DNA of 64,000 bases from Streptomyces hygroscopicus (GTDB lineage: Bacteria; Actinomycetota; Actinomycetes; Streptomycetales; Streptomycetaceae), in NCBI GenBank assembly GCA_002021875.1, contig CP018627.1, forward strand, positions 1,674,001-1,738,000, given 5' to 3'. Positions 1 to 64,000 of the stretch are shown here, one piece after another. How positions within the stretch are numbered: the first letter of the stretch is position 1; each line of letters begins with the position of its first letter. A program made the translations under genes and the position numbers. The notes beneath the pieces are model-generated. The model saw only the letters and a program-made list of their open reading frames with translations, did no database searches and was not told the origin of the DNA.

Positions 1-72
1 GCGGCGGGCCTCGGCGACGCCAGACCCCGCCCAGCTCTCCGCCGGGCCGCCTCGGCTCTCCGTCCGGCGGGG

Positions 73-1188
73 TCAGGGCTCCATCCGGTGGCGTTCGAGG
101 ACGACCAGGGCGGCGTCATCGCCCTGGTGGCCGCCTGTGTGGGAGAGCAGATCGCGGTGCACTCGGTCGACGAGGTGCTGGGGTCCGGCGCCGTTCCATC
201 CGGGGAGCCGTTCGGCGAGCGGATAGAAGGTGCCCTCGCTGTTGCGCGCCTCGATGACCCCGTCGGTGTAGAGCAGCAACTGATCGCCCTCGCCGAAGGG
301 GAAGACCTCGCTGTGGTACCGGTCGGCCACCAGATGGCCGAGGCCCAGCGGCAGGGCGGGCGCATGGCCCTCCAGCGTCTTCACACCCGAGTCGCGCAGC
401 ACGATCGGCGGTGGATGTCCGCAGTTGACGAGGCGGACCACCGGCTGGTCGTCGGGGATCTCCAGCACGGCGGCGGTGACGAACGACTCCCCCGCCCCGG
501 GCGCCTTGTCGGGGGGTTCGGTCCGCTCGGCGGACAGGGCGGTGTCCAAGTGGGCCGCCAGATCGGTCAGGGGTACGGGCCAGTGGGCCATCGCGCGGAA
601 GGCACCGAGCACCAGGGAGGCGTCCGCGACGGCGGTCAGCCCGCTGCCCCGGACATCGCCGATGATCAGGCGGGTGGTGTTCGAGGTGCGCGCCGCCGCG
701 TACAGATCACCGCCGATCTCCGCCCCCGGCTCGGCCGCGAGGTAGACCGAGGCGATCAGCAGCGGGCCGACCCGGACGGGAAGCGGACGCAACAGGACCC
801 GCTGCGCCACATCGGCCACCGCCCGCACCCGGTTCAGCTCGCGCATATGCCGGTCGAGGACCGCGCGGAACAGCACGATCATCGCCGAGACCAGGGCCAG
901 GGTGATCACCTCGGTCAGGCGGCTGGGATGGCCGAGGAGGCCCTCCGAGGCGTTCACCGCGATCTGTGCGGCGACGGCCAGGAGCCCGACGCACGCGGTG
1001 AGCAGGGGGCCGGCGAACGAGGCGGTCATGGCGGGGGCCGCGATCAGCAGCGGGCTGAGCCGGACGCTCGCCGGGGACAGCACATCGCCGAGCGTGATCA
1101 GCCCGATGAGCAGCAGGGGGATCACGACCAGGACGCGGGCACGCCATCTTGGCCGACGCAGATCCGAGTAACCCTGCCGTATGTGCAC
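73..1188 (-). CDS. Membrane-anchored PP2C (SpoIIE-type) Ser/Thr phosphatase
   Basis: 371 residues. The N-terminal ~110 residues carry hydrophobic stretches (about 18-36, 45-75 and 93-108), read as membrane helices; a short linker leads into a SpoIIE/PP2C domain from about residue 140. Metal-binding signatures are visible: GAEIGGDLYAA (first Asp motif), IIGDVRGSG (second) and a late GDDAALVVL (third). The family removes phosphate from anti-sigma-factor antagonists or similar proteins; Streptomyces has dozens. There is no PAS, GAF or kinase-like HATPase domain, so the membrane segment is the only candidate sensor. It diverges from the ECF41 sigma gene across about 200 bp. The partner is unknown; family call is firm, target is not. 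Confidence 0.9.
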   Translation of the reverse strand: MHIRQGYSDLRRPRWRARVLVVIPLLLIGLITLGDVLSPASVRLSPLLIAAPAMTASFAGPLLTACVGLLAVAAQIAVNASEGLLGHPSRLTEVITLALVSAMIVLFRAVLDRHMRELNRVRAVADVAQRVLLRPLPVRVGPLLIASVYLAAEPGAEIGGDLYAAARTSNTTRLIIGDVRGSGLTAVADASLVLGAFRAMAHWPVPLTDLAAHLDTALSAERTEPPDKAPGAGESFVTAAVLEIPDDQPVVRLVNCGHPPPIVLRDSGVKTLEGHAPALPLGLGHLVADRYHSEVFPFGEGDQLLLYTDGVIEARNSEGTFYPLAERLPGWNGAGPQHLVDRVHRDLLSHTGGHQGDDAALVVLERHRMEP

Positions 1189-1328
1189 ATCTACTGCTTA
1201 CGCCTGCCCTTGCCCCCGCGCCAGCCCCGCCCCGCCCGCCAGGGCACAACGTTCCACCGGAAGGGGCCCGGACCTCCCACGAGGCCGCGGCCTCGCCAGG
1301 GAGACCGCCGCCGCGCCCGGGAGGCGGC

Positions 1329-1355
1329 TGTCACACTTCCGGCCGCCATCTCGTC
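1329..1355 (+). promoter_or_regulatory. ECF41-type promoter of the sigma factor gene
   Basis: TGTCACA at 1329-1335 is followed, after exactly 16 bases, by CGTC at 1352-1355. This is the published ECF41 promoter pattern (TGTCACA-N16-CGTC) without a mismatch. It lies about 30 bp before the sigma factor start, so it is read as an autoregulatory promoter. Experimental start-site mapping is absent. Confidence 0.85.
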
Positions 1356-1386
1356 CTCCCTCTCAGGCCGACGAGAGGATCAGGAC

Positions 1387-2259
1387 ATGGCAGAGCTGAC
1401 CGACTTCGAACAGCAGCGCGACCGGCTGTGGGCCGTCGCCTATCGCATCACCGGCTCGGTCGCCGACGCCGATGACGCGGTGCAGGAGACCTGGCTGCGC
1501 TGGCAGGCGCTGCCCGCGGACGAGGTCGCCGACCCCCGCGCGTATCTGACCACCGTCATCAGCCGGATCTGCTACGACCTGCTGGGTTCGGCGCGGGTGC
1601 GGCGCGAGGCGTACGTCGGCCCCTGGCTGCCCGAGCCGGTGGTGGCGACCGGCGGTCCTGAGGACCGGGTGACGCTCGACGAGTCGGTGGGGCTGGCGCT
1701 GCTCACCGTGCTGGAGCGGCTGACCCCGGCGGAGCGGACCGCTTTCATCCTGCACGATGTCTTCTCGGTGCCGTTCCCCGAGATCGCCGAGGTCGTGGGC
1801 CGCAGCCCGGAGTCCGTACGGCAGCTGGCCTCCCGGGCACGCAAGCGGGTCCGGGAGGAGGCGCCGCGGCGCTCGGTGGACCGCGGGGAGCACCGGCGGG
1901 CCGTGGACGCGTTTCTCCAGGCGGTCCTGGGCGGTGACATGGACGGGCTGCTGGAGATCCTGGACCCGGACGTCGTCTGGCGTTCGGACGGTGGCGGCAA
2001 GGTGGCGGCGGCCCGGGTCCCGGTGCTGGGCAACGAGAAGGTGGCCCGCTTCGCCCAGGGTCTCGCCCGGGGCTTCGACCCGGCCACGATGGTGGTGCAC
2101 CGTTGCGCGGTCAACGACGCCCCGGGCCTGGTCATCGCCGACCACACGGCCGGCCAGGCCGTGGTCTTCGCGTTCTCCGTGCACCAGGGTCTGATCACCG
2201 AGATCGACGTGGTCGTCAACCCCGACAAGCTCCGCCATCTCGACCTGCCGAACCTGTGA
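1387..2259 (+). CDS. ECF41-family RNA polymerase sigma factor with SnoaL-like C-terminal extension
   Basis: 290 residues. Sigma region 2 (about 5-75; DADDAVQETWLRW) and sigma region 4 (about 105-160; LTPAERTAFILHDVF, then a helix-turn-helix) are followed by a ~120-residue SnoaL-like extension. The two motifs that define ECF41 are present: DGGGK near residue 200 and NPDKL near the C-terminus. In this family the extension, rather than a separate anti-sigma factor, controls activity, and the target is usually a neighbouring COE gene (carboxymuconolactone decarboxylase, oxidoreductase or epimerase). Here the next gene is an oxidoreductase. Start chosen at the ATG after GAGAGGATCAGGAC; the frame stays open far upstream but that part is non-coding-like. 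Confidence 0.95.
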   Translation: MAELTDFEQQRDRLWAVAYRITGSVADADDAVQETWLRWQALPADEVADPRAYLTTVISRICYDLLGSARVRREAYVGPWLPEPVVATGGPEDRVTLDESVGLALLTVLERLTPAERTAFILHDVFSVPFPEIAEVVGRSPESVRQLASRARKRVREEAPRRSVDRGEHRRAVDAFLQAVLGGDMDGLLEILDPDVVWRSDGGGKVAAARVPVLGNEKVARFAQGLARGFDPATMVVHRCAVNDAPGLVIADHTAGQAVVFAFSVHQGLITEIDVVVNPDKLRHLDLPNL

Positions 2260-2269
2260 CCGGCATCAC

Positions 2270-2296
2270 CGTCACATCTGGAGCCGCTATGTCGTC
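2270..2296 (+). promoter_or_regulatory. ECF41-type promoter of the FAD oxidoreductase gene
   Basis: CGTCACA at 2270-2276, then 16 bases, then CGTC at 2293-2296: one mismatch from the ECF41 consensus TGTCACA-N16-CGTC, with identical spacing to the copy before the sigma gene. It sits 37 bp before the oxidoreductase ATG, in a gap of only 74 bp, and so gives the oxidoreductase its own sigma-dependent promoter. Confidence 0.8.
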
Positions 2297-2333
2297 CTCC
2301 TCGTGAACACCACCCGAGAAGGAGGCCGCCGGT

Positions 2334-3416
2334 ATGGAGAAGCAGCAGGTCCTGGTACTCGGCGCGGGCTATGCGGGGCTGATGGCCGCTCTGCGGCTGG
2401 CCCCGCACACCCGCGTCACCCTGGTCGATCCGAGCACCGCTTTCACCGAACGCGTCCGGCTGCACGAGCGGGCCGCCGGACGGCCCGACATCACGCATCC
2501 GCTCGACGCGCTGACGCGGCGGGCCGGCATCGTCCACGTGGCCGCCCGCGCCACCCGGATCGACCCGGCCGCCCGGCAGGTCACCACCGACGACGGCCGA
2601 CGGTTTCCGTACGACCGGCTGGTGTACGCGCTCGGCAGCCGCACCCCCGACCCCGGTGAGCGGGCCTACACCCCGGAGACAGCGGCCGAACTGCACAAGC
2701 GGCTGCTGGACGGCCCGGGTGAGCTGACGGTGGTCGGCGGGGGACTCACCGGCATCGAGCTCGCGGCCGAGATCGCCGAGTCCCAGCACACCTGGAAGGT
2801 CCGGCTGATCACGGGCGACGAGGTCGGCACGGGGCTGTCGGCGAAGGGCCGCGCCCATGTCCGGGCGACGCTCACCGGGCTCGGTGTCCGGATCGAGGAG
2901 GGCCGCCGGGTGGCGGGCCCCGAGGACATCGACACCGACGCGGTGGTCTGGGCCACCGCGATGACCGCGAACACCGCCCTGGCCGAGGCCGCCGGGATCA
3001 GCCTTGACCCCACCGGCGGCATCAGCGTCGACGGCGCCCTGCGCTCGGTGTCCCATCCGGAGATCTACGCGGTGGGCGACTCGGCGGCCATGACCACCCC
3101 GGCCGCCGGTGCCCTGCGCATGGCCTGTGCCACCGCGCTCCCGGCCGGTTCGCATGCCGCCTCCTCGATCATCGCCGAGACGCGGGGGCGGCAGCCGGAG
3201 CCGCTGCGCTTCCGGTTTGTGGTGCAGTGCGTGAGCCTGGGCCGCCGGGACGGGCTGATCCAGATGGTGCGGGCGGACGACTCCCCGCGCGAGCGGGTGC
3301 TGCGTGGTGGCCTGGCCGCACGCGCCAAGGAGCGGGTCGTGCGCTCCACGGTCAGCATGCTGCGGCTGGCGGCGCGCCGCCCCGGAGCCGTGCCCCGCAT
3401 CCCCGGGATGAGCTGA
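2334..3416 (+). CDS. FAD-dependent NAD(P)H oxidoreductase (NDH-2-like), ECF41 target
   Basis: 360 residues. The N-terminal FAD-binding Rossmann motif is VLGAGYAGL (about 7-15); a second dinucleotide motif, TVVGGGLTGIELA (about residue 132), binds NAD(P)H; the late YAVGDSAAM motif contacts the FAD ribityl/phosphate. This is the pyridine nucleotide-disulphide/NDH-2 architecture, soluble by appearance, with no redox-active CxxC. It follows the ECF41 sigma factor and has its own ECF41 promoter, matching the 'oxidoreductase' class of ECF41 targets. The substrate is unknown. The stop lies inside a tandem repeat tract. RBS is AGAAGGAGG before the ATG. Confidence 0.9.
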   Translation: MEKQQVLVLGAGYAGLMAALRLAPHTRVTLVDPSTAFTERVRLHERAAGRPDITHPLDALTRRAGIVHVAARATRIDPAARQVTTDDGRRFPYDRLVYALGSRTPDPGERAYTPETAAELHKRLLDGPGELTVVGGGLTGIELAAEIAESQHTWKVRLITGDEVGTGLSAKGRAHVRATLTGLGVRIEEGRRVAGPEDIDTDAVVWATAMTANTALAEAAGISLDPTGGISVDGALRSVSHPEIYAVGDSAAMTTPAAGALRMACATALPAGSHAASSIIAETRGRQPEPLRFRFVVQCVSLGRRDGLIQMVRADDSPRERVLRGGLAARAKERVVRSTVSMLRLAARRPGAVPRIPGMS

Positions 3417-3492
3417 ACCCCTGGGCTGAGTTGAGTCCCCGGGATGAGTTGAATCCCGGGGACGGGCTGAATCCCGGGGACGGGCCGAGGGG
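3403..3492. repeat. Five imperfect 18-bp tandem repeats between convergent genes
   Basis: Units at 3403, 3421, 3439, 3457 and 3475; typical unit CCGGGATGAGTTGAATCC. The first unit contains the stop codon of the oxidoreductase gene and the last ends 11 bp before the aldehyde dehydrogenase stop. Divergence between units is about 2-5 bases. No function is evident; CCCGGGG cores could form alternative hairpins and serve in termination. Confidence 0.85.
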
Positions 3493-3503
3493 CCGCCCAG
3501 CCG

Positions 3504-4964
3504 CTAGAAGGGGTAGTGCGCGTGCTGGGTGGCGAGGGTGATCCACCGGGTGTCGCTGAACGCCTCGATGCCCCAGCGGCCACCGAACCGCCCGTAGCCC
3601 GAGTGCTTGATGCCACCGAACGGGGCCTGTGGCTCGTCCGCCACCGACTGGTCGTTGATGTGCACGATGCCGGTCCGGATACGGCGGGCGACCTTGAGCC
3701 CATGGGTCCCGTTCTCGGTGATGATGCCGCAGGTCAGGCCGTGGTCGGTGGCGTTGGCCAGGGCCACGGCCCGATCGTCGTCGGCGAAGGTGGCGACCAC
3801 GCAGACCGGCCCGAACGCCTCGGCGTGGTGGATGTCCATGTCCGGGGTGACACCGCTGAGCACCGTCGCCGGGTGGACCGCGCCGTCCGGTTCGCCACCG
3901 CCGGTGAGCACCGTGGCGCCCTTGTCCACCGCGTCCTTCACCAGGGCCGCCACCCGGCGCGCCGAGGTGGTCGCGACCAGCGGGCCGACCACGGTGGACG
4001 GGTCGGCCGGGTCGCCGCACGGCAGGGCGGCCACCTTGGCGGCGAATTTCGCGGTGAACTCCTCGGCGAGGCTCTCGTGGACGAGTATCCGGTCGCCCGA
4101 CATGCAGATCTGACCGGAGTTCATGAACACGCCGAAGGTGGCGGCGTCCACCGCGTGGTCCACATCGGCGTCGTCCAGGACGATGATGGCGTTCTTGCCA
4201 CCCAGCTCCAGCACGGCCGGCTTGAGGTGCTGCGCGGCCAGTGAGCCGATGGCCCTGCCGACTCCGGTGGAGCCGGTGAAGTTGACGATCCGTACGCGGG
4301 GATCGGTGATGAGCGCCTCGGCCACCTCGGCGGCGTCCTCTCGGGCGTTGGTGACCACGTTGAGCACCCCGTCGGGCAGCCCGGCGTCGCGCAGCACATC
4401 GGCGACGAAGAGCCCGCAGGCGAGCGGGGCGTCCTCGCTGGGCTTCAGTACGACCGTATTGCCTGCCGCCAGGGGCGCCGCGACGGCGCGGACACCGAGG
4501 ATGACCGGCGCGTTCCAGGGGGCGAAGGCCGCGACGACACCGGCCGGTTCGCGGACGGCGAGGCCGAGCGCGCCCGTCTCCTGGGCGGTGAGCACTTCAC
4601 CGCGCGGGGCGGTGATCGCGGCGGCGGCCTCGCGGAGGATGGCCGCGGCCAGGCCCACGTTGAAGTGCGCCCAGGGCGCGGTGCCCCCGGTCTCCTGGGC
4701 CATGATCTCCGCGGCCCGGTCGGCGCGCGACTCCAGCAGGTCCGCCGCGGTCAGGAAGATCCTACGGCGCTCGAACGGGGCCAGCTCGGCCCAGGCCGGG
4801 AAGGCGGCGTCGGCGGCGGCCACCGCCCGCGCCACGTCCTCGGCCCCCGCCGCCGCGACGGTGGCGAACACCTCACCGGTGTAGGGGTTGAGGTCCTCGG
4901 CGGTACGCCCCGAGGTGGCCGGGGTGTCCTTGCCATCGATCAACAGGTCGCGGTGAAGGGTCAT
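3504..4964 (-). CDS. NAD(P)+-dependent aldehyde dehydrogenase (aromatic/benzaldehyde type)
   Basis: 486 residues, normal length for the ALDH superfamily. Visible: the proton-abstracting Glu in LELGGKNA, the nucleotide loop FTGSTGVGRAIG and the catalytic Cys in NSGQICMSGDR. Overall look is of the vanillin/benzaldehyde/salicylaldehyde dehydrogenase branch, which oxidises aromatic aldehydes to acids; that substrate call is only a resemblance. Start placed at the ATG preceded by AAAGGACATCCGAC; the frame is open 35 codons further upstream without better support. It lies 73 bp after the ABC permease gene on the same strand and could be read with it, but no functional link is apparent. Confidence 0.9.
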   Translation of the reverse strand: MTLHRDLLIDGKDTPATSGRTAEDLNPYTGEVFATVAAAGAEDVARAVAAADAAFPAWAELAPFERRRIFLTAADLLESRADRAAEIMAQETGGTAPWAHFNVGLAAAILREAAAAITAPRGEVLTAQETGALGLAVREPAGVVAAFAPWNAPVILGVRAVAAPLAAGNTVVLKPSEDAPLACGLFVADVLRDAGLPDGVLNVVTNAREDAAEVAEALITDPRVRIVNFTGSTGVGRAIGSLAAQHLKPAVLELGGKNAIIVLDDADVDHAVDAATFGVFMNSGQICMSGDRILVHESLAEEFTAKFAAKVAALPCGDPADPSTVVGPLVATTSARRVAALVKDAVDKGATVLTGGGEPDGAVHPATVLSGVTPDMDIHHAEAFGPVCVVATFADDDRAVALANATDHGLTCGIITENGTHGLKVARRIRTGIVHINDQSVADEPQAPFGGIKHSGYGRFGGRWGIEAFSDTRWITLATQHAHYPF

Positions 4965-5037
4965 GTCGGATGTCCTTTGCGGTCCCTCGCCCCAAGGGCG
5001 TGTTCGCGGAATGAACTTCAGTTCACCATGGCGGATG

Positions 5038-6771
5038 TCAGTCTCCGCCGCGCCCCGGGCCGTCGTCAATGCGGAGGCGGCGGCGGGGCCACCGCACCCC
5101 GCCGGACGCCGTCACCGCCAGAACGCCCAGGAGGGCCAGTGCCGCGGCGGGGGCGAGGACCGTCCACGGGGCGCGCTCGGCGTAGGGGTGGTTCTCGGCC
5201 AGCAGCCGCCCCCACTCCGGGGACGGCGGCTGCGCGCCCAGGCCGAGGAAGCCCAGCGAGGCCAGGGCGAGCGCCACGGCGGGCAGGCGCAGCAGGGCGT
5301 GCCGGACGACCGGAGGCAGGACCGCGGGCAGGACGTGACGGCGCAGCAGATGGCGGCGGGAGGCGCCCAGTGCGCGGGTGGCGGCGAGATGCGTGGCGGC
5401 GCGCTGCTGCCGCAGCAGGGCGGAGGTGTGCGCGGCCAGCGGTGCCCAGGCGACGGCGGCCACGGCGAGCGCGGGGGTGTACGGGCCACGGCCGGCCGCT
5501 CCGGCGACCAGGAGCCCGGCGAGCACGGGCGGCACCGCGTTCACGATCTCGACGAGTCCGCCGGACAGCCGGGGCACCAGGCCGAGCAGCACCCCCGCCA
5601 CCAGCGCGGCGGCGCTCACCGCCACCGCGAGCGCGAGCGTGGACAGCGCGCCGTGCCCCACCCGGGCCAGCAGATCGCGGCCCAGCGCGTCGGTGCCGAA
5701 CGGATGCGCCCAGGACGGGGAGGTGAGCCGGGCGGAGGTGTCCACCGCGAGGGGGTCCCGGAGGGCACCGAGCGCCACGACGGCGAGCAGGAGCGCGCCG
5801 TAGAGCAGCGGAACGGAGCGGGCGGACGGCGCGGACGGCCGGTGGAGCGAGGGCAGCGCCCCGTCGCGCAGCGCGGGCCCGAGCAACAGCCGGGACGCGA
5901 GCCCGGCGAGACCTCCGGCTGCGGCCGCGAGCAGGACGAGGACGAGGGTGCCCGCCTGAAGCATCGGCAGGTCCTGGGCGATGGCCGCCTGCAGGGTGAG
6001 CCGGCCGAGCCCGGGGATGTCGAAGACCTGCTCGACGGCGACCGCCCCGCCGGTGAGCCCGACCACGAACAGCCCGATGTTCGGCAGCACTCCGGGCACG
6101 GCACGCCGCAGCGCGTGGCGGGCGATCCGCCCGGCGGGCAGCCCGCGCGCGGCGGCGGCCCGGGCCCAGGGCTCGGCGAACGCGCCGGGCAGGGCGTCGT
6201 CCAGGACGCGGCCCAGCAGGGCGCCCGCGGGCAGGCCGAGGGCGAGCGAGGGCAGCACCATCCACCGGGGCTCGTACCAGCCGACCGCGGGCAGCCAGCC
6301 GAGCCGCACCCCGACCACGGCGGCCAGCACGGACGCCAGCAGGAACTCGGGCAGCGCGGCGAACAGCGCGCCACCACTTCCCGCACCGGCCCCGCGCCGG
6401 GCTGCCCGCCGCCTGGGGCCCTTCTGGCGGATCTCCGCGGCGTCGCGACGCCCGGCATGCCCTCTCGCCGCACCGCGCGAAAACCCAAGCAGCTCCGCTA
6501 CGAGGGCCTCCGCGCGGCACGCCGAGAGCACGCACCGGACGCCGCTCCTTCGCCCACGCAGATCCGTCAGAAGGACCCTGGGCCCGAGCCACAGCGTGCG
6601 CCCGCACACCGCGCCCGCGGTGACCGCCGCGACCACCAGCGCCCCGCCCATGAGCAGCAGCGAGACGCCGAGCGCCTCGGCGACCGAGGGGGCCACGGCC
6701 GTCCCCGAGATCCAGGACCGGCCCGCGTCGCCGTGCGGCAGTCCGGCGAGCCACCGGCCGAGCAGCTCCAA
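5038..6771 (-). CDS. Fused ABC transporter permease, DppB-DppC type (peptide/opine/nickel family)
   Basis: Two BPD_transp_1 permease units in one chain, at least 577 residues: the first resembles DppB (EAA-like loop near RAAAARGLPAGRIARHALRR, then VEQVFDIPGLGRL), the second DppC (HPFGTDALGRDLLARV and a loop ending LRRHVLPAVLPP). Such proteins import peptides, nickel or metal-opine complexes using a separate ATPase, and none is encoded here. The coordinates begin at the first recognisable in-frame start, a TTG; however DppB-like sequence continues upstream through a first membrane helix to about 6945, and the frame is open to 7155 without any ATG, GTG or TTG. A 55-residue basic segment near residues 65-119 comes from an inserted element (6412-6582). 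Confidence 0.75.
   Translation of the reverse strand: MELLGRWLAGLPHGDAGRSWISGTAVAPSVAEALGVSLLLMGGALVVAAVTAGAVCGRTLWLGPRVLLTDLRGRRSGVRCVLSACRAEALVAELLGFSRGAARGHAGRRDAAEIRQKGPRRRAARRGAGAGSGGALFAALPEFLLASVLAAVVGVRLGWLPAVGWYEPRWMVLPSLALGLPAGALLGRVLDDALPGAFAEPWARAAAARGLPAGRIARHALRRAVPGVLPNIGLFVVGLTGGAVAVEQVFDIPGLGRLTLQAAIAQDLPMLQAGTLVLVLLAAAAGGLAGLASRLLLGPALRDGALPSLHRPSAPSARSVPLLYGALLLAVVALGALRDPLAVDTSARLTSPSWAHPFGTDALGRDLLARVGHGALSTLALAVAVSAAALVAGVLLGLVPRLSGGLVEIVNAVPPVLAGLLVAGAAGRGPYTPALAVAAVAWAPLAAHTSALLRQQRAATHLAATRALGASRRHLLRRHVLPAVLPPVVRHALLRLPAVALALASLGFLGLGAQPPSPEWGRLLAENHPYAERAPWTVLAPAAALALLGVLAVTASGGVRWPRRRLRIDDGPGRGGD
6412..6582. mobile_element. MITE-like element inserted in frame in the permease gene
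   Basis: A 159-bp segment (6418-6576) is bounded by imperfect terminal inverted repeats. Reading inward, the left end is GCCCTTCTGGCGGATCT and the right end (other strand) GTCCTTCTGACGGATCT; over 23 bases 19 agree. Both sides carry CCTGGG (6412-6417 and 6577-6582), a likely 6-bp target duplication. Removing the element plus one CCTGGG deletes exactly 165 bp (55 codons), and rejoins the permease as ...RTLWLGP-RRRAARRG... in frame. The element is too small for a transposase. That the host frame survives suggests a tolerated or recent insertion. Confidence 0.75.
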
Positions 6772-7155
6772 CGGACCGGCGTCGAGGCCGAGTTGGGAGC
6801 GCAGGGACTCCAGGAGCTCGGGGCTGGGCTCGCGGTCGGCCTCGCGCGCCTTGAGGACGGTGCGGGCGGGGTCGGTGCGGGACAGCCAGGGCAGCAGTCC
6901 GATGCCGCACAGCAGCGCCCCCGCGAGCGCGAGGCGCCACAGCGCGCTCAGGCCGGTGGACCACCCGGCGCTCAGGCGGGTGAACCGCGCCGTGCTCGGC
7001 CCGGTGAACCGCCCGGCGCCCAGCCCGGTGGACCGCCCGCCCCGCGCTCGGCCCGATCGACCGCCCCGCGCTCGGCCCGATCGACCGCCCCGCGCTCGGC
7101 CCGATCGACCGCCCCGCGCTCGGCCCGGTGGACCGCGCCCTGGTCCGCGCGCCGC
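6772..7155 (-). other. Open in-frame extension of the permease lacking a canonical start codon
   Basis: Read on the minus strand, this stretch is open in the permease frame from just after the TGA of the substrate-binding gene. It encodes Gly/Arg-rich repeats followed by a DppB-like first membrane helix (LWRLALAGALLCGIGLLPWL, about 6942-6883) and the conserved pre-domain text before the annotated TTG. I checked each in-frame codon: there is no ATG, GTG or TTG, only CTG (for example at 6942 and 6951). Options are a CTG start, readthrough of the upstream TGA, or a sequence error or mutation. Confidence 0.7.
7027..7126. repeat. 24-bp tandem repeat array at the SBP-permease junction
   Basis: Three perfect 24-bp copies start at 7055, 7079 and 7103 (core GATCGACCGCCCCGCG), preceded by a 28-bp variant from 7027. 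On the minus strand each copy would encode GRARGGRS. Such arrays expand or shrink by slippage, which could have removed the original start codon of the downstream permease. Confidence 0.85.
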
Positions 7156-8727
7156 TCAACGCCGCGTACCGGTGCCGACGAGCGTGCGCTCGTACGGATC
7201 GAGGATCACACCCCGCACCGAGGCGCCGACGCCGTGGATGATCCGCTGATGGACCAGCGGGACGACCCCGTCCGTGCGCAGCACGGCGGTCTGCGCGGCC
7301 AGGGCGGCGCGATGGCGCGCGGCGTCGTCGGCGCGGGACCCGGCCTCGGCGACCGCGCGGTCCACGGCCTTGTCGCACACCCGGGCCAGGTTGTAGCCGC
7401 CGTCGCAGGTGAAGTCGTCGGCGAGATAGGAGACCGGGTCGCCGGTGTCGAGCATGGTGTTACGGGCGGCCACCACGGCGTCGAACTTCCCGGCCAGGGC
7501 GTCGCCTTCGAGCCGGGAGTACTCCCGCACCTCCAGCTGCACACTGAACCCGGCCTCGCGCAGCTGCTGTTGCAGCACCTGGGCGACCTCGGGCAGCTCG
7601 GGCCGGTTGTCGTAGGTGGCGAGGGTGAGCGCGGTGTTCCCGGCGCGCTTGGCGGCGGGGCGGCCGGACGGCCGGGGGCGCTCATCCGCGGCCCAGGTGA
7701 GGGCCGGGCCGAACAGGCCGCGGCCGGTGTCGGCATGCCCCTCGTACACGTCCTCGGCGAGGGCGGCGGCGTCGACGGCCTCGCGGGCTGCGGCGCGGAC
7801 GGCGGGGTCGGCGAAGGGGCCGGAGCGGGTGTTGAGGAAGAGGGCGGTGGTGCGGGCGGTGGGCACCTCGCGGACGGTCGGCTGGTCGAGGGTGGCCGCC
7901 TGGGAGACCGGGACCGCCTCGGCCATGTCCACCTCGCCGCTGCGCAGCGCGTTGGTGCGGGCCGTGCCGTCGGCTATGAAGCGGACATCGAGACCGGAGG
8001 CGTGGGCGAGGCCGCCCCAGTAGTCGTCGAAACGGTGGAGGGTGGCGCGGATGGCGCCGCCCGTCCTGGCCAGGGTGAAGGGACCGGTGGCGGTGCCGGC
8101 CGGATCGACGGCCGCTGTCCCGTCCGCCGCGTCCGAACGCGCCTTCGCCGAACCGGACTCATCCGTACCGGCCGTCCTCGTACCGGCCTTCGTGCGATAC
8201 GCCTTGGGCGCGAGGATGGCCAGGCTCGGGCTGGACAGTCGCAGCGGCAGAGCGGAGTCGGCGGTGGCGGTGGTGACCCGGACCCGCCGCTCCCCCACCG
8301 CCTCGGCGGTGAGCGTGACCCCGGTGAGCGCGGCGGGCCCGGGATCGGCGTGGGTGGCATGGGTGAGGGCACCCGCCACCGCCTCCGGGGTGACTTCGGT
8401 GCCGTCCTGGAACCGCGCCTCGCGCAGGGTGAACACCCAGCCGCCGCCGCTCTCCCGCGCCCAGGACTCGGCGAGGGCGGGCACCGCGCCGCCGTTGCCG
8501 TCCAGCCGGGTCAGCCCCTCGGTGACCCCGAGCCGGCTGAGCAGGGTGGCGTCGGCGCCGTACGGGGAGAAGCGCTCGGCGGGCGGGAAGGCCATCGCGA
8601 CCCGGAGGCGTCCGCCGCCCGCACCGGCCCCGGCGTCGTACGGCGAACCGTCACGGGCCGCGAAACACCCGGCGAGCAGCGGGACGAGCAGCAGCGCGGC
8701 GGCCCACCGGCGGCGGACAGAGTGCAT
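7156..8727 (-). CDS. ABC transporter substrate-binding lipoprotein, SBP_bac_5 family
   Basis: 523 residues. A signal peptide with lipobox LLAGC (Cys21) predicts export and lipid anchoring. The rest is the DppA/OppA/NikA/CntA type: FSPYGADATLLSRLGVTEGL early, then alternating lobes and a late LVHQRIIHGV. It delivers peptide-like or metallophore ligands to the fused permease just downstream (minus strand). A 15-bp Zur-like operator lies 52 bp upstream of the ATG, which points to zinc-regulated import, perhaps of a metal-opine complex. A short Ala/Asp-rich insertion near residues 170-200 (AGTRTAGTDESGSAKARSD) is low complexity. No ATPase genes flank it. Confidence 0.88.
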   Translation of the reverse strand: MHSVRRRWAAALLLVPLLAGCFAARDGSPYDAGAGAGGGRLRVAMAFPPAERFSPYGADATLLSRLGVTEGLTRLDGNGGAVPALAESWARESGGGWVFTLREARFQDGTEVTPEAVAGALTHATHADPGPAALTGVTLTAEAVGERRVRVTTATADSALPLRLSSPSLAILAPKAYRTKAGTRTAGTDESGSAKARSDAADGTAAVDPAGTATGPFTLARTGGAIRATLHRFDDYWGGLAHASGLDVRFIADGTARTNALRSGEVDMAEAVPVSQAATLDQPTVREVPTARTTALFLNTRSGPFADPAVRAAAREAVDAAALAEDVYEGHADTGRGLFGPALTWAADERPRPSGRPAAKRAGNTALTLATYDNRPELPEVAQVLQQQLREAGFSVQLEVREYSRLEGDALAGKFDAVVAARNTMLDTGDPVSYLADDFTCDGGYNLARVCDKAVDRAVAEAGSRADDAARHRAALAAQTAVLRTDGVVPLVHQRIIHGVGASVRGVILDPYERTLVGTGTRR

Positions 8728-8778
8728 GGGCGTGGTTCTCCAGGGGCTGCGCGGGGACGGCGAAACACCAACGCTAGA

Positions 8779-8793
8779 TGATAATCATTTCCA
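8779..8793 (-). promoter_or_regulatory. Zur-like operator upstream of the substrate-binding protein gene
   Basis: Read in the direction of the gene the site is TGGAAATGATTATCA, 13 of 15 positions matching the Streptomyces Zur consensus TGAAAATGATTTTCA. It is an AT-rich palindrome in a very GC-rich background and sits 52-66 bp upstream of the lipoprotein start, right after the GNAT gene stop. Zn-loaded Zur would repress from here. Identification is by motif only. Confidence 0.75.
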
Positions 8794-8798
8794 TCAAC

Positions 8799-9344
8799 TC
8801 ATGGCATCCCCGGCCCCATGGGGACCTCGAAATGGACGATGCCCTGGCCGCCCCCGGGCGCCTCCCGCTCATCGCAGACGACCTTCCCCAGGGACCGCCA
8901 GAACGGCTCGGCGCCCGCCACCCCCGGATCGGTGTGCAGATAGACCGCGCGATAGCCGCCGTCCGCCACGGCGAAGTCCAGCAGCGCACGCACCAGCCGC
9001 CGGGCCAGCCCATTGCGCCGATGCTCGGATCGCACATAGACCCGGCGCAACTGGGCGGTCTCCCCCGACGGGTACCGCGCGGCCAGCCACGACGGGTTGG
9101 GCGGATGGGCCGGGCCCCGGGAGTCGAGCGCGGCGGTCGCCACGACCGCCCCGTCGCTCTCGTCCACCGCCACCAGCAGCGTGTGGCGCGCACCGTCCAG
9201 ATACGCGGCGGCGGGATCGATGATGTCGGCGTGCCAGCGAGGCACATAGCCGGTTCCGAAGTCGCGGTAGACGGTGTCGAGCATCACGCTGCGGACGGCG
9301 TCGAGGTCATCGGGGGTCGCGGTTCTGATGCGATAGCTGAGCAC
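8799..9344 (-). CDS. GNAT-family N-acetyltransferase
   Basis: 181 residues. The acetyl-CoA-binding motif A is clear: QLRRVYVRSEHRRNGLARRL (R/Q-x-x-G-x-G/A form) near residues 99-118, preceded by the beta4 strand with TLLVAVDESDGAVVATAAL. The protein acetylates an unknown amine. Start placed at the GTG giving VLSYRIRTATPDD, the usual GNAT N-terminus; a longer open frame upstream overlaps the divergent NTPase gene and is not coding. Its stop lies 5 bp from the Zur-like site of the next gene, so it is probably not co-regulated with the transporter. Confidence 0.88.
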   Translation of the reverse strand: MLSYRIRTATPDDLDAVRSVMLDTVYRDFGTGYVPRWHADIIDPAAAYLDGARHTLLVAVDESDGAVVATAALDSRGPAHPPNPSWLAARYPSGETAQLRRVYVRSEHRRNGLARRLVRALLDFAVADGGYRAVYLHTDPGVAGAEPFWRSLGKVVCDEREAPGGGQGIVHFEVPMGPGMP

Positions 9345-9417
9345 CTGCGCATCGTACGCAATAAGCCTACGCGCTGATCGTACTGGCAGACTGGTCCGGG
9401 ACCGGAGGAGGGGGCCG

Positions 9418-11832
9418 ATGGGGCGGGGACGGCCGTCGATGCAGGAGCTGATCCAGCGGCGCAGGAACGCCGGATTCGTGGGGCGGCACCGGGAACTGGA
9501 CGCGTTCCGGGACAACTTCGGGCTGCCGCCGGAGGACGGGCGGCATCGCTTCGTCTTCCATGTGCACGGCCACGCGGGCGTGGGCAAGACCTGGCTGATG
9601 CGCCGGCTGGAACAGACCGCCCGCCAGGAGTACGGCGCGCTCACCGCCCGCGTCGACGAGGCGGCGGGCTCCGTCCCCGAGGCGATGGCCGCGATCAGCG
9701 AGCAATTCGCCCGCCAGGGGCGAGAGTTCACGGCGTTCGACCGGCGGCTCGCCACGTATCGGCAGCGCCGCCATGAGGCGGAGTCGGTACCGGCGGAGGG
9801 CGAGCGGACCGGGCCCAGCACCGGCAGCATGGTCGCCGCGCGAGCCGGGCTCACCGGCCTCGGCCTGGTGCCGGGGGTCGGGGCACTGGCGGGCGCCGTC
9901 GACCCGGTGCCGCTCGCCGAGGGCACCGACCGGCTGCGCGCGGCACTCAGCTCGCGGTTCCGCGACCACAAGGACGTCCAGCTCGTGCTGGACCCGGTGG
10001 AGACGCTGACCCCGCTGCTGGTCAGGGAGTTGTCGGAGGCGGCAGCGGCGGTGCCGTGGCTGGTGCTGCTCTTCGACACCTACGAGCGCCTCGGCCCGCT
10101 GCTCGACCCCTGGCTGCGCACCCTGCTGACCAGCGAACGCCTTGGCACCCTCCCCGCCAACACCGTGCTGGTGCTGGCCGGGCAGACCCGCCCGGACCCC
10201 GGCTGCTGGGGCGACCTGGCCGATGTGGTCGCGGAGCTGCCGCTGGAGCCGTTCACCGACGCGGAGGCCCGGCAACTGCTCACCGCCAAGGGGATCACCG
10301 ATGAGCCGGTGGTGCGGGAGGTGCTGCGGCTCTCCGGCCGGCTGCCGGTGCTGGTGTCCACCCTCGCCGAGAACCCCGGAACCAGCGGCGACCTGGACGA
10401 CCCCAGCGCCACCGCCGTCGACCGGTTCCTGAAATGGGAGCGCGATCCGGTGCGCCGCTCCGCCGCCCTGGCGGGCGCGCTGCCCCGGCGGCTGAACGAG
10501 GACGTCTTCAGGGCGGCGGTGGACGAGGACGGGGCCGAGCTGTTCGGCTGGCTGCGGTCGCTGCCCTTCATCGGCGACCGTAACGGGGCGGCCCGCTACC
10601 ACGATGTGGTCCGCGCCCCGATGCTGCGGCTTCAGTGGAGCACCTCACCGCAGCGGTGGAGCGCGGCCCACACCCGGCTGGCGGAGACCTTCGCCGGGTG
10701 GCGCGAGTCGGCCGCCGGGGGGCTCGACGCGCGCGACGGGTGGCGGCTGGACGCCTGGAGCGGACCGCGTCTGGAGGAGTGGTACCACCTGCTGTGCGCA
10801 CGGCCGTCGGCGGCGCTGCCCGGGGCGCTGCGGGACGGGATCGACGCCTGCGACGCGGGTCCGGCGGTGGCCCGGCGCTGGGCGTCCACCCTGGTCGAGG
10901 CGGGCGAGGACGCCGACTCGGACGCGGTGCGCACCTGGGGGCGGCGCCTGGTGGAGGCGCTGGCGGACGAACGGCGGCGCGGTATCGAGGCGCTGGGGCT
11001 GCTGCTGGCACGGGCCGGGCTGGACGCCGCCGACCGGGTCGCGGCACTCGTCGTACGGGGGTGGCACCGCCGGTCGGTCGAGGAGTACGACGCGGCGCTG
11101 GAGGACTTCCGCCGGGCGATCGAGCTGGACCCCGGGAACGTACGCGCGCACTTCGGGCGTGCCGTGGTCCACCGGGCGACCGGGGACTTCACCGCGGCGA
11201 TGGACGCGTTGGACGGCGTGGGGGCGCTGGAGCCGGACTCGACCTGGGTTCAGCGGGAGCGCGGGGAGACCTGCCGCCGGGCGGGCCGGTACGAGGAGGC
11301 GCTGGTCCTGCTCGACCCGGTGGTCGAGGCCGATCCGGCGGACCATGTGGCCCTGGGCAGCCGCGGCCAGACCATGATGGCGCTCGGCCGGATCCAGGAG
11401 GCCCTGGCGGACTTCGACCGGGCCATCGAGCGGCACGGCGACTACACCTGGGCGCTGGTCCGGCGGGCCCGTGTCCGCAGCACCCTGGGGGACGCGGCGG
11501 GCGCGCTGGAGGACCTGGACCGGGCGGAGGCGCTGGAGCCGGGCGTCCCGGGAACGCTGGGCGAGCGCGGCGATGTCCACCGCTTCGCGGGCCGCTACGA
11601 GGAGGCCATCGCGGCGTACGACCGGGCGCTGGCCCTCGACCCGGGCTACGCCTGGGCCCTGGGGAGCCGCGCGATGGCCAACGAGGCCCTGGGCAGACGC
11701 GCGGAGGCGCTGGCGGACCTGGACCGGGCGGTGGAACTGAATCCCGGCTACGCCTGGGCCGTGGCGCAGCGCGAGCGTTTGCTGCTCGGCGGGGATTCAC
11801 CGGAGGGCGGACGGAACGACGGACCGGTGTGA
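9418..11832 (+). CDS. STAND-like P-loop NTPase with C-terminal TPR array
   Basis: 804 residues. After a short basic leader and FVGRHRELDAF comes Walker A GHAGVGKT (51-58) and a Walker B-like WLVLLFDTYERL near residue 215. A winged-helix-like region follows (300-450). From about residue 540 there are seven or so tetratricopeptide repeats (YDAALEDFRRAIELDPGN, YEEAIAAYDRALALDPGY and similar). This is the layout of STAND signalling NTPases, in which a repeat domain senses a ligand and the NTPase oligomerises. No effector domain (TIR, nuclease, protease) is recognisable and no defence gene neighbours it. It stands alone, diverging from the GNAT gene. Role unknown. Confidence 0.85.
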   Translation: MGRGRPSMQELIQRRRNAGFVGRHRELDAFRDNFGLPPEDGRHRFVFHVHGHAGVGKTWLMRRLEQTARQEYGALTARVDEAAGSVPEAMAAISEQFARQGREFTAFDRRLATYRQRRHEAESVPAEGERTGPSTGSMVAARAGLTGLGLVPGVGALAGAVDPVPLAEGTDRLRAALSSRFRDHKDVQLVLDPVETLTPLLVRELSEAAAAVPWLVLLFDTYERLGPLLDPWLRTLLTSERLGTLPANTVLVLAGQTRPDPGCWGDLADVVAELPLEPFTDAEARQLLTAKGITDEPVVREVLRLSGRLPVLVSTLAENPGTSGDLDDPSATAVDRFLKWERDPVRRSAALAGALPRRLNEDVFRAAVDEDGAELFGWLRSLPFIGDRNGAARYHDVVRAPMLRLQWSTSPQRWSAAHTRLAETFAGWRESAAGGLDARDGWRLDAWSGPRLEEWYHLLCARPSAALPGALRDGIDACDAGPAVARRWASTLVEAGEDADSDAVRTWGRRLVEALADERRRGIEALGLLLARAGLDAADRVAALVVRGWHRRSVEEYDAALEDFRRAIELDPGNVRAHFGRAVVHRATGDFTAAMDALDGVGALEPDSTWVQRERGETCRRAGRYEEALVLLDPVVEADPADHVALGSRGQTMMALGRIQEALADFDRAIERHGDYTWALVRRARVRSTLGDAAGALEDLDRAEALEPGVPGTLGERGDVHRFAGRYEEAIAAYDRALALDPGYAWALGSRAMANEALGRRAEALADLDRAVELNPGYAWAVAQRERLLLGGDSPEGGRNDGPV

Positions 11833-11876
11833 CCTCCCGGCACCCGTGCTTCCGGCTCCTCTCTCTCCGCGGCCGG

Positions 11877-12260
11877 TCACCGGCCCTGTCGTGACACGCC
11901 CCGGGTGATGCGGGACGACACGGCGTGGCGTACTGCGCGCAGCACGGCACGGCAGCGCGACAGATACCGGGCCGGGCGGGACCGGCGGACCGGGCGCGCT
12001 GTGGCCGATGGAGCCGGTACGGCCGACGGGGCCGGTACGGAGGTCGGAGCCGGTGCGGAGGTCGGAGCCGGTACGGAGGTCGGAGCCGGTACGGCCTCGG
12101 CTACGGACACGTCCTGAGCGGTGGCGTCCACCGGATCGGGAGCGGCCGGATCGGCCGGGGGCGGCGACGGATCGGTGGTCCTGGCCTGCGGGGTGACGGG
12201 GCGCCGGGTGGCTTCTGCGCGCATCATCGCGCGCATGGCGGCATAGACATCGATGGGCAT
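11877..12260 (-). CDS. Hypothetical protein with Pro/Ala-rich repeat tract
   Basis: 127 residues, not assigned to a family. A conserved-looking N-terminus (MPIDVYAAMRAMMRAEA) precedes a disordered Pro/Ala region built of six-residue repeats (VPAPTS type, about residues 58-87) and a basic C-terminal tail. No signal peptide or membrane helix. It follows another hypothetical gene (12372-12938) on the same strand after 111 bp and could share its transcript. The MPIDVYAA start is a pattern I associate with small streptomycete proteins of unknown function; that is recollection, not a search result. Confidence 0.6.
   Translation of the reverse strand: MPIDVYAAMRAMMRAEATRRPVTPQARTTDPSPPPADPAAPDPVDATAQDVSVAEAVPAPTSVPAPTSAPAPTSVPAPSAVPAPSATARPVRRSRPARYLSRCRAVLRAVRHAVSSRITRGVSRQGR
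12011..12105. repeat. 18-bp repeats encoding Val-Pro-Ala-Pro-Thr-Ser units
   Basis: Successive near-identical 18-bp units (core CGGTACGGAGGTCGGAGC) run through the middle of the small hypothetical gene. They encode the proline-rich repeat of that protein. Copy number is likely variable between strains. Confidence 0.8.
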
Positions 12261-12371
12261 GCGGATACTCCTGCGGTCTCGGACGTCCGATGGCTGAGCG
12301 GGCAGGGCACACCGCGTCCGGGATCCGCGCGGCAGCCGCGGAATCGGGATGACGGACGTGCCCGGGCCCGG

Positions 12372-12938
12372 TCAGCAGCGCAGGACGACGGACCGTGAGG
12401 AGAGCCGATCGGCCGGGATGTCGCCACCGGCGGCGAACGGGGCGACGCCCGGCGCGGGGTCGGCGGGGCGACCGCGGACCGCGACGAGCACGAGGGGGCC
12501 GAGGGACGTGGAGAGGGATCGATGGGCGCCGAACGAGGCGCCGTGGACCACCCGCCCGGCATGCCGCGCCGGATGCCCGGCACCGTCCCGGGCGAAGAGC
12601 TTGGCCGACGCCGAAGCGGGGGAGCGCTCGTCCTCGGTCTCCGGCGCCACCGGAACAGGCGCTGGGACGACGGGAGCACCCACGGGGGCGGACGCGGCGA
12701 GGCCCAGGGCCGGGGCGGGGGCACCGGCGTCACCGGGCGTGGACGTGGCCGGGACCAGGGCCGTGGCCGGGCTCGGAGGCCCGGCCGCGCACTGGTCCGG
12801 CCCGGTGGACGGCGAGTCGCGGACGACCCCCAGAGCCAGCACGGCATGCAGCAGCGTGACCGCCAGCAGCAGAAGGACGGCGGCCGTGCACGGGCCGCCG
12901 CACACCGCGGGGCGGTTCGTGTCGCGGCCGTGCACCAT
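12372..12938 (-). CDS. Hypothetical secreted or single-pass membrane protein
   Basis: 188 residues, no recognised family. One strong hydrophobic segment (TAAVLLLLAVTLLHAVLALGVV, about residues 18-39) suggests a signal anchor. The remainder is Pro/Ala-rich with a more ordered C-terminal third ending SVVLRC. No lipobox is formed. It lies upstream of the other hypothetical gene on the minus strand. Codon use (high GC3) supports that it is translated, but a homology search would be needed to confirm it. Confidence 0.55.
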   Translation of the reverse strand: MVHGRDTNRPAVCGGPCTAAVLLLLAVTLLHAVLALGVVRDSPSTGPDQCAAGPPSPATALVPATSTPGDAGAPAPALGLAASAPVGAPVVPAPVPVAPETEDERSPASASAKLFARDGAGHPARHAGRVVHGASFGAHRSLSTSLGPLVLVAVRGRPADPAPGVAPFAAGGDIPADRLSSRSVVLRC

Positions 12939-13093
12939 GCGGCCTCCCTCGCCGATCCCCCTCCAGGGAACCCCGCACAGCGGAAGACGGCACTCCGATT
13001 ACCGGGAAAAGTCTATACTTTCACCCGTGTCGGTTATCTCCTCGAACACACATATCGTCGCATTTCGAGGAATCACCGGCCGCCGTGGTGTGA

Positions 13094-13420
13094 TCATTCG
13101 AGCAGCGTGGCCGGTGCGGCCTGCCGCCAGGAGTCCAGCAGGATGTCCCGCAGCTCATCGACGTCCTCCAGCGCGGCGAGCCGCACCCGCACCCAGGCCG
13201 AACTCGCCTCATGGGCGGCGACCCAGAACTTCTCCGGCTCCGCCAGCACCAACTCCTTCCGCTCCTCCTTGGGACATCTGACGGCCATCGAGGTCTCGTC
13301 CTCGGGCAAGGTGGCGAACATCTTCCCGGCGACCCGGAAGGTGGGCATCGACCAGGCGATCTTCTCTGTGGTCTCCGGCAGCGACAGGGCGACGGCACGG
13401 ACATCGTCGGAGGTGGTCAT
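13094..13420 (-). CDS. MmcQ/YjbR family protein
   Basis: 108 residues, full length for this small family (about 110-120). Typical text is visible: DDVRAVALSLPETTEKIAW near the N-terminus, FRVAGKMFATL, and WVRVRLAALEDVDELRDILLDSW at the C-terminus. These cytoplasmic CyaY-like-fold proteins are thought to bind DNA but have no settled function. Start chosen at the ATG giving MTTSDDVRA rather than a start six codons upstream. It diverges from the PhzF-like gene across about 50 bp. Confidence 0.85.
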   Translation of the reverse strand: MTTSDDVRAVALSLPETTEKIAWSMPTFRVAGKMFATLPEDETSMAVRCPKEERKELVLAEPEKFWVAAHEASSAWVRVRLAALEDVDELRDILLDSWRQAAPATLLE

Positions 13421-13473
13421 GGCCCGACCGTAGAACACCCCACCGACAAGCGTGCCCGTGCTTGAATGCCCAG

Positions 13474-14133
13474 GTGACGGATCTGGACGTGCTCAAGGTG
13501 TTCTGCGGGCCCTACGGCCGCGGTGGCAATGAACTCGGCGTGGTGCGGGACGGCGCCGCCGTGGTCGGCGAGGCGGAGCGGCAGCGGGTCGCCGCCCGGC
13601 TGGGGTTCAGCGAGACCGTGTTCGTGGACGACCCGGAGCGCGGCGTCGTCGACATCTACACCCCGAGCGTCCGGCTGCCCTTCGCGGGCCATCCGCTGGT
13701 GGGCACCGCCTGGCTGCTGGACCTGCCCGAGCTGCTGCCGCCCGCCGGTGAGGTCCCCACGCGCCAGGACGGCGAGTTCACCTGGATCACCGGCCGGCCC
13801 GCGTGGGCGGCCGGGCGGCGCACCCAGCGGTACGCCTCCCCGGAGGAGGTCGAGGCGCTGCCCACCCCTCCCGAGGGCGAAGGCTGGCTCTACGCCTGGG
13901 CGTGGCAGGACGAGGCGGCGGGCCGGGTGCGGGCGCGCGCGTTTCCCCGCCGCGGTGACGGGATCGTCGAGGACGAGGCCACCGGCGCCGCCGCCCTGAT
14001 TCTCTCGGGCGAGCTGGGCCGTGCCCTCAACATCACCCAGGGCGTGGGGTCGCAGATCCTGACCGGCCCCCTGCCGGACGGCTCCATCGAGATCGGTGGC
14101 CGGGTCGAGCTCGCCGAGGTCCGCTCGCTGTAG
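13474..14133 (+). CDS. PhzF-family isomerase/epimerase-like protein
   Basis: About 219 residues, shorter than typical PhzF proteins (270-300). PhzF landmarks are kept: GGNELGVV near the N-terminus, the catalytic Glu in LGFSETVFV, the RLPFAGHPLVGTAWLL motif and the late VEDEATGAAALILSG motif. Family members isomerise or epimerise small metabolites; PhzF itself acts in phenazine synthesis, but most relatives do not and no phenazine genes occur here. Start taken at the GTG giving VTDLDVLKVFCGPYG; a TTG four codons upstream is possible. It converges with psuG and shares a strong bidirectional hairpin. Confidence 0.85.
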   Translation: MTDLDVLKVFCGPYGRGGNELGVVRDGAAVVGEAERQRVAARLGFSETVFVDDPERGVVDIYTPSVRLPFAGHPLVGTAWLLDLPELLPPAGEVPTRQDGEFTWITGRPAWAAGRRTQRYASPEEVEALPTPPEGEGWLYAWAWQDEAAGRVRARAFPRRGDGIVEDEATGAAALILSGELGRALNITQGVGSQILTGPLPDGSIEIGGRVELAEVRSL

Positions 14134-14168
14134 GCCCCTCGCGGAGACGTGCCGGCCCGGCGGCCGTC

Positions 14169-14211
14169 CTGACCACGACGGCCCGGCGGAGGTCCGGGCC
14201 GTCGTGGTCAG
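14169..14211. terminator. Bidirectional hairpin terminator between the PhzF-like gene and psuG
   Basis: Perfect 18-bp arms: CTGACCACGACGGCCCGG (14169-14186) and its reverse complement (14194-14211), with a 7-base loop. The right arm includes the psuG stop codon (14208-14210). No long T tract, as usual in Streptomyces. Confidence 0.9.
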
Positions 14212-15131
14212 TCCGTACGGGCGTAGTGGATCGCGATCCGCGCCCCGAGGCGCGCGTTGTTCTTGACGAGCGCGATATTGGTCCGCAGGCTCTCCCCCTT
14301 GGTCAACTCGACGATCCGGCCCAGCAGATACGGGGTCGCGTCCTTGCCGCCGATTCCCGCCTCCGCCATCTCGGCGAGGGCCTGCTCGATGATGCCGTCG
14401 ATCCGCTCGGCGGGGATCTCCTCGGCCTCGGGCACCGGATTGGCGATGCTCAGCCCCGCCGTCATGCCCAGCTCCCACTGGGCGCGCATGGTGGCCGCGA
14501 TCTCCTCGGGCGAGTCGACGCGCAGCGGAGAGCGGAAGCCGCTCACCCGCGAGTAGAAGGCGGGGAAGTCGTCGGTGCCGTAGGTGAGCACCGGAACGCC
14601 CAGGGTCTCCAGCTTCTCCAGGGTCAGTCCGATGTCGAGGATGCTCTTGACCCCGGCGCTGATGACGGCCACCGGGGTGGTGGCGAGTTCGGTGAGATCC
14701 GCGCTGATGTCGAAGGAGTGCTCCGCTCCCCGGTGCACGCCGCCGATGCCACCGGTGACGAAGACCCGGATCCCGGCGAGCGCGGCGAGCCGCATCGTGG
14801 ACGCCACGGTGGTGGCGCCGTGGCCGCCGCGCGCGATGACATGGGCGAGATCGCGCACGCTGACCTTGCCGACGTCGGGGCTGGTGGCGAGCAGTTCGAG
14901 AGCGGCCCGGTCCAGACCGGCACGTGGCGTGCCGTGGAGGACGGCGATGGTGGCGGGGACCGCCCCCTCGGCGCGGATGATCTCCTCGACCTCGGTGGCC
15001 ATCTCGACGTTCTGCGGATACGGCATGCCGTGGCTGATGATCGTGGACTCCAGCGCGACCACGGGACGGCCGTCGCGCAGGGCCTCCGCGACCTCCTCGG
15101 TGAGGGTCAGCCGGGGGTGGGGCGTGGTCAT
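14208..15131 (-). CDS. psuG: Pseudouridine-5'-phosphate glycosidase
   Basis: 307 residues, the normal length. Cleaves pseudouridine 5'-phosphate to uracil and ribose 5-phosphate, the second step of pseudouridine breakdown, in the cytoplasm. Family signatures: VALESTIISHGMPYPQN at the N-terminus (the Glu is catalytic), RGGHGATTVASTM, FVTGGIGGVHRG and the SAGVKSILDI segment that carries the catalytic Lys. The ATG overlaps the stop of the upstream kinase gene by four bases (ATGA), so the two are translationally coupled and the enzymes act in sequence. Confidence 0.95.
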   Translation of the reverse strand: MTTPHPRLTLTEEVAEALRDGRPVVALESTIISHGMPYPQNVEMATEVEEIIRAEGAVPATIAVLHGTPRAGLDRAALELLATSPDVGKVSVRDLAHVIARGGHGATTVASTMRLAALAGIRVFVTGGIGGVHRGAEHSFDISADLTELATTPVAVISAGVKSILDIGLTLEKLETLGVPVLTYGTDDFPAFYSRVSGFRSPLRVDSPEEIAATMRAQWELGMTAGLSIANPVPEAEEIPAERIDGIIEQALAEMAEAGIGGKDATPYLLGRIVELTKGESLRTNIALVKNNARLGARIAIHYARTD

Positions 15132-16264
15132 GTGGTCCTCCGCGGCGGTGCGTTGAGCGCGTCCTCGATCAGACGCGGGGTCAGGTCGGGTCGTACGGTG
15201 GCGGGGGTGGCCACGGTCAGCGCGGCGGCGGCGTGGCCGTAGCGGGCGGCGTCGACCGGGTCGGCGCCACCGAGCAGGGCGTGGGCGAACGCGCCGAGCA
15301 TCGCGTCGCCGGCCCCGGTGACGTCGTGCACCTCGGCCGGTGGCGCCTCCAGCGGCACCCGGCCCTCGTCGAGGGTGCTCAGCAGGGAGCCGCGCGCACC
15401 GAGCCGCACCCACACATGCCGCACGCCGCGCTCGTGGAGGACGGCCACGGCCCCGAGCAGTTCCGGATCCTCCGCGTCGGCGTCCCCGTCGAGGTCCCGG
15501 CCGGTGAGCGCGCCCAGCTCCGCCACGTTCGGCGTGACGGCGAAGACCGGCCGCCCGGTGGCGAACAGCGGGGCGAGCAGCGCCGCCTTGGGGACGCTCA
15601 CCGGGTCGATCAGCGTCTGGACGCCGGTGGCGGCGGCGATGTCCAGGACGTACGAGAGCACTCGTGGGGAGAGGTTCCCGTCCAGCACCAGCAGGCCGGC
15701 GTGACCGATGAGCTCACGCGCGGCGTGCAGATGCTCGGGGCTGAGAGCGTCGGTGGCGGCCATGTCGGCGATGGCCACGACCAGATCGCCGTCGGCGTCC
15801 AGCACCGCCGTATAGGTGCCGGTGGGGTGCGGGCCGCGGTGCACATGGTCGATGCGCACGCCCGCGGCCTGGGTCTCGGTCAACAGCCGCTCCCCCGCCG
15901 CGTCCTGACCCACCGCGGAGATGAGATGGGTGGGGGTGCCCAGCCGGGCGAGGTTCTCGGCGACATTGCGGGCTACCCCGCCGGGGCCGGTGTGGGACCG
16001 GCCCGGATTGCTGGTGCGGTACGCGACGGGTGCGAGGCTGCGCACCTTGATGTCCACGTTGGCCCCGCCGATGACCACCACCGCGTGCTCCTGACGCAGG
16101 ATGTAGCCGCGTCCCAGGATGGCGCCCTTCTTGCCCAGGTTGGAGAGATGGACGTTGACCGCGGCCCGGGTGGTCCCGAGGGCGTCGGCGATGGACTGGG
16201 CCCCGGCCAGCGGGTCCCGCCGCAGCAGCGCGAGAATCTCCCGTTCCCTGCGCGTCAGCATCAT
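15128..16264 (-). CDS. psuK: PfkB-family pseudouridine kinase with N-terminal winged HTH
   Basis: 378 residues. The first ~55 residues form a winged helix-turn-helix (LTRREREILALLRRDPLAGAQSIADALG), followed by a PfkB/ribokinase domain: VVVIGGANVDIKVRS, the GPGGVARNVAENLARLG motif and the ATP/catalytic site DVTGAGDAMLGAFAHALL with the base Asp. It phosphorylates pseudouridine at O5', feeding PsuG encoded immediately after it with a 4-bp overlap. The HTH-kinase fusion is known in this branch and may let the enzyme regulate its own operon. The gene is divergent from the ATP-grasp genes. Confidence 0.92.
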   Translation of the reverse strand: MMLTRREREILALLRRDPLAGAQSIADALGTTRAAVNVHLSNLGKKGAILGRGYILRQEHAVVVIGGANVDIKVRSLAPVAYRTSNPGRSHTGPGGVARNVAENLARLGTPTHLISAVGQDAAGERLLTETQAAGVRIDHVHRGPHPTGTYTAVLDADGDLVVAIADMAATDALSPEHLHAARELIGHAGLLVLDGNLSPRVLSYVLDIAAATGVQTLIDPVSVPKAALLAPLFATGRPVFAVTPNVAELGALTGRDLDGDADAEDPELLGAVAVLHERGVRHVWVRLGARGSLLSTLDEGRVPLEAPPAEVHDVTGAGDAMLGAFAHALLGGADPVDAARYGHAAAALTVATPATVRPDLTPRLIEDALNAPPRRTT

Positions 16265-16430
16265 GCTCAGCAGAGTAAAGGACCCTTAGCTTGATAAACA
16301 GGCCACCGACACTCATGGGTTGGCCCAGGAGATCGTAAAAGAACGACGGATGACATCCTGGGAAGCCATGGCGCGCCGGACACTCTCGGCAGCGGCCCGG
16401 GAACCTGTCCGGTGACGAGGAAGAAGGCCG

Positions 16431-17333
16431 ATGAGACTCTGCTTTCTGGTGGAGGAGCGCTATCGCCATGACGGGATGCCCCGTGAGGTGATCCGTCAGC
16501 TCTCCGCCTGGGGCCACCAGGTGGACGTGGTCCGGCCGGGCACTTCCCTGCTGCGGATGTCCGATGCGGTGCGGGCGGGCAGCCATGACGCCTGGGTGCT
16601 CAAGACGGTGTCCGGGGGCCCCGGGCTGACGCTGCTGGAGGCCGCGTCGGCGGTCGGGCTGACCACCGTCAACGACGCCCGCGCCATCCGCGGCGTACGG
16701 GACAAGGCGCTGGCGGCCGCCATCGGGCGCGGCCGGGGGCTGCCGTTGCCGCCCACCTACGCGGCGGCCCGGCCCGAGGCGCTGGAGGAGATACCGGAGG
16801 CCGAGTTCCCGCTGGTGGTCAAGCCCGCGGACGGCAGCTCCGGGCGGGCCGTACGGCTGGTGCCGACACCGGACCGGCTGCGGGCGCTGCGCGCCGAACT
16901 GGCCGCGGAGGGCATGCTCATCGCCCAGCCCTACGTGCCGAATTCGGGCATCGACCTCAAGGTGTACTGCGTGGACGGGGAGTTGCACGCGACCGAGCGG
17001 AGCTCACCGCTCAGCCCCGACGGGGGCGCACGCGGCCGTCGGGTGCGGCTGTCCGCCGAAGTGGCGGCCATCGCCGCCGAGGTGGGTGCGGTCTACGGCC
17101 TCGATCTGTACGGGGTGGACGTGCTGCTGGGCCCGGACGGGCCGGTGGTCGTCGATGTGAACGACTTCCCCAGCTTCAAGGAGGTGCCGGACGCGGCGGC
17201 CCGGGTGGGGCGTGCGGTGCTGGAGTTGGCGCGCAGGGGCGGCGCCCGGTCCGGGGCGGCGCTCGTCGGTGCCCTCACCGAGCCGGTGCCGGCTCCGGAG
17301 CCGCTCCCGGCCGTGGCCACGGGCCGGATATGA
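16431..17333 (+). CDS. RimK-like ATP-grasp ligase (first of tandem pair)
   Basis: 300 residues. An N-terminal pre-ATP-grasp region (MRLCFLVEERY) leads to the ATP-grasp fold: the Lys-bearing strand LVVKPADGSSGRAV with an intact glycine-rich loop (about residues 125-138), an adenine-binding strand MLIAQPYVPNSGIDLKVYCV, and metal ligands in DLYGVDVLL and VVVDVNDFPSF. Such ligases join a carboxylate to an amine, thiol or amino acid through an acyl phosphate. The next gene, 52 bp on, is a second ATP-grasp, and a thioesterase follows. Substrate unknown. RBS GAGGAAGAAGG supports the ATG. Confidence 0.85.
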   Translation: MRLCFLVEERYRHDGMPREVIRQLSAWGHQVDVVRPGTSLLRMSDAVRAGSHDAWVLKTVSGGPGLTLLEAASAVGLTTVNDARAIRGVRDKALAAAIGRGRGLPLPPTYAAARPEALEEIPEAEFPLVVKPADGSSGRAVRLVPTPDRLRALRAELAAEGMLIAQPYVPNSGIDLKVYCVDGELHATERSSPLSPDGGARGRRVRLSAEVAAIAAEVGAVYGLDLYGVDVLLGPDGPVVVDVNDFPSFKEVPDAAARVGRAVLELARRGGARSGAALVGALTEPVPAPEPLPAVATGRI

Positions 17334-17385
17334 CCGCGGGCCGTGGCCACAGGCCGGTCATGAGCGCGACGGTGAGCGGCGGCCG

Positions 17386-18237
17386 ATGAGGATCGGTCTG
17401 ATCACCGCCGACCCCGGTCATCAACTCCTCGCCGACACGGCGGAGTTGCTGACGCCCCGCCATGAGGTGGTGGCGCTCGACCCTGGCGGCCGCGGGGCCG
17501 GGGCGCGGGCCCGGGTCTCCCCCGGGGAAGACCCGGCCGACCCCGGGAAGCTCGCCGATGTGTATCTGCTGAAGGCCCGGACGCCGCGTGCGCTGGCGCT
17601 CGCCCGGTCCCTGGAGCGGCGCGGCGCCCCGGTGGTGAACTCCGCCGCGGCCACCGCGCTGTGCCAGGACCGGACGGCGATGGCCGAACTGGCGCTCCGC
17701 GCCGGTCTGCCGTTCGCCCCCACCCGTACCGCGGCCTCACTCGCCGGGCTGACGGCGGAGCGGCTGCCTCGCCCCGTGGTCGTCAAGAGCCGCCACAGCC
17801 GCCGCCATGATCTGGTGGCCCGTGTCGACGACACCGCACGGCTGCGCGCCCTGAGCGCCGACTGGGCGGATGAGCCCGTGGTGGTGCAGGACTTCACCCC
17901 GAACGACGGCTGGGACCACAAGCTGTGGGTGATCGCGGGCCGGGTGTTCGCCGCGCTGCGCCGGTCGGAGCTGGCGGCCGGCGGCCGCGGTCCGAGCCTG
18001 CCGCTCGCCCTGGACGCGCTGCCACCCGGCTGGCTGGATCCGGTGCGCCGCGTCGGTCCGGTGTTCTCGCTGGACGTCTACGGCGTGGATCTGATCGACG
18101 CGGGCCGCGGCGCCCCGCTGATCGTGGACATCAACGCCTTCCCGGGCATCCGCGGTCAGGCCGGTGCCCCCGAGGCACTGGCGGCCCTGGCACTGCGGAC
18201 CGCCGAACGGGGCGGACTCACCGCGCCCCGCACATGA
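17386..18237 (+). CDS. RimK-like ATP-grasp protein (second of tandem pair), altered ATP loop
   Basis: 283 residues, starting MRIGLITADPGHQLL. Later ATP-grasp elements are conserved: WDHKLWVIAGRVFAAL, LDVYGVDLIDA and the metal-binding LIVDINAFPGIRG. The strand with the ATP-contacting Lys is present (PVVVKSRHSRRHDLV), but the glycine-rich loop seen in the first protein (DGSSGRA) is replaced by SRHSRRHDL, so nucleotide handling may differ. It probably works with the preceding ligase, as partner subunit or for a second coupling. The start was set by the ATG after GGCGGCCG; longer in-frame starts overlap the first gene. Confidence 0.82.
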   Translation: MRIGLITADPGHQLLADTAELLTPRHEVVALDPGGRGAGARARVSPGEDPADPGKLADVYLLKARTPRALALARSLERRGAPVVNSAAATALCQDRTAMAELALRAGLPFAPTRTAASLAGLTAERLPRPVVVKSRHSRRHDLVARVDDTARLRALSADWADEPVVVQDFTPNDGWDHKLWVIAGRVFAALRRSELAAGGRGPSLPLALDALPPGWLDPVRRVGPVFSLDVYGVDLIDAGRGAPLIVDINAFPGIRGQAGAPEALAALALRTAERGGLTAPRT

Positions 18238-18398
18238 CCGACACGAGGGAAATACTAGGGGACTCCGGTCCGAAATAGGGGTGGTCGCAGGTAGGACCGG
18301 TCCGGCAGGGTGGTCTACTGGTCTCCGCGCGAACCGAGGCACGCGCGCGACAGCCACACGACAGCCGCCGTAGAACGAACGGCGCGAAAGGACATCAC

Positions 18399-19154
18399 GT
18401 GACCGCAAACCCCACCGGCACAAGCCTGTGGATCAGGCAGTTCCACCCCGCGCCGGCCGCGGCGACGCGACTCATCTGCCTGCCCCACGCCGGCGGGTCC
18501 GCCTCCTACTACTTCCCGGTCTCCAAGGCGCTCTCGCCCACGGTCGATGTGCTCGCCGTGCAGTACCCGGGGCGCCAGGACCGGCGCAACGAGAAGTGCA
18601 TAGACAATATCCCCGAGCTGGCCGACGCGCTGGTGCCGGAGCTGCTGCCCTTCACGGACAAGCCGGTGGCGCTTTTCGGCCACAGCATGGGCGCCACCCT
18701 CGCCTTCGAGGTCGCCCTGCGTCTGGAGCAGAAGGGCGTGGTGCCGGTGGCGCTGTTCGCCTCGGGGCGGCGCGCCCCCTCCTGCCACCGTGACGAGTCC
18801 GTCCACCTCCGCGACGACGACGGGCTGATCACCGAGGTGAAGGCGCTCGCCGGGACCGACACCCAGCTCCTGGGCGACGACGAGATCCTGCGGATGGTGC
18901 TGCCCGCCATCCGCAGCGACTACAAGGCGGCCGAGACCTACCGCTACACCTCCGGCCCGCGGCTGGCGACGCCGATCCACGCGCATGTGGGGGACGACGA
19001 CCCCAAGGCGAGCGTCGAGGAGGCCCGCGCCTGGGGCGAGCACACCACCGGTGGCTTCGACCTCCAGGTCTACCCCGGCGGCCACTTCTACCTCAACGAC
19101 GAGGCCCCGCGGGTCATCGCGTCCATCCGGAAGGTGCTGACCGCGCAGTCCTGA
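18399..19154 (+). CDS. Type II thioesterase (alpha/beta hydrolase)
   Basis: 251 residues, the standard size for discrete PKS/NRPS type II thioesterases. The nucleophile Ser96 lies in GHSMG; LICLPHAGGSASYY is the typical oxyanion/entry motif; the Asp is probably in the HVGDDDPKAS segment and the His in YPGGHFYL near residue 228. These enzymes clear misprimed carrier proteins or release products. No NRPS or PKS gene adjoins it: the nearest, the PKS at 32.4-38.8 kb, is 13 kb away. It follows the two ATP-grasp genes after 161 bp, which contain room for its own promoter. Confidence 0.9.
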   Translation: MTANPTGTSLWIRQFHPAPAAATRLICLPHAGGSASYYFPVSKALSPTVDVLAVQYPGRQDRRNEKCIDNIPELADALVPELLPFTDKPVALFGHSMGATLAFEVALRLEQKGVVPVALFASGRRAPSCHRDESVHLRDDDGLITEVKALAGTDTQLLGDDEILRMVLPAIRSDYKAAETYRYTSGPRLATPIHAHVGDDDPKASVEEARAWGEHTTGGFDLQVYPGGHFYLNDEAPRVIASIRKVLTAQS

Positions 19155-19649
19155 GCGCCCGCCTGGCCAGGGTCACGGGGTGGCCGCCCCGCCGACGCGC
19201 CGCCGTAGGTGGTTCGCGGAACCCGCGCTCGTAGCTGCCACGGCGGCGCGGCCCCGCTCCTGGCCGGGCTCTTCCAGGCTGCCGATCCTCGCGGTTGCCG
19301 TCGAACGCCTCCAGCCGATGCCGGGCGTGGCAGCGGATATGCGCCTCCACGGCCCGGCGGAGGTTCTCCCGCGCCGTCCGTACCGGCGACGGCGGCGGTG
19401 TTGTCCTCGATCGGCCGCTCCATCGTGCCGAGCATGGTGTCGTCAACCAGGGACCGATGCGAGTTCAGTTCAATTCGGACGGGAAGCCTCGCAGGGAATC
19501 GCGGTCACACCGTGTCCCATTCCCCTGAGCGTAGCCCCAACCTGAACTCGGTCGCGAGTCGATCCCCGGGTTGCGTTTGCCTCTCCCGCGACCACCGCGT
19601 TACCTGGAATGAGGCGCAGTGAGGCACACCGTCGCGGCGAGGAGCGGCC
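19155..19649. other. Gap without a supported gene; possible decayed coding remnant
   Basis: About 495 bp. Two overlapping minus-strand frames around 19270-19446 read as protein-like only if joined by a frameshift (MERPIEDNTAAVAG in one, RENLRRAVEAHIRCHARHRL in the other), which hints at an old broken gene. I cannot name a family. The part next to the following gene (19550-19649) is plausible promoter/leader space. Confidence 0.4.
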
Positions 19650-20804
19650 ATGATCACGCAAGAGCAGGTCGACCGGGTCCTGCGGTTGAACGGGAACGGT
19701 CTTCCGTGTGTGTCCCTCTACGTCCCCGTGCTGCCCGAGCAGCCCGGCCGCAGCACATTCATGACCCGGGTGGCCAGTCTGCTGGACGGCATCCGGCCGC
19801 TCTCACTGGACAGCTCGCTCGATCATGCCGCGCGGCTCTCGCTCCGCGAGGACATCGTGAAGCTGGAGAAGTCGCTGGCCTTCGAGCCGCACCAGCCCGG
19901 CGCCGTCGCCGTCTTCGCCTGCAGCGGCAAGGATGTGTACGAGGAGGTGTGGCTGCCACGCCCCACCCGCGAGCGCATCGTGGTGGACTCCGATCCGTAC
20001 GTCCGCCCCATGCTGGCCGTGCTGGATGAGTACGACCGCGCCTGCGCCGTCATCGTGGACCGGGGCACCGGCCAGATCTGGGAGCACTACCTCGACCAGG
20101 CCCGGCAGCTGGAGGCAATCCGCGACCGTACGCTGCGCAAGCCCGACTACGCTGCGGGGCTCGCCGAGGACAGGGTCCGCAACAAGGCCGATGAGCTGAG
20201 CAAACGCCACTTCCGGAAGCTCATCGGCGAGCTCAAGCAGCTGTTCGGGAGGCGGGCCTTCGATGTGCTCGTGGTCGGCGGGCACTCCTACGAGGTGCCG
20301 CACTTCCTTCAGTTCCTCCCGCGTGACCTGCGGGAGCGGCTGATCGGCGACTTCACCGTCGACCGTGAGACCGCGAGCCCCGCGGACATCAGGAACCGGG
20401 TGCAGAAGATCGTCTCCGACCACGCCCACCAGGAACAACGGCAGCTCGTGGGCGACATCCTGGAGGCGAAGGCGGCCGGGCGGCCGCCGAGTGCCGTGGG
20501 GCTGGACGAGACGCTGTGGGCGGCGTCGCTGGCCGCGGTCGGCACACTGGCGGCGGACGAGGAGGCCGCCGCCCCCGGGGTCGTCTGTGACCGGGACGGG
20601 CTTCTCGCGCGCTCGGGCGAGAGCTGTCCGCTGTGCGGCGATCCGCTGCGCGAGGTCCCCGACATCATCGATGCGCTGGCCGAAACCGTCATCGACGACG
20701 GGGGCGAGATCCGCCATATCGAGCCGGAGACGGAGCTGCGCACCCATCTGACCGGGGCCCTGCTGCGCTTCGAGCTCCCGCCGCGGCCGGCCGTCGCGGG
20801 ATAG
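19650..20804 (+). CDS. baeRF-family protein (bacterial archaeo-eukaryotic release-factor-like)
   Basis: 384 residues. The N-terminal half (LPCVSLYVPVLPEQPGRSTF) and the central part (DRGTGQIWEHYLDQ, a DxG-type turn; then FDVLVVGGHSYEVPHF) fit the baeRF group, related to the Vms1/eRF1 peptidyl-tRNA-cleaving fold. A C-terminal mini-domain carries a paired-cysteine motif (CPLCGDPL), a possible zinc knuckle. The family's biochemical role in bacteria is not established; ribosome rescue or translation stress is proposed from fold similarity. No partner gene is adjacent: downstream lies a pseudogene on the other strand. Confidence 0.8.
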   Translation: MITQEQVDRVLRLNGNGLPCVSLYVPVLPEQPGRSTFMTRVASLLDGIRPLSLDSSLDHAARLSLREDIVKLEKSLAFEPHQPGAVAVFACSGKDVYEEVWLPRPTRERIVVDSDPYVRPMLAVLDEYDRACAVIVDRGTGQIWEHYLDQARQLEAIRDRTLRKPDYAAGLAEDRVRNKADELSKRHFRKLIGELKQLFGRRAFDVLVVGGHSYEVPHFLQFLPRDLRERLIGDFTVDRETASPADIRNRVQKIVSDHAHQEQRQLVGDILEAKAAGRPPSAVGLDETLWAASLAAVGTLAADEEAAAPGVVCDRDGLLARSGESCPLCGDPLREVPDIIDALAETVIDDGGEIRHIEPETELRTHLTGALLRFELPPRPAVAG

Positions 20805-20847
20805 CCCGCCCCGCCCCGGGGCGGCCACGATGGACGGGGCCATTCGG

Positions 20848-21050
20848 CCAGGCCGCGGCGACGAGCCGGCGGGCGCGCGCAAGGGCCGCGGTGGACCCGT
20901 CCCGCAGTAACCCCGCCGCCCGCAGGGCCTCCTCGTGGAGCCGGTCGGCGGCGACGACCCGGCTCACCAGTTTGATGGCGGCTGCCTCGGGCGCGGCGCG
21001 GCGCCGGTTGGTGAACAGCAGGCCAGCGCCCGGGCCCGGTCCGGCGGACC
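20848..21050 (-). pseudogene. Decayed enoyl-CoA hydratase/isomerase fragment
   Basis: Read on the minus strand, the piece LLFTNRRRAAPEAAAIKLVS followed by RVVAADRLHEEALRAAG and then TAALARARRLVAA matches the middle-to-C-terminal text of crotonase-family proteins (normally LLFTGRR...GLVSRVVP...ADRL). The preceding DRARALA is in a different frame, consistent with a single-base frameshift just before LLFT. The usual W/G-L before VSRVV is also damaged. The rest of the gene is missing. Only about 65 codons are recognisable. Confidence 0.6.
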
Positions 21051-21147
21051 TTCGGCGGACAGGGCCCGGCAGGGGTGTGCGGGCGGCGCCGCGGGACCCA
21101 CGGCGGCCCGGCAGGTCCGAGGTGGCCGAGCCCGGGGCGCGGGGCGG

Positions 21148-22362
21148 TCAGCCGTGCGGCCGGTCCGCCAGGACGGTTCGTATGTAGTCCTCGACGGTGG
21201 CTTCCAGGCCCACGTCACGCCCGGCCCGCTCGGACAACAGCCAGCGGTGTTCGAGCAGTTCGTAGTAGATCTGGGCGGTGTCGGTGGCACCGCGCAGATC
21301 CTTGGGAACGGTCCGCACGGTGGGCCGGAAGACATCGCGGACCCACCGGTGGGCGAGCACCTCCGGGCGTGCGCCGAGCGGATCGCCGGGCGCGTAGTCG
21401 TCCTGTGTGGCCATCCAGGTCTCCAGGTCGTTCAGCAGGCTGCGGGCCTGGTTCTCCTCCGCGTCGAGTCCGGTAAGCCGCAGCAACTGCCGCTGGTGGT
21501 GGCCCGCGTCGACGACCTTGGGCACGAAGGTGACGGTGTCGCCGTCGGGTGAGCGCTCGATCTGCATCTCCGCCACGTCGAACCCGAGGTCGTTCAGGCG
21601 CCGGACGCGCTGGTCGATGGCGTGGCGCTGGGCGAGCGGATAGACCGACTGGCGGGTCAGCTCATGCCACAGGTCGCGGTAGCGCTCGGCGATGGCCTCG
21701 CCGAAGAGCACCGGGTCGACCGAGGGGTGCAGGGAACCGCTGGCCTCCAGGTCCATCAGCTCGCCCGCGATATTCACCCGCGCCACCTCGACGTCGTAAT
21801 CCCGCTGTCCGCTGGTGAGCTTCGGCTGGATCTGCCCGGTCTCGGCGTCGACCAGATAGGCGGCGTACGCGCCCGCGTCGCGCCGGAAGAGGGTGTTGGA
21901 CAGCGAGCAGTCGCCCCAGGCGAACCCGGCCAGATGCAGCCGCACCAGCAGCACGGCGAGCGCGTCGAGCAGCCGTCGGATGGTGCTCGGCCGCATGGTC
22001 GTCTGGAACATCGAGCGGTATGGCTGCGAGCCCACCAGATGGCGGGTGATCAGCGCAGGCTCCAGCGGTTCGCCGTGCTCGTCGGTGCGCCCGGTCACCA
22101 CCGCGAGCGCGTCCACCGCGGGGACCGCGAGCCGGTCCAGGTCGCGCAGCAGCCCGTACTCGCGTACCGCCGCCCACTCGCCGACCTCCTTGACCGCGAC
22201 GATCTCGCCGCCCGCCTGCGCGAAGCGGACGACATGGCGGGAGATGCCCCGGGGCAGTGCGACCAAGTGCTCCTTGGGCCACTCCTCCAGCGGGATGTTC
22301 CACGGCAGATCGAGCAGCGACGCCGGATGCTCGGGCGAGGTGGCGGTGATCTGCAGCTCCAT
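21148..22362 (-). CDS. DUF4032 protein with lipopolysaccharide-kinase-like fold
   Basis: 404 residues. The N-terminal ~250 residues resemble a small protein-kinase-like fold: IVAVKEV with the ATP Lys, ALITRHLV as hinge, and a catalytic-loop-like FAWGDCSLSNTLFRRD followed by AYLVDAETGQI (DFG-position Asp). The C-terminal DUF4032 part (AEMQIERSPDGDTVTFVPKVV onward) is typical of actinobacteria. Targets are unknown. The gene is solitary, 30 bp downstream of the TetR gene on the same strand, with room for little promoter; cotranscription with TetR is possible. Confidence 0.85.
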   Translation of the reverse strand: MELQITATSPEHPASLLDLPWNIPLEEWPKEHLVALPRGISRHVVRFAQAGGEIVAVKEVGEWAAVREYGLLRDLDRLAVPAVDALAVVTGRTDEHGEPLEPALITRHLVGSQPYRSMFQTTMRPSTIRRLLDALAVLLVRLHLAGFAWGDCSLSNTLFRRDAGAYAAYLVDAETGQIQPKLTSGQRDYDVEVARVNIAGELMDLEASGSLHPSVDPVLFGEAIAERYRDLWHELTRQSVYPLAQRHAIDQRVRRLNDLGFDVAEMQIERSPDGDTVTFVPKVVDAGHHQRQLLRLTGLDAEENQARSLLNDLETWMATQDDYAPGDPLGARPEVLAHRWVRDVFRPTVRTVPKDLRGATDTAQIYYELLEHRWLLSERAGRDVGLEATVEDYIRTVLADRPHG

Positions 22363-22392
22363 GACACCCCAGTGTGCGGTACGGAGGTGTGA

Positions 22393-23004
22393 TCAGAGCC
22401 GGTCGGGCAGTGGGGTACTCGCCGGTGCGCGCATTCCGTCGAGGACGACCGTGACACACCGTTCGACCTGGAGCGGGTCGGCCGGGATGTCCAGCACACA
22501 GGCTCCGGCGGCGGCCGCCCTGGCCAGGAACGGAATGTCCCGCCAGGACAGATCGGCGCGCAGCACGCCGTCCCGCTGGGCGCGTTCGGTCAGGCGCCGT
22601 AGGCGATCGAGCAGGGTGCGGCGGGCGGCGGCCACCTGGGGTCCGCCGCGGTCGTCGAGGGAGTCCGACAGCCCCGCGTTCTCGCCGGTGCGCAGGGCGA
22701 GGCCGGTGAAGAACCGGGTGAAGGCCGGCCAGGAGTCGTCCTCGCCCAGGGCCTGTTCGGCGCTGTCGGCGAGTTCGCCGAGCACATCGAGGAGGACGGC
22801 TTCCAGCAGTTGGGCCCGCTCGGGGAAGCGGCGGTAGACGGTGCCGACGCCGACACCGGCCAGCCGCGCGATCTCGTGATAGCTGACGTCGAAGCCATGG
22901 GCGGCCACCGCCTGGCGTGCGGCGGTCAGGACGCGGGCGGCGTTGCGGCGCGCGTCCGCGCGCGGCGGTCTGGGGGGCCGCTGAGCGGAGGGCATGCCCG
23001 TCAT
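22393..23004 (-). CDS. TetR-family transcriptional regulator
   Basis: 203 residues. N-terminal HTH: NAARVLTAARQAVAAHGFDV, then YHEIARLAGVGVGTVYRRFP, the classic TetR recognition region; a helical ligand-binding domain follows. It is divergent from the SDR gene, and the 159-bp gap holds two copies of GGACA-N5-TGTCC, presumably its operators, so it should repress both itself and the SDR gene until an effector binds. Effector unknown. Confidence 0.92.
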   Translation of the reverse strand: MTGMPSAQRPPRPPRADARRNAARVLTAARQAVAAHGFDVSYHEIARLAGVGVGTVYRRFPERAQLLEAVLLDVLGELADSAEQALGEDDSWPAFTRFFTGLALRTGENAGLSDSLDDRGGPQVAAARRTLLDRLRRLTERAQRDGVLRADLSWRDIPFLARAAAAGACVLDIPADPLQVERCVTVVLDGMRAPASTPLPDRL

Positions 23005-23023
23005 GTCCCCAGCCTAGTCAGAA

Positions 23024-23081
23024 GTGGACAGAAGCTGTCCACCTCCGTACGCTGAACTCTAAGCGGACAAGATCTGTCCAT
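23024..23081. promoter_or_regulatory. Twin palindromic operators in the TetR/SDR divergon
   Basis: Two inverted repeats share GGACA-N5-TGTCC. The first, at 23024-23042, is GTGGACAG-AAG-CTGTCCAC with perfect 8-bp arms; the second, centred near 23072, has GGACA (23065-23069) and TGTCC (23075-23079). Their centres are about 39 bp apart, near four helical turns. The site nearer the TetR gene lies 20 bp upstream of its ATG. Confidence 0.85.
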
Positions 23082-23163
23082 TTAGCGAGCGGCACCACGG
23101 CCGCCTACCCCACCGGCCTCTCGCCATACGTCCCACCCGCACGACCGAACAGGAGCCACGGGC

Positions 23164-23940
23164 ATGAGCCATCTCGACGGCATCACCGCGGTGATCACCG
23201 GGGGCAGCGAGGGCCTCGGCTACGCCATCGCCGACGCCTTCGCCACCGAGGGCGCCGACCTGGTGCTGCTCGCCCGCGACCAGGAGAAGCTCGACCGGGC
23301 CCGGCACACCCTGGCCGGACGCGGCACCACCGTACGCACCCTCTCCGTCGACCTGGCCGACCCCGGCGCCGTGACCACCGCCGCGCGTCAGGTGCTCGCG
23401 CTCACCGAACGGGTGGACACCCTGGTCAACAACGCGGGCACGGCACACTTCAGCCCGCTCGCCCAGACCTCGGCCGACTCCTTCGACGCCATGCTCCACC
23501 TCAATGTCCGGGTGCCCTTCCTCCTCGCCCAGGCGCTGCTGCCCGCGCTCGTCGAGGGCCGCGGCAGCATCATCAACATCAGCAGCTACTGGGCGGACAA
23601 GATGGTCGCCGACCGCCCGTCCGCGGCCTACTCCGCCACCCGCGGCGCCATCAACGCGATGACCCGGGCCCTCGCCAATGAGCTGGGCCCCTCCGGCGTC
23701 CGGGTCAACGGCATCGCCCCCGGCGCCGTACGCACCCCCACCTACGAACGGGACTATCTCGGCCCGATGAGCGCCGAGGAGCGTGACGGGCACGACCGCC
23801 GCACCCGGGACGCCTATCCCCTGGGCCGCGTCGGCGAACCCCACGAGGTGGCCGCCGCGGCGGCCTTCCTCGCCTCCCCGCAGGCGGGGTGGACCACCGG
23901 CACCATCATGAACGTGGACGGTGGGCTGACCGTCCGCTGA
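23164..23940 (+). CDS. Short-chain dehydrogenase/reductase with YxxxR in place of YxxxK
   Basis: 258 residues, classical SDR length. NAD(P) motif TGGSEGLG (about 12-19), NNAG at about 90, catalytic Ser in INISSYW, catalytic Tyr in AAYSATRGAIN. The active-site Lys expected four residues after the Tyr is Arg here, a rare change since that Lys lowers the Tyr pKa and holds the nicotinamide ribose; activity could be weakened or altered. The C-terminal FLASPQAGWTTGTIMNVDGG is canonical. RBS AGGAG before the ATG. Controlled by the divergent TetR regulator; substrate unknown. Confidence 0.9.
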   Translation: MSHLDGITAVITGGSEGLGYAIADAFATEGADLVLLARDQEKLDRARHTLAGRGTTVRTLSVDLADPGAVTTAARQVLALTERVDTLVNNAGTAHFSPLAQTSADSFDAMLHLNVRVPFLLAQALLPALVEGRGSIINISSYWADKMVADRPSAAYSATRGAINAMTRALANELGPSGVRVNGIAPGAVRTPTYERDYLGPMSAEERDGHDRRTRDAYPLGRVGEPHEVAAAAAFLASPQAGWTTGTIMNVDGGLTVR

Positions 23941-23981
23941 CCACCTTCGTAAGAGCCCGGCGGCCGATAGAATGGCCTCCG

Positions 23982-24728
23982 ATGCCGAGAATCCGCCACA
24001 CTCCCCAGGCGACGACGGGTCTGCGTCCGCTGCCCGCCGGTGGCGGCATCGACGCGCATCGGCATGACGAGCACCAGATCGTCTACGCCGGGCGCGGGGT
24101 GCTGGCCGTCACCACCGACGCGGGCACCTGGATCGCGCCCGCCAACCGGGCGCTGTGGATACCGGCCGGGACCGTCCATGAGCCGCGCGCGTACGGCGCC
24201 ACCGACCTCCATATGGTGGGGCTGGCGGTGGCGGACAATCCGCTGCGGCTGGAGCAGCCCGCGGTCCTCGGCGTCGGCCCGCTGCTGCGCGAGCTGATCA
24301 TCGAATACACCGCGCGGCCGGCGGACCTCGGCGCCGAACGGCGCCGGCTTCGGGCCGTACTGCTCGATCAGCTCCGCCGCTGTGCCGAGCAGCCGGTGCA
24401 TGTGCCCGCCGCCAGGGACCCGCGCCTGGCGGCGGTGTGCGCCCTCCTCCACGACGACCCGGCGGACAACCGGACCCTGCGGCAGCTCGGGGCCGCGGTC
24501 GGGGTCGGCGAGCGCACCCTGACCCGGCTGTGCGCGGCGGAGCTGGGGATGACCTTTCCGCAGTGGCGCACCCAACTGCGCCTGCATCACGCCCTGCGGC
24601 TGCTGGCCGAGGGCGCCCCGGTCACGGCTGTCGCCCATCGGTGCGGCTGGGCGTCCAGCAGCGCCTTCATCGACGTCTTCCGCCGGGCCTTCGGCCACAC
24701 CCCCGGCGCCCACCGCGCGCTCGGCTGA
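23982..24728 (+). CDS. AraC-family transcriptional regulator with cupin sensor domain
   Basis: 248 residues. An N-terminal AraC-type cupin (IDAHRHDEHQIVYAGRGVLAV, then WIAPANRALWIPAGTVHEPRA) and a C-terminal double HTH (LRQLGAAVGVGERTLTRL; VTAVAHRCGWASSSAFIDVF). It follows the SDR gene by 41 bp on the same strand and may be cotranscribed. Start at the ATG giving MPRIRHTPQATTG; an upstream ATG in frame would overlap the SDR gene. It converges with the channel gene, 13 bp away. Confidence 0.88.
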   Translation: MPRIRHTPQATTGLRPLPAGGGIDAHRHDEHQIVYAGRGVLAVTTDAGTWIAPANRALWIPAGTVHEPRAYGATDLHMVGLAVADNPLRLEQPAVLGVGPLLRELIIEYTARPADLGAERRRLRAVLLDQLRRCAEQPVHVPAARDPRLAAVCALLHDDPADNRTLRQLGAAVGVGERTLTRLCAAELGMTFPQWRTQLRLHHALRLLAEGAPVTAVAHRCGWASSSAFIDVFRRAFGHTPGAHRALG

Positions 24729-24741
24729 CTCCTTCGCTGGT

Positions 24742-26613
24742 TCAGTCCTCGGCCAGGACCACGACCGTATCGCCCTCCTCCAGGGTCAGCGGCGCTGTCT
24801 TGGACGGGTTGAGGTGGACGCCGTAGAGCGGTGGCTCATCGCTCTGCCGGGCCAGCCGGTAGCCGATGGCCGTCTCACCGCGCTGGCGGGCGGCCTCGAT
24901 GACGGTGGCGAAGTTGGCCTCCGCGCCGGGTATCAGATAGCCGGCCGCGGGTTTGAGATAGATCTCGGAACCCTCTGGGTCGAAGAGGTCGGCGAAGACC
25001 GTGTACAGATGGCGGTTCTCGGTGAGCTGGGTCAGCAGCAGGCTGATCACCTTGGTGGAGACGATGAAGTCGTCGGCCTTGGTGACCTGCGCGACCTCGC
25101 GGTTGGCGTCGTCGTGCATCTCGGTGACGATCGAGTACGGATCGCCGAGCTGGATCTCGATGTCGCGCAGGTGGAGCAGGGTGACCAGGGTGCGGTCGTC
25201 GGACCGCCCGGGGTCGATCCCGTCGTCCGTCAGCACCACGATATGGCGGTAGCCGTCCAGCCCGAGTGCCTCCAGCGACGGGCGGCGGGTGGGTTCGCAG
25301 TGCTTGAAGCCGACCGTGAGGTTCTTCAGCTCCCGGTTCGCCTCCTCCCGGGGCGGGCGCGGGGCGGCGATGTCCACCACCGAACCGGATTTCACCAGGA
25401 GGTCGAGCTGCGCGATGATCTTCTCCGCGCGGGAGTTCCAGCCGATCAGCAGGGTCCGGTCCGGTACCGGCGGGCGGAACGCGGCCACGGCCATCGCCGA
25501 GCGCGCGATCCGGGGCCGGGTGGCCGCCACCTTGATGAGCAGATCGTCCTCCGCGACCATCAGCAACCGGTCCCCGCGCTCGATCACGGTGTCCATGGCG
25601 GGGTTGACCAGCGCCTCGCCGTCCGCGCGCTGCACACCGATGGGCACACCGAGCTCGAAGGCGTTCAGCGACTCCCCGTAGGTGGAGCCGGCGAGTGCCG
25701 GCGCGTGCCAGGGGTAGATCTCGTTGCCGATGAAGCTGAGCAGTTCGTTGAAGACGGTGGACAGACCGGACTGGCGGTGGGACTGCACGATCAGCCCGAC
25801 CGCGATGTCATCGGCGTCGATCACCAGCGCGGTGTCCCCCGCGGCCAGCCGGGCGGCCGCCAGGTTCGCCGAACTCTGCACGGCGGCCACCACATTGGGC
25901 CGCGTCCCGGTCCAGGTGCGGCCGTTGAGCAGCAACAGCGTCTTGATGACGTCGATATCGCTGTCATCCCCGACGGGAGAGAGCACCATGATGGCCTTGG
26001 CGCTGTCCGGGCTCACCAGCTCCAGGTCGCCGCGCTGGAGCGGATTGCCGGAGCGGCAGACCACTCGGGTCTTCCCGGTGTCCGGGATGCGGCGCCGGAT
26101 CTCGTCCTCCATGTCGACCTTGTCCCGGTCGGCGAGGATCACCACACACGAGCGCCGCTCGCTCTGGTTGGCCTCCGCCAGCTCCGCTATCACCGTGAAG
26201 ACCTGCTCCGACCAGCCCAGCACTATGGTGTGGCCGTGCTCGATCAGCCGTGAGGTGCCCTTGCGAAGCTGCTGGATCCGAGCCTCCAGGCCAGTGGTCA
26301 TCACACCGATCAGCGCGCTGACGATGAAGATTCCGCCGATGGTCACCGTGAGCATGAGGACCAGGAACAGCGGCCGGCCCGTGTCCCCGCCCATCGTGCC
26401 CGGATCGAGGGTCCGCAGCAGGCTCATCCAGACGACGCCGAGCCAACCGCCGTTGTCCTCGGTGTCCTTGTGGGCGAAGGCGACCACCACCGCGGAGACC
26501 AGGGTGATCAACGCCAGGGAGGCCAGCCCCAGCCAGCCGATCAGCGCCGGGGTGCCACGGTCCATCGTCCCGTCGAACCAGTACCGCAGCCGCTCCCGCA
26601 GCCTCTTGCGCAT
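24742..26613 (-). CDS. CASTOR/POLLUX-type ion channel with tandem NAD-binding (RCK-like) domains
   Basis: 623 residues. Membrane segments at about 25-47 and 80-103 flank a loop with LRTLDPGTMGGDTG, the pore-filter position in this family; a cytoplasmic regulatory part follows with two TrkA_N-like Rossmann folds (HTIVLGWSEQVFTVIAELAE near 125; RTLLIGWNSRAEKIIAQLD near 370) and a TrkA_C-like end (LEEGDTVVVLAED). Relatives are plant CASTOR/POLLUX channels and bacterial proteins. Start set at the second ATG because GGAGGA lies 8 bp ahead of it. Ion specificity not determinable. Confidence 0.9.
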   Translation of the reverse strand: MRKRLRERLRYWFDGTMDRGTPALIGWLGLASLALITLVSAVVVAFAHKDTEDNGGWLGVVWMSLLRTLDPGTMGGDTGRPLFLVLMLTVTIGGIFIVSALIGVMTTGLEARIQQLRKGTSRLIEHGHTIVLGWSEQVFTVIAELAEANQSERRSCVVILADRDKVDMEDEIRRRIPDTGKTRVVCRSGNPLQRGDLELVSPDSAKAIMVLSPVGDDSDIDVIKTLLLLNGRTWTGTRPNVVAAVQSSANLAAARLAAGDTALVIDADDIAVGLIVQSHRQSGLSTVFNELLSFIGNEIYPWHAPALAGSTYGESLNAFELGVPIGVQRADGEALVNPAMDTVIERGDRLLMVAEDDLLIKVAATRPRIARSAMAVAAFRPPVPDRTLLIGWNSRAEKIIAQLDLLVKSGSVVDIAAPRPPREEANRELKNLTVGFKHCEPTRRPSLEALGLDGYRHIVVLTDDGIDPGRSDDRTLVTLLHLRDIEIQLGDPYSIVTEMHDDANREVAQVTKADDFIVSTKVISLLLTQLTENRHLYTVFADLFDPEGSEIYLKPAAGYLIPGAEANFATVIEAARQRGETAIGYRLARQSDEPPLYGVHLNPSKTAPLTLEEGDTVVVLAED

Positions 26614-26783
26614 GCCGCATTCCTCCATAGCCCATCACGCCGCCGGGCCCAACGGCCCGTGGTGAGCGGCGCTTTACGCCATGAGGGTGTCGTCTGACCC
26701 CGCCTCAGCGCCAATCGGGCGGCGCCGGTGACCAGCGGAGGGTCCGTCCGGCGCTCCCGTTGCGACCATATGGGGCGGCGGGG

Positions 26784-29549
26784 TCAGCCGGGGAGGTCGT
26801 CCCACTGGTCGAGGAGGTCCTGGCCCTCGGCGTCGGCCAGCGGGAGCATCGGGTCGGTCAGGGGCTGCTCGGCCCAGATGATCTTGCCGTTGGGGGTGTA
26901 GCGGGTCCCCCAGCGCAGCGCGTACTGGGCGACGAGGAAGAGCCCTCGGCCGCCTTCGTCGGTGGTGGCGGCGCGCCGCAGATGCGGGGAGGTGCTGGAG
27001 CCGTCGGCCACCTCGCAGATGAGGGTGCGGGCGCGCAGCAACCGGACGCGGCTGGGGGCGCATCCGTAGCGGATGGCGTTGGTCATCAGCTCGCTGAGGA
27101 TGAGTTCGGTGGTGAAGGCGATCTCCTCCAGCCCCCATGCGGTGAGTTGCTCGGCGGCCTCGTTGCGGATGCGGGCGACCGCGGCGGGGTCGGAGGGCAG
27201 CTCCCATTCGGCGACGTGCCCGGGGTCCAGCAGGTGGGTGCGGGCGACCAGGAGGGCGATGTCGTCGCCGGGGTGGGCGGTGACCATGGTGTCGAAGACG
27301 GCCTGGCAGGTCTCCTCCGGTGTGCCGTCGGGCAGCCCGGCGAGGGTGGTGCGCAGGACGCCGAGGCCCTCGTCGAAGTCCCGGCCGTGGTCCCGGATCA
27401 GCCCGTCGGTGAACAGGGCCAGCCGGCTGCCCTCGGGCAGCTCCAGCTCGACGGTCTCGATGGGTTCGCCGCCCAGGCCCAGCGGCGGGGCGAGGGGGAT
27501 GTCGGGGAAGGTCACGGTGGAGTCCGGGAGGACCACCGCCGGGCCCGGGTGGCCGGCGCCCGCCACCGTGCAGCGGCCGGAGACCGGGTCGTAGATGGCG
27601 TACAGACAGCTGGCGCCACTGATGCCCGGGGCGTCGGTGCCCGCGGCGGCCTGGTCCTGGTCGAACCGGCTGGCCAGCTCGTCGAGATGGGCGATGAGCT
27701 CATCGGGCGGCAGGTCGAGGGCGGAGAAGTTGTGCACGGCGGTGCGCAGCCGGCCCATGGTGGCGGCGGCGTGCAGTCCGTGGCCGACGACATCGCCGAC
27801 GGCGAGGGCGACCCGGCCGCCGGGCAGGGAGATGACGTCGAACCAGTCGCCGCCGACCCCGGCCTGGGCGGGCAGATAGCGGTGGGCCACGTCCAGGGCG
27901 TCCTGTTCGGGCAGGCCCTGGGGCAGCAGACTGCGCTGGAGGGTGGCCGCCATGGCGTGTTCGCGGGTGTAGCGGCGGGCGTTGTCGATGGCGACCGCGG
28001 CGCGGGCGACCAGCTCCTCGGTGAGCGCCACGTCGTCCTCGTCGAACGGCTCGGACTGCTCGGAGCGCCAGAAGGTGGCGATGCCCAGGGTGACGTCCCG
28101 GGCCCGCAGCGGGATGGTGATCATCGAGTGGATGCCGTACTTGACGATCTTCGTCGCCTGTTCGGGATCCTGCTCCTGCCATCCCTCATAGGCCCGCAGA
28201 TCCGCCTCGAGCACCGGCCGGCCCGCGCCGAAGCCCAGCGCCTGGGGCACGCCTCCGGCGTAGGTGATCATCTTGCCGACCCGCCACAGCGGATGGTCGG
28301 CCCGGATGCCACTGGTGGCGGTGCGGCGCATGGCGCTGCCCGCGGGCTCGTCGCCGCGCAGCACGGGGTCCACGAGGTCGACGGTGGCGAAGTCGGCGAA
28401 CCACGGGACGCCGAACTGGGTCAGCTCCTCGGCGGTCCGCACGATGTCGAGGGTGGTGCCGATCTTCGAGCCCGCCTCGAAGAGCAGCCTCAGCCGCCGC
28501 TCCGCCACTTCGGCCTTGCCGGACAGCGCGCGCAGTTCGGTGGAGTCACGGAGCGTGGCGACGCTTCCCGACATCCCGCCGTCCCACCGGGTGGGGCGCT
28601 GGTTGACGGCGAGCAGCCGGTCCCCGGCCAGATGCACCTCGTCGGTGGCGACCCGGCCCGAGGCGAGCAGCTCGGCGGTGCGCGGCTCGAGGCCGAGCTC
28701 GGTGATGGGGCGGCCCTCGGCGTCCCGGGGCAGATCGAGCAGCCGGCCGGCCTCGTCGTTGGCGAGGACGAGGCGGCCGTGGCTGTCGACGATGAGCACG
28801 CCTTCGCGCACGGAGTGCAGGACGGCGTCGTGGTGCTCGTACATGCGGGTCATCTGGGCGGGGCCGAGCCCTCGCGTCTGGCGTCGCAGCCGCCCGCCGA
28901 CCAGCGCGGTCCCGCCGGTGGCGAGTGCGAGCGCACCGGCGGCGGAGCCGAAGACCAGCGGCAGCTGGCGCTCGACCCGGCCGCTCACATCCGCGGCGGT
29001 CATTCCGGCGCACACCACACCGGCCACGGTGCCGTTGCCCCGGGGGATCGGGACGGTGGCCTGAACCTCGCGGCCGAGGGGCCCCTGCACGGACTCGGTG
29101 ACGATCTTGCCCTTCACCACGGGCCGCCAGTCGGCGACGACCTCCTTGCCGATGAACTCCGGCTTGGGGTGGGTGTAGCGGATGCCCTTGGTGTTAGCCA
29201 CGACCACGAAGTCCAGATGCGCCCGCTTACGGGTCTCCTCGGCCCGCGGCTGCAGCTGGGCGGTCGGATTGTCCGCGCCCATCGCGGACGCGATCCCCGG
29301 GGAGGTGGCGAAGGTCTGGGCGACGGCGGTCGCGCGGCGGACGGCCTCCTGCTCGCTGTCGCTACGCGCCTGGAGGATGAGCGCCGTCGTCGCCGCGACG
29401 ATGAGAAGGCCGACAAGCAGCACTTGAACAGCGAAAACCTGCCCGGCGATGCTGCGTACGCTCAAGCTGCGCATGCTGAAGAGCGAACGGAAGCGCTTCC
29501 GGGAGAGGGGGTGTGGGGCAGGTCTTGACCGACCGAAAACTCCGACCAC
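26784..29549 (-). CDS. Multidomain SpoIIE phosphatase: sensor, PAS, GAF, PP2C and HATPase_c
   Basis: 921 residues. Order: TM1 (about 36-62), extracytoplasmic sCache-like sensor (65-170), TM2 (about 172-198), PAS (225-310), GAF (325-500), PP2C/SpoIIE (515-735; GVGGDWFDVI, VGDVVGHGLHAA, GDDIALLVA), and anti-sigma-like HATPase_c (760-890; ELILSELMTNAIRYG). One chain thus holds both the phosphatase that would dephosphorylate an anti-sigma antagonist and a kinase-like domain resembling RsbW/SpoIIAB, the layout known from streptomycete SpoIIE family sensors. GTG start with GGAAGG 5 bp upstream. Ligand sensed at the cell surface unknown. Confidence 0.92.
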   Translation of the reverse strand: MVGVFGRSRPAPHPLSRKRFRSLFSMRSLSVRSIAGQVFAVQVLLVGLLIVAATTALILQARSDSEQEAVRRATAVAQTFATSPGIASAMGADNPTAQLQPRAEETRKRAHLDFVVVANTKGIRYTHPKPEFIGKEVVADWRPVVKGKIVTESVQGPLGREVQATVPIPRGNGTVAGVVCAGMTAADVSGRVERQLPLVFGSAAGALALATGGTALVGGRLRRQTRGLGPAQMTRMYEHHDAVLHSVREGVLIVDSHGRLVLANDEAGRLLDLPRDAEGRPITELGLEPRTAELLASGRVATDEVHLAGDRLLAVNQRPTRWDGGMSGSVATLRDSTELRALSGKAEVAERRLRLLFEAGSKIGTTLDIVRTAEELTQFGVPWFADFATVDLVDPVLRGDEPAGSAMRRTATSGIRADHPLWRVGKMITYAGGVPQALGFGAGRPVLEADLRAYEGWQEQDPEQATKIVKYGIHSMITIPLRARDVTLGIATFWRSEQSEPFDEDDVALTEELVARAAVAIDNARRYTREHAMAATLQRSLLPQGLPEQDALDVAHRYLPAQAGVGGDWFDVISLPGGRVALAVGDVVGHGLHAAATMGRLRTAVHNFSALDLPPDELIAHLDELASRFDQDQAAAGTDAPGISGASCLYAIYDPVSGRCTVAGAGHPGPAVVLPDSTVTFPDIPLAPPLGLGGEPIETVELELPEGSRLALFTDGLIRDHGRDFDEGLGVLRTTLAGLPDGTPEETCQAVFDTMVTAHPGDDIALLVARTHLLDPGHVAEWELPSDPAAVARIRNEAAEQLTAWGLEEIAFTTELILSELMTNAIRYGCAPSRVRLLRARTLICEVADGSSTSPHLRRAATTDEGGRGLFLVAQYALRWGTRYTPNGKIIWAEQPLTDPMLPLADAEGQDLLDQWDDLPG

Positions 29550-29721
29550 GCACCCTTCCTACCATTTATCACCCTCGGACCGTGAAGCCTGGCGGCACAC
29601 GATCGGGGGCCGTCCCGCTCTCCGATACACATCGGCACGGTGTGTGGCGGCTCGGCCACGCATCGCTCACCGCGGCGCTCCTCGTCGAGCGCCACAGGTC
29701 ATATCGGCCCCTCTACCACGG

Positions 29722-30096
29722 TCACACATCAAGCCGGTGAGCCACAGCCCGCATCGCCGCCCTCGCGGCGCCCAGATCCACCCGCGCCCGGTCGGCCACC
29801 AGATAGAGAAAGACACCCTGGCGGGTGCGCTGGCTGAGCGGACGGATCAGGTGGTACTCGGTGTCCAGCGTGACCACGATGTCCTCGAGACGGTCCGGGT
29901 CGTAGCCGAGCAGCTCCAGAGTGGACAGCTTGGCCCGCATGACATCCGTGTCCCCGTAGGCCACCTTCTCCAGGTCCGGACCGCGCGGGGTCTGGACGGC
30001 GCCCAGGGTGATCCGGCTCAGATAGTCGACGAGCGAGGCCGCCAGCGCGCCCTCGCACTCCATCACCTCGCGCAGCGAGTCCTCGATGTCGATCAT
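29722..30096 (-). CDS. Roadblock/LC7-like small regulatory protein
   Basis: 124 residues. The pattern IDIEDSLREVMECEGALAAS at the start, a central MRAKLSTLELLG and RQGVFLYLVADRARVDLGAA near the end fits the roadblock-like small proteins of actinobacteria that often accompany GTPases or signal proteins. Its immediate neighbour is the SpoIIE sensor gene, 172 bp downstream on the same strand; no small GTPase gene is nearby. Start chosen at the ATG giving MIDIEDSL; upstream in-frame sequence is not coding-like. Function unknown. Confidence 0.75.
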   Translation of the reverse strand: MIDIEDSLREVMECEGALAASLVDYLSRITLGAVQTPRGPDLEKVAYGDTDVMRAKLSTLELLGYDPDRLEDIVVTLDTEYHLIRPLSQRTRQGVFLYLVADRARVDLGAARAAMRAVAHRLDV

Positions 30097-30292
30097 GGCC
30101 CGTCGCCCTTCCGGGACCTGGAGATCGTGTCCACATATTTCATCCTTGCACAGGGTCCGCCGACGCACTCCCGCGCGCGTCCGCTCCCCGGCATCGCGTG
30201 CCCCACCCCGTGGTGGCGGGCCGCCGATCGTCCTATCCTGCGCACGCGTTGATCGACTTCGGATTGAATCGTTGCTTCCCGCTGGAGGACGC

Positions 30293-31651
30293 ATGACCGT
30301 CGGCAGCACCCCGTCCCGGGCCGTGGTGGTGGGCACCGGCTCCCGGGCCCAGATGTTCACCGAGGCGCTGGCCCGCCGCCCGCAGCTGAGGGTCGCCGCA
30401 CTGTGCGATCCGAACCCGGTGCGCATCGCCCACCACCAGCGGCTGCTGAAGGAGGCCGGCGAGCCGGAGGCCGCCGCCTGGACCCCCGAGGAGTTCGAGC
30501 GGCGGCTGCGCGCGGACGATATCCAGGAGGTGGTGGTGACCTGCGTGGACGCGCTGCACGACGCGTATGTCGTGCCCGCGCTGCGAGCCGGCTGCCGGGT
30601 GGTCACCGAGAAGCCGATGACCACCGACGCGGCCAAGTGCCGTCGCATCCTGGAGACGGTCGAGGAGACCGGCAACCATCTGGCGGTCGCCTTCAACTAC
30701 CGCTTCAACCCGGTGCACGAGGAGGTCCACCGGCAGTTGTCCGGCGGCGCCATCGGCGAAGTGCTGTCGGTGCACTTCGAATGGCTGCTGGACACCCGGC
30801 ACGGGGCCGACTACTTCCGCCGCTGGCACCGCGAGAAGGAGCACAGCGGCGGGCTGATGGTGCACAAGTCCAGTCACCACTTCGACCTGGTCAACTGGTG
30901 GCTGGGGGCCCGGCCGCAGGAGGTGTTCGGCTACGGCCGGCTCGGCTTCTACGGCCGTGCGGCCGGTGAGCGCAGCGGCTACCGGCGCGAGTACGAGCGG
31001 GCGCACGGAGCCGCCGCCGCGCAGGACGACCCGTTCGCGCTGGAGCTCGCCGAGAACGACGCGCTGCGCTCCCTGTATCTGGACGCCGAGGGCGTGGACG
31101 GCTACCACCGCGACCGCAGTGTGTTCGGCGACGGCGTCACCATCGAGGACGACATGGCGCTGCTGGTCCGCTACGACACCGGCGCCACCATGACGTACCA
31201 CCTGACCGCCTACTCCCCCTGGGAGGGCTACCGGGTGATGTTCAACGGCACCCGGGGCCGGCTGGAGCTGGAGGTCGAGGAGAGCAAGTGGCAGCCGTCG
31301 CTGCTGGGCACCTCCTCCGGCCGCGGCACCATCCACGGCGACCAGGCCCTGGCCAACGCGGGCGGTCCGCGGCTGGTGCTGCGGCCGCTGTGGGAGCCGC
31401 CGCGGGAGGTGGAGCTGCCGGCGTTCGACCACGCGGGACACGGCGGCGGGGACGAGCGGATGCTGGAGGTGCTCTACGGCCCGGTGGATCCGGCGGCGGC
31501 CACCGGGAAGGCGGCCGTGGACGCCTCGGACGCCTCACGCCGGCGGGCCACCGAGGAGGACGGGGCGCTGGCGCTGGTCACCGGGCTCGCGGCCAACCAG
31601 TCGTTCATCAGCGGAAAGCCGGTGGCCACGGCGGACGTCGTGACGCTGTAG
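30293..31651 (+). CDS. Gfo/Idh/MocA-family oxidoreductase
   Basis: 452 residues, long for the family because of a central insertion. NAD(P)-binding VVVGTGSRAQMF at the N-terminus, then VTEKPMTTDAAKCRRI with the EKP motif (catalytic-site Lys), and HKSSHHFDLVNWWLGARP, a typical C-terminal-domain active-site His region. Likely a sugar or cyclitol dehydrogenase, cytoplasmic. GGAGGAC lies just before the ATG. Next gene downstream is a DUF4232 lipoprotein, separated by a hairpin. Substrate not predictable. Confidence 0.9.
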   Translation: MTVGSTPSRAVVVGTGSRAQMFTEALARRPQLRVAALCDPNPVRIAHHQRLLKEAGEPEAAAWTPEEFERRLRADDIQEVVVTCVDALHDAYVVPALRAGCRVVTEKPMTTDAAKCRRILETVEETGNHLAVAFNYRFNPVHEEVHRQLSGGAIGEVLSVHFEWLLDTRHGADYFRRWHREKEHSGGLMVHKSSHHFDLVNWWLGARPQEVFGYGRLGFYGRAAGERSGYRREYERAHGAAAAQDDPFALELAENDALRSLYLDAEGVDGYHRDRSVFGDGVTIEDDMALLVRYDTGATMTYHLTAYSPWEGYRVMFNGTRGRLELEVEESKWQPSLLGTSSGRGTIHGDQALANAGGPRLVLRPLWEPPREVELPAFDHAGHGGGDERMLEVLYGPVDPAAATGKAAVDASDASRRRATEEDGALALVTGLAANQSFISGKPVATADVVTL

Positions 31652-31670
31652 CCGGGGCGCCGGGTCCAAC

Positions 31671-31709
31671 GCGGCTCATCCCGCCCGGGGTTGCGGCAGG
31701 ATGAGCCGC
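31671..31709. terminator. Hairpin between the dehydrogenase and the DUF4232 gene, overlapping its start
   Basis: GCGGCTCATCC (31671-31681) and its exact complement GGATGAGCCGC (31699-31709) form an 11-bp stem with a 17-base loop. The right arm contains the ATG at 31701. It could terminate the upstream transcript, occlude the start codon, or favour the second ATG (31710) as the true start. Confidence 0.6.
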
Positions 31710-32414
31710 ATGGACACGGATGCGATCGAAACACCCCTGGCGCCCCTTCTCCGGGGCGCCGCCCGGCGCCGCCGAAGACGGCTGCTCGGCTCCCTCGCGG
31801 CGGCCGGTCTGCTCAGCGCATGCGGTACGCAGACCTCCTCGGGAGTCGCCGCGGTGCCCGACGAGGCTACCTCCCGCCCGTCGGGCCTCACCGTCTCCCC
31901 GGACACCGCCGCGCCCACCGCCCCTGCGGTCTGCCCCGACTCGGGGGTGCTGCTGCGGGCCGCGGAGGCCAACGCGGCGATGGGGCTGCGGGAGCAGCAG
32001 ATCGAGCTGGTGAACTGCGGCAGACGCGTCTATACGGTGAACGGCCACCCCTCCGTCCAGGTCCTCGACGCGGACCTGGAGCCGCTGGAGGTCACGGTCG
32101 GCCATGGGGCGTCGGGCATCGCCACCGTCGACGGCTTCGAGACGGCCACCGGGCCGGTGCGGCTGAAGCCCGGTGAGCGGGCGGTGATGCGTCTGCTGTG
32201 GCGGAATCTGGTGACGGACACGACGCGCCCCGCCGCCGACGGGCGCTATCTGCGGATCGCGCCGAACGGCGACGGAAGGGACGCGCAGACCGTGCCCGAC
32301 CACGTCGACCTGGGCACCACCGGCAAGCTGGGCGTGAGCGCCTGGGCCCGCCCCGCCCCGGATCGTCCTGCCCCGAATCGTCCTGGCGCGGATCGCCCGG
32401 ACGCCGGTTCGTGA
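31701..32414 (+). CDS. DUF4232 domain lipoprotein
   Basis: 237 residues. A basic N-terminus and hydrophobic stretch end in lipobox LLSAC (Cys41), predicting a lipid-anchored surface protein. The DUF4232 part spans about 75-210: CPDSGVLLRAAEANAAMGLR, ELVNCGRRVYTVNGHPSVQV, LKPGERAVMRLLWRN; two cysteines probably form a disulphide. The tail repeats ADRP/APNRP units and is disordered. The ATG at 31701 or 31710 could be used; a hairpin overlaps the first. It converges on the PKS gene, with stops 34 bp apart. Role unknown. Confidence 0.8.
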   Translation: MSRMDTDAIETPLAPLLRGAARRRRRRLLGSLAAAGLLSACGTQTSSGVAAVPDEATSRPSGLTVSPDTAAPTAPAVCPDSGVLLRAAEANAAMGLREQQIELVNCGRRVYTVNGHPSVQVLDADLEPLEVTVGHGASGIATVDGFETATGPVRLKPGERAVMRLLWRNLVTDTTRPAADGRYLRIAPNGDGRDAQTVPDHVDLGTTGKLGVSAWARPAPDRPAPNRPGADRPDAGS

Positions 32415-32448
32415 CACCCGCCGGTGGCGCCGTAGGTCCCGCGGCCCG

Positions 32449-35400
32449 TCAGCCCGGGGCGCCCAGCCGCTCCTCCGGCCGGTCGGCCGGATCGAGCCCC
32501 AGTTGCTGGGCGAGTCCCGCGGCCAGGGCCTCCAGGGTCGGATGCCGCCAGACGAAGTTGCCCGGGAGCTTGATGTTCAGCCCCGTCTCCAGGCGCACCC
32601 GCAGCTCCATGGCGAGCAGTGAGTCGAACCCCAGTGACCTCAGGGGGGTCTGCGGATCGAGGGTGGCGCCGCTGAGCCGCAGCACGGCGCGGATGTGGTC
32701 GGTCAGGTAGGACTCCAGCGCGGTGCGGCGGGCCGGCCCCGCGGGGAGTGCGGCCAGCCGGGCGCGGATGTCGTCGGTGCTCTCCCGGGCGGCCACCGGA
32801 GTGTCCTCCCCGGGGAGGAGCGGGGCGAACAGGGCGGACCGGCGGCCGGCGGCGGGGATCCAGGTGGCCGGTTCGCCGGGGATCACACCGGTCTGCACCC
32901 GCCGGTGGGCCAGCAGGGCGCCGAGCGCGCCGAGCCCCTGCTCGGTGGGGATCGTCTGATAGCCGAGGTCGGCGAAGCCGGTGGCCACTCCGGTCTCGCC
33001 CCACGGGCCCCAGTTGACCGCGAGGGTGGGCAGGCCGTGTGCCGAGCGCCATGCGGCGAAGCCGTCCAGCCAGGCGTTGGCGGCCGCGTAGGCGCCCTGT
33101 CCGGCGTTGCCGAGCAGCGACGCCATCGAGGAGTACACCGCGAACCAGTCGAGCCAGTGTCCCTCGGTGGCCTGGTGCAGCCGCCACGCCCCGGTGACCT
33201 TCGGCGCCCATACGCGGCCCAACTGGTCCTCTCGGATGTTGGCCACGGCCGCGTCGTCGAGGACCATCGCGCTGTGGACGACACCGTTCAGCGAGGCCCC
33301 GTCGGGGGCGGTGGCGGCGGCCACGAGCCGGTCGGCCGTGCCCGGGTGGCTGATGTCGCCGGTGACGACGGTGATCCTGGTGCCGGCGGCGGAGAGTTCG
33401 GCAAGCGTCCGCGCGGCGGCGCCGACCGGTGCGGTACGCCCGCTCAGCACCAGGTGGCCCGCGCCCTGCCGGGCCAGCCAGCACGCGGTGGCGAGCCCGA
33501 GACCGCCAAGGCCGCCGGTGACGATGTACGTACCGCCCTCGCATACCGTCAGCGGTCCATCGGGCAGGACGGCGTCGACCTGGCCCTCCTGCGGGATGGT
33601 CAGCACCAGTTTGCCGATGTGGCGGGCGCCGGCCATCAACCGGAACGCGTCGGTGACCTCCGCCAGCGGATAGGTGGTGCAGCGCAGTGGCCTCAGACGG
33701 CCCTCGGTGATCGCGGCGAGCACCTCGCGCAGCATCGCGGCGTACACCTGCGGGCGGGCCAGTTGCAGCTCTCTCAGGTCCACGGTGGAGAAGGTGATGT
33801 TGTGGCGCAGCGGGGAGAGTCCGAGCGGGGCGTCGGAGAGGATGTCGCGGACGCCGAGTTCGATGAAGCGGCCGAAGGGGCGCAGACACTCCAGCCCGGC
33901 CCGGATGGCCGATCCGGCGAGGGAGTTGAGCACGACGTCGACGCCCTCGCCTCCGGTGGCCTCCTGGACCTCGTCGCGGAAGTCCAGCGACCGGGAGTCC
34001 ATCACATGGGCGATGCCCATGGCCCGCAGGAAGCGCCGTTTCTCCTCGCTGCCCGCCGTGGCCAGCACCTCGGCGCCCAGCAGCCGGGCGACCGCGATGG
34101 CCGCGAGCCCGGTGCCGCCGGTGGCCGAGTGGATCAGCACCCGCTCCCCCGCGGTCACCTGGCCGATGTGGCGCAGCGCGTACCAGGCGGTGAGGAACGC
34201 GATCGGCAGCCCGGCGGCGGTGTCCGGGGCGAGGCCCTCGGGCAGGGGTGCGGTGCGGTCGGCGGGGACGACGGTGAACGATCCGAAGGCGCCGCCGTGC
34301 ACATCGGCCGCCACCACCCGGTCACCGGCGCGGAGATGGTCGACACCGGGGCCGACCGCGCTCACCTCGCCCGCGCATTCGAAGCCGAGCCGGTAGCGGA
34401 TGTTCTCGTCGCCGGGGAGCAGACCCATGGCGGTGAGGACATCGCGGAAGTTCAGGCCCGCGGCGAGCACCCGCAGCTCCACCTCACCGGGCCCGGGCCG
34501 GCGGCGGGGCGCGGTGGTGAGCTCCAGGCTGCCGAGGTCGCCGAGGCGGCCGGCGCGCAGCCGGAAGCCGTCGGTGCCGCAGCGCACGGTGCGGGCGGAT
34601 GCGGTGGTGCGTTCGGTGTCGGTGAGGGGCGCGTAGTCGAGCTCGGCGGTGTAGCGGGCGCTGTCGCGCAGTGCGATCTCCTCCTCGTGGCCGTCGGCGA
34701 GGAGTTCGGCGGCGAGGGTTTCCGCGAGCTCGTCGGGGGCGGCCGGGTCGGTGTCCACCAAGGTGGCCCGCAGCTCGGGGTGTTCCAAGGCGAGCACCCG
34801 CACGAGTCCGCGCAGCGGGCTCTGTCCGGGGTCGGCCAGGTCACCGGGGGTCACGGTGCGGGCGCCGCAGGTGGCGGCGTAGAGGCGGGGCGGTTCGGGG
34901 AAGCGGGCGGTGAGCGCCTGGGCGGCGGCGAGCAGCCGGCGGGTGCGGCGCAGTCCATCCCGCGCACCGCCGTCGGCGGGGCGCGGGCCGCACAGGAGCA
35001 CCACGGCGCGCGGCCGGTCTCCGGGGCGGGTGAGCCGGCTGGTGAGGGCGTCACGGAAGGCGTCGAGCCCCTCGTCGGCCAGGGGCGTCTCCCACACCCG
35101 GGCGGTGGCGCCGGCGTTGCGCAGGGCGGCGGCCACCGGGCGGGCGGTGCCGTCCGCCTCCCCGACGATCAGCCACCGTCCCGGGGGCCGGGTGGCCGCG
35201 GGCCGGGTGGCGCGCCGCCAGCCGACCTCGAGGAACCACTGGTCGGCCTCGGCCGTGCGGTCCGCGGCGGCGCTGTGGACGATCCGCAGCCCGTCGACGG
35301 CCAGGACCGGCCGGCCGTCCGCGTCGAGCAGGCGGACGTGCCCGACGGTGGCCCCGGGGGTGGTCTCGGCGAGCCGGGCGTGGCAGTACACGGCGGTCTC

Positions 35401-38400
35401 GGGGTCGCCGAGGACACGTACGCTCTGCATCCGCGCGGGCAGCAGCAGCCGCCGGTCGTCCTCGTCGAGCAGCCCGGCGAGAAGGAGTTGGGCGCACAGG
35501 TCGACGAGGACGGGGTGGATGCGCAGACCGTGTCCGGGGGCGCGGGCGGCCTCGGGGATCCGTACCCGGGCCCAGAAGCTGTTGCCGTGGCGGGCGGCGG
35601 ACACTTCGGTGATGCCCTGGAAAGCCGGTCCGTGTGCCACGCCCCGGGCCCGCAGATTGGCGTAGAGGGCGTTGGCCTCGACGGGCAGCGGATGGCGCAG
35701 GGCGAGGGTCCGGACGGACGCGGCGCGGGAGCGCGCCGGTGCGGCGAGTCTGCGGAGCACCGCGGTGGCCTGCCGCACCCAGGCGCCGTCCTCGTCGCGT
35801 CCGAACATCTCGCATTCGGCGCGGTCGACGGCGGCGATGGTCACCGTGGTGGAGAGCTCGGTGTGGTCGGCGAGCCGCAGCAGTTCGCGGAAGTGCAGAT
35901 CGGTGACCTCGACCTCCTCGGGCTCGGCGCCGAACACCTCGCAGGCGGCGGTGAGCGCGAGGGCGTAGGAGGCCGCGCCGGGCAGGACGGGCGCGTCGTG
36001 CACCCGGTGGTCGTCGAGCCAGGGCAGGGCCGCGGTGCCGGTGCGGGCGCGCCAGGAGTGGCGCACGGGTTCGCCGGGCATCTCCAGATGCGCGCCGGGC
36101 AGCGCGCCGGCCGGGCTTGCGTCGAGCGAGGCGTCGGAGGGCGCGGCGAGCGGGGCGTCGGCCCAGTGGCGGGTGCGGTCGAAGGTGATGGGCGGTACGT
36201 CGGCGAGGGCGGCGTCCGCGTACAGCACGGACCAGTCGACGGGGACGCCCGCGCAGTGCAGCGCGGCCAGCTGGGTCCGGAACGTGGCCGGCTCGTCCTC
36301 GTCGCGGCGGAGGGTGGGCAGGACGACGGGGTCCTTCACCAGACCGGCAAGACCGCGCAGGACGGGGTGGGTGATGACCGGGTGGGGGGATATTTCGACG
36401 TACACCAGGTGGCGGTCGGCCGCGGCGGCGGCGACGGCCGCGGAGAACCGGACCGGGTGGCGCAGATTGGCGCACCAGTATTCGGCGTCGAAGGCGGGCG
36501 GGGTGTGCGGATCGTCGAGGACGGTGGTGTAGAAGGGCACGTCCGGGCGGCGGGGGGTGAGGTCGGCCAGGGCGGTGCGCAGATCGGCCAGGAGCGGGTC
36601 CACCTGGGGTGAGTGCGAGGCGACGTCCACGGCGATCAGCGCGGCGGGCACGGAGCGGGCCTGCCAGCCGGCGACGAGCCGTTCGACGTGGGCGGTGTCC
36701 CCGGCCACCACGGTGGAGCCGGGCGCGGCCATGACGGCGACCGTGACCGCTGCCGCGGCGCCGCCGGTGTCGAGTTCGGCCTGCACCTCGTCGGCGCCGA
36801 GGTCCACCGTGGCCATGGTGCCGTTCCCGGCGACGCGGGTGAGCAGGGCGGAGCGGCGGCAGATCACCTTGGCCCCGTCGGCCGGGGAGAGCGCTCCGGC
36901 CACCACTGCGGCGGCGACCTCGCCCATGGAGTGGCCGATGACCCCGGCGGGCTGCACGCCGTGGGCGCGCCAGGTGGCGGCGAGCGCGGTCTGCAGGGCG
37001 AACAGCACGGGCTGCACCCGGTCGCAGCCGGTCACCGGAGCGCCGGAGCGGACGATGTCGAGCACCGAGAATCCGGACTCGGCGGCGATGAGAGCGTCGG
37101 CCTCGGCGAGCGCCTCGGCGAAGGCCGGTTCGCTCTCCAGCAGCCGCCGTCCCATGCCGGGCCACTGGGAGCCCTGTCCGGAGAACACCCAGATCGGCCG
37201 GCGGGAGACCTCGGCGCCCACGGCGCCGGTGACTACGGCGGGGTGGGCCTGACCGGTGGCGAACGCCCTCAGGGCGCCGATGAGTTCGGCGCGGGAGGCG
37301 GTGGTGACGCCGAGCCGTCCGCGGCCGGCGCCGCGGCGCAGCGCCAGGGTGTGGGCGATGTCGCGCAGCGGGGCGTCCGCGCCGTCGCCCTCCAGCCAGT
37401 CCGCCATCCGCCGCGCGGCGGATGGCAGCGCGGCCGGGGACCCGGCGGGGACGAGGAACACCTGCGGAACGGCGCGGGTGGCGGGCCGGGGCCGCCGCGG
37501 TGCGGGGCGGGAGGCGGGTGCGCGGGCGGCGGGGGGTTGTTCCAGCACCACATGGGCGTTGGTCCCGGAGAAGCCGAAGGAGGACACGGCGGCCAGCCGC
37601 GGGCCGGTGCGCACCGGCCAGGGGGTGAGCTCGCGGGGGATGAAGAGGCGGGTTCCGCCGGCGTCGATGGTGCGATTCCACCGGGTGAAGTGCAGATTGG
37701 GCGGGATCAGTCCACGGCCCAGGCACAGCACGGCCTTGATCAGGCCGGTGACCCCGGCGGCGGGCTCCAGATGGCCCAGGTTGGTTTTGACCGAGGCGAG
37801 GGCGCAGCGGTCGCGGCCGGTTCCGTAGACCTGGGCGAGGCTGGCGAATTCGACCGGGTCGCCGACGGGGGTGCCGGTGCCGTGGGCCTCGACCATCCCG
37901 ACATCGGCGGGGTCGACCCCGGCGCGGCCGAGGGCCTCCTCGTACAGGGCGCGCTGGGCGGTGGCCGAGGGTGCGGCGAGCCCGTCGGAGTGGCCGTCCT
38001 GGTTGACGGCCGAGCCGCGCAGCACGGCCAGGATCCGGTCCCCGTCGCGCACGGCGTCGGTGAGGCGTTTGAGGACGACGATGCCGCAGCCCTCGCCGCG
38101 GACGAAACCGTCGGCGGCGGCGTCGAAGGCATGGCAGTGGCCGGTGTGCGAGAGCATGCCCATCCGGTCGAACGAGCGGGTGATCCGCGGCTCGAACATC
38201 AGGGTGACCCCGCCGGCCAGGGCCAGATCGCATTCCCCGGCGCGCAGCGCCTGGGCCGCCAGGTGGACGGCGACCAGGGAGGACGAGCACGCGGTGTCCA
38301 GGGCCACGGAGGGGCCGTGGAAACCGAGGAGGTAGGAGATCCGGCCGGTGGCGACGCAGTGCCCGTTGGCCAGGGCGGAGCCCTCCAGCTCGCGGGGGTG

Positions 38401-38835
38401 CCGGTCGAGCCGGTTCATGTAGTCGTTGTAGCTGAGCCCGGCGAAGACGCCGGTGGCGGTGGAGCCGAGCCGGTCGGGTGGCATCCCGGCGTGTTCCAGG
38501 GCCTCCCAGGCCACTTCGAGCAGTAACCGGTGCTGGGGGTCGAGGATGTCGGCCTCGCGCCCGGAGACGCCGAAGAAGTCGGCGTCGAAGCCGGACACGT
38601 CGCGCAGATATCCGCCGCGGACGGGCGGCGCGGACTCGGACCGGGCGGTCGTCATGGGGTCTGCCGCCCAGAGCGCGGCGCGCTCGGCGGGCGGTTCGGC
38701 GACGGCGTCGCGTCCGTCGGCCAGCAGCCGCCACAGGGCGGCGGGCGAGTCGGTGTCACCGGGAAGCCGGCAGCCCATGCCGACGATGGCGATGCGGCCG
38801 GGGGAACGGCTGGGAGCGGGGGTGTGCTGGCTCAT
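32449..38835 (-). CDS. Single-module fully reducing type I polyketide synthase (KS-AT-DH-ER-KR-ACP)
   Basis: 2128 residues. KS about 15-435 (Cys183 in DTACSSS; EAHGTGTP and NLGHLEP His motifs); AT 545-870 (Ser636 in GHSMG; VASH at 738-741, His741, close to the methylmalonyl YASH type); DH from 915 (His943, HRVHDAPVLPG); ER 1445-1755 (SATGGTGLAAI near 1570); KR 1765-1945 (TGGLGGLG near 1771, Tyr1916); ACP 2040-2110 (Ser2072 in GFDSL). All active residues are present, except Asp replacing the usual Gly of the DH motif. No thioesterase and no docking domain. The layout equals mycocerosic acid synthase, which elongates a starter iteratively into methyl-branched chains; an iterative mode here is inference. 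Partner: the KS-like gene upstream. Confidence 0.92.
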   Translation of the reverse strand: MSQHTPAPSRSPGRIAIVGMGCRLPGDTDSPAALWRLLADGRDAVAEPPAERAALWAADPMTTARSESAPPVRGGYLRDVSGFDADFFGVSGREADILDPQHRLLLEVAWEALEHAGMPPDRLGSTATGVFAGLSYNDYMNRLDRHPRELEGSALANGHCVATGRISYLLGFHGPSVALDTACSSSLVAVHLAAQALRAGECDLALAGGVTLMFEPRITRSFDRMGMLSHTGHCHAFDAAADGFVRGEGCGIVVLKRLTDAVRDGDRILAVLRGSAVNQDGHSDGLAAPSATAQRALYEEALGRAGVDPADVGMVEAHGTGTPVGDPVEFASLAQVYGTGRDRCALASVKTNLGHLEPAAGVTGLIKAVLCLGRGLIPPNLHFTRWNRTIDAGGTRLFIPRELTPWPVRTGPRLAAVSSFGFSGTNAHVVLEQPPAARAPASRPAPRRPRPATRAVPQVFLVPAGSPAALPSAARRMADWLEGDGADAPLRDIAHTLALRRGAGRGRLGVTTASRAELIGALRAFATGQAHPAVVTGAVGAEVSRRPIWVFSGQGSQWPGMGRRLLESEPAFAEALAEADALIAAESGFSVLDIVRSGAPVTGCDRVQPVLFALQTALAATWRAHGVQPAGVIGHSMGEVAAAVVAGALSPADGAKVICRRSALLTRVAGNGTMATVDLGADEVQAELDTGGAAAAVTVAVMAAPGSTVVAGDTAHVERLVAGWQARSVPAALIAVDVASHSPQVDPLLADLRTALADLTPRRPDVPFYTTVLDDPHTPPAFDAEYWCANLRHPVRFSAAVAAAAADRHLVYVEISPHPVITHPVLRGLAGLVKDPVVLPTLRRDEDEPATFRTQLAALHCAGVPVDWSVLYADAALADVPPITFDRTRHWADAPLAAPSDASLDASPAGALPGAHLEMPGEPVRHSWRARTGTAALPWLDDHRVHDAPVLPGAASYALALTAACEVFGAEPEEVEVTDLHFRELLRLADHTELSTTVTIAAVDRAECEMFGRDEDGAWVRQATAVLRRLAAPARSRAASVRTLALRHPLPVEANALYANLRARGVAHGPAFQGITEVSAARHGNSFWARVRIPEAARAPGHGLRIHPVLVDLCAQLLLAGLLDEDDRRLLLPARMQSVRVLGDPETAVYCHARLAETTPGATVGHVRLLDADGRPVLAVDGLRIVHSAAADRTAEADQWFLEVGWRRATRPAATRPPGRWLIVGEADGTARPVAAALRNAGATARVWETPLADEGLDAFRDALTSRLTRPGDRPRAVVLLCGPRPADGGARDGLRRTRRLLAAAQALTARFPEPPRLYAATCGARTVTPGDLADPGQSPLRGLVRVLALEHPELRATLVDTDPAAPDELAETLAAELLADGHEEEIALRDSARYTAELDYAPLTDTERTTASARTVRCGTDGFRLRAGRLGDLGSLELTTAPRRRPGPGEVELRVLAAGLNFRDVLTAMGLLPGDENIRYRLGFECAGEVSAVGPGVDHLRAGDRVVAADVHGGAFGSFTVVPADRTAPLPEGLAPDTAAGLPIAFLTAWYALRHIGQVTAGERVLIHSATGGTGLAAIAVARLLGAEVLATAGSEEKRRFLRAMGIAHVMDSRSLDFRDEVQEATGGEGVDVVLNSLAGSAIRAGLECLRPFGRFIELGVRDILSDAPLGLSPLRHNITFSTVDLRELQLARPQVYAAMLREVLAAITEGRLRPLRCTTYPLAEVTDAFRLMAGARHIGKLVLTIPQEGQVDAVLPDGPLTVCEGGTYIVTGGLGGLGLATACWLARQGAGHLVLSGRTAPVGAAARTLAELSAAGTRITVVTGDISHPGTADRLVAAATAPDGASLNGVVHSAMVLDDAAVANIREDQLGRVWAPKVTGAWRLHQATEGHWLDWFAVYSSMASLLGNAGQGAYAAANAWLDGFAAWRSAHGLPTLAVNWGPWGETGVATGFADLGYQTIPTEQGLGALGALLAHRRVQTGVIPGEPATWIPAAGRRSALFAPLLPGEDTPVAARESTDDIRARLAALPAGPARRTALESYLTDHIRAVLRLSGATLDPQTPLRSLGFDSLLAMELRVRLETGLNIKLPGNFVWRHPTLEALAAGLAQQLGLDPADRPEERLGAPG

Positions 38836-38920
38836 CGGGGTCTCCGTGGGTGGTGCTCGACCCGGGGTGGGGGCCGTGAGGGGGGCCGTGGGGTGGAGAT
38901 CGCCGCGGGGGTGTACGGAC

Positions 38921-40267
38921 TCAGGTGGTGTCCGGGCCGCCCAGCAGCATCGCGTGCTTCACGCCACCGATCTGGTAGTTGAAGCTGAGCGCGTGGCCGA
39001 AGTCGAGGGGACGGGTGCGGGTGCCGGGGACGGGGTCGAAGGGGAGTCCGTCCGCGGGCTGTTCGCAGTTGGCCGTGGGGCACACCTCGCCGAACTCCAT
39101 CATCATCAGGGTCAGGGCGAGGCCGACGCAGCCGGAGGCCGCTCCGTGGTGGCCGAAGCATCCCTCCTGGGAGGACATCAGCACGGTGGAGTCGGGGCCG
39201 TAGAGCTCGCGGATGGTGTTGGCCTCAAGGGCGGTGACGGCGGCGCCGCCGTCGCTGGCGCCGTTGATGTACGGCACCTGCTCGATCCGCCATCGGTCGC
39301 CCAGGCAGAGGCGGACGGCCCTGGCGAGCTGCGCACCCGTGTCGTCGGCGGCGAGCGGGGTGGCCAGGCCGTCGCGGGTCATGGCGGCGGCGAGCACCTG
39401 GCCGTAGAGGTGGGCGCCGCGGCGAGCGGCGTGCTGCCTGCTTTCCAGGATCACGGTGGCGGATCCCTCGCCGTGGTTGATGCAGTCGGCGCGCCGGTCG
39501 TAGGGGCGCATCAGGGAGTCGAAGGACGGCAGCAGATCGGGCATTCCGGCGGCGTCCACCGCGTCGTAGGCGTGCTGTGCGCCGCGCAGCAGCCGCTGCC
39601 CCTTCTGGATCAGGCCGACGTTGAAGACGTCGACGCCGGTCACCACCGCGAGGTCGGTCTCGCCGGTCGCGATGAGGCGGCGGGCGTTGCCGATCTGCAC
39701 GGCGGCGGAGGCGCAGCCGCAGGACACGGTGAAGCAGGGGCCGACGGTCCGGGTCAGCGCGCCCTGGACGACGGCCACATCGGAGGGGGACACGGCCTGT
39801 TCGGCCGCGACGAACATCTCCAGGGCGTCGAAGGTGGTGGTGGCGTCGGGGTCGACGCCGAGCAGGGTGAGATAGCTGTCCACATTGGCGTCCACGCTGC
39901 CGCGGCCGACGAGCAGGGCCGCCTCGGACAGATCACCGGCGGCCAGGTCGAGTTCGGCGTCGGCGCACGCCTCGACGAGAGAGACCAGGCCGTACCGGTG
40001 GGCGTTGGTGTAGTGGCGGGAGAAGAACTCGGGGATGTCGGGGAGTCGCTCCTCGAACTGCCCGGCGCTCAGGTGGACCGAGCCGTAGTGGCTGTTCAGC
40101 CGGTCGAGGACGGTGCGGCCCTGGGAGGCGATGTCCCACACCTGGGCCGCGGTGAAGACGGGTTCGGCGCCGCCCGGAAGGCAGAAGCCGAGGCCGGTGA
40201 CGACGGCGTCCCGGGCGTTCCCGGCGCCGCCCGGAGCCGGGCGGGATGGGTCGTGGGGCGAGCTCAC
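38921..40267 (-). CDS. Ketosynthase-like protein with altered active site
   Basis: 448 residues with the thiolase/KAS fold. The nucleophile Cys185 is present (VSCGCASAAVQIG) and the second His is kept (FGHHGAASG), but the first catalytic His (normally in NAHGTST) is replaced: YINGASDGGA has Ala there. The conserved Lys before the second His (SSTKSMTGH) is also lost (SSQEGCFGH), and the C-terminal GFGGTN is QIGGVK. It is thus unlikely to be an ordinary decarboxylating condensing enzyme; chain-length partner, acyl transfer or non-decarboxylating chemistry are options. Followed 85 bp on by the PKS gene in the same direction. GTG start at 40267 is chosen since the upstream frame is not coding-like; RBS is weak. 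Confidence 0.82.
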   Translation of the reverse strand: MSSPHDPSRPAPGGAGNARDAVVTGLGFCLPGGAEPVFTAAQVWDIASQGRTVLDRLNSHYGSVHLSAGQFEERLPDIPEFFSRHYTNAHRYGLVSLVEACADAELDLAAGDLSEAALLVGRGSVDANVDSYLTLLGVDPDATTTFDALEMFVAAEQAVSPSDVAVVQGALTRTVGPCFTVSCGCASAAVQIGNARRLIATGETDLAVVTGVDVFNVGLIQKGQRLLRGAQHAYDAVDAAGMPDLLPSFDSLMRPYDRRADCINHGEGSATVILESRQHAARRGAHLYGQVLAAAMTRDGLATPLAADDTGAQLARAVRLCLGDRWRIEQVPYINGASDGGAAVTALEANTIRELYGPDSTVLMSSQEGCFGHHGAASGCVGLALTLMMMEFGEVCPTANCEQPADGLPFDPVPGTRTRPLDFGHALSFNYQIGGVKHAMLLGGPDTT

Positions 40268-40788
40268 GGCGCTCTGCCGGATCTGGAAAGAGTCATGACG
40301 GTGGTCCCTTTCGCTCCCACCGGAGTACGGACCCGTCGGTATGGCGCGTCGCCGAAAGCGCGGTGGCACCGTCGGTGGGCCGGAATCCGTTCATCGGCGA
40401 ATTCGGCACGTACGGCGCGGCGTTGGGCGTACTCGAGGCCTTTCCTCGTTGGATGGTGAGTCGTCTCCGTTCGGGAGTCGCTCACCTTTCGGAAAGGACG
40501 GGTGGAATAGATGACGGTACGCCCAGGGAGACATGGGCCGGTAGGTGGTATCGCATCACCGAGGTGGATTCGGCCGGTCCGGCGCACCACTCTTGTACCC
40601 CCGGAGCCCGTGCCGCGCGACCCCTGGAAAGAAGAGGCTCGCGCCCCGGTTCACGCCCCCCTCTGGTGGAATCTTTCTGAAAGAGCGTACAGAAAAAGAC
40701 GCCTCAGGCATTCAATGAGTGTGGGGCGGTTTGAAAGCACGGAAGAGCCCTTCACGCATGGGGCAGAAACCGTAAAGGACGACAAAAG
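40268..40788. promoter_or_regulatory. 521-bp divergent intergenic region, relatively AT-rich
   Basis: No gene is supported here. The segment separates the ketosynthase/PKS transcript from the AsnC regulator gene and is less GC-rich than its surroundings, especially 40660-40790. A short palindrome TCTTTC-T-GAAAGA lies at 40672-40684, about 105 bp ahead of the AsnC start, and CCTTT-CGG-AAAGG lies near 40480. Either could be a regulator site, for instance for the AsnC protein, but neither has been tied to a known consensus. Confidence 0.45.
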
Positions 40789-41280
40789 ATGACATATCCG
40801 CCCCCACTGTTCGACGATCTGGACCGCAAGATCGTCGCGGCACTGGTCGCCAATGCCAGGACCAGCTTCACGGAGATCGGCGCCGCGATCGGGCTCTCGG
40901 CCTCGGCGGTCAAACGCCGTGTCGACCGGATGCGGGAGACCGATGTGATCACCGGCTTCACCACCACTGTGCGCCCGGCCGCCCTCGGCTGGCGGACCGA
41001 GGCGTATGTCGAGGTGTACTGCGACAGCGCCGCACCACCCCGGCGTCTCGCGGAGGTCGTGCGCAACTATCCGGAGATCATCGCGGCCATGACGGTGACC
41101 GGCGGCGCGGACGCCCTGCTGCATGTCATGGCCACCGATGTGGAGCACTTCGAGGAGGTGCTGGAGCGCATCCGGGCCGAACCGTTCGTCCGCCAGACGA
41201 TCAGCTACATGGTGCTGTCCCACCTGCTCACGGGCAGTCCGGAGGCCGGTTCGGCGCCACCCGCCACCGCGACGCAATGA
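40789..41280 (+). CDS. Lrp/AsnC-family transcriptional regulator
   Basis: 163 residues. N-terminal HTH (DDLDRKIVAALVANARTSFT, then IGLSASAVKRRVDRMRE) and C-terminal RAM ligand domain (EAYVEVYCDS; VTGGADALLHVMATDVEHFE). AAAGGACG precedes the ATG. Members respond to amino acids as octamers. Directly downstream lie the amidinohydrolase and ornithine aminotransferase genes, so arginine or ornithine is a reasonable effector guess. It might also act on the divergent PKS promoter across the shared region. Confidence 0.92.
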   Translation: MTYPPPLFDDLDRKIVAALVANARTSFTEIGAAIGLSASAVKRRVDRMRETDVITGFTTTVRPAALGWRTEAYVEVYCDSAAPPRRLAEVVRNYPEIIAAMTVTGGADALLHVMATDVEHFEEVLERIRAEPFVRQTISYMVLSHLLTGSPEAGSAPPATATQ

Positions 41281-41413
41281 ACCGCCGCGAGACAGCCTCA
41301 GCACGCAGCATCGGTGCGCCTACACGCAGTTTTCCATTCTTGTCTCCCCTCTCCTCCGTTTTCTACCGTTGATTCATCCCCCCGGTCGCCCGCGGAAGCG
41401 AGAGGAATCCTCC

Positions 41414-42223
41414 GTGTCCCTTACGCGCGTGCCGCGCCCCAGGCGCTTCTTGACCTGTGCCCCCAGATATTTCGATGTGCGGTATGCCATCAATCCCTGG
41501 ATGCGTGAGGACACCGAGGTCGATACCGACCTCGCCCGGGCGCAATGGGAGACGCTGATCCGCGCCTACCGCGACCACGGCCATCGGGTCGAATTCATCG
41601 AGCCGGTGGCGGGGCTGCCGGACATGGTGTTCGCGGCGAACTCGGCCCTCGTCCTGGAGGGCCGGGTCTTCGGCTCGCGATTCCACGCACCGCAGCGCCG
41701 GCCGGAACAGCTCGCCTACGAACGGTGGTTCAAGGCCAACGGTTTCGACGTCCATCCGCCGGAGTCGGTGTGCGAGGGCGAGGGCGACCTGGTGCCGGCC
41801 GGGCCCTTCGTCCTGGCGGGCACGGGCTTTCGCACCACCCGGGCGGCCCACCAGGAGGTGCAGGAGTTCTTCGGGGTGCCGACCATCAGCCTGCTGCTGG
41901 TGGACCCGTACTTCTACCACCTGGACACCGCGCTGTTCGTCCTCGACGACCAGAACATCGCCTACTACCCGGAGGCGTTCTCGCCCGGCAGCCGTGAGGT
42001 GCTGGAGCGGCTCTACCCCGACGCGCTGATCGCCACCCGCGACGACGCCATGGCCTTCGGGCTCAATTCCGTCTCCGACGGCCGCCATGTCTTCGTCGCC
42101 CCCCGGGCCACCGGCCTCATCGACCAGCTCACCGACCGCGGTTACGTCCCCGTCCCCGTCGACCTGTCGGAACTGCACAAGGCCGGCGGGGGCATCAAGT
42201 GCTGCACACAGGAGATCCGCTGA
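41414..42223 (+). CDS. ddaH: Dimethylargininase/arginine amidinohydrolase-like protein (pentein fold)
   Basis: 269 residues. Pentein signatures: FLTCAPRYFDVRYAINPWM at the N-terminus, LPDMVFAANSALV, catalytic His in FYHLDTALFVLDD and nucleophilic Cys in GGGIKCCTQEIR at the end. The enzyme class hydrolyses guanidino groups (dimethylarginine to citrulline) or transfers amidino groups; the length and the rocD neighbour favour a hydrolase in arginine breakdown. GTG start with AGAGGA 7 bp ahead. Stop and the rocD ATG overlap (TGATG), so both are coupled. The gene symbol follows common usage for this gene pair. Confidence 0.85.
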   Translation: MSLTRVPRPRRFLTCAPRYFDVRYAINPWMREDTEVDTDLARAQWETLIRAYRDHGHRVEFIEPVAGLPDMVFAANSALVLEGRVFGSRFHAPQRRPEQLAYERWFKANGFDVHPPESVCEGEGDLVPAGPFVLAGTGFRTTRAAHQEVQEFFGVPTISLLLVDPYFYHLDTALFVLDDQNIAYYPEAFSPGSREVLERLYPDALIATRDDAMAFGLNSVSDGRHVFVAPRATGLIDQLTDRGYVPVPVDLSELHKAGGGIKCCTQEIR

Positions 42224-43485
42224 TGACCGCCACCATCCCCACCGCCTCCGGTTCCACCGCCGCCGCGGCGGACGGTGCCCGCGCCGCCCGCTCCTCGCGG
42301 GAGCTGATCCGCGCCGAGGAGTCCTCGCTCGCGCACAACTACCATCCGCTGCCCGTGGTCGTCGCCCGCGCCGAGGGCACCTGGGTCTGGGACGTCGAGG
42401 GACGCCGCTATCTGGACATGCTGGCCGGCTACTCGGCGCTCAACTTCGGCCACCGCCATCCGGCGCTCATCGAGGCGGCCCACCGCCAGCTCGACCAGCT
42501 CACGCTGACCTCGCGGGCCTTCCACAACGACCGGCTGGCCGGGTTCGCCGAGGGGGTGGCCGAGCTCACCGGGCTCTCCATGGTGCTGCCGATGAACACC
42601 GGCGCGGAGGCGGTGGAGAGCGGCATCAAGGTCGCCCGCAAGTGGGCGTACGAGGTCAAGGGCGTCGCCCCGGACCAGGCGACCATCGTGGTGGCGGCCG
42701 ACAACTTCCACGGCCGTACGACGACGATCGTCGGCTTCTCCAGCGACCCCGTCGCCCGCGACGGCTTCGGCCCGTTCGCCCCGGGCTTCCGGGTCGTGCC
42801 GTACAACGACCTCGCGGCGCTGGAGGCCGCCGTCGACGAGACCACGGCGGCGGTCCTCATCGAGCCCATCCAGGGCGAGGCGGGCGTCGTCATCCCCGAC
42901 GACGGCTATCTGCGGGGGGTGCGCGAGCTGACCCGGCGCACCGGGACGCTGTTCATCGCCGATGAGATCCAGTCCGGCCTGGGCCGCACCGGCACCACCC
43001 TGGCCGTCGAGCACGAGTCGGTGCTGCCGGATGTGCTGCTGCTCGGCAAGGCGCTGGGCGGCGGCATCGTGCCGGTGTCGGCGGTCGTGGCCGACCGTGC
43101 GGTGCTCGGAGTGCTGGGCCCCGGCGAGCACGGCTCCACCTTCGGCGGCAATCCGCTGGCCGCGGCGGTCGGCTCGGCCGTGGTCGACCTGCTGCGCACC
43201 GGCGAATTCCAGCGCCGCGCGACGGAGTTGGGCGAGGTGCTCAAGGCCGGGCTGGCCACGCTGACCGGCAAGGGCGTCGTGGGCTACCGCTGCCGCGGGC
43301 TGTGGGCGGGTGTCGATGTGGACCCCGCCCTCGGCACCGGGCGCGAGGTGAGCGAGCGGCTGATGGCCGAGGGGATCCTGGTCAAGGACACCCATGGGTC
43401 GACGATCCGGCTGGCACCGCCGCTGACCATCACCCGTGAGGAGCTGGAGGGGGCGCTGGCGGCGCTGGAGAAGGTGCTCGGCTGA
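42223..43485 (+). CDS. rocD: Ornithine aminotransferase
   Basis: 420 residues, class III PLP aminotransferase. Visible: NYHPLPVVVARAEGTWVWDV, the GAEAVES pyridine-stacking region, IEPIQGEAGV, the PLP-nitrogen Asp in FIADEIQSGLGRTG and Schiff-base Lys in LLLGKALGGG, then STFGGNPLA. It converts ornithine and 2-oxoglutarate to glutamate 5-semialdehyde and glutamate. Translationally coupled to the amidinohydrolase, forming an arginine/ornithine catabolic unit with the AsnC regulator. A strong hairpin follows its stop. Confidence 0.95.
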   Translation: MTATIPTASGSTAAAADGARAARSSRELIRAEESSLAHNYHPLPVVVARAEGTWVWDVEGRRYLDMLAGYSALNFGHRHPALIEAAHRQLDQLTLTSRAFHNDRLAGFAEGVAELTGLSMVLPMNTGAEAVESGIKVARKWAYEVKGVAPDQATIVVAADNFHGRTTTIVGFSSDPVARDGFGPFAPGFRVVPYNDLAALEAAVDETTAAVLIEPIQGEAGVVIPDDGYLRGVRELTRRTGTLFIADEIQSGLGRTGTTLAVEHESVLPDVLLLGKALGGGIVPVSAVVADRAVLGVLGPGEHGSTFGGNPLAAAVGSAVVDLLRTGEFQRRATELGEVLKAGLATLTGKGVVGYRCRGLWAGVDVDPALGTGREVSERLMAEGILVKDTHGSTIRLAPPLTITREELEGALAALEKVLG

Positions 43486-43509
43486 GCGATTGATCGAAAG
43501 CAACGAGGA

Positions 43510-43545
43510 GCGCCGGGCCGCATTACGTTTCATACGGCCCGGCGC
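43510..43545 (+). terminator. Hairpin terminator after rocD
   Basis: GCGCCGGGCCG (43510-43520) pairs perfectly with CGGCCCGGCGC (43535-43545) around a 14-base loop, 25 bp after the rocD stop. It closes the catabolic unit and separates it from the PABA-type biosynthetic block that follows. Confidence 0.85.
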
Positions 43546-43784
43546 TTCGTCATGTTCAATCCGCGCGCAGATTCTTTTTCAGCGACCCTGTCGCGGTGCC
43601 GCGAGAACGCCGGATCGCAGATAACGCCCAGGTCACGGCGGCCTTTTCGAGTTTTTATGTACGTTGTTGAGCATTCCACTGTTCCCGATCGCACGGTGTG
43701 GAACACTTCGTGTCATCTCGCCGGGTGGACCTGACGGGAAGTTGACGGTTCTCGCAGGTCGGCGCGGTGGAGAAGGCAAACGTC

Positions 43785-44408
43785 ATGGTGCGGAAAGGAG
43801 TTGCGGCTGGAGTGGACGGTGAGCCGGTCACGGTGACTGCCGCATACCGGGTGGACCCCGGCCGCGAAAGCGAGTTCTATGCCTGGGCGATCGAGATGCT
43901 CAATGCCGCGGCAAGCCTTCCGGGATATCTCGGAGGCGGGGTCATGGGATCCGGTTCGGCCTCCTCCGAGTGGCATGTCCTCTACCGGTTCGAGGCGGAA
44001 GGCCCGGCACGGGCATGGGATTCCTCGCTGGAACGTGCGCGATTGGCATCCCGGACCGGGCCCTTCGTCCAGGAAAAGGGAACACAGCGCACCTCGGGGC
44101 TGGAGAACTGGTTCAAGGGGCCGGTACGGCCGCTGCCGCCACCGCCCAAATGGAAGCTGTGGCTGGTGAATCTGAGTGCGGTGTTCCCTCCGGTCCTCAT
44201 CTTCAATGTGCTGGTGATCCCGTTCATCAAGGACACCAATTTCCTGCTGCGGACCCTGGCTCTGTGTCTTGGTGTGACCGCGATGGTGACCTGGCTGGTC
44301 ATGCCACGGCTGCAGCGGATTCTGAAGAAGTGGCTCTACCCGCCGCTTCAGTCGATACGAGGACGTCACAGGCGGATGGCGGCCGACGGCCCGCGCGCTC
44401 GCCGGTAG
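43785..44408 (+). CDS. ABM-domain (antibiotic biosynthesis monooxygenase-like) membrane protein
   Basis: 207 residues. Residues about 10-100 have the ferredoxin-like ABM fold (VTVTAAYRVDPGRESEFYAW, LPGYLGGGVM, EWHVLYRFEA); the C-terminal part has two membrane helices (about 131-147 and 153-174) and a basic tail facing the cytoplasm. ABM enzymes oxidise without cofactors, but many fused versions have no known activity. It is the first gene of the right-hand block, 78 bp ahead of pabAB. ATG at 43785 preferred because GGAGAAGG is 8 bp upstream; GTG at 43767 is the alternative. Confidence 0.78.
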   Translation: MVRKGVAAGVDGEPVTVTAAYRVDPGRESEFYAWAIEMLNAAASLPGYLGGGVMGSGSASSEWHVLYRFEAEGPARAWDSSLERARLASRTGPFVQEKGTQRTSGLENWFKGPVRPLPPPPKWKLWLVNLSAVFPPVLIFNVLVIPFIKDTNFLLRTLALCLGVTAMVTWLVMPRLQRILKKWLYPPLQSIRGRHRRMAADGPRARR

Positions 44409-44486
44409 GTGGGCGACGCGCCGCGGCCCGACGACCGGGGCGGGTGATCCCCGGCCGGTTTTCTCATCGCAAGGAGGCAAATCCGG

Positions 44487-46799
44487 ATGGAATCGCTGAG
44501 GACACTCCTCGTCGATCATCACGACTCGTACACGTACAACCTCTTTCATCTGCTGACCGAGGTCAACGGCGAGGAACCGGAGGTGCTTCTCCATGACGCG
44601 CCGGAATGCGCGGACATCGATCTGACCGCGTTCGACAACATCGTGCTCTCCCCCGGCCCCGGGCATCCGGCCGATCCACGGGACTTCGGCGCCACCGCCC
44701 GGCTGATCGAGCGGTCGACCATTCCGGTGCTGGGAGTGTGCCTGGGGCACCAGGGAATCGCGCTCGGCGCCCAGGCGCGGGTGGTGCCCGCGCCCGAACC
44801 GAAGCACGGGCATCTGTCCCGGATCAAACACGGCGGGCGCGGGCTGTTCCGCGGGCTGCCGCAGGACTTCACGGCCGTTCGCTATCACTCGCTGTGCGTG
44901 GCCGAGCCGCTGCCGCTGGGGCTGCAGGGCATCGCCTGGTCCGAGGACAGTGTGCTGATGGGGGTGCGGCACCGGGCCCGTCCGCTGTGGGGCGTCCAGT
45001 TCCACCCGGAGTCGGTGCTGACCGGATACGGCCACCGCATGCTCAGCAACTTCCGCGATCTGACCGTCGAACACGCCAACGGGGAGTCGGTGACCTCGAC
45101 CGTCGCCCCCGCCTCCGCCGAGGAGCCGCGCCGCGCCCGTACGGCGGCCGAACCGGCCCCGGGGTCTTCCGCCGCGCCGGGCTCCCCTCAGGCCCCGGAA
45201 GCGGACCCCCGAGCGGAGCCGGCGCGGCTCGACCCCGACCCGGGCGCCCCGGCGCAGACGCCCCCGGAAGGCCCCGCCTACCGGCTGCACGCCCGGTGGC
45301 TGGCCGATGCCACCGACACCGAGGCGGCCTTCACCCGGCTGTACGCGAAGGCGCCGCACGCGTTCTGGCTCGACAGCTCGCGCGCCGAGTCCGGCGAGGC
45401 GCGCTTCTCCTTCCTCGGGGACGGCACGGGCCCGCTCGCCGAGTTCGTCCGCTACGACACCGACACGGGCGTCTGCGAGGTCGAGCGGGCGGGACGGCCC
45501 GCCGCCCGGATCGAGGGCAGCGTCTTCGACTACCTCAAACGGGAGCTGGCCCGCCGCCGGGTGACCGCCCCCGGTCTCCCCTTCGACTTCACCGGCGGCT
45601 ATGTGGGCTACTTCGGCTACGAGCTCAAGGCCGACTGCGGCTCCCCCGGCCGCCACCGGTCCGCCACTCCGGACGCCTGCTGGCTCTTCGCCGACCGGTT
45701 CGTCGCGGTCGACCACCAGGAGGGCGTCACCTACATCTGCTGCCTCACCGAGGACACCCCCGACGGCCACCGGGAGGCGAAGGACTGGCTGGACACCACC
45801 GTGACCGTGCTCAGCGGGGTGCCGACGCTCACCGGCCCCGCCCCGCAGCCGCCCGCCCTCGCCACCACGGCCGCCGTGGAGCCCTGGCTGGTGCGGGACC
45901 GGGAGCGGTATCTGGCCTCGATCGAGGCGTGTCTGCGGGAGCTGCGCGCCGGGGTGAGCTATGAGATCTGCCTGACCAACGCCGCCTGGCTGCCCGCCCC
46001 CAGCGACAGTTACGCCTTCTACCGGGCCCTGCGGCGGTTCAATCCGGCCCCGTACGCCGCCTATCTGCGGTTCGGCGGCACCGATGTGGCCTGCGCCTCC
46101 CCCGAGCGCTTTCTGCGCATCACCCCCGACGGCACCGCCGAGGCCAAGCCGATCAAGGGCACCGCCCCGCGCGGTCAGGACCCGGAGCAGGACGCGCGGG
46201 CGCTCGCCGCCCTCGCCTCCAGCCCCAAGGCCCGCGCCGAGAACCTGATGATCGTGGACCTGCTCCGCAACGATCTGGGGCGGGTGTGCGCACCGGGCAG
46301 CGTGTATGTGCCACGCCTGATGAACACCGAGACCTACGCCACCGTCCACCAACTGGTCTCCACCGTGCGTGGCCGGCTGCGCCAGGAGACGACCGCCGTC
46401 GACTGCGTCCGGGCCTGCTTCCCGGGCGGCTCCATGACCGGCGCCCCCAAGCTGCGCACGCTGGAGATCATCGACTCGCTGGAGACCGAGGCCCGCGGTG
46501 TCTACTCCGGGGCGCTCGGCTACCTCAGCTGCAACGGCGCGGCCGACCTCAACATCGTCATCCGCACGGCCGTGTTCACCGGCGGCCGGACGCACATCGG
46601 CGCGGGCGGCGCCATCGTGCTCGATTCCGATCCGGCCGAGGAGTACGAGGAAATGCTGCTGAAGACCGCTGCCACCATGCGTGCCTACGAGGCCGTGGAG
46701 CCCGTCCCCGCCGGGGAGCCCGCCGGGGAGATGGACGACCTGCTCATGGCCGCCGCCGCGGCGCCACCGGCCCCCGCGGCGAAGGAGCCCGGCCGGTGA
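44487..46799 (+). CDS. pabAB: Fused aminodeoxychorismate synthase (PabA-PabB)
   Basis: 770 residues. N-terminal glutamine amidotransferase (1-195; Cys85 in GVCLGHQG, VQFHPESV with the His-Glu of the triad) is joined by a Pro/Ala-rich linker (about 200-260) to a chorismate-binding domain. Lys557 in PIKGT marks aminodeoxychorismate synthases (anthranilate synthases have PIAGT), and FPGGSMTGAPK follows. It turns chorismate and glutamine into 4-amino-4-deoxychorismate, from which the PabC-like lyase encoded downstream gives p-aminobenzoate. The fused form is common in antibiotic clusters that use PABA as starter (candicidin, chloramphenicol-type), in contrast to folate genes. AAGGAGG precedes the ATG; its stop overlaps the next start (GTGA). 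Confidence 0.95.
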   Translation: MESLRTLLVDHHDSYTYNLFHLLTEVNGEEPEVLLHDAPECADIDLTAFDNIVLSPGPGHPADPRDFGATARLIERSTIPVLGVCLGHQGIALGAQARVVPAPEPKHGHLSRIKHGGRGLFRGLPQDFTAVRYHSLCVAEPLPLGLQGIAWSEDSVLMGVRHRARPLWGVQFHPESVLTGYGHRMLSNFRDLTVEHANGESVTSTVAPASAEEPRRARTAAEPAPGSSAAPGSPQAPEADPRAEPARLDPDPGAPAQTPPEGPAYRLHARWLADATDTEAAFTRLYAKAPHAFWLDSSRAESGEARFSFLGDGTGPLAEFVRYDTDTGVCEVERAGRPAARIEGSVFDYLKRELARRRVTAPGLPFDFTGGYVGYFGYELKADCGSPGRHRSATPDACWLFADRFVAVDHQEGVTYICCLTEDTPDGHREAKDWLDTTVTVLSGVPTLTGPAPQPPALATTAAVEPWLVRDRERYLASIEACLRELRAGVSYEICLTNAAWLPAPSDSYAFYRALRRFNPAPYAAYLRFGGTDVACASPERFLRITPDGTAEAKPIKGTAPRGQDPEQDARALAALASSPKARAENLMIVDLLRNDLGRVCAPGSVYVPRLMNTETYATVHQLVSTVRGRLRQETTAVDCVRACFPGGSMTGAPKLRTLEIIDSLETEARGVYSGALGYLSCNGAADLNIVIRTAVFTGGRTHIGAGGAIVLDSDPAEEYEEMLLKTAATMRAYEAVEPVPAGEPAGEMDDLLMAAAAAPPAPAAKEPGR

Positions 46800-48397
46800 C
46801 CGCCATGACCGCCCTATCGGTATCCACCGTTTCGGTGTCCGCCCCGCCCATGCCCACCGGCCCCACGGTCTCCGCCAATATGGCCGCGCATCTCGCGGCG
46901 CTCGCGGACCGCCGTGGCTGGTCCGGCCGGGCCGCCTTCTTCGAGGGCCACCAGGTCTGGACCCACGGCGAGGTCCACGACCGCGCCGAGCGCGCCGCCA
47001 CCGTGCTGGCGGGCCGGGGAGTGGCGGCCGGTGACCGGGTGCTGCTCGCGTTACCCGACGGCATCATGTGGGTGACCACGTTTCTGGCCGCCGCCCGGCT
47101 GGGCGCGACGGCGGTACTGGTCAATCCCGCGCTCACCGCCGACGACCACCGCTTCATGGCCGAGGACTCGCGCGCCGCGCTGGCCGTCTCGGGCCCCGAC
47201 CTCCAGGACCACTTCGAGGGCGTCCCCTGGCTCGGCGCCGACCAGCTCTCGGCCCTGACCGGCCCGCCCGCCACCCTGGGCGCGGCGGCCCCGGCCCCGG
47301 CGGCGGAACCGGTGACGGCCGCCACCCCGCTGTACATCCAGTACACCTCCGGGACCACCGGCCGCCCCAAGGCGGTGACCCACAGCCATGGCGATGTGGC
47401 CGCCTATCACGATCTGGTCGGGCAGGAGGTGCTGGACATCGGCCCCGCGGACGTGTCGTTCTCGGTGTCCAAGCTGTTCTACGCCTACGGCTTCGGGAAC
47501 GCCTTCGCCTTCCCCCTCTTCTCGGGGTCGGCCGCCGTGCTCACCGCGGACCGCCCCGGACCGGCCCTCATCGACGACCTCGTGGCCCGGCACCGGGTGA
47601 CCCTGCTGTACTCGGTGCCGTCCTCGTACGCCGCCCTGGTGGACGAGCGCGGCACCGGCCACACGGCCTGCTTCGCCTCCGTCCGCGCAGCGGTCAGCGC
47701 GGGCGAGGGGCTGCCGCCCGCCCTCGGTGAGCGGGTCGGTGAGCTGCTCGGCGCGCCGGTGCTGGAGCAGATCGGCTCCACCGAGGCGGGCCACGCCTTC
47801 TGCGCCAACACGGTGTGGGACAACGTGCCCGGCACCCTCGGCCGTCCGGTGCCCCGCTTCGAGCTGGAGTTACGGGACCACGAGGGCGCCGTGGTGGCGG
47901 ACGGCGCCGACGGCACCGCCGAGGGCGAGCTGTGGGTGCGGGGTCCGACGGTGGCCACCGGCCGCCCGGGGGACGGCGGTTGGCTCGCCACCCGGGACCG
48001 GGCCCGGCGCGAGCGCGACGGGACCTATCGCCATCTGGGCCGGGTCGACGACCTGGAGATGGTCGGCGGGATCACCGTGTCGCCGCTGGAGGTCGAGGAG
48101 GTGCTGCGGCAGCACCCGGCGGTGCGGGAGGTGGCGGTGGCGGCCGTCCCCGACGAGCGGGGCGCGACCCGGCTGCGCGCCTATGTCGTACCGGCGGCCG
48201 ACCCGGGTGTCGTACCGGCGGCCGACCCGGGCGGCCGGGCGGCCGACGAGGAGACGCTGACGGCCGAGCTGATCGCGCTGGCCCGGCGGCGGCTCGCCGC
48301 CTACAAGGCGCCGCGCACCGTGCGCCTGGTGGCCTCGTTGCCGCGCACCCCGACGGGAAAGCTGCGGCGCCATGTCGTCCGCACGGGCCGCTGGTGA
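46796..48397 (+). CDS. Benzoate-CoA-ligase-type acyl-activating enzyme
   Basis: 533 residues, ANL superfamily. The P-loop is TSGTTGRPK (about 186-194), the aryl-pocket text VSFSVSKLFYAYGFGNAFAF is characteristic of benzoate-CoA ligases, QIGSTEAGHAF is motif A5, and PTGKLRR carries the adenylation Lys. It should turn an aromatic acid, most simply PABA from the neighbouring enzymes, into its CoA thioester. GTG start overlaps the pabAB stop with AAGGAG 7 bp ahead. The linker near residue 475 contains a duplicated VVPAADPG. Substrate is inferred from context. Confidence 0.88.
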   Translation: MTAMTALSVSTVSVSAPPMPTGPTVSANMAAHLAALADRRGWSGRAAFFEGHQVWTHGEVHDRAERAATVLAGRGVAAGDRVLLALPDGIMWVTTFLAAARLGATAVLVNPALTADDHRFMAEDSRAALAVSGPDLQDHFEGVPWLGADQLSALTGPPATLGAAAPAPAAEPVTAATPLYIQYTSGTTGRPKAVTHSHGDVAAYHDLVGQEVLDIGPADVSFSVSKLFYAYGFGNAFAFPLFSGSAAVLTADRPGPALIDDLVARHRVTLLYSVPSSYAALVDERGTGHTACFASVRAAVSAGEGLPPALGERVGELLGAPVLEQIGSTEAGHAFCANTVWDNVPGTLGRPVPRFELELRDHEGAVVADGADGTAEGELWVRGPTVATGRPGDGGWLATRDRARRERDGTYRHLGRVDDLEMVGGITVSPLEVEEVLRQHPAVREVAVAAVPDERGATRLRAYVVPAADPGVVPAADPGGRAADEETLTAELIALARRRLAAYKAPRTVRLVASLPRTPTGKLRRHVVRTGRW

Positions 48398-48469
48398 CGC
48401 GCCGCGGGCCCAACGACCGCGCCCGAGCGCACGGCCTCCCGACCGACTTCGAACGATGAGGACTTCGAT

Positions 48470-50059
48470 ATGTTGCAGCGGCTGCTCCCCGAGCGCGGGT
48501 TCTATCTGGGGCTGATGTTCCAGGAGGCCGCGGCCCGCCACGGCAGGGTCAGGGTGACCCTGGACCGGCCACTGGACGTCGCCCCCGACGCCGGAACCGA
48601 CCTCGGGTACACCGATCTGGCCGATCTGGTCGACGACCTGGCCGCCCGGCTGTGGTCGGCGGGGGTCCGCCCGAGCGAGCATGTGGCGATCCTCAAGGGC
48701 GACAACGTCGACATCGTGCTGCTGGCCTGTGCCGTCTCCCGGATCGGCGCGGTCCCGGCGCTGCTGTCGCCCTCGCTGGACGGACAGGTGGCCGCGGTGC
48801 TGCTGGACCGGCTGCACGCCCCCTGGCTGATCACCGACCGGGCGACGCTGGAGTCCACGCTGAGCACGGTGGACACCACTCTGGCCCGGGGCGTGCTGAC
48901 GGTGGACGAGGCGCCCGGGAACACCACCGCGCTGGCCGCGCTCGCCGGAGTGCCGCGCCGCCCGGCCATCCGGCTCCATCCCGGTGAGCCCTCGCTGATC
49001 ACCCACAGCTCGGGGACCACCGGCATACCGAAGCTGGCCGTGCACTGCCCGCACACCATGTGGAACCGGCTGGTGCCCCAGCAGGCGCTGGGCCGGGCCA
49101 CCCGCCGTGAACCGGCCGCGCTCCACATGTCGTTCGCGCACTCCCGCTTCTACCATCTGCTGGGTGTGCTGCTGCACTTCGGCAGCCCGCTGCTGCTGCT
49201 CGTCGATCCCGACCCGGCCCACGCCGGCCCGCTGCTGGCGGCACACCGCCCCGGCATCGTCGAAACGCATCCCAACACCTATGTGCTGTGGGAGGACCTG
49301 GCCGACGCGCCGGACGGGCCGCTGTCCAACGTCCGGGCGTACGGCTCCACCTTCGACGCCATCCACCCCCGTACGGTACGGCGGCTGCTCGCCGCCTCCC
49401 GGCGCCGCGACCCCCGGCTGATGCAGTTGTACGGGCAGAGCGAGACCGGGCCCATCGCCTTCTGCTGGTACACCCGGCGGGGCGCGGACCGGGTGCGGGC
49501 GCGGCGGGTGGGCACCGGCATCCCCGGCTTCACCCGGATCCGGGTGGTGGACGAGCGGGGCCGCACCTGCCCGCCGGGGGCGACGGGGGCCATCGAGGCC
49601 CGCACCCGCGGCCGGATCCTCACCTACCTCGGCGCGCCGGAGAGTTACGCCCGGCAGGTGGACCGGGGCTGGTGGCGGATGGGCGACATGGGCTACCGCG
49701 ACCGGTGGGGCGCGCTGTATCTGCTGGACCGTGAGGTGGACCAGATCTCCACCGTGGACAGCAATCTGGAGGTGGAGGACGAGCTGCTGTCGCGGATCGC
49801 CGACCTCCGGGAGGTGGTCATCGTCCACGGTCCGGAGCGGGAGCCGGTGCCGGTGGTGTGCACCCGGGGTGACCAGCCGCTGGACCCCGCCCGCTGGCGG
49901 GAGGCGACCGGGGATCTTCCGGCGCTGGCCGATCCGGTGCAGTGCCGCTTCGAGGATCTGCCGCGCACCGGCACCTGGAAGATCAAGCGGCTGGAGATCG
50001 CCCGGCTGCTCGCCACGGGTGAGCTGCCCACCCTGTCCACCGCCCCGGTCGGTGGCTGA
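48470..50059 (+). CDS. Second ANL-superfamily acyl-CoA ligase/synthetase
   Basis: 529 residues. P-loop SSGTTGIPK (about 179-187), hinge/A5 region QLYGQSETGP, RGWWRMGDMGYRDRWG (A7) and a C-terminal Lys in GTWKIKRLEIARLL. It belongs to a less characterised branch, not the benzoate-CoA type. Substrate might be a fatty acid, the finished polyketide, or an amino acid; nothing in the sequence decides. It sits 72 bp after the first ligase and 1 bp before the monooxygenase gene, so it is firmly in the operon. Confidence 0.82.
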   Translation: MLQRLLPERGFYLGLMFQEAAARHGRVRVTLDRPLDVAPDAGTDLGYTDLADLVDDLAARLWSAGVRPSEHVAILKGDNVDIVLLACAVSRIGAVPALLSPSLDGQVAAVLLDRLHAPWLITDRATLESTLSTVDTTLARGVLTVDEAPGNTTALAALAGVPRRPAIRLHPGEPSLITHSSGTTGIPKLAVHCPHTMWNRLVPQQALGRATRREPAALHMSFAHSRFYHLLGVLLHFGSPLLLLVDPDPAHAGPLLAAHRPGIVETHPNTYVLWEDLADAPDGPLSNVRAYGSTFDAIHPRTVRRLLAASRRRDPRLMQLYGQSETGPIAFCWYTRRGADRVRARRVGTGIPGFTRIRVVDERGRTCPPGATGAIEARTRGRILTYLGAPESYARQVDRGWWRMGDMGYRDRWGALYLLDREVDQISTVDSNLEVEDELLSRIADLREVVIVHGPEREPVPVVCTRGDQPLDPARWREATGDLPALADPVQCRFEDLPRTGTWKIKRLEIARLLATGELPTLSTAPVGG

Positions 50060-50060
50060 C

Positions 50061-51305
50061 ATGGCGGCGCGGAAGGAGAGCGGGCCGGTTCTGGTGGTGG
50101 GCGCCGGGCCGGTCGGGATGACGGCGGCGCTCACCCTGCGGGCCGCCGGGCTGCCGGTCACGGTGCTGGAGGCCGGGGCACGGGACCGGGTACGGCCCGG
50201 CAGCCGCGCGCTGTTCGTCCACCGCCGGTCGCTTCGGCTGCTGGAGCGGGCCCGCCCGGGGCTGGGCGCGCGGATCGCGGCGTACGGGACGACCTGGCAC
50301 ACCCGGCGCACCCTCTACCGCGGCCGTGAGGTGTTCGCACGGACCTTTCCGCGGGCCGCCGGAGACGGGGTCTCCGATGACGGGGGCTGCGGAGACGGGG
50401 CCGCGGCACTGCCCGCGTTCACCAGCCTGCGTCAGGTGGACACCGAGCGGTTCCTCTTCGAGGCGTGCACGGAGGCGGGCGTGGAGTTCCGCTTCGACGC
50501 CGAGGTGCACGGGGTGCGCTCGGACGGCGACGAGGTGACGGTGACCGCGAAGGACGGCGGAAGCTGGACGGCCGGCCATGTGATCGCCGCCGACGGGGCC
50601 CGTTCGGGGGTGCGCGAGGCGCTGGACATCCCGCTGGAGGGCACCCGGTCCGAGGGATATCACGTGGTCGTGGACGTGGCGGAGCCGGCCGGCGGGGACC
50701 TGCCGGTCGAGCGGGTCTTCCACTACGAGCACCCCGGCACCGGCGGCCGCACCGTACTGCGGGTGCCGTTCACCGGGGGCTTCCAGATCGATCTGCAGTG
50801 CCGCGCGGACGACCCGCCGGAGTCCTTCGGCACCGAGAAGGCGGTACGCCGCTGGCTGCCCCGGCTGGTGGGCGAGGACTGCGCGCACCGGGTGCTGTGG
50901 GTGTCGCGGTACCACTTCCTGCGCAAGGTGGCCGCGTCGTTCGCCGATCCGTCGGGCCGAGTGCTGCTGGCGGGTGAGGCCGCGCATCTGTTCCCGCCCT
51001 TCGGGGCCCGCGGGATGAACAGCGGGATCGCGGACGCCATCGCGGCGGCCGAGGCCGTGTCGGCGGCATGCTCCGAGCCGTCGCGGGGACCCGCGGCGGT
51101 GGCCGGGTACGCCGCCGCCCGCCGGAGCGCGGCCCTGCACAACAGTGAGGCCGCCGGGGCGGCCCTGGACCATCTGCGGCCCCGGCCGTGGAAGCGGGCC
51201 GCCCAGCGCGCGGCGGCGACTCTGGCCCCGGTGGTCCCCCGCTGCGGGGAGTGGCTGGAACGCGCTCCTTACGGCCCCCGGGGCGGCCCGGCGCGCGGCT
51301 ATTGA
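50061..51305 (+). CDS. Class A FAD-dependent aromatic monooxygenase with GEAAH motif
   Basis: 414 residues. FAD Rossmann motif VVGAGPVGM near residue 12, the DG motif VIAADGARSGVR near 175, and LLAGEAAHLFPPFGARGMNSG near 300. In this class the third motif normally reads GD..H, the Asp binding the FAD ribityl; here it is Glu. It would hydroxylate an aromatic ring, plausibly PABA or its CoA ester, at the expense of NAD(P)H. Starts two bases after the preceding ligase stop. Folded-soluble, no signal peptide. Confidence 0.88.
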   Translation: MAARKESGPVLVVGAGPVGMTAALTLRAAGLPVTVLEAGARDRVRPGSRALFVHRRSLRLLERARPGLGARIAAYGTTWHTRRTLYRGREVFARTFPRAAGDGVSDDGGCGDGAAALPAFTSLRQVDTERFLFEACTEAGVEFRFDAEVHGVRSDGDEVTVTAKDGGSWTAGHVIAADGARSGVREALDIPLEGTRSEGYHVVVDVAEPAGGDLPVERVFHYEHPGTGGRTVLRVPFTGGFQIDLQCRADDPPESFGTEKAVRRWLPRLVGEDCAHRVLWVSRYHFLRKVAASFADPSGRVLLAGEAAHLFPPFGARGMNSGIADAIAAAEAVSAACSEPSRGPAAVAGYAAARRSAALHNSEAAGAALDHLRPRPWKRAAQRAAATLAPVVPRCGEWLERAPYGPRGGPARGY

Positions 51306-51455
51306 CCGGCATTCCAGCGAGCGCGGCTAGGAATCCGGCCAGGCATCCGCGCACCGGACACCGGGCCACGCACGGGGAACACGGGGCAGCACGCATCGGA
51401 CATCGGAAACACCGGAAGCTTCGGACAACATCGGGACGGAGACGTGGAAGCGGAC

Positions 51456-52298
51456 ATGGTCGCTGCACAGAACATCGGTCACGCCGACGCGTCGGACCAG
51501 AAGCAGTGGACGCTGATGTGGCGCGAGGACGGCGGGCTGATGCCCTCCCGGGCGGTGCCGGACGCGGCACTGCTGGCCGCCGATTCCTGGCTGGTCGACG
51601 ACGGACGGGTGCGCGGGCTCGACCATCACCGCCGCCGGTTCGTCGCGGCGTGTGTCGAGGCGTCCGGTGACTCCCCCGCCCGGATCGAGAGCTTCTGGCG
51701 CGAGGCGATCGCCGCCCTGCCCCGTACCGAGCGCTGGTTCCCACGGGTCGAGCTGGCCGGTCCGGAGCCGGCCCGGCTGTTCCTGCGGATACGTCCGGCG
51801 CCGCCGCGGACGGCCAATGTGACCGTTTGCCTGACCGAGGAGTTCGATCCGCGGTCGTATCCCCGCCGTAAGGGCCCCGACCTCCCCCTGCTGGCCCATC
51901 TGCGCGAGCGGGCCGCCGCCCGGGGCGCGCAGGAGCTGATGCTCACCACCCCCTCCGGGCTGGTGCTGGAGGGGACGACGGCGAGCGTTCTGTGGTGGGA
52001 GGACGACGTCCTGTGTCTGCCGCCCCCGGGGCTTCCGCTGCTGGCGGGCGTGACCTCGGCCCTGATCCAGGACCGGGCGGCCGAGCTGGGCGTCCGCACC
52101 GAGCACCACAACCGCACCGTGCAGGAGCTGGACGGTCGTGAGGTGTGGCTGGTCAACGCGGTGCACGGAATCCGTCCGGTGACCGCCTGGCTGGGCCGTC
52201 CGCTGCGGGCGGGCCCGGCGCTGCGCGCCGGCTCCTGGCAGTCCTGGCTCGACGGCGCTTCCGATCCCCTGGTTTCGACGAACGGAGTTCACCGATGA
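51456..52298 (+). CDS. pabC: Aminodeoxychorismate lyase-like PLP enzyme (class IV)
   Basis: 280 residues. Class IV aminotransferase fold: ADSWLVDDGRVRGLDHHRRR in the small domain, the PLP Lys in YPRRKGPDLPLLAHLRERA, ELMLTTPSGLVLEGTTASV, and the late VWLVNAVHGIRPV. With PabAB it would release pyruvate from aminodeoxychorismate to leave p-aminobenzoate. Branched-chain or D-amino acid transaminase activity is an alternative for this class, but the operon favours PabC. ATG at 51456 chosen (GGAAG upstream); GTG at 51444 is possible. Stop overlaps the next ATG (ATGA). Confidence 0.85.
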   Translation: MVAAQNIGHADASDQKQWTLMWREDGGLMPSRAVPDAALLAADSWLVDDGRVRGLDHHRRRFVAACVEASGDSPARIESFWREAIAALPRTERWFPRVELAGPEPARLFLRIRPAPPRTANVTVCLTEEFDPRSYPRRKGPDLPLLAHLRERAAARGAQELMLTTPSGLVLEGTTASVLWWEDDVLCLPPPGLPLLAGVTSALIQDRAAELGVRTEHHNRTVQELDGREVWLVNAVHGIRPVTAWLGRPLRAGPALRAGSWQSWLDGASDPLVSTNGVHR

Positions 52299-52792
52299 CG
52301 ACGACCACCCCGGCCCGCACCACCGCCCGGCTGGATCTGAAGGGCCTCGCCCCCGAGGTCTCCGCCGCGATGGGCGAGCTGCACCGGGCGGCGGTGCGGG
52401 CGGCCCGGGCGGCGGGGGTCGAGCCCGAGCTGCTGGAGCTGGTGCGCATCCGCGCCTCGCAGCTCAACGGCTGCGCCTTCTGCCTGGACATGCACACCAA
52501 GGACGCCCGCGCCCAGGGCGAGACCGAGCAGCGGATCCACACCCTCGGCGCCTGGCGGGAGACCCCGTTCTTCACCGAGCGGGAGCGGGCCGCGCTCGCC
52601 CTGGCCGAGGCGGTGACCTCGGTCCAGGACGGCCAGGTGCCGGACGAGGTCTACGCGTCGGCCCGCGAGGTGTTCGACGAACCGCAGGTGACGGCGGTGA
52701 TCTGGGCCGCCGTCGTGATCAACGCCTACAACCGCACGGCGATCAGCGCACGGATGGTGCCCGGCGCCTATCAGCCCGCCCCGCGCTCCTGA
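52295..52792 (+). CDS. AhpD-like carboxymuconolactone decarboxylase-family protein
   Basis: 165 residues. The alkylhydroperoxidase AhpD core is NGCAFCLDMHTKDA with redox pair CAFC and the nearby His, flanked by helices (ELLELVRIRASQLNG; ALALAEAVTSV). Members reduce peroxides or act as thiol-based oxidoreductases. It is the last gene of the PABA block, translationally coupled to the lyase gene and followed by a strong hairpin. It may protect from peroxide leaked by the flavin monooxygenase, or take part in aromatic chemistry; both are inference. Confidence 0.9.
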   Translation: MTTTTPARTTARLDLKGLAPEVSAAMGELHRAAVRAARAAGVEPELLELVRIRASQLNGCAFCLDMHTKDARAQGETEQRIHTLGAWRETPFFTERERAALALAEAVTSVQDGQVPDEVYASAREVFDEPQVTAVIWAAVVINAYNRTAISARMVPGAYQPAPRS

Positions 52793-52796
52793 CCCC

Positions 52797-52824
52797 GACA
52801 CCGGTGCGAGCGCGCGCCGGTGTC
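52797..52824 (+). terminator. Hairpin terminator closing the PABA block
   Basis: GACACCGGTGCG (52797-52808) pairs with CGCGCCGGTGTC (52813-52824), 12 bp with one wobble and a 4-base loop, starting right behind the AhpD-like stop. It marks the end of the biosynthetic transcript. Confidence 0.85.
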
Positions 52825-52846
52825 AGCACTCGCTGGAGGCCAGACC

Positions 52847-53458
52847 ATGAACACCCACGGACCGCGACGCGTATTCGGGCCGCGTCCGCCCCTGCCCGGG
52901 CGTCCGGCCAGGGGTCCCAATCCGCTGCGCCGCCGGACCGACCGGATCCAGACCTGGTGCACCGTGCTGTTCGTGCTGATCCTCGCGGTCGGGCTGCCGG
53001 CCGCCTCGATCAGCGCGGGGTACGCGGCGCACGCCTCCCAGATGCGCGTCGTGGCCGCCGAGACCTCGGCGCGGCACCAGATCACCGCGCGGCTCGCCGA
53101 GGCCCCGCCCGGAGCGGACCACTCCGATGTGCGGGAGCCGCGGCAGGCGCGGGTGCGCTGGGTCGCCGATGACGGTGAGCGCCATACGGGCACCGCCACG
53201 GTGTCGGGCGGCGGCTCGGGGGGCGAGGTGCGGGTCTGGGTGAACCGCGAGGGCGCTCTGGCGCAGGCGCCCTCCTCCCCGGCGACCGCGCGGACCATGG
53301 GCTGGTTCACCGGCTGTGTCACCGCCGCGGCGGTGGCCGGGGTCGCGTTCACGGGGCGGGCCCGGGTCCGGCGGGCCCTGGACCGCAGGCGGTACGCGCG
53401 ATGGGAGGCAGAGTGGAAGGTGGTGGAACCCGCGTGGTCCGGCCGGAACCGCCGCTGA
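52847..53458 (+). CDS. Rv1733c-like two-helix membrane protein
   Basis: 203 residues. Two membrane helices (about 38-60 and 149-165) bracket an extracytoplasmic ~85-residue loop (ARVRWVADDGERHTGTATVSG). The layout and the NPLRRRTDRIQTW pre-helix text fit the actinobacterial family named after mycobacterial Rv1733c, a DosR-regulated protein of unknown function. Start set at the ATG 7 bp after GGAGG. The following DUF1876 protein is also of a stress-associated family, so both may belong to a hypoxia/stress set rather than to the PABA block. Confidence 0.8.
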   Translation: MNTHGPRRVFGPRPPLPGRPARGPNPLRRRTDRIQTWCTVLFVLILAVGLPAASISAGYAAHASQMRVVAAETSARHQITARLAEAPPGADHSDVREPRQARVRWVADDGERHTGTATVSGGGSGGEVRVWVNREGALAQAPSSPATARTMGWFTGCVTAAAVAGVAFTGRARVRRALDRRRYARWEAEWKVVEPAWSGRNRR

Positions 53459-53489
53459 GCGGGGCTCCGGCCGCCTCCACGGGGTGCGC

Positions 53490-53585
53490 GGCCGCCAGAA
53501 AACGGCCACAGGCCGCCAGAAAGCGGCCACAGCCACCAGAAGCCATCAGAGGCAGAAGCCATCAGAGGCAGAAGCCATCAGAGGC
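53490..53585. repeat. Two short tandem repeat families in one intergenic gap
   Basis: Two nearly identical 21-bp units (53490-53510 and 53511-53531; GGCCGCCAGAAA start) are followed by three perfect 16-bp copies of AGAAGCCATCAGAGGC (53538-53553, 53554-53569, 53570-53585). They fill the 153-bp space between the Rv1733c-like and DUF1876 genes. Confidence 0.9.
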
Positions 53586-53611
53586 GGCCGCCAGAAGATG
53601 AGGAGCAGGCC

Positions 53612-53902
53612 ATGTCGCACACAGTGGAGTGGAGGGTCCATCTCTACCTCTCCGAGGACGAGGGGCGGACCACGGCGCGCGTCGAGCTGGACACCGGGTC
53701 CGCGGCGCTCACCGGCCGGGGACTGGCCCGGTGCAACCCGGACGACGAGGACGTGCCCGTGATCGGCGATGAGCTCGCCGCCGCGCGGGCGCTCAGTGAC
53801 CTGGGGCAGCAGCTCGTGCACGCCGCCGAGCGGGACCTGGAGAGCGTGGGCGCGCCCCCGGCCTCGCGCAGGCCGCGGCCCGGCTACGGCTGGATCGCCT
53901 GA
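53612..53902 (+). CDS. DUF1876 family protein
   Basis: 96 residues, full length. Family text: EWRVHLYLSEDEGRTTARVE at the start, ALTGRGLARCNPDDEDVPVI in the middle and ELAAARALSDLGQQLVHAAE near the end, a dsRBD-like alpha/beta fold. Function not known; many copies exist in actinobacteria, often under stress regulators. Reached after the intergenic repeats, with AGGAGCAGGCC ahead of the ATG. Confidence 0.85.
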   Translation: MSHTVEWRVHLYLSEDEGRTTARVELDTGSAALTGRGLARCNPDDEDVPVIGDELAAARALSDLGQQLVHAAERDLESVGAPPASRRPRPGYGWIA

Positions 53903-54107
53903 GGAGCCGGACGCGACCGTAGTACGGACCTCGGGGGCGAGGTCCGGCAGGCGCTGACGGCCTCGGCGAAGGCTGGAGGAACGGAGCGGAAATCCCACCG
54001 CGCCAGCGCTGACCATTATTTATGAATACATCTTGACAGCCCGTTTGGCACCGCCGGACGATGAACCGGTCTCTCATCGCCGAGCCGCCGACCGCGGGGA
54101 GCCCCCT

Positions 54108-55364
54108 GTGACGCTGTCGCCGCATCTGCCGGACAAACTGACCATCTCGCTGTGGGACTTCAGCTGGTACACCCGCACCGGCCCGGGCGAGCCCTTCGCC
54201 GACCTCGACCGCGCCTTCGAGGAGGCCGTGACGCGCGGCTACAACACCGTGCGCATCTGCGCCATGCCGTTCCTGCTCTTCGGCTCCCGGCTCGACACGG
54301 GCAAGCTGCGGCCGTCGGGCCTGGGCGGCGCGTACGGGCAGCGGATGCGCTGGTACGACGTGGGCGGCGGGGGCGAGATCGACGGACGGGCCTGGCTGCG
54401 CGAGCTGTTCGAGGCGGCCCTGCGCCATGACTGCTTCGTCATCCTCTCGAGCTGGGAGTACCAGCAGAGCCCGTCGTTCGGCGAGGACCGCGCCTGGTTC
54501 GACGCGCTGATGGCCGTCGATCCCGAGCGGCGCCCCGAGGCGCTCGCGGACGCGCTGGCCGATCTGATCGACTTCCTGGTGATCCACGGCCTGGACGACC
54601 GGATCGCCTTCACCGAGCTGCACAACGAGGTCCAGGGCAGCCGGCTCACCGACGGGCTGGAGGGCCAGGACAAGGTCGTCGCCCTGCGGCCGCGGCTGGA
54701 GCGGGGCATCGCCCGCTTCAAGGAGCGCCACCCCAACCGGCCCGTCACGGTCAACTACGCCAAGGTGCCCGTCGGTTCGCTGCGCGGAGTCCCCCGCGAG
54801 GTGGATGTGGCGGTCTTCCACCCCTACGTCTACGGGGTGCTGGACGAGCTCCTGGCCACCTTCGCCATACGCGACCGGGGCCGCCCCTTCGCCCAGGAGC
54901 CGGTCCGCCGGGAGCTGCTGCGACCCGGCGCCCCCGATCTGGCCGACTGGACTCCTCCGCCCGGCGATCGCTGGCGGCTGGAGGCCACCACGGTCGGCCC
55001 CCGGGAGATCTACGTCCACGACTGGTGCGACCCCGACCGCTGGGACGCCTGGCTGTACGACCGGTATGCCATGCACCGTCTGGCGATGGAGCAGCGGCTG
55101 ACCACCTGGATCGAGGCGGCCGCGGACTGGGCGGCCGGGAGCGGGGTCCCGCTGGTCTTCGGCGAGGGCTGGATCGGCTACACCCCGCTGCACGGGACCT
55201 TCGAGGAGGGCCCGGTGGGGGCCGCGTTCTGCCGCCGCGCCGTCGAGGAGTCGGCGCGGGTGGGGGCGTGGGGCGCGGTGGTGTGCTCCAACGCGGCGCC
55301 CCAGCACCCGATGTGGCAGGACATCGCGCTGCAGCGGGAGTGCAACGCGGTGCTGCGCGGCTGA
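54108..55364 (+). CDS. Cellulase-like (TIM-barrel glycoside hydrolase-like) protein
   Basis: 418 residues starting VTLSPHLPDKLTISLWDFSWY. A TIM-barrel layout: IAFTELHNEVQG (acid/base Glu position), VAVFHPYVYGV, and PLVFGEGWIGYTPLHG with a second Glu, the nucleophile position. It fits the 'sugar-binding cellulase-like' family. No signal peptide, so the substrate is probably processed inside the cell. Start set at the GTG after GGGGAG; a TTG 25 codons upstream (54033) is less likely. Followed by a transporter and anmK genes; the three may form a set for uptake and use of a sugar derivative. Confidence 0.8.
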   Translation: MTLSPHLPDKLTISLWDFSWYTRTGPGEPFADLDRAFEEAVTRGYNTVRICAMPFLLFGSRLDTGKLRPSGLGGAYGQRMRWYDVGGGGEIDGRAWLRELFEAALRHDCFVILSSWEYQQSPSFGEDRAWFDALMAVDPERRPEALADALADLIDFLVIHGLDDRIAFTELHNEVQGSRLTDGLEGQDKVVALRPRLERGIARFKERHPNRPVTVNYAKVPVGSLRGVPREVDVAVFHPYVYGVLDELLATFAIRDRGRPFAQEPVRRELLRPGAPDLADWTPPPGDRWRLEATTVGPREIYVHDWCDPDRWDAWLYDRYAMHRLAMEQRLTTWIEAAADWAAGSGVPLVFGEGWIGYTPLHGTFEEGPVGAAFCRRAVEESARVGAWGAVVCSNAAPQHPMWQDIALQRECNAVLRG

Positions 55365-55530
55365 CGCGCCCGGCCGTCGGCGGCTCCGGTGACGATGACG
55401 CACGCCATGAGGGCAGGCGTTCCGCCAGGACCTCGCGCGCCGCTGGAGCCGCGCTCGCACCGGTAGCCGCCGCCCCCAACGGGTACGCACATCACGTTCC
55501 CCTTGGCGGTGACGGCGAAAGGGCCCGAAT

Positions 55531-56928
55531 GTGACGACGTCCCCAGCGGATCCCAGAGAGCGTGCCGCCGGGCGGGCCCCGCGCCGTGCGCTGGTGGCCG
55601 GTTCGGTCGGCAATTTCATCGAGTGGTACGAATTCGGTGTCTACGGCTTCTTCGCGACGATCATCGCGGCGAACTTCTTCACCCCGCACGGCGGCAACGA
55701 ACTCGAGGGCCTGGTCAAGACCTATGCCTCCTTCGGGATCGCGTTCTTCTTCCGCCCCATCGGCGCCGCCGTCTTCGGCAGGATCGGCGACCGGATCGGC
55801 CGCCGGCCCACGCTGATCCTGGTGCTGCTGGTGATGACCGGCGCCACGACGCTCATCGGGGTGCTGCCCACCTACGACACGCTGGGCGCGGCCGCGCCCT
55901 GGCTGCTCACCCTGTTGCGGATCCTCCAGGGGCTGTCCGCGGGCGGGGAGTTCGGCGGTGCGGTGTCGATCATGACGGAGTTCGCGCCACCGGGCCGGCG
56001 CGGGCTCTACGGGGCGTGGCAGTCGTTCACCGTGGCGCTGGGGCTGCTGGCCGGGGCCGGTGTGGCGGCGCTGCTGGCCACGGTGATGAGCGAGGAGTCG
56101 CTGGGCGACTGGGGGTGGCGGTTGCCGTTCCTGGCGACCCTGCCGATCGGGCTGGTCGCCCTGTGGCTGCGGCTGAGGCTGGAGGAGACCCCGTTCTTCC
56201 GCGCGGCGGCGGACGGGGAGACCGGCACCGCGCCGGGCCCCGGGGCACCGTCCGCCCCACCGGAGCGGGTGGCGGACCCGCGTGAGATGGCCGGGGCCAT
56301 CGTCATGGGGGCCGCGCGCATCATGGGCTGGGCGGCGGCCGGTTACACCTTCCTGGTCGTCATGCCCTCGTATCTCCAGGCCACCTTGAACGCCACCTTC
56401 CAGCAGGCGCTGGTCGCCACCGTGGTGGCCAACGCGGGCTTCGCGCTCTCCATCCTCCCGGCGGGCCTGCTCAGCGACCGGATCGGGCGGCGGCCGGTGA
56501 TGCTGACCGGGGCCGCGCTGGTGGCGGTGCTGGCCTTCCCGCTGCTCAATGTGTTGCAGGAGCCGGGCAGTTCTGCGTGGGCCCAGGGAGCGGCGGTCTT
56601 CGTCGCTGGTGTGGTGGTGGGCCTGATGGCGGGGCCGGGTCCGGCCATGCTCGCCGAGATGTTCCCGACCCGGGTCCGCTACACGGGCCTGGGACTGGCG
56701 TACGCGCTGTCCAACGCGGTGTTCTCCGGATGCGCGGGGCTCATCATCACCGAGGTGATCAAGCACACCGGCGAGGTCGACATCCCGGCCTACTACGTGA
56801 CGGTGACCTGCGCCATCAGCGTGCTCGCGCTGTTCACCCTGCGCGGGGAGGACCACCGCGGCGCGCTGCCCGAGGTGGCGCGGGCGGGGAAGGCGGCCGA
56901 GACCGAGGAGGAGACACCATGCGCGTGA
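55531..56928 (+). CDS. MFS transporter, metabolite:H+ symporter (MHS) type
   Basis: 465 residues, 12 predicted helices. GNFIEWYEFGVYGFFATII (helix 1) is the MHS signature, GRIGDRIGRRPTLILVLL and LLSDRIGRRPVMLTGAAL are the two MFS loop 2-3/8-9 motifs, LLRILQGLSAGGEFGGAV is also MHS-like. Related carriers import organic acids, betaine, proline or sugar acids with protons. The 3' end overlaps the anmK start by 10 bp, so both are cotranscribed. The substrate may be a muropeptide sugar or a related acid by context. Confidence 0.9.
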   Translation: MTTSPADPRERAAGRAPRRALVAGSVGNFIEWYEFGVYGFFATIIAANFFTPHGGNELEGLVKTYASFGIAFFFRPIGAAVFGRIGDRIGRRPTLILVLLVMTGATTLIGVLPTYDTLGAAAPWLLTLLRILQGLSAGGEFGGAVSIMTEFAPPGRRGLYGAWQSFTVALGLLAGAGVAALLATVMSEESLGDWGWRLPFLATLPIGLVALWLRLRLEETPFFRAAADGETGTAPGPGAPSAPPERVADPREMAGAIVMGAARIMGWAAAGYTFLVVMPSYLQATLNATFQQALVATVVANAGFALSILPAGLLSDRIGRRPVMLTGAALVAVLAFPLLNVLQEPGSSAWAQGAAVFVAGVVVGLMAGPGPAMLAEMFPTRVRYTGLGLAYALSNAVFSGCAGLIITEVIKHTGEVDIPAYYVTVTCAISVLALFTLRGEDHRGALPEVARAGKAAETEEETPCA

Positions 56929-58091
56929 TCGGCCTGATGTCGGGCACGTCCCATGACGCGGTCGACGCCGCGGCAGCCGATCTGGTGCTCGACGGCGACA
57001 CCGTGGTGCTGGCCCCGCTGGGGCTGGTCGGCGAGGCGTATCCGGAGGCGCTGCGGTCGGCGCTGAGCGCCGCGCTGCCCCCGGCGGCCACCACCATGAA
57101 GGAGGTGTGCGCGCTCGACACCCGCATCGGCCAGGCGTTCGCCTCGCTCGCGGCCCGCGCCGACCGGGAGCTGTGCGAGGGGCGTGCGGACCTCATCGGC
57201 TCCCATGGCCAGACGGTGTACCACTGGGCCGAGGGCGGGCGGGTGCACGGGACGCTGCAGCTCGGCCAGCCCGCCTGGATCGCCGAGGCCACCGGCTGCC
57301 CGGTCGTCTCCGATCTGCGCACCCGTGATGTGGCCGCGGGCGGCCAGGGCGCTCCCCTGGTCAGCCTGGTGGACGCCCTGTGGCTGCGCGGGCGGCCCGG
57401 TGTGTGCGCCGCCCTGAACCTGGGCGGGATCGCCAATATCACGGTGGTGTCCAGCGCCGGCGATCCGCTGGCCTTCGACACCGGCCCGGCGAACGCGCTC
57501 ATCGACGCGGCGGTGGGTGATCTGACGGGCGGACGGCTGGACCATGACGCGGACGGCGCCATGGCGGCGCGCGGCACCGTCCACGAGCCCCTGCTGGAGC
57601 GGCTGCTGGCCGAGCCGTACTATGCGCTGCCCGCGCCCAAGACGACCGGCAAGGAGCTGTTCCACGGCTCCTACCTGCGGGCGGCCCTGGCGGCCGTGGG
57701 CCCGGTGCCGGACGACGACGTGGTCGCCACCGTCACCGAGCTGACGGCCCGTACCGTCGTTGACGCGGTGCGGTCGGTGCACGCCACCGAGGTGATCGCC
57801 TCCGGCGGCGGCACCCGCAACCCCACCCTGATGGGGGCGTTGCGCCGGGCGCTGGGCACCATCGCGCTGCGGACCTCCGATGAACTCGGCCTTCCGGCCG
57901 CGGCGAAGGAGGCGTACGCCTTCGCCGTCCTCGCCTTTCTGACCGCCCATGGACTGGCCGGTACGGCACCGAGCTGCACCGGCGCCCGCCATGCCAGCGT
58001 GCTGGGGTCGATCACCCCGGGGCGCCGCGGCCTCACCCTGCCCGCACCGGGCCGGCCGGCGCCCACCCGGCTGGAGATCTTCCGCCGCTGA
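56919..58091 (+). CDS. anmK: Anhydro-N-acetylmuramic acid kinase
   Basis: 390 residues. The ASKHA-type N-terminus VIGLMSGTSHDAVDAAAADL is diagnostic (standard is GTSMDGID; here SHDAVD), then GSHGQTVYH, LNLGGIANITVV, the phosphate-transfer region FDTGPANALIDA, and VIASGGGTRNPTL. AnmK phosphorylates 1,6-anhydroMurNAc with ring opening during cell-wall recycling, giving MurNAc-6-P. The start overlaps the transporter gene by 10 bp. MurQ is not in the window. Confidence 0.93.
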   Translation: MRVIGLMSGTSHDAVDAAAADLVLDGDTVVLAPLGLVGEAYPEALRSALSAALPPAATTMKEVCALDTRIGQAFASLAARADRELCEGRADLIGSHGQTVYHWAEGGRVHGTLQLGQPAWIAEATGCPVVSDLRTRDVAAGGQGAPLVSLVDALWLRGRPGVCAALNLGGIANITVVSSAGDPLAFDTGPANALIDAAVGDLTGGRLDHDADGAMAARGTVHEPLLERLLAEPYYALPAPKTTGKELFHGSYLRAALAAVGPVPDDDVVATVTELTARTVVDAVRSVHATEVIASGGGTRNPTLMGALRRALGTIALRTSDELGLPAAAKEAYAFAVLAFLTAHGLAGTAPSCTGARHASVLGSITPGRRGLTLPAPGRPAPTRLEIFRR

Positions 58092-58236
58092 GCGGGCGGC
58101 GCCGCGTGGCCGGTAAAGGGGATGTCGGCATCGGCCCTACCCGGGGTACGTTGGGAACGGTCGGCTATAGAAGGGGCGAACGTGGGTAAAGACCCCACGA
58201 GTTGCCGACGGGGGGCCGACGGGGGGACGGGGGCAC

Positions 58237-60219
58237 GTGGCGGAATCCGGAATGGGTGTGGGCTTAAGAGGCCGCAGCGGGATCATCAGTCTGGTCGGAG
58301 AGTGTCTCAGGCTGGGTCCCACGGACGAGCGGCCGGTGATCATGCTGCTGGGGCCGCGCGGCAGTGGGGCCAGCGAGGCCCACGGCGCGCTGATGGAGAA
58401 GTTCGGGCCCGAGACGCCGTTCGCGTATATCAATCTCGGCGGTGAGCAGTCGCTGCTGCCGCGGTACGCGCTGGCGCTGATCGCCCGCCAGCTCGAGCGC
58501 AAGCTTCCGCGCTACCGCCGCTCCCACTTCCCGCGGCTCACTCTCGGTCTGCTCGCCTCGGACCACCAGTTGCGGATGACGAGCCTGGCGGAGGGGCGGC
58601 GCAACATCCGGCGGGAGCTGGACGCGTTCCAGGAGCGGGCGGAGGCGCGCTACGGCGACTATCTCGCCGCCTTCTTCGAGGTGGCCGGAGGCGCCGTGGG
58701 TGCCCCCGACGGCGCCTCCACGGCGGCGCTCGCGCTGCTGCGGGACGCGCTGCGGCGCGGCCGGAGGCGGCTGCCGGGCCGCAAGTTCACCAGCAGCGCC
58801 GCCTGGTACGGCGGCCATCCGCTGCTGCAGAGCCGGGATCCGTGGGAGGCGCTGGTCGAGCTCAACCTGTGGCGCCATGACGGGGACGAGGACGATCAGG
58901 AGCGGCTGGACCGGGTGCTGTTCTCGGCCCTGCTGGCGGACATGCGCGGCAATGTGCGCCACTCGTTCATGCCCCGCTCCTATCTGCTGCTGCTCGACAA
59001 CTCCCATACGGAGTACGGCCGTCGCTTCCTCGATCTGCTGATCCGGACCCGCCATGACGACGCCGTGGTGGCGGGCACCGACTGCGATCCGCTCACCGTC
59101 GTGGCCAGCTCCAACCGGTGGCTGCCCCGCTGGGGCCCGGCCACCGGCGATCAGTGGCCCTGGCGGCTGCGCGGCCCGGACCGGGCCTCCCTCACGGACT
59201 GGGCGGAGCACCGGCCGGGCCGGGACAGCGATGACACCTGGTGGTATCCGCTGCGGCTGCGCGATCTCAATCTGGACGAGGTGCGCATCCGGGTCGAGCT
59301 GGAGCTGCGCCACCACCCCGACCTCGCGCCGTTCACCCGGCTCGCGCCCTTCATCCACCGGCTGACCTCGGGGCTCCCCCGGGCGGTCAGCCAGGTCCTT
59401 GAGCTGTTCCGGCATTCGACCGTGCCCACCGAGGACGGCGCCGAGCAGGACCGCTGGCTGCGCACCCTGCCGGACCGTACGCCACGGGAGGGCGAGGACA
59501 CCCGGACGCTGGTGGAGGCCGCCCTGGACCATCTGCTGCACGGTTTCGACCCCATGCAGCGGGCGGCGCTGGAGGAGTGCGCCGCGGCGCGCGATCTGTC
59601 CATCGGCACCCGACTGCTGGGCTCGGGCGACTCGCTGTTCGGCGAGGTCCGCGGCCGCTGGCTGCTGCACAGCCCGGGCACGGTGACCCCGGCCCTCCAC
59701 CCCTGGCCGCGGCGGCTGCTGCTGTGGCGGCTGGCCGCGCGTCCGGACGACTGGGACGCGGTGCACGAGCTGCTGGCCGAGCACTTCAGGTCCGAGGGCC
59801 GCACCGTCCAGGAGATGTACCACCGGCTGGCGGCCGAGCGGATCGACGAGGTGACCGGGTATCTGGTGGCGCGCTTCCCGGCGGTGCCCGCGGCGCAGTG
59901 GATCAGCGAGTTCAACACGATCACGGCCGCGCCCAACCGGCTGGGCCAGGGCGGCGGACCGCTGGAGCTGCTCGCCGGCCTCGCCCCGGAGGAGCCCCCG
60001 GAGGCGGTCACCACCGCCTCGGTGATCCGGGAGCTGATCACGGTGCGCTGGGTGTGGAGCGATCCGCTGGCCGACCCCGGAATGCGGCTCAACGACATGA
60101 TCGCCGACGGGTTCAACCAGCTCTCACGACTGCGGAGGAACGACATCGTGGCCCTGTTCAACGAGGCGGAGCGGTACCGCCACTGGCGCCATCCGCTGAC
60201 GTCCACGAGCGAGGGGTGA
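58237..60219 (+). CDS. Large P-loop-like protein with degenerate Walker A, partner of receptor-like gene
   Basis: 660 residues, no recognised family name. An N-terminal NTPase-like module starts VIMLLGPRGSGASEAHGALM (about 34-52): the loop GPRGSGAS has Ala where the phosphate-binding Lys is expected, while SYLLLLDNSH (about 250) is a Walker-B-like strand with Asp. The C-terminal ~300 residues are alpha-helical, with Trp-rich text (VWSDPLADPG). Probably cytoplasmic, likely not a normal ATPase. It ends where the receptor-like gene begins (6 bp apart, or overlapping GTGA), so the two should act together. Function unknown. Confidence 0.65.
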   Translation: MAESGMGVGLRGRSGIISLVGECLRLGPTDERPVIMLLGPRGSGASEAHGALMEKFGPETPFAYINLGGEQSLLPRYALALIARQLERKLPRYRRSHFPRLTLGLLASDHQLRMTSLAEGRRNIRRELDAFQERAEARYGDYLAAFFEVAGGAVGAPDGASTAALALLRDALRRGRRRLPGRKFTSSAAWYGGHPLLQSRDPWEALVELNLWRHDGDEDDQERLDRVLFSALLADMRGNVRHSFMPRSYLLLLDNSHTEYGRRFLDLLIRTRHDDAVVAGTDCDPLTVVASSNRWLPRWGPATGDQWPWRLRGPDRASLTDWAEHRPGRDSDDTWWYPLRLRDLNLDEVRIRVELELRHHPDLAPFTRLAPFIHRLTSGLPRAVSQVLELFRHSTVPTEDGAEQDRWLRTLPDRTPREGEDTRTLVEAALDHLLHGFDPMQRAALEECAAARDLSIGTRLLGSGDSLFGEVRGRWLLHSPGTVTPALHPWPRRLLLWRLAARPDDWDAVHELLAEHFRSEGRTVQEMYHRLAAERIDEVTGYLVARFPAVPAAQWISEFNTITAAPNRLGQGGGPLELLAGLAPEEPPEAVTTASVIRELITVRWVWSDPLADPGMRLNDMIADGFNQLSRLRRNDIVALFNEAERYRHWRHPLTSTSEG

Positions 60220-60224
60220 GACCG

Positions 60225-61706
60225 GTGCCGAGACTGGAATGGCCGCTGCACATCGTCCGCCGGGTGGTGATCGGCGTGATCGCCCTCGCGCTGCTCGCCG
60301 TGGCGGTCCCCCTCACCGTGAACTGGATCGAGGAGAAGCGGGCGCGGTGCGGCGAGGGCGTCGTCAAGAAGGGCGACGACCACGAGTGCGTCGGTGTCAC
60401 CGACGGCTCGTATGTCTTCGCGGACCATCTGAAGTCCGTGGAGAAGAAGATCAAGGCGGAGAACCGCCGGGTGGAGGAGAACGCGGGCAAGGAGCCGTAC
60501 GTCAGCGTCGCCTATATGACCTCCTTCACCCTGACCGACGACGACAGCAACTCCGAGGAGTCGGTCCGCCATGAGCTCGAGGGCGCGTATCTGGCGCAGT
60601 ACCGGCACAACCTCGGCGATCTCTCCTCCTCCCCCAAGATCAAGCTGCTGATCGCCAATGTGGGGAGCAACGCGGCCCACTGGGAGCACACCGTCGACGA
60701 GCTGATCGGCCGGATGGCCCCCGACCGCGACAAGCTGGTCGCGGTCACCGGGCTCGGCCCCAGCACCGAGCGGAGCCTGAGCGCGCTGAGGCGGCTGTCG
60801 GACCGCGGGCTCGCCCTGGTGGCCAGCACCATGACGGCCACCAACATAGAGGGCATAAAGGGGTTCGTCCGGGTCTCGCCGACCAATGTGGACGAGGCGT
60901 ACGCCGCCTCCGCCTATCTGAAGAAGCAGAAGGTCCGTACGGCGGTGGTCGTCCAGGACGCCGCGCGGAGCAACTACTACGCCAAGACGCTGGGTGACGC
61001 CTTCACCGAGGTCTTCCAGGACACCAAGGGCCATCGGCTGGTGGCGGACCGGATGACCTATGACTCCTCGGTGCGCAGCGCCTGGGAGAACGAGCTGCGC
61101 TATATGCCGGGGCAGCTGTGCGACCAGAAGCCGGAGGTGGTCTACTTCGCGGGCCGCGGCAAACACCTCACCCGGTTCCTGGACTCGCTCGCCAACCGGC
61201 CCTGCCAGGAGCGGAAGTTCACCGTCATCACCGGTGACGACACCTCCAATCTCACCGCCAAGGAGCTCGCGCACGCCGCCGAAAGCGGGGTGCGGGTGCT
61301 CTACACGGGCCTGGCGCACCCCGACATGTGGCAGCAGGACCCCCTCCATGTCTCCGGCCCCTCGGCCCGCCACTTCCAGCCGGGCGGATCGCTGGACAAG
61401 TGGTTCCCGGGCGATCCGCGCTACGACGGCCAGGCCATCATGGGGCATGACGCGGTGCTCGCCGCCGCCCATGGCATCCAGATGGCGGCGGGCTGGCAGG
61501 GCGAGGTGTCGGGGGACGCGGTGGCGCGGATGTTCCACCAGATGGACGGGCGTCAGCAGGTGGCGGGGGCGAGCGGTTTCATCTCGTTCCAGAACAACGG
61601 CAATCCACGCAACAAGGCCATTCCCATCCTGCACCTCAACGCCAAGGGGCGCTCGGAGCTGGTGGAGGTCTCGGCGCCACGGGGCGAGCCGCCCAGGAAG
61701 CAGTGA
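60225..61706 (+). CDS. Membrane-anchored periplasmic-binding-protein-like receptor (type 1 fold)
   Basis: 493 residues. One N-terminal hydrophobic helix (about 12-30; VVIGVIALALLAVAV) anchors the chain; a leading segment CGEGVVKKGDDHECVGVTDG has a cysteine pair. The outer domain resembles branched-chain amino acid ABC receptors: VSVAYMTSFTLTDD, KLVAVTGLGPSTERSLSALR, VRTAVVVQDAARSNYYAKTL, and MGHDAVLAAAHGIQMAAGW. No permease or ATPase of an importer is nearby, so it may sense rather than transport. GTG at 60225 follows GAGGGG; GTG at 60216 overlapping the previous stop is possible. Converges on dnaK. Confidence 0.75.
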   Translation: MPRLEWPLHIVRRVVIGVIALALLAVAVPLTVNWIEEKRARCGEGVVKKGDDHECVGVTDGSYVFADHLKSVEKKIKAENRRVEENAGKEPYVSVAYMTSFTLTDDDSNSEESVRHELEGAYLAQYRHNLGDLSSSPKIKLLIANVGSNAAHWEHTVDELIGRMAPDRDKLVAVTGLGPSTERSLSALRRLSDRGLALVASTMTATNIEGIKGFVRVSPTNVDEAYAASAYLKKQKVRTAVVVQDAARSNYYAKTLGDAFTEVFQDTKGHRLVADRMTYDSSVRSAWENELRYMPGQLCDQKPEVVYFAGRGKHLTRFLDSLANRPCQERKFTVITGDDTSNLTAKELAHAAESGVRVLYTGLAHPDMWQQDPLHVSGPSARHFQPGGSLDKWFPGDPRYDGQAIMGHDAVLAAAHGIQMAAGWQGEVSGDAVARMFHQMDGRQQVAGASGFISFQNNGNPRNKAIPILHLNAKGRSELVEVSAPRGEPPRKQ

Positions 61707-61770
61707 CGCTCAGGGGGCGGTGACGGCCAGGACGCAGTGACGGCCAGGACGCAGTGACGCTCAGGCCGCA
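61703..61770. repeat. Four 17-bp tandem repeats between the receptor-like gene and dnaK
   Basis: Units begin at 61703, 61720, 61737 and 61754. The two central copies are identical (GTGACGGCCAGGACGCA); the outer two differ by several bases. The first unit includes the TGA stop of the receptor-like gene. They occupy most of the 94-bp convergent gap. Confidence 0.85.
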
Positions 61771-61800
61771 GTGAGGCCGGGCCCCAGGAAGCGGCAACGG

Positions 61801-63720
<1,920 letters not shown>

Positions 63721-63796
63721 CTGAACCCTCCTCCCGATCTGCCTCCTAGTATCCCAAAAAGGGACATTCGAGGCGGGCGGGGAGGCGGGCCGGAGC

Positions 63797-64000
63797 TCAG
63801 TCCCGCAGGTGGTCGACCTCGCGCATCTTGTTCGTGGCGTCGAGCGCGGCGACCTTGTAGGACTCGGCGAAGGTCGGATAGTTGAACACCGCGTCCACCA
63901 GATAGTCGACGGTGCCGCCGCAGCCCATCACGGCCTGGCCGATATGGATCAGCTCGGTGGCGCCGGTGCCGAAGCAGTGCACCCCGAGCAGCCGCCGGTC
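63797..64000 (-). CDS. sthA: Soluble pyridine nucleotide transhydrogenase, C-terminal end (partial)
   Basis: Only the last 67 residues are in the window; the gene continues beyond the right edge. [20 protein letters not shown] and [20 protein letters not shown] are the typical dimerisation-domain end of Si-specific NAD(P)+ transhydrogenases, with the His-Gly-type active-site text of the disulphide-oxidoreductase family replaced by TELIHIGQ. It interconverts NADPH and NADH pools. Stop is 77 bp upstream of dnaK on the same strand, and dnaK likely has its own promoter. Confidence 0.88.

Follow-up and report, generated by a model that had tools for sequence, protein, structure and literature searches.

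A self-contained p-aminobenzoate gene cluster in Streptomyces with a diazotase-like adenylate-forming enzyme, separate from the adjoining polyketide synthase

The block of genes at 43767–52792 in the window analyzed here (64,000 nucleotides of Streptomyces hygroscopicus, contig CP018627.1, positions 1,674,001 to 1,738,000; the genome is 12.0 Mb in a single contig) is a self-contained cluster that is unrelated to the polyketide synthase (PKS) beside it. The initial annotation had described p-aminobenzoate (PABA) formation, activation and oxidation that matched no described pathway, and our literature searches and genome comparisons upheld this as one conserved cluster. The enzyme that it called a second acyl ligase (AcLig2) resembles the nitrite-using ATP-dependent diazotases, which it adjoins by tree, motif and gene neighbors, and it stands apart from the CoA ligases. 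Because AcLig2 is diazotase-like, the predicted chemistry is no longer that of an aryl lipid but the formation of an N-N bond at an arylamine. We therefore lean, by a small degree, toward a cluster that would diazotize PABA or hydroxy-PABA through AcLig2, with the PKS unrelated.

All seven genes of this right block lie on the forward strand. The first (43767–44408, an open frame) encodes a small membrane protein with no match among Pfam and NCBIfam models, which we take to be of the ABM type; its homologue, 49–55% identical, adjoins PabAB in all 11 Streptomyces loci L091–L101. PabAB, a fused aminodeoxychorismate synthase (44487–46799), has GATase and chorismate_bind domains and GVCLGHQ and PIKGT motifs, the latter presumably the lysine motif of aminodeoxychorismate synthases, and it passed the curated pabB model (TIGR00553, 344.1 bits against a cut-off of 328.4); both marks of an aminodeoxychorismate synthase, curated model and lysine motif, are thus found in it. 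BzLig, a benzoate-CoA-type ligase with AMP-binding and AMP-binding_C domains (46796–48397 from a GTG at 46796, or from an ATG at 46805), has benzoate-CoA ligases as its closest solved chains and scored below the benzoate-CoA ligase cut-off (TIGR02262, 325 against 375.25 bits). AcLig2 (48470–50059) is followed by FMO, a FAD-dependent aromatic monooxygenase (FAD_binding_3; 50061–51305), the closest solved chains of which are a rifampin-monooxygenase-type enzyme and RubL. The PabC-like aminodeoxychorismate lyase (51444–52298) matched the aminotransferase class IV family (Aminotran_4, PF01063) and the aminodeoxychorismate lyase models weakly, the best of these (PRK07849) giving 51 bits where 273 are needed. 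An AhpD/CMD-family protein (CMD and ahpD_dom over cut-off; 52295–52792) is the last conserved gene and was found in all 11 loci L091–L101.

Profile searches thus recovered every gene type that had been named, with the ABM label unsupported by any profile, and moved the end of the block from 52824 to 52792. The GTG start of BzLig overlaps the PabAB stop, PabC and AhpD overlap, AcLig2 and FMO nearly abut, and the widest gap is 138 bases; the right block reads as one operon. The seven proteins were 87–96% identical over 90–105% of their length in three close relatives (L006–L008), which excludes chance. By AcLig2, the closest named relatives are S. violaceusniger, S. iranensis, S. rugosispiralis and S. 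endocoffeicus (95–96%). A GC3 filter on the frames of the window listed most of these genes and missed ABM, BzLig and FMO; gene calls in the relatives came from a simple GC3 script, by which some genes were mis-framed.

In the proposed pathway, PabAB and PabC form p-aminobenzoate, the former firmly assigned from its family and the latter less so. FMO, to judge from its family, would hydroxylate the ring, and BzLig would convert the carboxylate to an adenylate or CoA ester. AcLig2 would make no thioester; it would activate nitrite with ATP and transfer it to the aryl amine. The product would be a diazonium or quinone-diazide of (hydroxy)PABA, which may then be coupled or removed. Nitrite would be supplied from elsewhere in the genome, for example by the CreE/CreD pair described below. 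In the substrates of other diazotases, according to an excerpt of PMC11705231, the diazo form is stabilized by a hydroxyl group in the ortho or para position relative to the amine.

AcLig2 has the ANL adenylate-forming fold with an AMP-binding domain that is found in diazotases. Among solved structures, its best matches were 8tf7 and 9bq0 (E = 5.5e-29), followed by 9xb8 (1.3e-22) and 8ztz (4.6e-18). The first two are Tri17, which forms N-N bonds according to an excerpt of PMC11705231. The fourth chain, 8ztz, carries the PDB title 'ATP-dependent diazotase CmaA6', and 9xb8 is labelled a fatty-acid-CoA ligase; a literature search on structures 8ZTZ, 9IJF and 9XB8 found no paper. In its own genome, the top paralogue of AcLig2 (E = 1.1e-85) lies at 3.941 Mb beside CreE/CreD-type genes, of which the CreD-type gene scored 725 bits with the nitrosuccinate lyase model (cut-off 650). 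The next is an AvaA6 orthologue at 11.0 Mb (9e-21; 1120 bits with the AvaA6 model, cut-off 975), and among the own-genome matches listed the other four AMP-binding proteins ranked lower (2.4e-15 and weaker). AcLig2 itself gave 87 bits with the AvaA6 equivalog, far from the cut-off of 975, and three generic ligase models scored higher.

A tree of 47 rows was inferred with IQ-TREE (AcLig2 clade, 25; diazotases, 12, including 9xb8; CoA-ligase group, 10; CreM, Aha11, SpiA7, Pzm18 and NapB4 left out). The three groups each fell on one side of a branch with supports of 100/99, 100/99 and 100/100, respectively. AcLig2 lay outside the clade of characterized diazotases (CreM being among the sequences left out), and the branch that joins the two requires a root among the CoA ligases; long branches meet in this tree, and the choice of root decides which pair of groups comes out as sisters. 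The P-loop of AcLig2 reads HSSGTTG rather than YTSGTTG, as it does in Tri17 and AvaA6, with Tyr or Phe in five rows of the CoA-ligase group, and its LDREVDQI stretch resembles LDRAPDAI of AvaA6.

AcLig2 may instead be an acyl-activating ligase or an amide synthetase of the McbA kind, with the block leading to PABA-derived amides or esters. We consider this unlikely, although it is the most probable of the alternatives. A C-terminal TWK stretch was invariant across 25 aligned proteins, and its lysine is presumably the catalytic lysine of acyl ligases. The three generic models that outscored the AvaA6 model and the CoA-ligase label of the second-best solved match, 9xb8, also agree with this reading. 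An AlphaFold2 model of AcLig2 (mean pLDDT 86.6) matched CmaA6 best by Z (38.4; rmsd 3.2 over 502 residues) with CoA ligases within 1, and Foldseek placed 1ult first and CmaA6 second; because the CoA ligases tie by Z and Foldseek puts 1ult first, the fold says nothing more on AcLig2. Amide synthetases and CoA ligases were near-equal fold matches, as an acyl ligase or amide synthetase would have it. The placement of AcLig2 apart from the CoA ligases, the histidine in its P-loop motif, and nearest paralogues and neighbors that are nitrite or N-N genes argue against it. Public names of the AcLig2 homologues are generic (class I adenylate-forming enzyme, acyl-CoA synthetase, in the best 120 matches).

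A diazotase-like AcLig2 would need nitrite. No nitrite-source gene was found in the window, and the genome holds a CreE/CreD pair at 3.943–3.947 Mb. In-cluster sources were seen only in two relatives. The complete block of Lentzea alba (L023) has as neighbors a class II DAHP synthase, a CreE-type FAD protein of the NAD_binding_9 family, to which CreE presumably belongs, and a nitrosuccinate lyase that scored 632 bits, slightly short of the 650 required; no NCBIfam model names the FAD protein. In G428, an actinomycete of another family (L182), a nitrate-reductase-type molybdopterin oxidoreductase shares the block with an MFS transporter and a BFD-type reductase, and our reading is that the first two are a nitrate reductase and NarK.

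Among the AcLig2-clade loci at 42–54% identity, 38 of 68 had a CreD gene within 20 kb (counted with 77 over-cut-off matches among those listed and two just under), whereas none of the 31 Streptomyces PABA-type loci had one within 30 kb, which indicates a tie to nitrite genes in the sister branches and no tie to CreD in the Streptomyces PABA-type loci. Over-cut-off CreD was not enriched in genomes that carry AcLig2 (10/30 vs 55/216, p = 0.24). Only over-cut-off matches were used for CreD because weaker ones include PcaB: the genome has one such weaker match at genome position 4933402, inside an apparent pca operon, as we take it to be from the names suggested by the translations. For the same reason, the presence of a 'nitrosuccinate lyase' match at E≤1e-120 in all 30 carriers was discarded as evidence.

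We found a strong association with a predicted diiron protein, DUF3050, which occurred in 15 of 30 carriers and in 2 of the 216 genomes without AcLig2 at this identity (p = 5e-14). It lay 5.4–6.5 kb from AcLig2 in 12 of these 15 carriers and on other contigs in three. Outside Streptomyces, DUF3050 was also present in Nonomuraea (L024, L025) and in a further family, represented by two genomes (L186, L187). At locus L185 it adjoins an AcLig2 relative without PabAB. No DUF3050 match was found in the own genome, and 11 of 30 carriers had neither an over-cut-off CreD nor DUF3050. A complementary pattern of the two among carriers was not found, CreD being present in 6 of 15 carriers with and 4 of 15 without DUF3050.

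A diiron center is predicted for DUF3050 in an excerpt of PMC4520260, and in our own reading the predicted diiron ligand types were invariant across 13 aligned proteins. In the mangotoxin operon the DUF3050 match is MgoB, and an mgoB mutant still produced mangotoxin in slightly lower amounts (PMC3298696, in part); the mangotoxin operon is homologous to the ham diazeniumdiolate operon (PMC5878181, in part). In an excerpt of PMC11659414, HamA is a heme-like oxygenase that is dispensable for hydroxylamine intermediates, and hamA mutants supplied with a diazeniumdiolate-stage intermediate made the products. HamA probably belongs to the same family as the DUF3050 protein, and by analogy the hamA results would fit a DUF3050-type role near the N-N step.

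In another reading, the PABA nitrogen is oxidized (nitroso, nitro or azoxy type) by DUF3050 as an N-oxygenase and AcLig2 activates the product. The predicted diiron oxidase of PMC4520260 (excerpt), tied as it is to the cluster, would suit such a role; however, neither the own genome nor 15 of the 30 carriers gave a DUF3050 match, which speaks against DUF3050 as the core step here, and we regard this reading as improbable.

Three reduced relatives (L010, L015 and L089, the last of these in G069) bear on whether the block merely supplies PABA. In them, ABM, BzLig, FMO and AhpD had no match, the G069 genome had no BzLig match at E≤1e-60, and the PabAB, AcLig2 and PabC frames stayed open. Pairwise dN/dS among the three was 0.13–0.22 for PabAB and PabC and 0.18–0.28 for AcLig2. 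The ATP loop of AcLig2 was lost (HSSGTTGIPK to HGPGATGIPR, HGPGAAGIPR or HGPEIAGIPR), and the L015 copy also lacked about 95 residues near the C-terminus. AcLig2 of these relatives is probably not an ATP enzyme, and the loss of the loop indicates that selection does not keep the gene active in every lineage. Decay of AcLig2 appears to go with the loss of BzLig and FMO, as would fit a single pathway shared by the three enzymes. We had considered these loci as pointing to direct action of AcLig2 on PABA and dropped this, as their AcLig2 has no ATP loop, which slightly lowered our confidence in diazotization. Their open PabAB and PabC frames with this dN/dS, with four genes gone and the ATP loop lost, speak for extra PABA supply or PABA secretion with folate-type use. 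That explanation is quite improbable, because the genome has another PabAB-type gene and because conservation across genera extends to FMO and the two ligases.

The PKS (32449–38835, reverse strand) and its partner ketosynthase (38921–40369, reverse strand) are a separate two-gene unit, a neighbor by happenstance. Domain profiles confirmed one fully reducing module, KS-AT-DH-ER-KR-ACP, with no thioesterase match in the domain search, as had been annotated; this is the arrangement of mycocerosate-type iterative PKSs, and the AT carries VASH, presumably a methyl-branch motif. The ketosynthase, noted before as odd, is divergent and FabF-like; it passed Pfam ketosynthase cut-offs and none of the NCBIfam cut-offs listed. 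By eye, and at what we take to be the catalytic Cys/His/His/Lys places, CGCAS (Cys) and the second His, in a GH pair, are retained, with Asn at the first His position and Gln at the Lys position. The first His was present in the other 6 of 7 aligned ketosynthases from PKS-linked loci. Between the two blocks lie, on the forward strand, an Lrp/AsnC regulator (40789–41280; PF13404, PF01037), a dimethylargininase-like gene (41414–42223; DDAH_eukar/ADI) and an ornithine aminotransferase (42223–43485; TIGR01885 over cut-off), in an order kept in L006–L010, L015, L017 and L019.

We surveyed 246 Streptomyces genomes, one per species, with AcLig2 and the ketosynthase as queries. AcLig2 at 67–100% identity was present in 30 genomes (31 loci), any AcLig2 relative at E≤1e-100 in 67, and the ketosynthase at E≤1e-40 in 28. 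AcLig2 (at least 67%) and the ketosynthase occurred together in 5 of 246 (Fisher p = 0.24), or in 7 (p = 0.051) with the addition of two genomes that have a broken right block without AcLig2. The blocks were adjacent at this single locus only, in six violaceusniger-like genomes (G000, G055, G069, G096, G150 and G179); after their removal both markers were found in 1 of 26 carriers (p = 0.93), and in this sole remaining double carrier, G238, they were on separate contigs of a draft. The PKS adjoined the ketosynthase in all 10 fetched loci L107–L116, in which no right-block genes were found; besides the pair, the GC3 gene finder placed two gene families at 6 of the 10 and a third at 5. Four more distant ketosynthase loci (L117–L120, 50–52%) had no PKS match, and neither PKS nor ketosynthase was found at the eleven PABA-type loci L091–L101. 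In Streptomyces sp. NBRC 110028 (L009), PKS and ketosynthase fragments stood beside seven full-length right-block genes, and G055 had a full-length PKS and ketosynthase beside a broken right block. In G150 the right block was broken and the PKS match ended at the contig end; the right blocks of both G055 and G150 lacked AcLig2 as well as portions of BzLig and FMO. The right block, in part or whole, also occurred in Lentzea, Actinokineospora and Nonomuraea.

The blocks therefore occur independently across genomes, the outcome that the initial annotation had itself named as speaking against their union, and its aryl lipid from PKS and PABA block together did not survive comparison of the loci. 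A single reduced lipid, aryl-primed or PABA-acylated, made jointly by the two blocks is very improbable: their adjacency in 6 of 246 genomes and the p of 0.051 speak for it, but 10/10 PKS-type and 11/11 PABA-type loci stand apart, the association vanishes without the six same-locus genomes, a PKS remnant stands beside a full right block in L009 and a broken right block beside a full PKS in G055, and other genes intervene.

Returning to diazotization through AcLig2, a broader version may be entertained tentatively, with the balance against it: a widespread undescribed actinobacterial pathway that would diazotize PABA, or 4-amino-3-hydroxybenzoate, through a new clade of nitrite-activating ligases, with a nitrogen source swapped among lineages (aspartate-nitrosuccinate genes, nitrate reductase, or the DUF3050 diiron oxidase as a new nitrite or nitrosyl supplier). 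If true, the role of DUF3050 as such a supplier would also explain its presence in diazeniumdiolate operons. We found no described PABA diazotase cluster in the open-licence PMC literature, and a search on furaquinocin and diazotization gave nothing on the enzyme. About one in eight of the sampled Streptomyces genomes (30/246) carries the cluster, which the generic names of AcLig2 hide. If AcLig2 does diazotize PABA, a common substrate would be added to enzymatic diazotization and a hidden class of reactive metabolites would come into view. Through its link to the cluster, DUF3050, a domain without an assigned reaction, becomes testable as a nitrogen-oxide supplier.

Candicidin-type polyketides are PABA-primed and rely on PabAB and a multi-module PKS. 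The right block shares PabAB and PABA activation with them; unlike them, it has no multi-module PKS, as the adjoining PKS is one module at an independent locus, and so it is no cluster for a PABA-primed modular polyketide. The ham, mgo and pvf diazeniumdiolate operons combine a DUF3050 protein (MgoB) with an N-N bond pathway (excerpts of PMC5878181, PMC3298696 and PMC11659414), as relatives of the cluster may do; those operons use an NRPS-bound amino acid and an AurF-type HamC, and the own genome gave no DUF3050 match.

AcLig2 is an AMP-binding (ANL) enzyme, as are Tri17 and the diazotases CreM, AvaA6, CmaA6, Aha11 and SpiA7, and it shares HSSGTTG and LDR-x-x-D stretches with AvaA6, CmaA6 and Tri17. 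As with diazotases, its relatives stand beside nitrite genes and the arylamine would be made in the cluster; in contrast to them, it forms a separate clade (in a tree without CreM, Aha11 and SpiA7), has PABA as its predicted substrate branch and has no CreE/CreD in the window. The penzonemycin (pzm) cluster likewise combines an aminobenzoate derivative with a CreM-like enzyme, but it has a 3-hydroxyanthranilate core and CreD/CreE (excerpt of PMC11705231), and loci L121 and L122 are closer to it than the right block is. The right block is without KS, CLF and ACP genes of the kind in the cma and ava clusters (p-coumaric and avenalumic acid). Nitrite genes are also reported to be missing from 72 of 134 cma/ava-type clusters (excerpt of PMC10777205), and the right block resembles these clusters in its logic of an aminobenzoate, an activating ligase and a putative diazotase.

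The window organism itself carries a second PABA cluster (G000:C1:3930226-3950223, fetched as loci L137 and L138), with a PabAB that is 50% identical and a PobA-type hydroxylase that scored 560 bits and fell into the 4-hydroxybenzoate 3-monooxygenase subfamily. Genes for a UbiA prenyltransferase, a polyprenyl synthase and a Pyr4-type terpene cyclase lie in the same interval, together with a paralogue of the diazotase-like ligase AcLig2, the nitrite-source genes CreE and CreD, an MMPL gene and PabC. Judged from its genes, the product of this cluster looks like a PABA-derived meroterpenoid whose formation would include an N-N step. An orthologue of AvaA6, the 3-aminoavenalumate diazotase, is encoded elsewhere in this genome (G000:C1:11000413-11002068), with a score above the curated cut-off.

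Within the window, the membrane protein and Rv2632c-like genes that follow the right block (52847-53902) had matches in close relatives only, and they are therefore probably not members of the block. By eye, the divergent ketosynthase (38921-40369) retains the Cys and the second His, with Asn at the first His and Gln at the place of the Lys; perhaps it acts as an acyl transferase and not as an elongating enzyme.

In three reduced relatives of the right block, the AcLig2 copies (L010:10001-11590, L015:10001-11302 and L089:15292-16881) have open frames and have lost the ATP loop; in L015, the greater part of the C-terminal portion is missing as well. The Nonomuraea loci L024 and L025 carry additional tryptophan-halogenase-type, DUF3050 and aldehyde-dehydrogenase-like genes, and a LuxR regulator was a further addition in L025. 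This version may be a halogenated variant.

Nitrate-reductase-type genes were found close to AcLig2 relatives in all three of the loci L104, L105 and L106, CreE/CreD in L104 and L105, and an arylamine N-acetyltransferase-type gene in these loci, with Pfam support in L106. Beside the AcLig2 relatives of L121 and L122 are genes that we take, from their translations, to encode a class II DAHP synthase, PhzE-like and PhzD-like proteins and a monooxygenase; in predicted gene content, these loci resemble a 3-hydroxyanthranilate/penzonemycin-type cluster.
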